IMG/VR virus record: IMGVR_UViG_3300013101_000072
Location: 1 to 26,153 of that record
From: a virus
Direction: 5' to 3' (one strand)
Length of the DNA: 26,153 nucleotides
A model generated the notes under the pieces. The model made no database searches and had not been told where the DNA came from. It saw only the letters and a program-made list of their open reading frames with translations. A program made the position numbers and the translations under genes. Of this stretch, positions 1-26,153 are shown one piece after another (within the stretch, counting starts at the first letter, position 1; each line of letters opens with the position of its first letter).

Positions 1-127
1 AAGAAAGTACTTAATGTGGTTTATCTTGTAGTTAGTGTGAGTTTTGCTCATTCCTCACGATGTTTTAAATAGCGCATCCCTGAGGGTTAGAGCTGAATTA
101 GGTAGTGGGAATTAAACAATTGAATAT

Positions 128-415
128 ATGAAACAGATAATACTTAAATTAAAGGAAGAGATTAAAAAATCTAGCACTATGTCAGAAGGTGTGACGTGGT
201 ATAATACACAGGAAGATAATAAAATAATAAATGAGATAGAAGATTTTTTAATCTTGCATAACGCGCAGCTCCAATATATATTAAATGAACTTCAATTGTT
301 TAATGGAGATACCGTTAAGCTTGTGAATGATTGGAGTGAACTAGAAAATTCTGGATTAGATACTAAGCTTATAAACTGGAATACTGATTCATCAACAGAT
401 GATACCAATCAATGA
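128..415 (+). CDS. Hypothetical protein, 95 aa, first cassette-like gene
   Basis: I do not recognise this protein. It is acidic and mostly helical-looking, with no signal peptide, membrane segment or cysteine cluster. The C-terminus is rich in Ser, Thr, Asp and Asn, as in a disordered tail. The ATG lies just after an AT-rich stretch and no earlier in-frame start is plausible. It stands alone, followed by the first hairpin spacer, so it is not tightly coupled to a neighbour as the genes after 2.7 kb are. Function unknown. Confidence 0.6.
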   Translation: MKQIILKLKEEIKKSSTMSEGVTWYNTQEDNKIINEIEDFLILHNAQLQYILNELQLFNGDTVKLVNDWSELENSGLDTKLINWNTDSSTDDTNQ

Positions 416-433
416 ATGAGCGTAATTCTGTCC

Positions 434-480
434 CAACGGTTTTAATAAAAAATCGTTTTAATGTTTTTTATTTATTGTTG
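434..480. repeat. Structured spacer element, copy 1 (hairpin with TCGTTTTAATG loop)
   Basis: A perfect 9-bp stem (AATAAAAAA at 444-452 with TTTTTTATT at 464-472) encloses the loop TCGTTTTAATG at 453-463. CAAC (434-437) and GTTG (477-480) can form an outer stem. The same loop recurs at 1061-1071 and 2012-2022 on different but still complementary stems. The block AAAATCGTTTTAATGTTTT at 449-467 is repeated exactly at 1057-1075. Confidence 0.6.
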
Positions 481-495
481 TAAATCTTTAAAATT

Positions 496-663
496 ATGAA
501 TGTAAAAGAGTTAATAGAAGTATTAAGTAAAATGGATGCAGATAAGGTTGTTATACTTACTGAACCAAGTGGAATAGGTTGGACTAATATAGGCACTGTT
601 GAAGAATCTGAGTGTGATGTAAAGATAAAAGAAGATGATAATGGATTATTCCACGACTCATAA
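496..663 (+). CDS. Small hypothetical protein (55 aa)
   Basis: The protein starts MNVKELIEVLSKMDADKVV and continues with a Gly-containing segment and an acidic tail. This layout (KELIE.L..ldad..V) resembles a family of small proteins common in phages and mobile elements with no assigned biochemical function. There is no membrane segment or metal-binding cluster. It lies between the first two structured spacers and is followed within 50 nt by the first palindromic operator. The family resemblance is from memory and only moderately secure. Confidence 0.6.
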   Translation: MNVKELIEVLSKMDADKVVILTEPSGIGWTNIGTVEESECDVKIKEDDNGLFHDS

Positions 664-674
664 TTTTATTGTTT

Positions 675-793
675 ACAACGGTCGGGGTTAAGATTAGTAG
701 CGAAACCTGATAAATATCATTTATTCTTAAATAACTTTCAATTAAATTCGATTATTATTAATCAGACAAGGTGCTATTTATTTTAACCCTTGT
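675..793. repeat. Long-range inverted repeat enclosing a promoter
   Basis: GGGTTAA at 685-691 is the exact reverse complement of TTAACCC at 783-789, and ACAA at 675-678 pairs with TTGT at 790-793. The arms enclose the palindromic operator and -7 element at 707-750. The ends (ACAACGG and CCTTGTTAGC) resemble the ends of the other spacer elements in 430-2040. Confidence 0.45.
707..750 (+). promoter_or_regulatory. Palindromic operator plus -7 element, copy 1
   Basis: The near-palindrome CTGATAAATATCAT (707-720) is followed after exactly 22 nt by TAAATTCG (743-750), a weak match to TAnnTTTG. The transcript would start near 757 and serve the gene at 834. It belongs to the family of eight such sites in the window. 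Confidence 0.55.
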
Positions 794-833
794 TAGCATT
801 AGTTTTTGCGGGCGGGATTAAAAACTTAATAAG

Positions 834-1028
834 ATGACAGATACAGGAATTAAAAGATTAATATTAGTAAGTGCGTTAGAAGCTGAAATGCAAGGTATGA
901 TTGCAGAAAATAAAAATAGAGAAGTGCAAGGTTTAGTAATGGCTTATGATTGTGATGCTTTTTATGATATAGCTGGAAAGATGAATGAGGTGGCACACAA
1001 ACACGATGATGAAATAATGGGCGTGTAG
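834..1028 (+). CDS. Hypothetical protein, 64 aa
   Basis: An unrecognised small acidic protein with a helical N-terminal half (about residues 5-30, Leu/Ala/Glu rich) and two histidines near the C-terminus. No signal peptide or zinc motif. It is the only gene between operator copy 1 and the next structured spacer, so it is probably expressed from the 743-750 promoter. Function unknown. Confidence 0.5.
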   Translation: MTDTGIKRLILVSALEAEMQGMIAENKNREVQGLVMAYDCDAFYDIAGKMNEVAHKHDDEIMGV

Positions 1029-1038
1029 GCAAATTAAA

Positions 1039-1088
1039 GCTAACGGATGGGGGTAGAAAATCGTTTTAATGTTTTCTAACCCGTGTTA
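1039..1088. repeat. Structured spacer element, copy 2 (hairpin with TCGTTTTAATG loop)
   Basis: GGGTAGAAAA (1051-1060) pairs with TTTTCTAACCC (1072-1082) with one bulged A. The loop at 1061-1071 is the same TCGTTTTAATG as copy 1. Outside it, TAAC in GCTAACGG (1039-1046) faces GTTA in CCGTGTTA (1081-1088). The combination of a constant loop, different stems and flanking GCTAACGG/CCGTGTTA motifs marks a defined element. Confidence 0.6.
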
Positions 1089-1197
1089 TTAACTGTATGG
1101 CTTTGACCTACAATGATTATTTGAAAAACTAAAGTAAAAAAGAAAAAAGGGGAGGGGAAAACTTTTTAGAGTACCCAATATATTAAACTTAATAGAC

Positions 1198-1542
1198 ATG
1201 GAAAAGTTTTGGAATATACTTGCGACTATATTTATGGTTGGATTTATGACTATGTGTACTGCTAGTATAATAATTTCAGATAAAGATGCTGAAAAAATAT
1301 GTGATGAAACACATTACTTTAAAATAACAAATAAGGATTATACAGATACAGGAAATTCAATTATATCTGACAACTATAATTATGTGATGTATTTTAATAG
1401 GTATGACAGAAATAAAAAGATAATAAAGTCTAGATACGATTTGAATAAGATAACAATAACTAAATATGAGTATGATAATTTAGATGTTGGGGTAATGTAC
1501 CACAAAAGTAAAGTTAATACTAGGACGTATGGCTACAACTAG
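1198..1542 (+). CDS. Hypothetical membrane-anchored protein, 114 aa
   Basis: Residues about 5-26 form a hydrophobic segment ending near a Cys, consistent with a signal anchor or a poor lipoprotein signal. The remainder is polar, rich in Tyr, Asn, Asp and Lys, and probably lies outside the cytoplasmic membrane. No domain recognised. It stands alone between structured spacers. The purine-rich leader before the ATG shows no clear ribosome site, which is normal for Bacteroidota. Confidence 0.55.
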   Translation: MEKFWNILATIFMVGFMTMCTASIIISDKDAEKICDETHYFKITNKDYTDTGNSIISDNYNYVMYFNRYDRNKKIIKSRYDLNKITITKYEYDNLDVGVMYHKSKVNTRTYGYN

Positions 1543-1543
1543 G

Positions 1544-1585
1544 GTGCGGTGGCTTTTCTTTTTGGTCAAACTTGCACGACCTTAA
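1544..1585. repeat. Spacer element of second type, copy 1
   Basis: Immediately after the stop codon, GTGCGGTGGCTTTTCTTTTT (from 1544) is followed by GCACGACCTTAA (1574-1585), with GTGC and GCAC complementary. The spacer after the next gene has the same order of motifs (1919-1969). Confidence 0.45.
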
Positions 1586-1695
1586 TAAAAGAGATACACA
1601 TTAAGCCATATTGTTTATAACGAATGGGTATAAGAACCGTGCGAAATAACGAACAAAAGATAAAACGAAGTACTAATTTAAAATAAAAAAAAGCG

Positions 1696-1914
1696 ATGGA
1701 AAGAAGTGAACATTTACAATGGTGTAAGGACAGAGCAAATGAGTATGTAGAGCAAAATGATACGCAACAAGCATTTGCAAGTTTTATGAGTGATATGGGT
1801 AAACACCCTGAAACATCTAATCATTTGGCATTAGAAATGGGAATGACATTGTTATTGTCTGGCAATTTGTCGAATGCCCACCAAATGAAAGAATGGATTA
1901 ACGGATTTAATTAG
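1696..1914 (+). CDS. Small conserved phage protein, 72 aa
   Basis: The sequence begins MERSEHLQWCKDRANEYV and carries an internal SDMGKHPETSNHLALEMGM segment. I associate this with a widespread small phage protein family of unknown function (pattern HLQWCKxRAxEYv ... sDxgKHPET ... G.LS....m..~iEGFN). It is all-helical and lacks a metal cluster or membrane segment. The family resemblance is from memory; it is the best evidence that the 5' region is phage-related. It sits alone between two structured spacers. Confidence 0.65.
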   Translation: MERSEHLQWCKDRANEYVEQNDTQQAFASFMSDMGKHPETSNHLALEMGMTLLLSGNLSNAHQMKEWINGFN

Positions 1915-1918
1915 TAGC

Positions 1919-1969
1919 GTGCGAGGGCTTTTTATTTTAAATTGCTCCAATTACGCACCGACCTTGAAA
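1919..1969. repeat. Spacer element of second type, copy 2
   Basis: GTGCGAGGGCTTTTTATTTT (from 1919) is followed by GCACCGACCTTGAAA (1955-1969). GTGCG (1919-1923) pairs with CGCAC (1954-1958). Motif order and position just after a stop codon match the element at 1544-1585. Confidence 0.45.
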
Positions 1970-1997
1970 CGAGAACGAAGGCAAGCATGGTTTTTAT

Positions 1998-2034
1998 ACC
2001 GTGTTAGCTTTTCGTTTTAATGAAAGCTAACGGT
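1998..2034. repeat. Structured spacer element, copy 3 (hairpin with TCGTTTTAATG loop)
   Basis: A perfect 9-bp stem, GTTAGCTTT (2003-2011) with AAAGCTAAC (2023-2031), closes the loop TCGTTTTAATG (2012-2022). ACC and GGT can extend the stem past a 2-nt bulge. CCGTGTTAGC and GCTAACGG flank the loop in the opposite order from copy 2. Confidence 0.6.
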
Positions 2035-2105
2035 CTGCGCATGTGTTTAGTGCGTTAATTACTGATGAAATAAATTAAATGTTTAACCAATAAAATTTAA
2101 GTGTG

Positions 2106-2459
2106 ATGGCAAATAAATTTGATTACCAAAATATGTTAACTAAGATTAATTCGCATAAAATAACTAAGAATAAAAACCTAAGTGTGAATTTTACTGAACA
2201 GGAAAGAACGGCTTGGAATGCCGCTATTGAATTGTGCCACGGAATAGTTAAAATGCGCAGGGGCAAGTTCGAACAAACAGCCGAGCCAGCATTAAATATA
2301 TGCGATGTTAGTGAACGTGCTTTGAAATGGTGGCACAATTTAAGCGATGGAAATCGCAGAAACTACGAGATTAAAACATTTGGTTATGGTGATGAATCTG
2401 AGGATAACACTTTAACTAATAGTGATATAGAAAAAATATATAATATGCATGTTCTCTAA
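2106..2459 (+). CDS. Hypothetical protein, 117 aa
   Basis: An unrecognised soluble protein with a basic N-terminal third and a Trp/Cys/His-containing middle (WNAAIELCHGIVK, about residues 37-49). A GTG directly before the ATG at 2106 could add one residue, but ATG is preferred. It is the last gene of the cassette-like region and ends just before the ribbon-helix-helix gene. Function unknown. Confidence 0.55.
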   Translation: MANKFDYQNMLTKINSHKITKNKNLSVNFTEQERTAWNAAIELCHGIVKMRRGKFEQTAEPALNICDVSERALKWWHNLSDGNRRNYEIKTFGYGDESEDNTLTNSDIEKIYNMHVL

Positions 2460-2504
2460 CTAGTGGATATAGCAACTTTTGTATTACAAATACGTATTAA
2501 TACT

Positions 2505-2714
2505 ATGAGTAATAGCAATTTAACAAAATCAATAAATCTTAGACTTACAGAAGATCAACATGAAGCTTTAGAAATGCTTATGAGTATAGGTTTCGATAGG
2601 TCTAAGTTTATAAGATTAGCGATAGATGAAAAGCTTTATAGGGATTACAGGAAATTATTAAAAAAACTTAGAGACTTAAATTCAGATAAAAATATTCCAG
2701 ATTGGGCTAAATAA
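2505..2714 (+). CDS. Ribbon-helix-helix DNA-binding protein
   Basis: This 69-aa protein has the Arc/MetJ/CopG layout: a short strand (KSINLRLTEDQ, about residues 7-17), helix one (HEALEMLMSIG) and helix two (RSKFIRLAIDEKL), followed by a basic tail. Such dimers bind operators and often repress their own or early phage promoters. ATG at 2505 is chosen over an upstream GTG at 2463 because the RHH strand then sits at the usual distance from the N-terminus. Ten bases after its stop comes operator copy 2, so it could act on nearby control regions; that link is inference. Confidence 0.7.
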   Translation: MSNSNLTKSINLRLTEDQHEALEMLMSIGFDRSKFIRLAIDEKLYRDYRKLLKKLRDLNSDKNIPDWAK

Positions 2715-2723
2715 TTCCTAAAC

Positions 2724-2767
2724 CTGATATTTATCATATTTAATTAATTATGGTTCCTATATATTTG
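2724..2767 (+). promoter_or_regulatory. Palindromic operator plus -7 element, copy 2
   Basis: CTGATATTTATCAT (2724-2737) is followed after exactly 22 nt by TATATTTG (2760-2767), a perfect TAnnTTTG. It is the best -7 match of the family. It precedes the block starting at 2790, which contains the Rad52-like gene. Confidence 0.7.
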
Positions 2768-2789
2768 TATCAGACAAACACAGAGAGCT

Positions 2790-3041
2790 ATGAAAAACTA
2801 TAACAAAAGCGAGATATTTACAAGAGCACATTTTTTATTTAGAACTTGTAAGTCTATGTATAAGACGTTTGGCGAAGCATTAAGCGATGTATGGCAGTCT
2901 GCTATTAAGAAAGTAAAAGAGGCTAATAAAAGCGCTAAAGAGTTGAAAACTTATAGAGAATTTCCAAAGGCTACTTCAATGGCTCAACCTAACTTATCAA
3001 ACGAATACAAACGCGAAATAGGATATAACTATGGAGACTAA
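2790..3041 (+). CDS. Small hypothetical phage protein, 83 aa
   Basis: The N-terminal half (IFTRAHFLFRTCKSMYKTFGEALSDVW, about residues 9-36) resembles small phage proteins with the pattern A..lfr....ytTFgeaLsdvWk.ak; their function is unknown. The C-terminus is basic and low in order. It is the first gene after operator copy 2, about 15 nt after the predicted transcription start, and overlaps the next gene by 11 nt. Confidence 0.6.
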   Translation: MKNYNKSEIFTRAHFLFRTCKSMYKTFGEALSDVWQSAIKKVKEANKSAKELKTYREFPKATSMAQPNLSNEYKREIGYNYGD

Positions 3042-3138
3042 AACATTAGCCCAGGAGCAGCAAGAAATAGACAACTTTCACAATAACGAAAGCTTTGATT
3101 TATTTGAAACATTAGCAGAAATCTTAAAACCAGAATAA
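3031..3138 (+). CDS. Acidic small protein, 35 aa
   Basis: METKTLAQEQQEIDNFHNNE is followed by an acidic helical segment. The ATG overlaps the end of the upstream gene by 11 nt and the next ATG follows the stop by one base, so it fits a translationally coupled chain. No known family. Confidence 0.45.
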   Translation: METKTLAQEQQEIDNFHNNESFDLFETLAEILKPE

Positions 3139-3139
3139 T

Positions 3140-3280
3140 ATGTTAATTACGAGAGAACACCAAGAGGCATTAGTAGAGATTTATAAAAAAGATCATAACC
3201 ATGATGAAACTATCGGCTTTATTGATGGCATGGGTAAAATGATGGAGTTGTTTATAAAACTAAGTAATCCAATAACATGA
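3140..3280 (+). CDS. Hypothetical protein, 46 aa
   Basis: A small protein with an N-terminal helix (ITREHQEALVEIYKK) and a Met-rich second helix. The stop overlaps the next start as ATGA. Kept because of its exact fit between two neighbours. Function unknown. Confidence 0.5.
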   Translation: MLITREHQEALVEIYKKDHNHDETIGFIDGMGKMMELFIKLSNPIT

Positions 3281-3423
3281 GCTACGACTACACATGTAAA
3301 GGCTGCACTCATGAATTTGATTATTGCGATTCAAAGACCCCGGAAGTATGCTTGGGCGCTGTGATGTGTCCCAGTTGTGGATCAATAGAGATTATTTTTA
3401 ACAACGATGAAGACTTATTTTAA
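3277..3423 (+). CDS. Zinc-ribbon miniprotein, 48 aa
   Basis: Two cysteine knuckles, CKGC (residues 7-10) and CPSC (residues 31-34), plus Cys17 and Cys25 indicate a rubredoxin-like zinc ribbon. Many phages carry such miniproteins, usually without known partners. Its start overlaps the preceding stop by 4 nt and the annealase gene follows 11 nt after its stop. Confidence 0.6.
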   Translation: MSYDYTCKGCTHEFDYCDSKTPEVCLGAVMCPSCGSIEIIFNNDEDLF

Positions 3424-3434
3424 ACTAAATAGAT

Positions 3435-4031
3435 ATGGAAAAGACTAAAATAACTACTGATATGCGCGCTAAATTACGCGCGGATTTCCCAAATGAAGCA
3501 TATAAGGCTCATCCAACAAAAACCTTTTTAACAACACTTAAAGCTATGTTTGTAGTTGAAAGGCTTAATGATGTATTTGGTGTTGGTAGATGGCATGTAA
3601 CTACTGAAATAATCGAAAGAACAACTGAGTACATAACTTTAAAAGGGTCATTCCATTCTTTAGATTATGACACTTGCGTTCCTGATCAATTTGGAGGGCA
3701 TACAACAGTTGGTAAAAATACCGAAATAGCAGACGGTTATAAATCAGCTGTTACGGATTGCATTAGCAAATTAGCATCTTATTTAGAAGTTGGTATTGAT
3801 ATGTTTAAAGGTGAAATAGCACCACCAAAAGCAGGTAGTAAACCATCAAATGATAAGTATAAATTTGGTTTAGCATCAGATGATTCATTGCCTTGGGTAA
3901 ATGACGGACAAGTAAGCGCAATGATTAAAGCTATTGCAGCAGATCAAAAAGAAAGTGTAGAAGTATCTCTAATAAAATATAAATGGTCAAAAGCTAACAA
4001 AGAAAAAATAACTAAGGAGCTTGACAAATGA
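3435..4031 (+). CDS. Rad52-like single-strand annealing protein
   Basis: The 198-aa protein resembles the Rad52/Sak type of phage annealases. It has RLNDVFGVGRWHV (about residues 42-54), a strand-rich middle, a Gly-rich turn and then NTEIADGYKSAVTDCISKLA (about residues 96-115), matching the family's AE..A.TDAlKrA helix. Annealases coat ssDNA and pair complementary strands during phage recombination and replication. The C-terminal ~60 residues are less conserved and may contact a single-strand binding protein. The next gene's ATG overlaps its stop (ATGA). RecT/Erf membership is less likely because of the conserved A-TDA-like helix. Confidence 0.7.
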   Translation: MEKTKITTDMRAKLRADFPNEAYKAHPTKTFLTTLKAMFVVERLNDVFGVGRWHVTTEIIERTTEYITLKGSFHSLDYDTCVPDQFGGHTTVGKNTEIADGYKSAVTDCISKLASYLEVGIDMFKGEIAPPKAGSKPSNDKYKFGLASDDSLPWVNDGQVSAMIKAIAADQKESVEVSLIKYKWSKANKEKITKELDK

Positions 4032-4147
4032 AAAGAAGTAAAGAAATATTCTTAGAAGTAAGACAATTAGAATTAAAACAAGAACAAGAAAAACAACTAC
4101 AACATGAACGAATTAAAGCCCAGAGAGGTAATTGTTCTTACTGTTGA
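4028..4147 (+). CDS. Gln/Glu-rich small protein, 39 aa
   Basis: A short, highly charged helix (LELKQEQEKQLQHERIK) ending in a Cys-containing tail. It overlaps the annealase stop by 4 nt and overlaps the following gene by 44 nt in another frame. Either it is real and overlapped, or only one of the two is translated. Function unknown. Confidence 0.4.
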   Translation: MKRSKEIFLEVRQLELKQEQEKQLQHERIKAQRGNCSYC

Positions 4148-4331
4148 TAAAACATACTACGAAAAACATTTGAATGTATTTAAGGCACCTAATACTAATA
4201 TTAAAAGCGTATTTGTAGAAGGTGAGAACCATGCAGAAGATGAAATGCATAAGAAATTACTTAAAAATTATCTCAAAGCTCAAAAAGAGTTAAGAGATTG
4301 GGAGTATAACAAAAGACATAATCAATTATAA
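4104..4331 (+). CDS. Hypothetical protein, 75 aa
   Basis: MNELKPREVIVLTVDKTYYEK gives a strand-rich N-terminal half, followed by a charged C-terminal helix. No known domain. It begins inside the preceding small gene and ends 10 nt before the coiled-coil gene, which also begins MNEL. Probably expressed with the annealase block. Confidence 0.55.
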   Translation: MNELKPREVIVLTVDKTYYEKHLNVFKAPNTNIKSVFVEGENHAEDEMHKKLLKNYLKAQKELRDWEYNKRHNQL

Positions 4332-4341
4332 ACTAAATAAT

Positions 4342-5355
4342 ATGAATGAATTAGTAAAAGTAGACCCTAAAGATTACGGACTAGAAGAAACTCAAGCAGT
4401 CGAGATAACAAAAGGATTGCAAACCATATTAGAAGAAAGGTCTGTTCTAATTGATAACTATAAAGAAACTATTGCTTTAGAAATAACAGAGGATAGCATT
4501 CCTGTATTTAAAGCATTAAGATTACAAATAGTTAAAAATAGAACACAAGGATTAAAAGTATGGCATAAAGCTAATAAAGCTTATTTCTTAGCTGGGGGTA
4601 ATTTTGTACAAGAAATTTACAACAAAGAAGTAATTGAGAATGAGCGTATGGAATCTCAGTTAATGGAAGCCGAAAAGCATTTCGAGAACTTAGAAAATGA
4701 AAGAATTGAAAAACTTAGTGCTGAAAGATACGAATCTTGTTTGCCATTTGTAGAAGATATATCTTTAATACTTCCAGACTTAGGGACTATGCCAGTTGCT
4801 TTATGGGACAATTATATAATAGGTTTAAAAGCAAGTTTTGAGGCAAAGAAGGCAGAAGAAAAGCGTATTGAAGCTGAAAGACTTGCAGCAGAAAAAGCGG
4901 AAATTGAAAGACAAAAAGCAATTGAAGTTGAAAATGCTAAATTAAAAGCAGAGGCAGAAGAAAGAGAAAAGCAATTAAAAATTGAGTCTGAGAAAAGAGC
5001 GAAAGAAGAAGTTGAAAAGCAAGCTAAATTAAATGCAGAAAGAAAAGAACAAGAAGCGAAAGTAGAGAAAATAAGAATTGAAGCTGAAAATAAATTGAAA
5101 GCTGAGCGCGAAGAAAAAGAGCGTATTGCAGAAGCTTTAAGAATTAAAGAAGAGAACGAAAAGAAAGAACTTGAAAGAATCGAATTAGAAAAACAATCTG
5201 AATTAAATAAAGGCGATTCTGCAAAAGTCAAAGATTTAATTGCAGACCTCGAAACATTGAAAACAAAATACTCTTTTAAATCTGCTAAAAACAATAAAAT
5301 GTATGATCGCGTAGGCTTATTGCTTGATAAAGTGATAGCAGATATTAATGGTTAA
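4342..5355 (+). CDS. Coiled-coil protein next to the annealase
   Basis: A 337-aa protein with a globular N-terminal part (residues 1-165), a Lys/Glu/Ala-rich coiled coil (about residues 165-285) and a short C-terminal globular tail (about 290-337). Long coiled-coil proteins of this shape often sit beside phage annealases and RecB-like nucleases; their exact role is not established. Alanine and glutamate runs raise the risk of misleading similarity to unrelated coiled coils. A 160-aa frame on the opposite strand over the coiled-coil part is a shadow. Confidence 0.65.
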   Translation: MNELVKVDPKDYGLEETQAVEITKGLQTILEERSVLIDNYKETIALEITEDSIPVFKALRLQIVKNRTQGLKVWHKANKAYFLAGGNFVQEIYNKEVIENERMESQLMEAEKHFENLENERIEKLSAERYESCLPFVEDISLILPDLGTMPVALWDNYIIGLKASFEAKKAEEKRIEAERLAAEKAEIERQKAIEVENAKLKAEAEEREKQLKIESEKRAKEEVEKQAKLNAERKEQEAKVEKIRIEAENKLKAEREEKERIAEALRIKEENEKKELERIELEKQSELNKGDSAKVKDLIADLETLKTKYSFKSAKNNKMYDRVGLLLDKVIADING

Positions 5356-5398
5356 TACAAAAAACAGATTGATTTAACATTAGATAAAGACTAAGATT

Positions 5399-5695
5399 AT
5401 GAGTAATACATATTTTAAAATAGAAAAATCAGTTGAAACTAAAGGATTTGATACATTCCCTAGTTATACGAATAACTATGAATTGACATTGACTGCACTC
5501 ATGGGTGGAGAAAATCACACTCAATTAACTGTACAAACAACATCAACTATTGTAGGGCAATCAGGCATAGGATATATTGTTTTAAGTGATAATGATGTAG
5601 ATAACTTAATTGCTGGGTTATTGGAGCGTAAATTAAGAAAGATTACAGCAACAGGTGAAGAAAAATCTTCTTTTAAACCGATTGAAGATGAATAG
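5399..5695 (+). CDS. Hypothetical protein, 98 aa
   Basis: Strand-rich and soluble, with a Thr-rich central segment (HTQLTVQTTSTIVGQ, about residues 40-54) and an acidic end. No family recognised. It closes the annealase/coiled-coil block: operator copy 3 begins three bases after its stop codon. Confidence 0.55.
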   Translation: MSNTYFKIEKSVETKGFDTFPSYTNNYELTLTALMGGENHTQLTVQTTSTIVGQSGIGYIVLSDNDVDNLIAGLLERKLRKITATGEEKSSFKPIEDE

Positions 5696-5697
5696 CC

Positions 5698-5733
5698 CTG
5701 ACAAATATCATTAAATAACAATTAACTATTTTG
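5698..5733 (+). promoter_or_regulatory. Palindromic operator, copy 3, with non-standard spacing
   Basis: CTGACAAATATCAT (5698-5711) matches the family, but the nearest -7-like element is TATTTTG (5727-5733), only 15 nt downstream instead of 22. No TAnnTTTG lies at the 22-nt position. It precedes the gene at 5755. Confidence 0.45.
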
Positions 5734-5754
5734 CACTGAACTAAAAATTAGATT

Positions 5755-6066
5755 ATGGATAATTATATTGACAATGTTGTCATAGAACTTAAAAGACAGT
5801 ATTCTAAAGATGAACTTGTTTCTCACCTATTGAAAAAACAATCTGAATTAGAAATAGAGATAGGCATTCTTAAGTCTGAGAAAGATGAATTGCAATATAA
5901 GTTACGTGATACCTTAAAACTAGACCCAGAAGTTAAACAGGTATTACAGAAGAAAAAACTTTATAGAAGTTTGATAATACAAATTCATTCGCTTGATAAA
6001 AAGTTTCGATTATTAAAGATTAAAAATGAGAAAGACTTCGCAGACTTTATATTAAGTAAAAAATAG
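5755..6066 (+). CDS. Coiled-coil small protein, 103 aa
   Basis: The protein is almost entirely charged and leucine-rich: residues 18-62 show heptad spacing (ELEIEIGILKSEKDELQYKL) typical of a coiled coil, and the C-terminus is basic. No family recognised. It is the first gene after operator copy 3. Confidence 0.5.
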   Translation: MDNYIDNVVIELKRQYSKDELVSHLLKKQSELEIEIGILKSEKDELQYKLRDTLKLDPEVKQVLQKKKLYRSLIIQIHSLDKKFRLLKIKNEKDFADFILSKK

Positions 6067-6091
6067 CGGTTAAAACTAAACACTAAATAAC

Positions 6092-6442
6092 ATGAAACCA
6101 ACACCACACGAAGAAATAATAGCTTTAGCCTATCGGTATAAAGAAGGTAAGGTATCTAAAAGTATGATAAACAAATATATTGAATGTATTTTTAATTGGT
6201 TCAGCTTTGAAGCGTCTAATAAAAAAGGAATGGAAGTAGTTAGTTACACTATATTATTCGGGGTGTCAAGTGTACAAGCTTTTCAGATTATGTTTAATCC
6301 AAAGCCTAAAAGACCATTACCTAAATTTCAATCTGGGTGTATTCATGGAGAAGAAATAATAACCACCCCTAATGGTGATGTATTACAAGTAAGACCAAAT
6401 AGTCAACATGAAGACTTTAAGGGTTTAAATCAATATAAATAA
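6092..6442 (+). CDS. Hypothetical protein, 116 aa
   Basis: A mixed protein with a basic helical start, one mildly hydrophobic stretch (SYTILFGVSSVQAFQIMF, about residues 51-68) and a polar C-terminus containing GEEIITTPNGDVLQV. No recognisable domain. The stop overlaps the next start (TAATG), so translation is probably coupled to the NinB-like gene. Confidence 0.5.
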   Translation: MKPTPHEEIIALAYRYKEGKVSKSMINKYIECIFNWFSFEASNKKGMEVVSYTILFGVSSVQAFQIMFNPKPKRPLPKFQSGCIHGEEIITTPNGDVLQVRPNSQHEDFKGLNQYK

Positions 6443-6855
6443 TGCTAATAAACGTACATAACTATAAGACAAGACAAGAGGCAATAGATTATGTTTCTTT
6501 ACTGTCTTTAGATAAACACCATCAGGTTAAAGTAACTTGCAAGCGTGGTAAAAGAAGTATAGACCAAAACGCGCTTATGTGGCTTTGGCTCACATGTATA
6601 GAAAATGAAACTGGGCAAGATAAAGCCGAACTACATGAATTCTTTAAATGTAAGCTTTTAGGGTCAACACTAAAAAACTGGCTAGATTTTGAATATAAAA
6701 CAGCTAATTCAACATCCACTTTAGATACTGCGCAGTTTACCCAATATCTAGAAAAGATACAAGTATTTGCAAATACAGAACTTGCAATTACCTTACCTAA
6801 TCCATCAGATTTAGAGTTTGAAAGGTTTAAAGACTATTATTCTAAATTTATATAA
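6442..6855 (+). CDS. NinB-like recombination protein
   Basis: The 137-aa protein carries KRSIDQNALMWLWL (about residues 37-50), the hallmark (RS..QN..mW..l) of phage NinB/YbcN-like single-strand DNA binding recombination proteins. The C-terminal half has STSTLDTAQFTQYLEKIQVFA and ITLPNPSD, also fitting this family. In lambda, NinB acts in the Red pathway. Here it lies between the Rad52-like annealase and the NinG-like endonuclease in one transcription direction. Start at TAATG overlaps the upstream stop. Confidence 0.6.
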   Translation: MLINVHNYKTRQEAIDYVSLLSLDKHHQVKVTCKRGKRSIDQNALMWLWLTCIENETGQDKAELHEFFKCKLLGSTLKNWLDFEYKTANSTSTLDTAQFTQYLEKIQVFANTELAITLPNPSDLEFERFKDYYSKFI

Positions 6856-7031
6856 TGACCCCGAATCAACTACTAACTAAACAGCTAAATACTCACATTA
6901 AAGCTCTTAAAAAGAGTATTGAAAGCTTTGAAAATAAGGAAATAGACTTTGATACACACTACAAGCATGTAAGCAATTTGAATCATTTAATATTTGAGTA
7001 TAAAGAAGCGATTAAAAAACAAAATGCCTAA
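6855..7031 (+). CDS. Hypothetical helical protein, 58 aa
   Basis: MTPNQLLTKQLNTHIKALKK and what follows predict two amphipathic helices. The ATG overlaps the preceding stop (TAATG) and the end overlaps the next gene by 8 nt. The reading frame is well supported by these couplings though the function is unknown. Confidence 0.5.
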   Translation: MTPNQLLTKQLNTHIKALKKSIESFENKEIDFDTHYKHVSNLNHLIFEYKEAIKKQNA

Positions 7032-7176
7032 AATAAAATATATCTGCACAGGTTGCGGCTGTAAATATCACATGAAATTCCAAGACACAACTTTGTGCTT
7101 CACTTGTCTGCGCTCTACATTCCACGAACTAAATAAGAAGTTAAAAATTGATTTTAAATTTAATCAATATGGATAA
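7024..7176 (+). CDS. Zinc-ribbon miniprotein, 50 aa
   Basis: MPKIKYICTGCGCKYHMKFQ contains a C-x2-C pair (residues 8 and 11), and CFTC lies about 15 residues later, giving a two-knuckle zinc ribbon. A TTG at 6994 would lengthen it but overlaps the upstream gene; ATG 7024 is the better start. The stop overlaps the next ATG by one base. Confidence 0.55.
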   Translation: MPKIKYICTGCGCKYHMKFQDTTLCFTCLRSTFHELNKKLKIDFKFNQYG

Positions 7177-7373
7177 TGAGTAATTACCATTACATACAAT
7201 GGAATAATAGAGAGATTGAATTACTTATATCTATGCGTAAAAAAGGGTATAGTTTTTACAAGATAGCTAATGAATTTGGCGTTACTACCGAATCAGTAAA
7301 ACAACAATACAGGAAAGTTAAGCCAATAAAGACTAAAAGACAGTTATTTAAAGAATTTAATTACTATATATGA
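7176..7373 (+). CDS. Helix-turn-helix miniprotein, 65 aa
   Basis: Residues about 9-45 (NNREIELLISMRKKGYSFYKIANEFGVTTESVKQQYRK) form three helices in a SANT/GcrA-like DNA-binding arrangement. Small proteins of this kind may regulate phage genes. Its TGA stop is the TGA of operator copy 4, so gene end and control site share bases. Confidence 0.6.
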   Translation: MSNYHYIQWNNREIELLISMRKKGYSFYKIANEFGVTTESVKQQYRKVKPIKTKRQLFKEFNYYI

Positions 7374-7413
7374 CATTTATCATATCCTATTAAATAAAAC
7401 CTCTATATCTTTA
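7370..7413 (+). promoter_or_regulatory. Palindromic operator plus -7 element, copy 4
   Basis: ATGACATTTATCAT (7370-7383), then exactly 22 nt, then TATCTTTA (7406-7413). Transcription would start near 7420, which excludes a TTG start at 7414 for the next gene and favours ATG 7435. The operator contains the stop codon of the upstream gene. Confidence 0.65.
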
Positions 7414-7434
7414 TTGAATATTAATACTAAAGCT

Positions 7435-7746
7435 ATGAAAACTAAAATTAAAGAAGCAAGGCAAGCCCTTATAAATCTAATGTGTGAAGAGGCTGAGAAT
7501 ATTATTAATAATAGCGTAAAAACAAAAGCATATTGTAGTTGTGGTTGGGTTGATTATATTGAAGATGATTTAATTCAGTATGAATTTATTGGCGCTTATG
7601 TTTCTGCTAGTGGTGTTGTTTATATGGTTCATAAATCAGGCAGTGAAGGTTCTGAAAAAGGTCGCGTTTCTATGATGAAAGATATAAAGGATATTCAAAA
7701 ACTAGAATGGATATTGAAGGGCTTAGAAGAAAACAAAAGAAAATAA
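7435..7746 (+). CDS. Hypothetical protein, 103 aa
   Basis: A helical, basic start is followed by CSCGWVDYIEDDLIQYEF, in which two cysteines form a half zinc knuckle, and a charged C-terminus. No family recognised. The start was moved to ATG 7435 because the earlier TTG overlaps the -7 element of operator copy 4. Confidence 0.5.
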   Translation: MKTKIKEARQALINLMCEEAENIINNSVKTKAYCSCGWVDYIEDDLIQYEFIGAYVSASGVVYMVHKSGSEGSEKGRVSMMKDIKDIQKLEWILKGLEENKRK

Positions 7747-7779
7747 CCAAGCTACATCTAACCAACCAATTCAGACATC

Positions 7780-7977
7780 ATGGAAATACTAACAAAGACA
7801 GAAGCGGCAGAGATCGCCTTTCGTCCTCAAAAACTACCAGAAAACATAAAATCTAAATGTATTATATGTTTTTGTAAAAAAAATCAATCAAAGTTTATCA
7901 AAGAGTTTAGAAAAAGCACTGGTTTAATGCTTTGTTCTTTTGCTCCGGATAGATTTTATATAAAATATGACAACTAA
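7780..7977 (+). CDS. Hypothetical Cys-containing protein, 65 aa
   Basis: Residues 27-33 read CIICFCK, followed by a basic stretch and another Cys near residue 52. Metal binding is possible but the spacing matches no family I know. It follows the preceding gene by 33 nt in the same orientation. Confidence 0.45.
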   Translation: MEILTKTEAAEIAFRPQKLPENIKSKCIICFCKKNQSKFIKEFRKSTGLMLCSFAPDRFYIKYDN

Positions 7978-7993
7978 CCTAATTGCATAAACT

Positions 7994-8152
7994 ATGAAAC
8001 TATTTAACAGAGATAGAATAAGAAAAGACTACTTATTGCGTAAAGTAAAAAAGCAGTTTAAAGCGTATGGTAAAGAAAATCTATTTTATATTGAGGGGTG
8101 GAATGAATCACTAAAAAAGGTAATTGATATAATTGAAAAGTCTAAAAACTAA
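7994..8152 (+). CDS. Hypothetical basic protein, 52 aa
   Basis: MKLFNRDRIRKDYLLRKVKK begins a Lys/Arg-rich protein with an amphipathic C-terminal helix. It lies 16 nt after the previous gene and 4 nt before the next, fitting the compact layout. No family recognised. Confidence 0.45.
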   Translation: MKLFNRDRIRKDYLLRKVKKQFKAYGKENLFYIEGWNESLKKVIDIIEKSKN

Positions 8153-8156
8153 AACT

Positions 8157-8438
8157 ATGAAAAACTCATTATTAATTATAATATTAGGAGCCTTCGTACT
8201 TGGTGGAATCTTTGAAAGATATAGAGAGTTTAAAAGACAAGAGTCAAAAGAAAGTGATGTAGTAAACGCATATAGAGTTTTAGTTTTAGAAGGTGATTCT
8301 TTAAGGCTTGCTACTCCTAAGGATATGATAGTTAATGGTTTTTGTTTAGAAAAATATCAGGATTTATCAGATCGTGAATTTATTACAATAAAAGGCATTG
8401 TATCAAACATAAACACATCTGATTTATATAAAGACTAA
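8157..8438 (+). CDS. Small membrane-anchored protein, 93 aa
   Basis: MKNSLLIIILGAFVLGGIF is a membrane segment or uncleaved signal at the N-terminus. The following 70 residues are soluble and charged. The ATG at 8157 is chosen over a TTG at 8133 inside the preceding gene because it begins directly with the hydrophobic segment. Function unknown. Confidence 0.5.
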   Translation: MKNSLLIIILGAFVLGGIFERYREFKRQESKESDVVNAYRVLVLEGDSLRLATPKDMIVNGFCLEKYQDLSDREFITIKGIVSNINTSDLYKD

Positions 8439-8442
8439 GGAT

Positions 8443-8826
8443 ATGGACACTAAAGAGCAACACGACTTAATACAAGAGCAATATAATACAGGTACAAGAG
8501 TATTCTTGATTGATGAAGATGGACATTATTTAGGTCAGCCAGATTTAACCAGATGGAACAATGCAAAGCCATATCAGAGATTTTTAGGTAGGATATTTAA
8601 GCGATATAAGGACAAATTTATTGATGTAGAAGGATTTTCTATATCAAACTGCACTTCACCAATAGAATGGAAAGAATCAGAAGTGACATCATCTTTTGAT
8701 GTAATAAAAAGTGAAATAATAGGTTATCGGTGCGGTCATTGCGGCAGAACATTTAAACAAAAAGTACCTCATAAATGCAATGGTATGTACAGAAAAAAGA
8801 ATATGAATTTTATACCAATGTACTAG
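8443..8826 (+). CDS. Zinc-finger-containing hypothetical protein, 127 aa
   Basis: The C-terminal 30 residues contain CGHCGRTFKQKVPHKCNG, a Cys-x2-Cys plus His/Cys cluster that should bind zinc. The first 90 residues form an unrecognised domain containing VFLIDEDGHYLGQPDL. The gene ends 3 nt before the NinG-like gene and may be co-translated with it. A nucleic-acid role is plausible from the zinc finger only. Confidence 0.5.
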   Translation: MDTKEQHDLIQEQYNTGTRVFLIDEDGHYLGQPDLTRWNNAKPYQRFLGRIFKRYKDKFIDVEGFSISNCTSPIEWKESEVTSSFDVIKSEIIGYRCGHCGRTFKQKVPHKCNGMYRKKNMNFIPMY

Positions 8827-8829
8827 ATT

Positions 8830-9264
8830 ATGAAAGCTAAACAATTCTACGCAAGTAAAGCATGGAGATACTTATCAAGGTACACACTTATCCATTACGC
8901 TAATTCGGATGGGTATGTTAAGTGTAGTACATCCGGTGTTTATATGGCTTGCAATGACAAACGAATGCATGCAGGTCATTTTATAAAGGTATTCGATGGG
9001 AGTAAAACCAATATGGCCGTAGCTCTTGAATTTGAAAACATTGCCCCCCAGTGTCATCAGGACAACATCTATGGCGGCGGTAAGCCCGATATAATGAAAG
9101 AATGGTTAATTAAGCAGCATGGATTAGAAAAGATTGAAAAACTATTGATTAAAAAGCATAATATTTGCAAGCTTGGTAAGTTTGAATTAGATTATTATGG
9201 CAAGTACTGGAAACAACAATTTGATCTTATAGTTGAAAGAACTGGTTATAATCCTTGGAAATGA
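8830..9264 (+). CDS. NinG-like (Rap) recombination endonuclease
   Basis: This 144-aa protein matches the core of phage NinG/Rap: an N-terminal KAWRYLS helix, Cys32 and Cys41, MHAGHFI (residues 46-52), FENIAPQCHQDN (about residues 68-79) and GG-x-PD before a C-terminal helical part. NinG proteins cut branched recombination intermediates using an HNH-like metal site; the His and Asn in these motifs are the likely catalytic ligands. The stop overlaps the next ATG. The protein is shorter at the N-terminus than lambda NinG. Confidence 0.7.
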   Translation: MKAKQFYASKAWRYLSRYTLIHYANSDGYVKCSTSGVYMACNDKRMHAGHFIKVFDGSKTNMAVALEFENIAPQCHQDNIYGGGKPDIMKEWLIKQHGLEKIEKLLIKKHNICKLGKFELDYYGKYWKQQFDLIVERTGYNPWK

Positions 9265-9359
9265 ACCTCTCAAACCTCACATACCAAAACGCTACATTAA
9301 TATCTATGGGTGTGATATGGATAGTTTTAAAATTAATCGAGAAAATTAGAAAGAAATGA
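9261..9359 (+). CDS. Tiny membrane protein, 32 aa
   Basis: A single hydrophobic helix (ATLISMGVIWIVLKLI) followed by a basic tail, overlapping both neighbours by 4 nt. Position and composition suggest a small inner-membrane protein; function unknown. Confidence 0.4.
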   Translation: MNLSNLTYQNATLISMGVIWIVLKLIEKIRKK

Positions 9360-9523
9360 AAAAATTAATAGGCACATGTATTTTAGTGGTTTTATTTATT
9401 GGCGGCTGTATTGCATTATTAGAGTTTGTGCCGTTGAAAGCTTTATTAATATCATTAGGAATAACAATTACTGTTTATGGCTTAGTTATATATGCTTTGT
9501 ATTTAATATTCGATGAAACCTGA
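9356..9523 (+). CDS. Two-helix membrane protein, 55 aa
   Basis: Two hydrophobic segments (about residues 3-22 and 29-51) separated by a short turn. The N-terminal segment ends at a GGC, a possible lipobox-like cysteine. No charged catalytic residues. Its TGA stop lies inside operator copy 5. A holin-like role cannot be excluded but nothing else supports it. Confidence 0.45.
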   Translation: MKKLIGTCILVVLFIGGCIALLEFVPLKALLISLGITITVYGLVIYALYLIFDET

Positions 9524-9563
9524 TTTTTATCATAGTTTGTAATATAAATAGGAATTACTTTAG
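9520..9563 (+). promoter_or_regulatory. Palindromic operator plus -7 element, copy 5
   Basis: CTGATTTTTATCAT (9520-9533), exactly 22 nt, then TACTTTAG (9556-9563). The predicted transcript starts near 9570, at the very beginning of an open frame without ATG (9568-9762). Confidence 0.6.
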
Positions 9564-9567
9564 TTAA

Positions 9568-9762
9568 AAATTAAACGATATAGATAATTTATATCTGCAT
9601 AAACAGCCTAGAGGTTTAAATATATGCGAAGCTAGACAACAAGCTTTAAAAGATATAACATTAGAATGCTCGCAAGATGGGGTATATTCCAGAAATTATT
9701 TACATATAGAACCTATTGTTTTAAATCAAAAAATTATACCATATAAAATATTAACGATATGA
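9568..9762 (+). pseudogene. Open frame without a standard start codon
   Basis: This frame is open for 64 codons to TGA at 9760-9762 but has no ATG, GTG or TTG; the only alternative near the start is CTG at 9595. The inferred protein contains QPRGLNICEARQQALKDI and looks protein-like. Its stop overlaps the next ATG as ATGA, the pattern seen between real neighbours. It may have lost its start, use a rare start, or be chance. Confidence 0.35.
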
Positions 9763-9938
9763 TAGTAAGAGCAGTAATAAAAAAGCAGGAGACATTGGAA
9801 TTTGATATTCCTGAAAGATGGGCAGGCGAATTTGAGACAATTGAAGAGACGTTTTTAAAAGAAGAAAAGCCAGTTCTATATAGTGTATTGAAGCGTTTCG
9901 CAAGTAGTAAAGGGTTTAAACTTAATCCAACTTACTGA
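9759..9938 (+). CDS. Hypothetical protein, 59 aa
   Basis: MIVRAVIKKQETLEFDIPER starts a strand-then-helix protein with a basic C-terminus. It overlaps the upstream open frame by 4 nt and its stop overlaps the next ATG by one base. No family recognised. Confidence 0.5.
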   Translation: MIVRAVIKKQETLEFDIPERWAGEFETIEETFLKEEKPVLYSVLKRFASSKGFKLNPTY

Positions 9939-10159
9939 TGAAAAAGGTTACATATTATAATAAATTCGGCGATAAATGTGTAAGGCATGGGAATATAAAA
10001 AAAACGTCTACTCATTATGTTTTTACACCTTCTGACAGCACGAGAAAAAAGATTATTAAATTTAATGATCTAATTAAAATAAGTAAGTGCAGGGTAAGAA
10101 AAACCAAAATGGTTTACGAGCAAGGAATATATATATCACAACCAGACGATCCAACCTAA
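9938..10159 (+). CDS. Hypothetical basic protein, 73 aa
   Basis: A Lys-rich, strand-rich protein (YYNKFGDKCVRHGNIKKTST) with several Thr/Lys repeats. It may be a small beta-barrel, but no family is recognised. Stop and next start overlap as TAATG. Confidence 0.5.
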   Translation: MKKVTYYNKFGDKCVRHGNIKKTSTHYVFTPSDSTRKKIIKFNDLIKISKCRVRKTKMVYEQGIYISQPDDPT

Positions 10160-10239
10160 TGGAAATAGCACTAATAATATTCACAGCATTTTGTTTTGCG
10201 CTTCCTGGAATAGTTTTTAAATTACTAAAACCTAAATAA
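10159..10239 (+). CDS. Tiny membrane protein, 26 aa
   Basis: A single hydrophobic helix with a LKPK tail. It overlaps both neighbours by one base (TAATG on each side), which supports translation despite its size. Confidence 0.4.
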   Translation: MEIALIIFTAFCFALPGIVFKLLKPK

Positions 10240-10413
10240 TGGACTTTACTCTACAAATATTATGTCTTCAATTACTGCAAAAAGAATATGAAGATAGAAT
10301 TGCAGCGATGGGTAAGATAGATTGCAATAACGAAAAAAAAGTATCTTGAGTTAAACGAAGAAAGAAATAAGTGCATAAAAGCAATTAAAATACTAAAGGT
10401 AATGGAGATTTAA
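10239..10413 (+). pseudogene. Small gene broken or recoded at an A8 run
   Basis: From ATG 10239 the frame gives 36 codons and stops at 10347-10349, just after an A8 run (10333-10340). Skipping one base at the run continues into a frame with a well-formed helical sequence (YLELNEERNKCIKAIKILK) that ends at 10411-10413, three bases before the next start. Either the run carries a +1 error or mutation, or the product is made by slippage. Confidence 0.4.
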
Positions 10414-10415
10414 TT

Positions 10416-10559
10416 ATGAGCAAAGTAAAATATTTTGAAGCAGAACGAGGAATGAATTATGTCACAGGATATAAGGATTTGAATTGGAGCGCTGCAAGTG
10501 GTTCTTATCAAAGAAATATAAAAAGAGTGTCTTCAAGATCAACTAAACGATGTGGATAA
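10416..10559 (+). CDS. Hypothetical basic protein, 47 aa
   Basis: MSKVKYFEAERGMNYVTGYK leads to an Arg/Ser-rich C-terminus. No domain recognised. It starts three bases after the frameshifted upstream frame and is followed by a gene-free stretch with a promoter and terminator. Confidence 0.4.
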   Translation: MSKVKYFEAERGMNYVTGYKDLNWSAASGSYQRNIKRVSSRSTKRCG

Positions 10560-10560
10560 T

Positions 10561-10591
10561 TTGCACACCTCAATAACATTTCGTACATTTG
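10561..10591 (+). promoter_or_regulatory. Bacteroidota-type promoter of a short RNA
   Basis: TTG (10561-10563), 20 nt, then TACATTTG (10584-10591), a full TAnnTTTG. No gene starts before the terminator at 10628-10655, so the transcript would be about 55-60 nt. No palindromic operator lies upstream. Confidence 0.45.
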
Positions 10592-10597
10592 GGTAAG

Positions 10598-10655
10598 ATT
10601 GATTTTTCATAGGATTAGTGAGGGTTTAGCAGTCGGTTGGTTACCGGCTGTTTTT
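10598..10655 (+). ncRNA. Candidate small RNA
   Basis: The segment is defined by the promoter at 10561-10591 and the terminator at 10628-10655 and has no open frame of useful length. It lies directly upstream of the excisionase-like HTH gene, so it may be a leader or an independent regulator. Inferred only from its ends. Confidence 0.3.
10628..10655 (+). terminator. Rho-independent terminator
   Basis: AGCAGTCGG (10628-10636) pairs with CCGGCTGTT (10644-10652, one G-U pair) around a 7-nt loop and is followed by a T tract to 10655. Confidence 0.65.
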
Positions 10656-10662
10656 AACGATT

Positions 10663-10677
10663 AAAATTTAACAAAGT
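10663..10677 (+). repeat. 15-nt direct repeat, copy 1
   Basis: AAAATTTAACAAAGT overlaps the GTG start of the HTH gene at 10676. An identical copy at 10834-10848 precedes the next start codon. Confidence 0.6.
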
Positions 10678-10819
10678 GAAGGAAATAAGACAAGATTTAT
10701 ACACTCAAACAGAATGGGCTAAGAAAGTTGGACTTACTAAGGCTCGAATAAATCAATTAATAAAGTCTGGGCAATTAAAAACAGTTACCGTAAATGGTGC
10801 TGTTTTAGTAAAGGAATAA
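10676..10819 (+). CDS. Excisionase-type HTH protein, 47 aa
   Basis: YTQTEWAKKVGLTKARINQL (from about residue 9) and KSGQLKTVTVNGAVLV form the MerR/excisionase-like HTH with a short wing, the pattern of helix-turn-helix_17 proteins. Such proteins bind DNA as excisionases or small regulators. GTG is the only possible start in this frame that keeps the HTH. The 15-nt repeats on either side could be its sites; that is inference. No integrase is visible in the window. Confidence 0.6.
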   Translation: MKEIRQDLYTQTEWAKKVGLTKARINQLIKSGQLKTVTVNGAVLVKE

Positions 10820-10833
10820 TATTTTTTTCTCTG

Positions 10834-10848
10834 AAAATTTAACAAAGT
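10834..10848 (+). repeat. 15-nt direct repeat, copy 2
   Basis: AAAATTTAACAAAGT, identical to 10663-10677 and 171 nt downstream. It lies 6 nt before the ATG at 10855. Confidence 0.6.
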
Positions 10849-10854
10849 AAAATT

Positions 10855-11139
10855 ATGAAACAGGTAAAAGCATTTAAACTAACAGATGGCTCAGTAATTG
10901 AAGACAAGGATAAAGCCAAAGAAAGACAAATAGAATTAGATACCATGGATCGAATAAAAGCAATGGATCATATGTTTAAATTCGAGATAGAATGTTTTGA
11001 TGATCGTAAAAGTGAAATATTTAACGAAATTAGAAAAGACTTTAGTATTATAGGTTATGAGATACAGTGTAATCATGTTCAAAATTTAGATCGCAACTTT
11101 AATTCTTATATATTTTCAGCTTATAAAAACCATGCTTAA
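10855..11139 (+). CDS. Hypothetical protein, 94 aa
   Basis: A charged, mixed alpha/beta protein (MKQVKAFKLTDGSVIEDKDK...). The first 25 residues resemble the start of phage proteins where a short beta hairpin precedes a helix, but no function is known. The end overlaps the next start by 8 nt. Confidence 0.55.
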   Translation: MKQVKAFKLTDGSVIEDKDKAKERQIELDTMDRIKAMDHMFKFEIECFDDRKSEIFNEIRKDFSIIGYEIQCNHVQNLDRNFNSYIFSAYKNHA

Positions 11140-11398
11140 ATACACAAACACTCTTTTTAATCTACGTAATCAACATAAAATAAAGGCTGTTTTAGGCGAT
11201 TCAAAGCTAAAGAGGATAAAAGACTCAATCCAAGCCGCTATAGACTCAGATAAAGACATAGAGCTTCAACAAATAGATGGTAGTGATTATGATATAATAA
11301 TGATTGATGATATTTCAGGCATAAACTTAATAATTGTGTTTTATGTCATTAAAGCCGAATTTAATATTTATAAGATAGCTTTTAAAGAATTTATATAA
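11132..11398 (+). CDS. Hypothetical protein, 88 aa
   Basis: The first half is basic and helical; the second half (YDIIMIDDISGINLIIVFYV, from about residue 53) is strongly hydrophobic with two aspartates, more like a buried strand core than a membrane segment. No family recognised. It overlaps the upstream gene by 8 nt. Confidence 0.5.
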   Translation: MLKYTNTLFNLRNQHKIKAVLGDSKLKRIKDSIQAAIDSDKDIELQQIDGSDYDIIMIDDISGINLIIVFYVIKAEFNIYKIAFKEFI

Positions 11399-11408
11399 AA
11401 TAATTATT

Positions 11409-11750
11409 ATGGGAATAACAATAAAAGAGAAGGTTATAAATGAGACTATTAAGCGAATTAATAAAAGGCTTACGTTTATTAATGAAATATTCAATGCAAG
11501 CCCAGGAAGTAGGATTTGTGAAATAAGGATAGAAGCTCAAAAGCTTTTAGAAACTCATACTACATTAAAAGAGCGAACAAGTAAGGAATTTACCGATAAA
11601 ATAGAAGCGTTAGCTAAAGATGAGAAAAAGCAATTTAGTTTTTTAACAAAGCAGCGAAATCCAAAAATAATAGATGAGCAAGTAAACCTAGAAATTGAAT
11701 TAAGTGATCTTAATAGAGAGCTTTATTATATTAAACGGAACTTAAAATAA
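11409..11750 (+). CDS. Helical hypothetical protein, 113 aa
   Basis: Nearly all residues fit long charged helices (KEKVINETIKRINKRLTFIN, later LNRELYYIKRNLK), suggesting a coiled-coil dimer. No known domain. It ends just before the promoter at 11764-11793. Confidence 0.5.
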   Translation: MGITIKEKVINETIKRINKRLTFINEIFNASPGSRICEIRIEAQKLLETHTTLKERTSKEFTDKIEALAKDEKKQFSFLTKQRNPKIIDEQVNLEIELSDLNRELYYIKRNLK

Positions 11751-11763
11751 AACACTTATTATA

Positions 11764-11793
11764 TTGTGATTAGATGAATTAGTTGTAATTTAG
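11764..11793 (+). promoter_or_regulatory. Bacteroidota-type promoter of a structured leader RNA
   Basis: TTG (11764-11766), 19 nt, then TAATTTAG (11786-11793). The 19-nt gap is the usual Bacteroidota spacing. The RNA would begin near 11799. Confidence 0.55.
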
Positions 11794-11797
11794 CAGA

Positions 11798-11900
11798 GCC
11801 AACGATTAAGAAACTAAGAAATGACAGAATTTAACTATACGTAAGCTTTTAAAACAATTACCGAGGGTTCGTTGGCGCGAATGGTTTCCCCTCGGTTTTT
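11798..11900 (+). ncRNA. Candidate attenuator or small RNA before the replication genes
   Basis: The predicted RNA begins with GCCAACGA (11798-11805), which is the exact reverse complement of TCGTTGGC (11869-11876) in the loop of the terminator at 11860-11900. A 7-codon frame (MTEFNYT, 11821-11844) lies between. The long-range pairing could compete with or stabilise the terminator. No known riboswitch family recognised. Confidence 0.4.
11860..11900 (+). terminator. Rho-independent terminator before the replication genes
   Basis: ACCGAGGG (11860-11867) pairs with CCCTCGGT (11889-11896), an 8-bp perfect stem, followed by T's to 11900. The loop is unusually long (21 nt) and carries TCGTTGGC, complementary to the 5' end of the RNA. 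Confidence 0.7.
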
Positions 11901-11930
11901 GTATTTAAGGGCTTTTTTTATTTTATAGAC

Positions 11931-12671
11931 ATGGCAGAAGGTAAAAAATCATTTGTTCTTTATGTTGACTCGAAAGAAACATGGGAAGAATTAACAGACG
12001 AGCAAGCAGGGAAGCTGATTAAGCATATATATAAATATGTTAATGATGAAAATCCAATTATGGATGATCAATTATTAAATATTGCTTTCCTGCCAATTAA
12101 ACACCAATTAAAAAGGGATTTAAAACGATGGGAATCAAAACAAAAGCAACGAAGCGAAGCTGGTAAACGTAGCGCTGAAATTCGTGCATCGAAACAAAAC
12201 GAAAAGCAGCGAAAAGCAACGACCGTTAAAAGTCGTTCAACGAAATCAACTGTTAGTGTTAATGTAAATGATAGTGTAAGTGTAAGTGTAAGTGATAGTG
12301 TAAATGATAGTGTAAATGAAAAAGAAAAACAATATAGAGTGTTTGCTCACTTAAAAATATCTATCGAAGAAAACAAAAAGCTATTAGAATTAGGATATAG
12401 TCAAAAACAAGTAGATTCAGTATATGATGATATTGAAAACTATAAAAAGAATACTTCTTATAAATCACTTTATTTAACTGCAAAGAAGTGGTTGAAAAAA
12501 GAATATAGTGATATAAGTCATAGTAATAATGAAGTAAAGTCTTTACATTTATTCGAGTGTACATATAATGCAGGAATAACACAGCGTTATGAAGTAGATA
12601 CACAAAAAGAAGCTGAAACAAAGTATTATAATGACTTTGGAGTTACTCCAAATGTAAAGCAAATTAGATAA
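11931..12671 (+). CDS. Replication-organizer-like protein (DUF6291-type N-terminus)
   Basis: The 246-aa protein begins with [20 protein letters not shown] and continues through a domain of about 70 residues that I recall as DUF6291, common in phage replication modules of Bacteroidota. A basic linker (residues ~70-105) and an Asn/Ser/Val repeat (about residues 106-129) follow, then a helical C-terminal region. The repeat is encoded by 12-nt DNA units. The gene lies immediately upstream of the primase-helicase and overlaps it by one base, as expected for a replication initiator or helicase loader. The exact activity is inferred. Confidence 0.6.
12270..12317 (+). repeat. 12-nt tandem repeat inside the replication-organizer gene
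   Basis: GATAGTGTAA occurs at 12270-12279, 12294-12303 and 12306-12315, spaced by 24 and 12 nt, with a degenerate unit between the first two. The array encodes the S-V-N-D repeat of the protein. Lambda-like phages place origin iterons inside the initiator gene, so an origin role is possible. Confidence 0.55.
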
Positions 12672-14524
12672 TGGAGATAAACGGTTTTCAAATACAAGAT
12701 TATAATATCCACAATATTCCGGAAGGTGTAAAGTATTATACTTGCCCTTTATGTAGTGCTGAAAGAAAGAATAGTAAGCAGAGGTGTATGACTGTTCATT
12801 GGGATAATGGGATGGGTAAATGTCATCATTGTGGCGAAAACGTGCAGCTTCATTCATTTAAAAAAAGAACAGAAAACAAAACATATAAAATACCGGAATG
12901 GGAAAATAATACCGCATTAAATGAAAATGTTGTTAAGTGGTTTGAGAGCAGAAAAATAAGTCAATTCATTTTAAGGCTTATGAAAATAGGTGAAGGTATA
13001 GAGCATATGCCTCACTTAACCGACTCCGGAATGATTTGGAAACAAAAGAATACCATTCAATTTCCATACTTTCGAAATGGCCATATAGTTGATATAAAAT
13101 ATCGCTCCGGAGATAAAAATTTCAAGCTCTTTAAAGAGGCTGAAAGAATGCCTTATAATTTAGATAACATTCAGGGGCGTGACATAATTTATTGTGTAGA
13201 AGGTGAACCAGATGTATTAGCAGTCATGGAGTGCGGTATTCATAACGTTTGCAGTCCTCCAAATGGATTTACAAAGAAAGGTAATGTTAATCTTGATTGG
13301 CTTAATAACGATGTAGAACATTTTATTAAGGCAGAAAAGATAATACTTGCTTTCGATAATGACGAACCAGGGGAAAACGGCAAGCGTGAATTTATACGGA
13401 GGTTTGGCGCTCATAAATGTTTTATAGTAGATTTAAAGGATTGTAAGGATTCAAACGACTATCTTATTGATTACGGAGCAGAAGAGCTTAAAAAAACATT
13501 AGAAACACACATAGAGATACCTTTAGAGAATGTAAGCACATACAACGATTGCAAAGATAAGGTTAGAGATTTCTTTTTAAATGGTATGCCTAGGGGAATA
13601 GTTACCGGAAATATGAAAAGCCTCGATAATATTTTCAGTACAAATTTAGGTCAAACTTTATTAGTTACTGGAAGACCAAGTTCTGGCAAGTCAGAGGTGG
13701 TTGATCAAATGGTAGTAGGTTATGCTTTGAAATACGGATATAAGACAGCATTTGCAAGTATAGAGAATAAGCCAAATGAGTTACATCACCAAAAATTAAT
13801 AAGAAAATTAAACGGCATTGCTCCGGAGCAAGAAAAAGATTTCAATAAACCATTTGAAGATTGCGAGAATTTCGAGAATGAACATTTTTTAATGATTGAT
13901 TTAGAAAATGGGTATGATTTAGATAGGGTTTTAATGAAAGCTGAAGAGCTAGTGTTTAGAAAAGGAGTAAGAATATTAGTTGTTGATCCGTTCAATAAAG
14001 TTAGATTAAAAGGAGAAATAGAAACAATTACAGGAAATAGAACAAATGATTATACAAATGCATATTTAACCAAGTTAGATGAATTTAGCAGAAAGTTTGA
14101 TGTATTTGTTATTTTAGTTGCTCACCCGGTAAAACTTCAAAAGGGTGATAATGGCAAAAGGGTTATTCCGGATTTCTACGATGTTAAAGGTGGTGGGGAA
14201 TTTTACGATATGTTTCATCATGGATTAGTTGTAGATCGTGACTACGACAGGAATATGACATTAGTACGGACATTAAAAGTAAAGTTTGCTCATTTAGGAG
14301 AAAATAATAAAGATTCATGGTTTAAATACAACATGAATAATGGTCGGTTAAATAATATAATCGGTGATGTTGATAGTGATACTTATGATGTTGAGTGGGA
14401 TAATAATAATTGGATAACTAAAGAAGAAGTAAAACAAATAGAATCGCCTAATAATAATGATTTAATACATGATCCAAATGCGTGGACAGAACAGCAAATA
14501 CCAGAAGAAGAAGCCCCGTTTTAA
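12671..14524 (+). CDS. DNA primase-helicase (T7 gp4 / Twinkle type)
   Basis: The 617-aa protein has every part of a fused primase-helicase. Cysteines 25, 28, 51 and 54 form the N-terminal zinc finger. The TOPRIM domain shows CVEGEPD (residues 175-181) and FDND (228-231). The RecA-type helicase has Walker A GRPSSGKS (334-341), Walker B LVVDP (436-440), and His485 in the VAHP motif. It would unwind the phage DNA 5'-3' and make primers for lagging-strand synthesis. The acidic C-terminal tail (EEEAPF) may contact polymerase or ssDNA-binding protein, as in T7. No DNA polymerase gene is in the window. Confidence 0.9.
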   Translation: MEINGFQIQDYNIHNIPEGVKYYTCPLCSAERKNSKQRCMTVHWDNGMGKCHHCGENVQLHSFKKRTENKTYKIPEWENNTALNENVVKWFESRKISQFILRLMKIGEGIEHMPHLTDSGMIWKQKNTIQFPYFRNGHIVDIKYRSGDKNFKLFKEAERMPYNLDNIQGRDIIYCVEGEPDVLAVMECGIHNVCSPPNGFTKKGNVNLDWLNNDVEHFIKAEKIILAFDNDEPGENGKREFIRRFGAHKCFIVDLKDCKDSNDYLIDYGAEELKKTLETHIEIPLENVSTYNDCKDKVRDFFLNGMPRGIVTGNMKSLDNIFSTNLGQTLLVTGRPSSGKSEVVDQMVVGYALKYGYKTAFASIENKPNELHHQKLIRKLNGIAPEQEKDFNKPFEDCENFENEHFLMIDLENGYDLDRVLMKAEELVFRKGVRILVVDPFNKVRLKGEIETITGNRTNDYTNAYLTKLDEFSRKFDVFVILVAHPVKLQKGDNGKRVIPDFYDVKGGGEFYDMFHHGLVVDRDYDRNMTLVRTLKVKFAHLGENNKDSWFKYNMNNGRLNNIIGDVDSDTYDVEWDNNNWITKEEVKQIESPNNNDLIHDPNAWTEQQIPEEEAPF

Positions 14525-14540
14525 ACAATTAGAATCATAT

Positions 14541-14876
14541 ATGCATAAGTACGCAATAGCCGTACTAGATGATTGGATAAATGAATTTCCTAATAAGTTT
14601 GGGATTGATGAAGTTTTAAACACATCCAAAGAGCGTCAATTCTGGATGGATGGATTTATCGAGTTTGTTCCCGATTTAGTAGTTTATGATAAAGATGGAA
14701 TCACATCAATGTATGAAGTTGTAAATACTCATGCTCTAGATGGTTTCAAATTACATAAAATGCAATATTTATTTTATGTTCATGGTATTGATATTCCTGT
14801 ATATGAAATAAAAGCAGACTATATTTTAAGACAAACACAATGCCCTAATACAATACTGATGATTAAAATGAATTAA
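14541..14876 (+). CDS. PD-(D/E)XK-like nuclease, tentative
   Basis: The 111-aa protein contains EFVPDLVVYDKDG (about residues 41-53), YEVVNTH (about residues 58-64) and a Lys soon after, resembling phage and CoiA-like nuclease folds with the pattern PD....EV..TH...K. The exact catalytic set cannot be confirmed by eye. An ATG at 14469 would overlap the primase-helicase by 56 nt; ATG 14541 avoids this and is preferred. Its place just after the primase-helicase suggests a role in DNA replication or repair. Confidence 0.45.
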   Translation: MHKYAIAVLDDWINEFPNKFGIDEVLNTSKERQFWMDGFIEFVPDLVVYDKDGITSMYEVVNTHALDGFKLHKMQYLFYVHGIDIPVYEIKADYILRQTQCPNTILMIKMN

Positions 14877-14887
14877 AAATTTTAGCC

Positions 14888-15007
14888 ATGATACAATTAT
14901 ACGAAATAGACTTCCCAGACGAAGTAAGTAGATTCTTTTTAGCGGTGGTAATTATTTTATTAATTGTTGCTATGGTAGTCGTGGCAAGTTTACTAAAAAA
15001 AGCGTAA
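14888..15007 (+). CDS. Tiny membrane protein, 39 aa
   Basis: A polar N-terminus (residues 1-14) precedes one long hydrophobic segment (FFLAVVIILLIVAMVVVASL) and a basic tail. The stop is directly followed by the next ATG. Function unknown. Confidence 0.45.
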   Translation: MIQLYEIDFPDEVSRFFLAVVIILLIVAMVVVASLLKKA

Positions 15008-15295
15008 ATGAACGATACTAAACTAAACGAGCTATTCAAAGAGTTTAGAAAGAAGTACCCTAAGATGGATTATTTCACTCAGGAAGAAATATTTCAATAT
15101 ATGAGAATGGCTTTCCATGTTGGGTATGATATAAAGTTATTTAAAAATGGATTAAAAGGAGTTATTAGAAGTGATGGGGTCGAATACGAAAGTTTAACAG
15201 AGGCTCAAAATAAAAGCAAAACAGGTAGGTCTAACATAATTAGATCAATAAAAACAGGATGGAAAGCAGGCGGTTATAATTGGAAATATAAATAA
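15008..15295 (+). CDS. NUMOD1-like domain protein, 95 aa
   Basis: The C-terminal 45 residues (SDGVEYESLTEAQNKSKTGR, later GWKAGGYNWKY) match the NUMOD1/IENR1 pattern (dG..f.Si.EA...., GGf.WkY), a DNA-binding helix-turn-helix found in homing endonucleases. No HNH or GIY-YIG catalytic domain is present, so it is either a DNA-binding protein or a reduced mobile endonuclease. The first 50 residues form an unrelated charged helical region. Confidence 0.6.
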   Translation: MNDTKLNELFKEFRKKYPKMDYFTQEEIFQYMRMAFHVGYDIKLFKNGLKGVIRSDGVEYESLTEAQNKSKTGRSNIIRSIKTGWKAGGYNWKYK

Positions 15296-15307
15296 ATACT
15301 AAACACT

Positions 15308-15556
15308 ATGGAAAAGCAAAGAAACACTATTTTAAAATTATTACAATCTGGTAATGTTATGTCAAAACTACAATTTATAAATGGTCATCACATTTTAAAT
15401 CCAGGAGCTAGGATTGAGGAGTTAAGGAATAGATTTGAATACCCAATAGAAAAGATAATGGTAAAGAATAAATATTCAAAGCGAAAATTTGCTGTTTACT
15501 TTATTAGACCCCGCGTAAAGGATATTGATTTAATCCTAAGAAGTTACAATAACTGA
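15308..15556 (+). CDS. Winged-helix-like small protein, 82 aa
   Basis: The start (KQRNTILKLLQSGNVMSKLQ) and PGARIEELRNRF (about residues 38-49) match small phage helix-turn-helix proteins with the pattern iL.lLq.g..lt ... R..eLR..G.pI. The TGA stop is shared with operator copy 6. A regulatory role is plausible. Confidence 0.6.
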   Translation: MEKQRNTILKLLQSGNVMSKLQFINGHHILNPGARIEELRNRFEYPIEKIMVKNKYSKRKFAVYFIRPRVKDIDLILRSYNN

Positions 15557-15595
15557 CTTTTATCATATTTAAAACTAAACTATTAATATAAATTG
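15553..15595 (+). promoter_or_regulatory. Palindromic operator plus -7 element, copy 6
   Basis: CTGACTTTTATCAT (15553-15566), exactly 22 nt, then TAAATTG (15589-15595). It contains the stop codon of the gene upstream and drives the IbrA/nuclease/IbrB-like block. It rules out a TTG start at 15593 for the next gene, since that codon is part of the -7 element. Confidence 0.65.
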
Positions 15596-15613
15596 CAAAG
15601 AAAAGTAAATGAT

Positions 15614-16039
15614 ATGGAGCAAATATTTATCCCTTATTGGGAGTGGGAGGATTGGAAAAATGGAATGTATAAAAGTACTCCTAAAGAAGAAGAGAAAAAA
15701 GATATAAAAAAAGCTAAAATATTTATGAGCCAAACAGATTTATTTGGTAAAAACATGAAACTAGTCATATCAGAATGGGGAAACACAATGTTAAATTCAT
15801 TGACTAATTCAGATATAAACAAAGAAGCTTTTGTTGGACAATGTGCATGTTGTTATGCAATAGGTGTAACTGAATCAATAACAAAAAAGGCATGGCATTC
15901 ATTAGATTTAGAAAAACAAATAAAGGCGAATAAAATAGCCCGTTATTATATTAATGAATATGTTTCTAATTATGAAAGAAAAAATAGAAAAATACATAAA
16001 GACATGGGAAGACAGATGTTATTCGACTGGGATTCCTGA
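15614..16039 (+). CDS. Hypothetical protein at the head of the IbrA/IbrB-like block, 141 aa
   Basis: It begins MEQIFIPYWEWEDWKNGMY and has a central domain with GQCACCYAIG (about residues 75-84) in which three cysteines cluster, possibly a metal site. The C-terminal third is a charged helix. I do not know the family. As the first gene after operator copy 6, and overlapping the next gene by 68 nt, it probably works with the IbrA/IbrB-like proteins downstream. Confidence 0.55.
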   Translation: MEQIFIPYWEWEDWKNGMYKSTPKEEEKKDIKKAKIFMSQTDLFGKNMKLVISEWGNTMLNSLTNSDINKEAFVGQCACCYAIGVTESITKKAWHSLDLEKQIKANKIARYYINEYVSNYERKNRKIHKDMGRQMLFDWDS

Positions 16040-16223
16040 TGAAGCACCTCAAGAAATAACTCATAAAGTATCGGATTACAAAAAAATATGTATAGCGATA
16101 TTGAAAAACGATAAAGCATTAAAAACATTAGGCTTTGAGCCTAAAAAAACACTAATATATAGTGAGTTCAAAAGAATAGAAATAGAAGATAGGAATAAAG
16201 TAAAACAATTAAAAATATTCTAA
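15972..16223 (+). CDS. Small protein sharing the C-terminal motif of the IbrA-like protein, 83 aa
   Basis: Residues about 36-57 (SDYKKICIAILKNDKALKTL) closely match the C-terminal region of the IbrA-like protein next to it (PSYKRMCITILKNDFTCKYM, about residues 397-416). The first 30 residues (EKYIKTWEDRCYSTGIPDE) are a separate module. It may be a stand-alone copy of the C-terminal domain, helping the IbrA-like enzyme. ATG 15954 would add six residues and overlap the upstream gene further; 15972 fits the domain start. Its stop overlaps the next ATG. Confidence 0.6.
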   Translation: MKEKIEKYIKTWEDRCYSTGIPDEAPQEITHKVSDYKKICIAILKNDKALKTLGFEPKKTLIYSEFKRIEIEDRNKVKQLKIF

Positions 16224-17542
16224 TGAAAATATACAACCCAGAAATAAACGTTTATGAAGCTTTTAATAGTAGAGTAAAAGACATCTTTGATAACTTTGAT
16301 AATATATGCATTAATTTCTCTGGCGGTAAAGATAGCGGTGTATTACTTAATTGTATTGTAAAATATATGAGAGAAAATAATATAACAAAAAAAATCAGCG
16401 TGTTTCATTTTGATTATGAAGGTCAGTATGAATACACACAAGAATATCTAGAGAGAGAAATGACTAGTAATTTAGATTTGTTTGATGTATATTGGGTATG
16501 TATACCGTGTAAAGCTTTGTGTGGGGTTTCAATGCATCAAAGTTACTGGACTCCTTGGCATCCAGATCAAGAAGATATTTGGGTGCGAAAAATGCCTAAA
16601 TATGATTCTGTTATCAATATAGATAATCATGAATTTGATTTTTATAAATTTGAAATGCAGGATACTGATTTTGGATACGAATTTTATAAATGGTTGCATA
16701 AAAAGAAGAAAGCAGAAAAAAGCATATATTTATTAGGACTTAGATCAGATGAAAGTCTTAATAGGTATAGAGCCTCGGTAAATAATAAGAAGCAAATGTT
16801 TAACGGATGGAATTGGTCTACTAAATTATTTGATAATATTTATTGGGCATACCCTTTATATGATTGGACTGTTGAGGATATATGGGTAGCCAATGCAAAA
16901 TTCGAGTTTGATTACAATAAACTTTACGACTTGTATTATAAAGCAGGCTTAAGCATAGCACAAATGAGAGTTGCTAGTGCTTTCTTGGATGAGGGAGTAG
17001 GTGGATTAAAGTTGCATAAAGCTATCGAGCCAAATATATGGAGTAGATTAATAGGTCGAGTTAACGGGGCGAATTTTGCATCTATTTACGGAGGGACTAA
17101 GGCAATGGGGTTTAGAAAAATAACAATTCCCAAAGGCCATACATGGAAGTCGTATTGCGACTTTTTACTAAGCACTTTACCTAAAGAGACATCTGAGTTA
17201 TATAAAAAAAAATTTGAAAATTCATTTAAAGTCTGGATGGGAAAAGGAGGAGCATTAGAGATTCATATCGTAGATGAATTAAAGGAAAAAGGTTATAATA
17301 TAGAGATTTTAGGCACACCAGTTAAAAACGTGCAATACAACTCAGAGAGAATACTAGTCCGTTTTAATGAATATCCTGACGATATGAAGGTTTCAGATTT
17401 TAAAAATTTACCATCATATAAAAGAATGTGTATAACTATACTGAAAAATGATTTCACATGTAAATATATGGGGTACGCTCAAACAAAATATGAAAAGGAA
17501 ATAAGAAATGAAGCTGAAAACAAGTATAAAAACATAACTTAA
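16223..17542 (+). CDS. IbrA-like PAPS-reductase-family protein
   Basis: The 439-aa protein has the PP-loop SGGKDS (residues 33-38) of the PAPS reductase/ATP-pyrophosphatase family, a CIPCKALCG cysteine region, GLRSDESLNRYR and YPLYDWTVEDIW, and the C-terminal PSYKRMCITILKNDFTCKYM segment (DUF3440-like) seen in IbrA. PP-loop enzymes adenylate a substrate, often to add sulfur; DndC is a relative. The true reaction here is unknown. With the IbrB-like gene and a nuclease close downstream it probably forms a functional set. Start overlaps the upstream stop by one base. Confidence 0.75.
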   Translation: MKIYNPEINVYEAFNSRVKDIFDNFDNICINFSGGKDSGVLLNCIVKYMRENNITKKISVFHFDYEGQYEYTQEYLEREMTSNLDLFDVYWVCIPCKALCGVSMHQSYWTPWHPDQEDIWVRKMPKYDSVINIDNHEFDFYKFEMQDTDFGYEFYKWLHKKKKAEKSIYLLGLRSDESLNRYRASVNNKKQMFNGWNWSTKLFDNIYWAYPLYDWTVEDIWVANAKFEFDYNKLYDLYYKAGLSIAQMRVASAFLDEGVGGLKLHKAIEPNIWSRLIGRVNGANFASIYGGTKAMGFRKITIPKGHTWKSYCDFLLSTLPKETSELYKKKFENSFKVWMGKGGALEIHIVDELKEKGYNIEILGTPVKNVQYNSERILVRFNEYPDDMKVSDFKNLPSYKRMCITILKNDFTCKYMGYAQTKYEKEIRNEAENKYKNIT

Positions 17543-17552
17543 AATTAATAAA

Positions 17553-18092
17553 ATGAAAAAACCTAGCGTAACTGAATTAATAAAATTATTAGATAAGCCA
17601 GCTTTATTAAGTTGGGCTAATAAACAGGGGTTAATAGGTGTTGATATAACTAAAAAAAGAAAGGAATGGTTGAATTACGGCACTTCATTACATAATCAAA
17701 TTTATGAATACATTACAACTGGCACCCCATTAATAAAGGAGTCAGATATGAATAATTATAATTTTTTTTTTAAAGACAAAGAAATACTATCTGTTGAATG
17801 CAAAGTTGAGAATGAATATTTCACAGGTACATATGATTTAATCTACAAAAAAAACAATAAAATATATTTATCTGATTATAAAAGCAATGCGAAAAATATA
17901 TATTTTGAGAATAAACTGCAATTAGTGGCATATTCAATGTGTGTTGATTGTGACGCATTATCTATAATTTCAATTCCTGATTTTAAAGAAATGCCATTTA
18001 ATATATCAGATAAAGAACCATATATTGAAATATTAAAATCATTAAGTATAATTTATAAACAAAAACAATTAATCAATGGAAACAAATTTTAA
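17553..18092 (+). CDS. Cas4/RecB-like PD-(D/E)XK nuclease
   Basis: The 179-aa protein carries the RecB-family set: GTSLHNQIYEYI (His47), an acidic strand before GTYDLIY (Asp95), LSDYKS (Asp108 and Lys110) and the QLVAYSM helix (Gln123 to Tyr127). Only the C-terminal cysteine Fe-S set of Cas4 is absent; a single-subunit exonuclease is likely. It could supply single strands for the Rad52-like annealase or act on modified DNA with the IbrA/IbrB-like pair. It overlaps the next gene by 17 nt. Confidence 0.7.
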   Translation: MKKPSVTELIKLLDKPALLSWANKQGLIGVDITKKRKEWLNYGTSLHNQIYEYITTGTPLIKESDMNNYNFFFKDKEILSVECKVENEYFTGTYDLIYKKNNKIYLSDYKSNAKNIYFENKLQLVAYSMCVDCDALSIISIPDFKEMPFNISDKEPYIEILKSLSIIYKQKQLINGNKF

Positions 18093-18624
18093 AAGCCCCG
18101 TCTATAAAGTTTTAGCTGTCCAAATAGAGAAGATACAAGCAAATAGCTACAATCCTAATAGTGTCGCTCCTCCAGAAATGAAGCTTTTGTATAAATCAAT
18201 ATTAGAAGATGGATACACTATGCCAATAGTGTGTTATTACCTTGAAGATGTCGACATGTATGAAATAGTAGACGGTTATCACCGATATACAACAATGCTA
18301 AACCATAAAGATATATTTGATCGAGAAAAAGGTTATTTACCAGTATCAATAATAGATAAACCCATTTCTGATAGAATGGCTTCAACCATAAGACATAATC
18401 GCGCAAGAGGCTCTCACGGAATAGATTTAATGACAAATATAGTAGCTGAATTATCAGGATCAGGTATGAGCGATAATTGGATAATGAGGCACATAGGCAT
18501 GGATAAAGATGAATTATTAAGATTGAAACAATTATCAGGACTTCAAGAATTATTTAAAGATAGCGAGTTCTCTGATAGTTGGATACCTAAAAATGAAATA
18601 CAAAATGGAACAATTAATAAATAG
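18076..18624 (+). CDS. IbrB-like ParB-fold protein
   Basis: This 182-aa protein has the pattern of IbrB-type ParB N-terminal domains: ANSYNPNSVAPPEM (about residues 22-35), EDGYTMPIV, VDGYHR (65-70), DRMASTIRHNRARGSHGI (99-116) and GMDKDELLRLKQLSG. In ParB-like proteins the DG-x-HR and RHNRARG motifs bind nucleotide. IbrA and IbrB usually occur together, and their function is not well established. The gene is closely linked with the IbrA-like gene and a nuclease, so a DNA-related role is a reasonable hypothesis. Confidence 0.75.
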   Translation: METNFKSPVYKVLAVQIEKIQANSYNPNSVAPPEMKLLYKSILEDGYTMPIVCYYLEDVDMYEIVDGYHRYTTMLNHKDIFDREKGYLPVSIIDKPISDRMASTIRHNRARGSHGIDLMTNIVAELSGSGMSDNWIMRHIGMDKDELLRLKQLSGLQELFKDSEFSDSWIPKNEIQNGTINK

Positions 18625-18790
18625 AAGCTACTATGCTTTAAGAAAGCTAGGAAAGATAAACGATAAAACAAATATGGCCGACTTTATTCTAAAAGAAGGT
18701 GAAGAATTAAAAGAAATAGAACATGCTTATTTTAAAGAAGGTGAAGAACAAACTAAAAACGAGACAAGCTGGCATTCTATTAAATTTTAA
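18605..18790 (+). pseudogene. Truncated MazG-like protein, 61 aa
   Basis: The protein (MEQLINRSYYALRKLGKIND, then FILKEGEELKEIEHAY) resembles the first two helices of MazG-type nucleotide pyrophosphohydrolases, with the EE-x2-E cluster. The second half of such enzymes, which holds the D of the metal site, is missing and the sequence ends in an unrelated tail. ATG 18593 is an alternative start. Sequence downstream in another frame resembles a NUMOD1 module, consistent with a remnant after an insertion or deletion. Confidence 0.4.
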
Positions 18791-18866
18791 TTCTTATACC
18801 GGAATAGGTTCGTGCTGCAATAATAAAAGGGAAAGAGCCTATGGCTTCACTTGGAAGTGGAAATAA
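18723..18866 (+). CDS. Small NUMOD1-like fragment, 47 aa
   Basis: The frame ends in GIGSCCNNKRERAYGFTWKW, which resembles the C-terminal end of NUMOD1 domains (I..cCngkrk.a.Gf.Wky). It overlaps the MazG-like gene by 68 nt in another frame. It may be the tail of a lost homing endonuclease or a chance match; translation is doubtful. Confidence 0.3.
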   Translation: MLILKKVKNKLKTRQAGILLNFNSYTGIGSCCNNKRERAYGFTWKWK

Positions 18867-18876
18867 TTACTTATAT

Positions 18877-18920
18877 ATGATTTAAATCATGGTTATTAAA
18901 AATAATTAGTAATAATTTAG
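18877..18920 (+). promoter_or_regulatory. Palindromic operator plus -7 element, copy 7
   Basis: ATGATTTAAATCAT (18877-18890) is a perfect palindrome, followed after exactly 22 nt by TAATTTAG (18913-18920). It starts the small-gene block from 18931. Confidence 0.65.
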
Positions 18921-18930
18921 CCAAAGTATT

Positions 18931-19032
18931 ATGAAACATTATAAAACACTTACAAGTAAGGAAGCACTAACGGGAATATTAATCTCGTTCATAGTTATGT
19001 TTATAGTTCTTAGTATTAACTTATACTTTTAA
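18931..19032 (+). CDS. Tiny membrane protein, 33 aa
   Basis: A basic N-terminus (MKHYKTLTSKEA) and one hydrophobic helix (GILISFIVMFIVLSINLYF). First gene after operator copy 7; the next ATG follows the stop by one base. Function unknown. Confidence 0.45.
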   Translation: MKHYKTLTSKEALTGILISFIVMFIVLSINLYF

Positions 19033-19033
19033 T

Positions 19034-19189
19034 ATGATACTTTACACTATTTTACCAATAATCGGTTCAGCATTAGTTTCGGCAATAGGATTATCAGCAG
19101 TAGGTAATTATCTAAATTCGAAACAAGAGCAAATTTTTGAGGATGAATACAAAAGTAGATTAACCAATTTAGACAATCATAAAACATGA
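19034..19189 (+). CDS. Small membrane protein, 51 aa
   Basis: An N-terminal hydrophobic segment with Gly/Ser/Ala packing (residues 2-25) is followed by a charged C-terminal helix (KQEQIFEDEYKSRL). It overlaps the next gene by 4 nt. Function unknown. Confidence 0.45.
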   Translation: MILYTILPIIGSALVSAIGLSAVGNYLNSKQEQIFEDEYKSRLTNLDNHKT

Positions 19190-19266
19190 GAAACGAAGAA
19201 ATAGAAATAGTAGAAGTAAACGACTTAACTTATACATCAGATGAAGGTAACTTAGCCTTTATGTAA
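19186..19266 (+). CDS. Acidic miniprotein, 26 aa
   Basis: MRNEEIEIVEVNDLTYTSDE plus a short tail; strongly acidic. The ATGA overlap with the previous gene supports translation, but it could be chance because of its size. Confidence 0.3.
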   Translation: MRNEEIEIVEVNDLTYTSDEGNLAFM

Positions 19267-19277
19267 AAACTATAATC

Positions 19278-19439
19278 ATGAATAAAATAATAACAAGCTA
19301 CGACTATCCACCAATACCAAACAGAAATTATGATTGGTCAGCGATTAGAGAAGATTATGATGAAGGTGATTTAATAGGTAATGGGAAGACAGAGCAAGAT
19401 GCTATTAATGATCTAAAAGTTAAAGAGAGCGAAGTATAA
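19278..19439 (+). CDS. Small phage protein, 53 aa
   Basis: The sequence YDYPPIPNRNYDWSAIREDY then GDLIGNGKTEQDAINDL resembles a small family seen in phages and mobile elements with pattern PPIP.R..DW.A ... iG.G.Te.eAi.dL. No biochemical function is known to me. Soluble, acidic. Confidence 0.55.
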   Translation: MNKIITSYDYPPIPNRNYDWSAIREDYDEGDLIGNGKTEQDAINDLKVKESEV

Positions 19440-19455
19440 CATAAAAACTAAAACC

Positions 19456-19776
19456 ATGAAACGACTAACCGAAACACAGCAGATTAATTTAAGAATAGCA
19501 ATAGCAGTAGTATTTATTATAGGGCTGTGCATATTATTTAATTCTTGTAGTGTGGCTAAACCAACAGAGCAAAGACCAGACTTCGAAATAGAATGGGATG
19601 GAGCTACTATTGTTGCACCTGATGAAGACTTACTAACTCCAAACTTCAACGATTATAAAGTATTAAGTTACGATTATCCCTACGTAGAGGTATTATTACC
19701 AGATTCTACTATAAAGTATTTGTATTATCCTACTACAGAAATTAAAGGGAAAGGTTATTTAATAGCAGATAGATAG
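19456..19776 (+). CDS. Probable membrane-anchored or lipoprotein, 106 aa
   Basis: The basic start MKRLTETQQINLR precedes a hydrophobic segment (residues 14-30, IAIAVVFIIGLCILF) and NSC, so it may be a lipoprotein with a weak lipobox or a signal-anchored protein. The rest is acidic and strand-rich. Upstream gap of 16 nt; no known family. Confidence 0.5.
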   Translation: MKRLTETQQINLRIAIAVVFIIGLCILFNSCSVAKPTEQRPDFEIEWDGATIVAPDEDLLTPNFNDYKVLSYDYPYVEVLLPDSTIKYLYYPTTEIKGKGYLIADR

Positions 19777-19906
19777 AAATATTAACCAATAACTAAATAT
19801 ATGTAATAACCATTTAACGATTCGTATAAAAATAACTAACTTATTCTCGAAATAAATAGTTTTTTTGCTGCAAAATATACGGGTCGTTTATTAAAACTTA
19901 ACCACA

Positions 19907-19993
19907 ATGGAACTACTACTATTAATACTGCCAATCTGTTTTATAATATTTATGGTAATAGTATTAAAAGCACCTGAAACTAAAAATATATAA
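19907..19993 (+). CDS. Tiny membrane protein, 28 aa
   Basis: A nearly continuous hydrophobic helix (ELLLLILPICFIIFMVIVL) with a short polar tail. It follows a 130-nt gap holding a T-rich stretch at 19857-19867 that could be promoter-like, but no clear TTG box is seen. The following gene starts one base after its stop. Confidence 0.35.
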   Translation: MELLLLILPICFIIFMVIVLKAPETKNI

Positions 19994-19994
19994 T

Positions 19995-20102
19995 ATGCCT
20001 TGGTACTGCTACATACTAATAATGATATTCTTATACTGGTGTTATAACTTTGTATTCGGAGATGGAATAGGTAAGCAAAAAGGCGGTAAGAATAGCTTAT
20101 AA
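19995..20102 (+). CDS. Tiny membrane protein, 35 aa
   Basis: The first 22 residues (PWYCYILIMIFLYWCYNFVF) are hydrophobic and aromatic, followed by a Gly/Lys-rich tail (GDGIGKQKGG). Coupled to the preceding gene; function unknown. Confidence 0.4.
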   Translation: MPWYCYILIMIFLYWCYNFVFGDGIGKQKGGKNSL

Positions 20103-20119
20103 TTTTCATAACTAATTAA

Positions 20120-20133
20120 TATTTTGTAAATTG
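20120..20133 (+). promoter_or_regulatory. Possible Bacteroidota -7 element
   Basis: TATTTTG (20120-20126) directly followed by TAAATTG (20127-20133), both variants of the -7 motif, upstream of the gene at 20152. There is no palindromic operator at the family spacing. Confidence 0.35.
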
Positions 20134-20151
20134 CAGTGATGATTATAACTA

Positions 20152-20370
20152 ATGTATATTTTATTCACATATTGCCAACGCCGATTAGATTGTAACTTCA
20201 TTACAGAAATCGGAATGGAGAACTTTTTTAATTTAGAGTTCTTATGTGATAAAATCGAATACAAAGAAGATGAAGAATACATACTTACAAATCAACAATC
20301 AAGAATAGAGCTAAAGTATATGGATAAATACTCTGATAGACTTGTGTTTGATTTGAGATTTAAAAACTAG
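20152..20370 (+). CDS. Hypothetical protein, 72 aa
   Basis: An acidic, mixed protein with C-terminal LVFDLRFKN. The ATG at 20152 gives a hydrophobic Cys-containing start; an internal ATG at 20215 (MENFFNLEFLCDKIEYKEDE) may be the real start. No family recognised. Confidence 0.45.
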   Translation: MYILFTYCQRRLDCNFITEIGMENFFNLEFLCDKIEYKEDEEYILTNQQSRIELKYMDKYSDRLVFDLRFKN

Positions 20371-20374
20371 CACT

Positions 20375-20623
20375 ATGAAAAAAGAGAAAAAGAAAGTTGA
20401 TTTATCTTTACAGCAAGTTGATTGCGAACGGAGGAATCCTGTTTTTGGTGATATGCGATTTGATTATACATACACATTTGTAGGGCATGAAGGACTTAAC
20501 CCAGAAGCTTTTGAGATATTTACGGAAATAGAAGTTCCTGAAACACTTGTCGAGTTTAGAGAAATGCATGGACTAAGCAAAGATGAACTTGTTGATTGGC
20601 TAAATAAAAATTATAAACAGTAA
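20375..20623 (+). CDS. Hypothetical protein, 82 aa
   Basis: Charged N-terminus (KKEKKKVDLSLQQVDCERRN) and a C-terminal helix (LSKDELVDWLNKN). It shows no domain I know. The stop overlaps the next ATG by one base. Confidence 0.5.
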   Translation: MKKEKKKVDLSLQQVDCERRNPVFGDMRFDYTYTFVGHEGLNPEAFEIFTEIEVPETLVEFREMHGLSKDELVDWLNKNYKQ

Positions 20624-20793
20624 TGTACCTAAAAGAAGGAATAACTCACATGCAGGCACAACTACAAACATGTAACAACTGCATTTCAAATAAAAAGAAA
20701 TGCGATAACCCAGGGAGTAGACTATATGATCTTGAGGTATCGCCAAACGGTTCTTGTCCTGAGTTTGAACTTAATATGAATTTTGAATCATGA
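20623..20793 (+). CDS. Cys-rich small protein, 56 aa
   Basis: CNNCISNKKKC (residues 17-27) plus Cys45 near the end form a likely zinc-binding cluster. Overlaps both neighbours (TAATG at the start and ATGA at the end). Function unknown. Confidence 0.5.
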   Translation: MYLKEGITHMQAQLQTCNNCISNKKKCDNPGSRLYDLEVSPNGSCPEFELNMNFES

Positions 20794-21026
20794 ACATAGG
20801 TAAACTAAAAGCCATAATAGATAGAGAACTTAGCTATGTTAGTAAATTCAATTTTGTAATGATAGGCTATCTATTCTTTAAAGATGTCGGGTTTCACTGG
20901 TGGTATTTATTTATCATACCTTTATTTCTTATTTGGGTATTCATAGACTTAAAATATATAATGCCTAAAGAACTTAATTATCTGCATGGTAAAAGCCCTT
21001 TCTTACAAAAACTAATGAATAAATGA
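20790..21026 (+). CDS. Hypothetical membrane protein, 78 aa
   Basis: Two hydrophobic stretches, about residues 22-30 and 37-52 (WWYLFIIPLFLIWVFI), suggest a hairpin in the membrane. The C-terminus is soluble and basic. It precedes the methyltransferase with an ATGA overlap. Function unknown. Confidence 0.5.
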   Translation: MNIGKLKAIIDRELSYVSKFNFVMIGYLFFKDVGFHWWYLFIIPLFLIWVFIDLKYIMPKELNYLHGKSPFLQKLMNK

Positions 21027-21532
21027 ACAAATACAAAGTAAATCCTTCTACTGAACTAAAATACTTATCTGTTCGGTTTAATTCTGTTAAGCACTTAGAC
21101 TTAATTAAGCCAGTGCTAGACGCAGGTGGAGAAAATGACTTTGCTAAAGAGCTTGGAATAAATAATTTTATAAGCGGCGACTTAAATTACGCTAAATTTT
21201 TCCAAGATGAATATAAAACTATAACTTCATTTGAGGTAATAGAACACCTTCAAAATCCGTTAATATATTTACGGTCTATATGTGATAATTTAACCTATGA
21301 CGGCACACTATATTTAACCACTCCTGTAAGATGGATATTCAAAGGTAAGTTCCACTTTCATGAGTTCAGTAAAGAAGAGTTAATATTCTGCTTAAAAGAG
21401 GCTGGGTTTAATACAATCGAAGTAAGCAGAATACAAGCGTATAATCTAGCACACTTTGGAATAAGGCCACTAATACGCAAACTAAGAGATATGATACTCG
21501 GACAATGTTTTTTAATTAAAGCTACAAAATGA
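21023..21532 (+). CDS. SAM-dependent methyltransferase
   Basis: A 169-aa class I methyltransferase. LDAGG (about residues 31-35) is the SAM-binding loop, a short acidic strand ends in GDLN, and FEVIEHL (about residues 70-76) is the post-motif typical of Methyltransf_11/23 proteins. The substrate is unknown; there is no DNA-target domain and no amino-methyltransferase NPPF motif, so small molecules, sugars or lipids are as likely as DNA. The coupled glycosyltransferase-like gene suggests joint modification of a carbohydrate. Confidence 0.7.
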   Translation: MNKYKVNPSTELKYLSVRFNSVKHLDLIKPVLDAGGENDFAKELGINNFISGDLNYAKFFQDEYKTITSFEVIEHLQNPLIYLRSICDNLTYDGTLYLTTPVRWIFKGKFHFHEFSKEELIFCLKEAGFNTIEVSRIQAYNLAHFGIRPLIRKLRDMILGQCFLIKATK

Positions 21533-22089
21533 ATTTAACTTGGACAGGTACGGATGTACTTCATTGTACAAAATACCCAAAGCATAGCAAGAAAACAAAG
21601 TACGTTTATATGTTCCTTCTTAGAATGGTTGTAAAATTAGCCGATATATTCGTACAAAAGCATGTCGTGGTATCAGAACACTTATTGCCAGAAATGAAGC
21701 TAAAGAAGCCTATAATAGTACAAAACAACCCGGTATGGTATGCAGAGCCACTACCTAAGAAACCACATAAAGGATTTAACATATTGTATTATCAAGGCAT
21801 AGGGAGTAATCAAGTATTTATGAATTGGCTTTATGGGAAAGATGTTGTGGGCGAAATCAAAAATCTATTTCCAGAGCTGAACTTTATAGAAGTATCTGGT
21901 AGTAGAGATATGAAAGAAATCTACCCAATTATAGATTTTTACTTAAGACCAAATAGACACGATGGCGACCCTAGAATGGTGAGAGAATGCATATTAAACA
22001 ATATACCGTATTATCATAGCTGGGAAAATCCAAACGTTCAAGAAGTGTTTGAATCAATTACAGAGGTAATAAGAAATGAAAGATTATAA
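21529..22089 (+). CDS. Short glycosyltransferase-like protein, 186 aa
   Basis: The middle and C-terminal part show the GT-B donor half: PKKPHKGFNILYYQGIGS (about residues 75-92), then PRHDG-like loops and PRMVRECILNNIPYYHS (about residues 145-161), which resembles the glutamate-containing nucleotide-sugar motif of family 4-type enzymes. The acceptor half normally before it is reduced. It overlaps the methyltransferase by 4 nt, so the two are probably made together. Sugar and acceptor unknown. Confidence 0.6.
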   Translation: MNLTWTGTDVLHCTKYPKHSKKTKYVYMFLLRMVVKLADIFVQKHVVVSEHLLPEMKLKKPIIVQNNPVWYAEPLPKKPHKGFNILYYQGIGSNQVFMNWLYGKDVVGEIKNLFPELNFIEVSGSRDMKEIYPIIDFYLRPNRHDGDPRMVRECILNNIPYYHSWENPNVQEVFESITEVIRNERL

Positions 22090-22282
22090 TGGTAACGAAA
22101 TAGAATTAATAACAGGTAATTACTACTGGGTGTTACAGAATAAGGTGCTATTTATAGCTCAATATGAGGGTGATTATTGGCAAACTGATATAAGTGTTGC
22201 TATTGATGAGTTTAATAGAAACACTCATGTAATACAAGAGGTTAAAAAGCCTAAAGATTTTGAATCATATAAGGTATTTTGA
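22076..22282 (+). CDS. Hypothetical protein, 68 aa
   Basis: MKDYNGNEIELITGNYYWVL followed by YEGDYWQTDISVAI suggests a small beta-barrel. No family recognised. Overlaps the upstream gene by 14 nt. Confidence 0.5.
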   Translation: MKDYNGNEIELITGNYYWVLQNKVLFIAQYEGDYWQTDISVAIDEFNRNTHVIQEVKKPKDFESYKVF

Positions 22283-22283
22283 A

Positions 22284-22487
22284 ATGACTAATAAATACAC
22301 ATTAGAAGAACTTAAAGAGAAACATAGGTTTATTATTAAACATCCAGAACGAGGGAGTGAAAAAATGGATCAACTGTTTAGGGTAATTAGCGAGCATGAA
22401 TGTTCATATGTAGAATATTATACTGGCAAACAAAATAATGATATTGCAAAGCATCCAATAAGGTTAATTATATTATGTATAAATTAA
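22284..22487 (+). CDS. Hypothetical protein with TerS-like N-terminal motif, 67 aa
   Basis: It starts MTNKYTLEELKEKHRF and is helical; the KYTLEELKEK string recurs as KYTLDELKEK at the start of the small terminase that follows. A TTG at 22260 is less likely because it overlaps the preceding gene by 23 nt. Function unknown. Confidence 0.5.
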   Translation: MTNKYTLEELKEKHRFIIKHPERGSEKMDQLFRVISEHECSYVEYYTGKQNNDIAKHPIRLIILCIN

Positions 22488-22514
22488 AGATTTAGGAATT
22501 AAACCAATATAGTA

Positions 22515-23114
22515 ATGGAAGAAGAGAAGAAATATACTCTTGATGAATTAAAAGAAAAACTAACCGAAAAGGAGCGCTTATTTTGTCACCAGTATATTAT
22601 TGATTGGAACGGAGCAAGGGCGGCAAGGGCGGCAGGATATAGTGAAGAAAGCGCAAAAGAAATAGCTCATGCAACATTAACAAAAGTTCACATTAAGCAA
22701 TATATAGATTTCATCAAAAATGATTTTGAAAAGGAGGCAGGGATAAGTAAGCTAAGCCAAATAAATGAACTTAAAAAAATAGCCTATTCTAGCATAGCCC
22801 ATTTGCATAATACATGGATTGAGTTAAAAGAGTTTGAAGCTTTATCTGATGAGCAAAAAGAATGCATTGAAAGTATAGACACTAAGCATGAAACAAAACA
22901 GATATTTAACATAGAGAAAGAAGAAAAAGAAGATATTCATGTTAATTATGTTAAGATAAAATTATATTCAAAATTAAGCGCAATAGACCAGATTAATAAA
23001 ATGATGGGATATAATGAGCCAGATAAAATAGATCATTCAAGTAAAGACGGTTCAATGACTCCTGCATTAAATATTAATTATAATGATAAGAAAATAAACC
23101 TATCAGATAAATGA
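22515..23114 (+). CDS. terS: Small terminase subunit (TerS)
   Basis: The 199-aa protein has the Terminase_2 pattern: LTEKERLFCHQYIIDWNGAR (residues 16-35), RAARAAGYSEESAKEIAH (HTH, about residues 34-51) and a helical C-terminal oligomerisation part. TerS binds the packaging site on phage DNA and regulates the large subunit. The stop overlaps the TerL start by 4 nt, the usual arrangement. It begins with KYTLDELKEK, shared with the preceding small protein. Confidence 0.85.
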   Translation: MEEEKKYTLDELKEKLTEKERLFCHQYIIDWNGARAARAAGYSEESAKEIAHATLTKVHIKQYIDFIKNDFEKEAGISKLSQINELKKIAYSSIAHLHNTWIELKEFEALSDEQKECIESIDTKHETKQIFNIEKEEKEDIHVNYVKIKLYSKLSAIDQINKMMGYNEPDKIDHSSKDGSMTPALNINYNDKKINLSDK

Positions 23115-24382
23115 TATTTGATCCCAACCCGTTATTCTATGAAATGCTTGGGATTTATGACGACAATAAAACCCCTGAGAATAAGATAACGATATGCAAT
23201 GAAGGTAGCTCAAGAAGCTCTAAAACTTGGGACGCAATACATTTAATAGTCGCATATTATGACCACAACAGAGGGAAGGGATTAGAAACGTACGTACTCA
23301 GAAACACCTTAGTAGACTGTAGGGATTTCACATATAAAGAGTTTGAGAAGTGTTTTATTAAAATAGGTATTTGGGATAAAGTAAAGAAAAAAGAAAGCCC
23401 GAAGCCATATATAAACCTATTCGGTAATCATATATATTTCAGAGGTCTGGACGAAGACAAAGAAGCCCCACCAAGCGACATTATATTTGTAAACGAAGCT
23501 TTAGAGGTGGAAACCAGAAGAAAGCTAAAAGGATGGTTTATGCGTTGTAGAAGATTGCAGGTTATGGATTGGAATCCTAAGTTCTCGCAACATTGGTGTT
23601 TTGATCTTGAAGGACAACCAAATGTTTACTTTACTCATTCAACATATAAAAATAATAAACATCTTGAGAAGTCAGTAGTTGCAGAAATAGAGTCTTATTG
23701 TCCATGGCATTTCGAAGACCTACATTTACCTAAAGAGAAAAGAAGACCCCACCCATTTAACATTAAGAATCAAACAGCCGATGACTATCAATGGTCTGTA
23801 TATGGTGAGGGTATAAGATCAGCACCAGAAGGATTAATATTCCAACAAGTTAATTATATTGATGAATGGCCTATTGATATAGCTCCAATTCATGCTATGG
23901 ATTTCGGTTTTACTGCTGACCCATCAGCCTTTGGTAAAGTAGGGGAAAACAGTACGGATATATTCTTAGAATTATTAATGTATGAATCAACAGAAACAAG
24001 CTCGATAATCAATGATTATGCAGAAGCCAGAGGTATTAATAAGCATATACCATGCACCGCTGATAGCTCGGATAAGTACACAGGCGAGAATAAAGGAACG
24101 GTTGAAATGGTTCGAGAGTTAAGAGATGACTACGGATGGAACATACAAAAGGTAAGCAAGACAAAGAACGTTATGTATTGGCTTTTAAGAATGAAGAAAA
24201 AGCGAATAAACATTGTTAAGAATGAGTTTTACCATCATGCTAAAAAAGAACAAGAAAATTACAGACTTAAATTAGTGAATGGTATCGCTATAAACCAACC
24301 GATAGATAAGTTTAATCACTTTTGGGATATGGCGAGATATGGCTTTATGGCTTTAAATTCCCAAAGACAGGGCATGTGGTAA
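23111..24382 (+). CDS. terL: Large terminase subunit (TerL)
   Basis: The 423-aa protein has the packaging ATPase and nuclease set. Walker A is GSSRSSKT (residues 32-39), Walker B is DIIFVNEA with catalytic Glu128 (about residues 123-130), and the nuclease aspartates lie in AMDFGFTADP (Asp264), TADSSD (about residues 316-321) and HFWDMARYG near the end. It cuts concatemeric DNA and pumps it into the prohead. The length and motifs fit the Terminase_3 (PBSX-like) family. It is followed by operator copy 8, so packaging genes here end a transcription block; the portal and capsid genes would lie beyond the window. Confidence 0.9.
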   Translation: MIFDPNPLFYEMLGIYDDNKTPENKITICNEGSSRSSKTWDAIHLIVAYYDHNRGKGLETYVLRNTLVDCRDFTYKEFEKCFIKIGIWDKVKKKESPKPYINLFGNHIYFRGLDEDKEAPPSDIIFVNEALEVETRRKLKGWFMRCRRLQVMDWNPKFSQHWCFDLEGQPNVYFTHSTYKNNKHLEKSVVAEIESYCPWHFEDLHLPKEKRRPHPFNIKNQTADDYQWSVYGEGIRSAPEGLIFQQVNYIDEWPIDIAPIHAMDFGFTADPSAFGKVGENSTDIFLELLMYESTETSSIINDYAEARGINKHIPCTADSSDKYTGENKGTVEMVRELRDDYGWNIQKVSKTKNVMYWLLRMKKKRINIVKNEFYHHAKKEQENYRLKLVNGIAINQPIDKFNHFWDMARYGFMALNSQRQGMW

Positions 24383-24383
24383 T

Positions 24384-24426
24384 ATGACAAATATCATTTT
24401 ATATATGGTGATTGTTTTGTAGGTTG
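24384..24426 (+). promoter_or_regulatory. Palindromic operator plus -7 element, copy 8
   Basis: ATGACAAATATCAT (24384-24397) is followed after exactly 22 nt by TAGGTTG (24420-24426), a -7 variant. It begins one base after the TerL stop and drives the block from 24443. Confidence 0.65.
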
Positions 24427-24442
24427 CAGAAAATTAAATGAT

Positions 24443-24595
24443 ATGAAAAAGATATTAAACATAAGTGCTATTATTGGACGCTTAATATTTATAACGTTTG
24501 TATTACTCGGATTAGTTGATTTTAGCATACAAATGATAACGGATGAAAGAATTAAATTAATACACATAATATTAGACTTCTTTTTAACTAAATAA
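24443..24595 (+). CDS. Small membrane protein, 50 aa
   Basis: One long hydrophobic segment (about residues 9-26, AIIGRLIFITFVLLGLV) and a C-terminal amphipathic helix. First gene after operator copy 8, starting about 10 nt after the predicted transcript start. Function unknown. Confidence 0.45.
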   Translation: MKKILNISAIIGRLIFITFVLLGLVDFSIQMITDERIKLIHIILDFFLTK

Positions 24596-24598
24596 CCT

Positions 24599-24841
24599 AT
24601 GAAACACAAAACAGGAACTTTTATAATGGGTAGATGTACAGTAGTAGTTACTAAAACCAATACAGACTACTGGCAATTAGTAGCGGCTTGTGGCGACAGT
24701 ACCCCAAGTCAAAAAGAAATCTCTCAAGCAAGGTATAAGTACTTACCTGATAATATTACAATGGCTAGGATATACCCTTCAAAAGAAGAGTTTAAAGCTA
24801 TTCCTGATAATATATGTATATTGGTTCAGATAATTAAGTGA
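24599..24841 (+). CDS. Small phage protein (DUF7694-like), 80 aa
   Basis: The pattern YWQLVAACGDSTPSQKEISQ ... RYKYLPDNITMARIYPSKEE recalls small phage proteins of the type W.l.v......P...E...aRy.flP....M..i.P....y, which I remember as DUF7694. Function unknown. Family match is uncertain. Confidence 0.5.
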   Translation: MKHKTGTFIMGRCTVVVTKTNTDYWQLVAACGDSTPSQKEISQARYKYLPDNITMARIYPSKEEFKAIPDNICILVQIIK

Positions 24842-24842
24842 T

Positions 24843-24992
24843 ATGCATTATACGCCCACATCATTAAATTTAGCAATAGCGCGAATAAATTATAAGATTG
24901 CTTTATTTCATCTAGAAGAAGGCACTATAAAGGGATATTTCGAGGCTATGCAGCGATACAGAATAAACATGTTTAATTATAGAAATGAATAA
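24843..24992 (+). CDS. Hypothetical helical protein, 49 aa
   Basis: MHYTPTSLNLAIARINYKIA and an aromatic C-terminal helix. The end overlaps the next start by 8 nt. No family recognised. Confidence 0.45.
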   Translation: MHYTPTSLNLAIARINYKIALFHLEEGTIKGYFEAMQRYRINMFNYRNE

Positions 24993-25545
24993 CATGAAAG
25001 AAAGTGTACAATCTAAAGTAATAACTAGAGCAATAGAATTTATCAATAATAATTCTAAAGATGATTATAAAAGAATTGGTAGTGCTATAATTGAAGAATT
25101 AAAATTACTTAGTGGCGTAGGTAATCAATTGAAAAATGAGTTCGCGAAAGCTGGCAAGAGTAGACTAGATAAAAGAACACCTAAAGAGATTATAGAAATA
25201 TACGACATGGTAGGCGATGAAGTCACCAAGGCTATTAAAATAATTCAAAAGAAAACAGGATATTATACTACTGGTCAATTCCTACTATTCGGCGATGAGC
25301 CTAAAAAATGTATGGATATTGATTTTAAAATATCGCTTCTTGAATCCCCACACGAAGCCGACATTGATAAAATGGAATATTACGCTAAGTATAACCCTGA
25401 TAATGTATTAAATTGTACAGTTAAAGCACATCAGTATAATTCTTGGTATATGATTTATGATGGCGTTCATAGAACAGCCGCAAATGATAAACTAGGTAAT
25501 ACAACTGTTAAAGCAGACATAATAGTCAAAAAACCAGAAGATTAA
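24985..25545 (+). CDS. ParB/sulfiredoxin-fold protein, 186 aa
   Basis: The C-terminal third has IYDGVHRTAANDKLG (about residues 157-171), a DG-x-HR nucleotide-binding motif of the ParB/Srx superfamily, preceded by a strand-rich segment (FKISLLESPHEADIDKMEYY). The N-terminal ~90 residues are helical and unrecognised. It is not the IbrB type, since the RHNRARG motif is missing. ATG 24994 is an alternative start. The stop overlaps the next ATG. Confidence 0.55.
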   Translation: MNNMKESVQSKVITRAIEFINNNSKDDYKRIGSAIIEELKLLSGVGNQLKNEFAKAGKSRLDKRTPKEIIEIYDMVGDEVTKAIKIIQKKTGYYTTGQFLLFGDEPKKCMDIDFKISLLESPHEADIDKMEYYAKYNPDNVLNCTVKAHQYNSWYMIYDGVHRTAANDKLGNTTVKADIIVKKPED

Positions 25546-25721
25546 TGACAGCCAGAAATATTAAAACAGGCGATATATACGAAGGTGGAAAGACTTATAT
25601 AGGCTCTATTATTGGAGTAGATAGAAGAACACTGTTAAGATGGGAGAATAAAACAGAAGTTGAAATATATAATAACTTTGAGGTGAGATTTAAGGATATT
25701 ATAAGAAAGAATAGTAAATAG
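25545..25721 (+). CDS. Possible HTH miniprotein, 58 aa
   Basis: YEGGKTYIGSIIGVDRRTLL then RWENKTEVE reads like a short helix-turn-helix. The start overlaps the upstream stop by one base (TAATG). A regulatory function is only a guess. Confidence 0.45.
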   Translation: MTARNIKTGDIYEGGKTYIGSIIGVDRRTLLRWENKTEVEIYNNFEVRFKDIIRKNSK

Positions 25722-25752
25722 TTGATTGGTAACAATAAAACAATTATATTTG
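25722..25752 (+). promoter_or_regulatory. Bacteroidota-type promoter of the tRNA-region leader
   Basis: TTG at 25722-25724 (20 nt gap) or 25726-25728 (16 nt gap) is followed by TATATTTG (25745-25752), a full consensus -7 box. Transcription would begin near 25759 and meet the terminator at 25856-25889 before the tRNA genes. Confidence 0.55.
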
Positions 25753-25756
25753 TGAT

Positions 25757-25831
25757 ATGAATTACAAGACTCTACATGCACAACAACCGCAGCGACTTCG
25801 CATTAGTGAAGGATGGGGATATTGTGTTTAA
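25757..25831 (+). CDS. Tiny frame near the start of the leader transcript, 24 aa
   Basis: MNYKTLHAQQPQRLRISEGW and four more residues, basic and lacking features. It begins at or just before the predicted transcription start, so it would be leaderless. Weak candidate. Confidence 0.2.
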   Translation: MNYKTLHAQQPQRLRISEGWGYCV

Positions 25832-25855
25832 TAGATAGCAAATATTTAAAAGCTT

Positions 25856-25889
25856 AAAGCCCCGTTCAGAAATGTTCGGGGCTTTTTTT
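25856..25889 (+). terminator. Strong Rho-independent terminator
   Basis: AAAGCCCCG (25856-25864) pairs perfectly with CGGGGCTTT (25877-25885) around a 12-nt loop and is followed by seven T's (25883-25889). It lies directly before the first tRNA at 25892. Confidence 0.85.
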
Positions 25890-25891
25890 AT

Positions 25892-25967
25892 TCGGGTAGT
25901 TATGCAGAGGCTATACAACTTAGATTTGGAATCTTTGGTTCGCAGGTTCGAATCCTGCCTATCCGAC
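25892..25967 (+). tRNA. tRNA-Pro-like (anticodon TGG), irregular
   Basis: TCGGGTA (25892-25898) pairs with TATCCGA (25960-25966), and the T-arm GCAGGTTCGAATCCTGC is intact. The anticodon loop TTTGGAA gives TGG, and the T-side sequence is close to normal tRNA-Pro. The anticodon stem is weak: only three inner pairs form unless a 3-nt bulge is allowed, and the tRNA is 3 nt too long. It has no encoded CCA. It may be functional or degenerate. Confidence 0.6.
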
Positions 25968-25983
25968 GAAGGGGAGACTGTTA

Positions 25984-26025
25984 CTAATTCATAGACTTGC
26001 CTAAAAACAAGTAGCGTAGAATTAG
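25984..26025 (+). other. Cloverleaf-poor hairpin element between tRNAs
   Basis: CTAATTC (25984-25990) pairs with GAATTAG (26019-26025), and inside it ACTTG (25995-25999) pairs with CAAGT (26008-26012) around an 8-nt CCTAAAAA loop. This gives a 7-bp outer stem and a 5-bp inner stem without D or T arms, like an armless tRNA. It could also be a processing site or a decayed tRNA. Confidence 0.4.
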
Positions 26026-26029
26026 ACAT

Positions 26030-26103
26030 TGAGATATAGTGTAACGGCAGCACACAAGACTTTGAATCTTGTAGCCTAGGTTCGAATCCTCGTATCTCAA
26101 CCA
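26030..26103 (+). tRNA. tRNA-Gln (anticodon TTG)
   Basis: Acceptor TGAGATA (26030-26036) pairs with TATCTCA (26093-26099), and the anticodon arm CAAGA-CTTTGAA-TCTTG gives TTG. T arm CTAGGTTCGAATCCTCG has one mismatch. The discriminator A is followed by encoded CCA (26101-26103). Confidence 0.9.
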
Positions 26104-26106
26104 TAT

Positions 26107-26153
26107 GGTGTTATTATGCTAATTGGTTAGGCAGATAGACTGTGAATCTATTG
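26107..26153 (+). tRNA. tRNA-His (anticodon GTG), cut by the window end
   Basis: An extra G (26107) before the acceptor GTGTTAT fits the G-1 of tRNA-His. The D arm TGCT...GGCA and the anticodon arm ATAGA-CTGTGAA-TCTAT give GTG. The T arm and 3' acceptor lie beyond the window. Confidence 0.75.

Follow-up and report, generated by a model that had tools for sequence, protein, structure and literature searches.

The window analysed here, a 26,153-nt stretch of viral DNA that may be a fragment of a phage genome, carries a recurring palindrome-plus-promoter module whose sites we take, with a probability of roughly 0.8, to be class II promoters activated by a low-oxygen regulator of the host's Crp/Fnr family and driving many phage gene blocks. 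A pattern scan of the + strand finds MTGAY-N4-ATCAT eight times (Table 1), each site containing the two-fold symmetric Crp/Fnr core (TGAY-N4-ATCA, i.e. TGA-N6-TCA). All eight had been listed, at the right coordinates and on this strand, in a preliminary description of the DNA, whose further claim of a 22-nt gap to a -7 element in seven copies is also borne out: a TA lies precisely 22 nt 3′ of the palindrome in seven of eight, and TA dinucleotides are shared by no more than five of the eight at any of the remaining offsets between 5 and 44 nt. The seven complete modules all point in the direction of the genes and stand at the head of gene blocks, two of their -7 boxes (15553 and 24384 copies) fitting the ‘SM5’ variant, TAnnTTGY, of Flavobacterium psychrophilum (PMC9723704).

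Table 1. Palindromes and -7 boxes in the window; predicted starts derive from placing the -7 box at -12 to -5.
Feature	Position	Strand	Palindrome	-7 box (22-nt spacer)	Predicted start	Downstream
Module 1	707..755	+	CTGATAAATATCAT 707-720	TAAATTCG 743-750	~755	next listed ORF 834
Module 2	2724..2772	+	CTGATATTTATCAT 2724-2737	TATATTTG 2760-2767	~2772	ATG 2790
Palindrome only	5698..5711	+	CTGACAAATATCAT	none; CACTGAAC stands at N22		
Module 3	7370..7418	+	ATGACATTTATCAT 7370-7383	TATCTTTA 7406-7413	~7418	ATG 7435
Module 4	9520..9568	+	CTGATTTTTATCAT 9520-9533	TACTTTAG 9556-9563	~9568	next listed ATG ORF 9759
Weaker ninth candidate	12508..12556	+	GTGATATAAGTCAT 12508-12521	TACATTTA 12544-12551		
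Module 5	15553..15601	+	CTGACTTTTATCAT 15553-15566	TAAATTGC (SM5-like) 15589-15596	~15601	ATG 15614
Module 6	18877..18925	+	ATGATTTAAATCAT 18877-18890 (perfect palindrome)	TAATTTAG 18913-18920	~18925	short ORF, ATG 18931
Module 7	24384..24432	+	ATGACAAATATCAT 24384-24397	TAGGTTGC (SM5-like) 24420-24427	~24432	ATG 24443

The phage DNA is 69% A + T. In 1000 dinucleotide shuffles of the + strand the palindrome appeared on average 0.32 times (maximum 3; observed 8) and the palindrome followed at N22 by TAnnTT 0.005 times (maximum 1; observed 7). An artefact of chance or of AT-rich composition, for which one might cite that base composition and the near-equal numbers of strict single-copy matches in the whole virus collection (52, against 42 in the reversed control; a count uninformative in itself), has next to nothing left to recommend it, being ruled out by these shuffles, by the distribution of spacings and by the module-free control loci described below.

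Working along the window, the block behind module 2 includes a gene at 3435 with 71% identity over 129 aa to a gene of genome G003; in related-locus searches neither its protein nor the primase had relatives. The ninth candidate lies within an ORF (11931-12671), with the primase-helicase gene (12671) starting 119 nt downstream, and has one mismatch in its downstream half-site; RTCAT variants of this half-site are found in other module phages. The block of module 5 contains PAPS-reductase/DUF3440 (16223) and ParB-like (18076) genes, a cassette with a homologous counterpart in virus locus L089 that also stands behind a module, and module 7 is located immediately 3′ of the TerL stop codon.

Sequencing of transcription start sites in F. 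psychrophilum has placed the -7 box at -12 to -5 (PMC9723704), and because of this the centre of the palindrome, previously put ‘near -41’, is predicted to coincide exactly with the class II position, -41.5, in seven of the eight copies. The exception is the 5698 palindrome, where TATTTTGC at N15 (5727-5734) would place the site near -34.5; outside class II geometry, this copy is possibly repressing or non-functional. FNR is able to repress as well as activate. Repression by a host Crp/Fnr protein, with phage genes silenced at low oxygen or a prophage kept quiet, would suit the 5698 site, positioned as it is where polymerase would be blocked, but we judge it highly improbable for the set as a whole, given the fixed spacing at the activating position and the presence of the same layout before the kinds of gene (cbb3 oxidase, heme enzymes) that F. 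psychrophilum induces at low oxygen (PMC9723704).

The reading as class II promoters draws further support from bacterial genomes. Across 60 Flavobacteriaceae genomes the module ATGAYN4ATCAT-N22-TAnnTTTG has 121 matches versus one in a reversed control and its CTGAY- form 52 versus none, compared with just seven versus two for the textbook FNR box, TTGAYN4ATCAA, at the same spacing. The distance between palindrome and -7 box in these hosts is exactly 22 nt in 32 of 58 pairs (21 nt in three, 23 nt in three), and collection-wide the matches are almost all from Bacteroidota or Ignavibacteria/Chlorobi. The genes behind them encode cbb3 oxidase (ccoNO), HemN, CcoS, UspA, Pta and cytochromes c, as well as NirK, PntA, tryptophanase and HPF; the modules of the window phage are the same as the host cco/hemN promoters in palindrome, outer-base preference and N22 spacing. 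The class II Crp/Fnr interpretation offered earlier thus survives, since the same module fronts low-oxygen genes of Flavobacteriaceae, with the 5698 copy set apart by its geometry; the accompanying likeness to the Fnr-type site extends to the Crp/Fnr core only, TTGAT-N4-ATCAA being found at none of the eight sites and the box instead reading MTGAY-N4-ATCAT. The window virus probably infects Bacteroidota; a search of its TerL against 395 genomes, made to find the host, returned matches of 22–33% only.

In F. psychrophilum, oxygen limitation induces the cbb3 oxidase and heme biosynthesis, and the main text of that study names no Crp/Fnr regulator or palindrome (PMC9723704). Comparative genomics now defines a flavobacterial FNR-type box, MTGAY-N4-ATCAT with N22 to the -7 box; the titles and passages returned by literature searches contained no description of this box, nor of the use of FNR by phages.

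As to the protein, 13 of 37 genomes have a gene for an FNR-like protein (‘CEQC’ type) no more than 5 kb from a module (0.28 expected), and genomes with this gene carry 2.6 modules each versus 1.1 in those without (p=0.0008). The Flavobacteriaceae protein, a match to A. fischeri FNR, has Cys4, Cys7 and Cys106 opposite cysteines that serve FNR as Fe-S ligands and lacks the third N-terminal Cys at its aligned place (other Cys are present); its recognition helix (GTATESAIR versus GLTVETISR in FNR) keeps the E and R responsible for reading the TGA core, with Ser changed to Ile. With the fourth FNR ligand not kept at the expected place, oxygen sensing by this protein is only presumed. Modules also occur in 12 of 23 host genomes that have no CEQC protein, and therefore another Crp/Fnr paralogue may bind. 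Activation in the phage by such a paralogue, for instance a Crp fused to a response regulator, would tie expression to a metabolic or two-component signal and not directly to oxygen; modules sit directly beside receiver-domain Crp genes in several genomes (G056, G029, G044, G053, G015, G043 and G068), and clusters with UspA or REC-Crp are often among the targets. We nevertheless think this somewhat unlikely, as the strongest physical linkage measured, and the correlation in counts, are with the CEQC protein, and cco and hemN are the classic FNR/FixK targets.

Between three and eight modules each are also present on eight further viral contigs, which fall into several weakly related groups. When the matches used to select them are excluded, their spacings peak at N22 (29, versus at most eight at any other spacing), and two diverged phages share the module with flanks that are 27–40% identical. 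No Crp/Fnr gene is apparent by eye in the window, as the preliminary description had said, and a profile search of eight module-bearing virus records gave no match to PF13545 or PF00027; for this reason the activator is probably the host's. An improbable alternative is that a phage DNA-binding protein of some other family activates or represses from the palindromes and that the likeness to host promoters arose by convergence. In its favour, phage regulators typically act through operators present in several copies, there is a possible promoter overlapping the 5698 palindrome, and small HTH-like ORFs are present in the window (7176-7373, with a weak HTH_7 match; 10676; 25545). Against it, the host regulon has the identical half-site, -7 box, spacer and preference for outer bases, the module recurs across weakly related phages, and those eight records lack a Crp-type gene. 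The module is absent from the closest TerL relatives (L001, L002, OP947161, Nekkels_1 and phi10:1) and from all seven GenBank phages Freya_1, Danklef_1, FPSV-S2, JQ, PJN03, hattifnatt9-1 and elemoA, and hence is not required for such a lifestyle. Control virus loci totalling 381 kb are likewise free of it, as are five relatives of similar composition.

We infer binding, activation and the host protein involved, and also that oxygen or redox state gates infection. A host Crp/Fnr-family dimer, most likely the FNR-like CEQC protein or else a paralogue such as a receiver-domain Crp, would bind MTGAY-N4-ATCAT centred at -41.5 and bring RNA polymerase to a -7 box of the form TAnnTTTG or TAnnTTGY; at least seven such promoters would join phage gene blocks to the host low-oxygen regulon, a ‘plugging in’ suggested by the failure to detect a phage Crp/Fnr protein. 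A host oxygen or redox regulator may, in this way, time the reading of phage genes. The usual course for phages is to supplant host transcription or turn it to their own ends; the window phage seems to leave many gene blocks to an environmental regulator of its host. If true, the way in which oxygen or redox state decides infection becomes testable with single promoters. More tentatively, several weakly related Bacteroidota phage lineages may have wired many promoters into the oxygen-responsive Crp/Fnr regulon of their hosts, with low oxygen altering infection. Phage isolation under air would then tend to miss such lineages.

Class II FNR and CRP promoters of E. coli have the same symmetric TGA..TCA core, centre at -41.5 and equal spacing across targets, with one activator dimer adjoining the polymerase site; unlike those of E. 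coli FNR, the phage sites have A/C and T as outer bases rather than TTGAT-N4-ATCAA, and the TAnnTTTG -7 box of Bacteroidota rather than TATAAT. In the middle promoters of T4 (MotA type) an activator box replaces the upstream element, the phage making its own activator. The likeness lies in the many gene blocks that share an activator box at a fixed distance from a -10-type box; the difference, in a box that is the host's own and a window phage in which no activator gene was found. A further parallel is the FnrN/FixK regulon of Alphaproteobacteria, for which passages of PMC4999443 give the consensus TTGANCNNGATCAA, a regulator of Crp/Fnr type that may or may not contain an Fe-S cluster, and as targets hemN, the cco operon and the gene of the regulator itself; the flavobacterial regulon shares the cco and hemN targets and the Crp/Fnr type of regulator but differs in phylum, sigma factor and consensus, and those passages describe no phage copies. 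The oxygen-limitation response of F. psychrophilum provides the counterpart for the promoter itself, with TAnnTTTG and TAnnTTGY boxes at -12 to -5 (PMC9723704), as in the modules of the window phage.

The preliminary description had listed eight MTGAY-N4-ATCAT palindromes in the window, and we find them at exactly the coordinates it gave (707, 2724, 5698, 7370, 9520, 15553, 18877 and 24384), with TAnnTT at precisely 22 nt in seven of the eight, as it had claimed. Against 1000 dinucleotide shuffles (+ strand), the eight palindromes compare with 0.32 expected (shuffle maximum 3), and the seven complete modules—palindrome, 22-nt spacer and -7 box—with 0.005 (maximum 1). All sites are oriented in the direction of the genes; several modules overlap, or come after, the preceding gene's stop codon, with the ATG of the next frequently 15–25 nt 3' of the -7 box. 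Four of the seven are of the asymmetric CTGAY form, and two in the window, at 15553 and 24384, have SM5-like -7 boxes.

At class II promoters, CRP and FNR sites are centred at -41.5. In the transcription start map of Flavobacterium psychrophilum, TAnnTTTG lies at -12 to -5, a place also occupied by its TAnnTTGY variant, SM5 (PMC9723704); with the -7 box so placed and a 22-nt spacer, the 14-nt palindrome therefore spans -48 to -35, its centre, earlier put near -41, falling at exactly -41.5. The copy at 5698 (window 5698–5734) departs from this pattern: its SM5-like box, TATTTTGC, lies at 15 nt rather than 22, a spacing that would set the palindrome over the -33 region, and this is possibly a repressing copy. 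A ninth, weaker copy is found at 12508.

Genes and other features of the window (a virus record of 26,153 bases, 31% G+C)
Feature	Position	Strand
NinB	6442	+
Primase-helicase	12671	+
PAPS-reductase/DUF3440 protein	16223	+
ParB-like protein	18076	+
Methyltransferase-like and glycosyltransferase-like genes, neighbouring, just 5' of the terminase genes (judged by eye)	21023-22089	
TerS	22515	+
TerL	23111-24382	+
ORF overlapping both tRNA genes, probably spurious	25772-26104	-
tRNA-Pro(TGG) and tRNA-Gln(TTG) genes	25893-26103	

Scanning one genome per species for ATGACN4ATCAT-N22-TAnnTTTG, we see at least 117 matching loci. Among the matches listed, nearly all are from Bacteroidota or Ignavibacteria/Chlorobi, and the first downstream genes—hemN (13 loci), UspA-type (7), thioredoxin-like (6), cytochromes c (6), Pta (5), ccoNO (3), and ccoS/FixS, nirK, transhydrogenase alpha, tryptophanase and hibernation factor (2 each)—form a standard low-oxygen set. 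In 60 genomes from a Flavobacteriaceae set, the ATGAY form gives 121 matches (1 for the reversed pattern), CTGAY 52 (control 0) and the textbook TTGAY..ATCAA form 7 (control 2); with the gap left free at 8–38 nt, 32 of 58 host palindrome/-7 pairs are spaced by exactly 22 nt. Together, these counts and this spacing argue that the phage reproduces the host box, outer-base preference included.

Pattern scans of IMG/VR brought in further multi-module viruses, eight of them read wholly or in large part (modules: G003, 8; G468 and G469, 5; G005 and G471, 4; G004, G006 and G470, 3). With selecting hits removed and the window's modules included, 29 pairs have the 22-nt spacing, and no other spacing has more than 8; the module is absent both from five relatives of the window phage and from control virus loci totalling 381 kb. 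Few proteins are common to these phages and the window phage, or to one another, save within the G003/G471/G470 group and the G004/G469 pair. Where two members of the former group (L030 and L040) have homologous downstream sequence, palindrome and -7 box are identical, with flanks 27–40% and spacer 50% identical (counted without gaps). The gene at window 3435 has a counterpart in G003 (71% identity across 129 aa), and each lies behind a module, as does the ParB/PAPS-reductase cassette in both the window (15593–18624) and L089 (9931–12123), a locus of an otherwise different phage with another gene order. Since single strict hits across the whole virus collection hardly exceed control (52 versus 42), the module characterises certain phages and not phages in general. 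It is absent from all ten phages fetched from GenBank; the isolates among them were presumably cultured aerobically, which is consistent with an oxygen-linked niche but is no proof of one. OP947161, whose TerL is 61% identical to that of the Bacteroidota-type window phage, is labelled a Rhodobacteraceae phage, a label that may be wrong.

We found no Crp/Fnr HTH or cNMP-type domain in the module-bearing virus records. The hosts encode several Crp/Fnr proteins, one class of which (MxKCEQC..., 'CEQC') matches Aliivibrio fischeri FNR and is our inferred candidate regulator: Cys4, Cys7 and Cys106 align with the FNR cluster cysteines, and the recognition helix retains E and R, which contact the TGA core, with the Ser beside R replaced by Ile, a change that could explain the altered outer base. 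In 13 of 37 genomes a strict module is found no more than 5 kb from the CEQC gene, where 0.28 would be expected; genomes having this gene contain more modules (2.6 versus 1.1, p=0.0008). Modules persist in 12 of 23 genomes lacking the protein and often adjoin genes for receiver-domain Crp proteins, so a Crp/Fnr paralogue may share the site. Such receiver-domain fusions are repeatedly flanked by the module in Flavobacteriaceae (G015, G023, G029, G043, G044, G053, G056 and G068), which suggests a second regulator, or autoregulation linked to the box.

The class II Crp/Fnr idea of the preliminary description is thus supported and extended by the observed sequence and geometry, the enrichment over shuffles and the identical module in hosts and other phages; from these we infer binding, activation, the particular regulator and a physiological gate. 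Most likely, a host Crp/Fnr-family dimer at -41.5 would activate the phage promoters, and phage gene blocks would thereby follow the host low-oxygen or redox programme. Our literature searches turned up no wholesale use of such promoters by phages with no apparent activator gene; the component parts, as in the class II Crp/Fnr promoter, are already known. A parallel in the literature is FnrN/FixK of Alphaproteobacteria, which controls cco, hemN and its own gene (PMC4999443), the first two being targets in common with the host module set.
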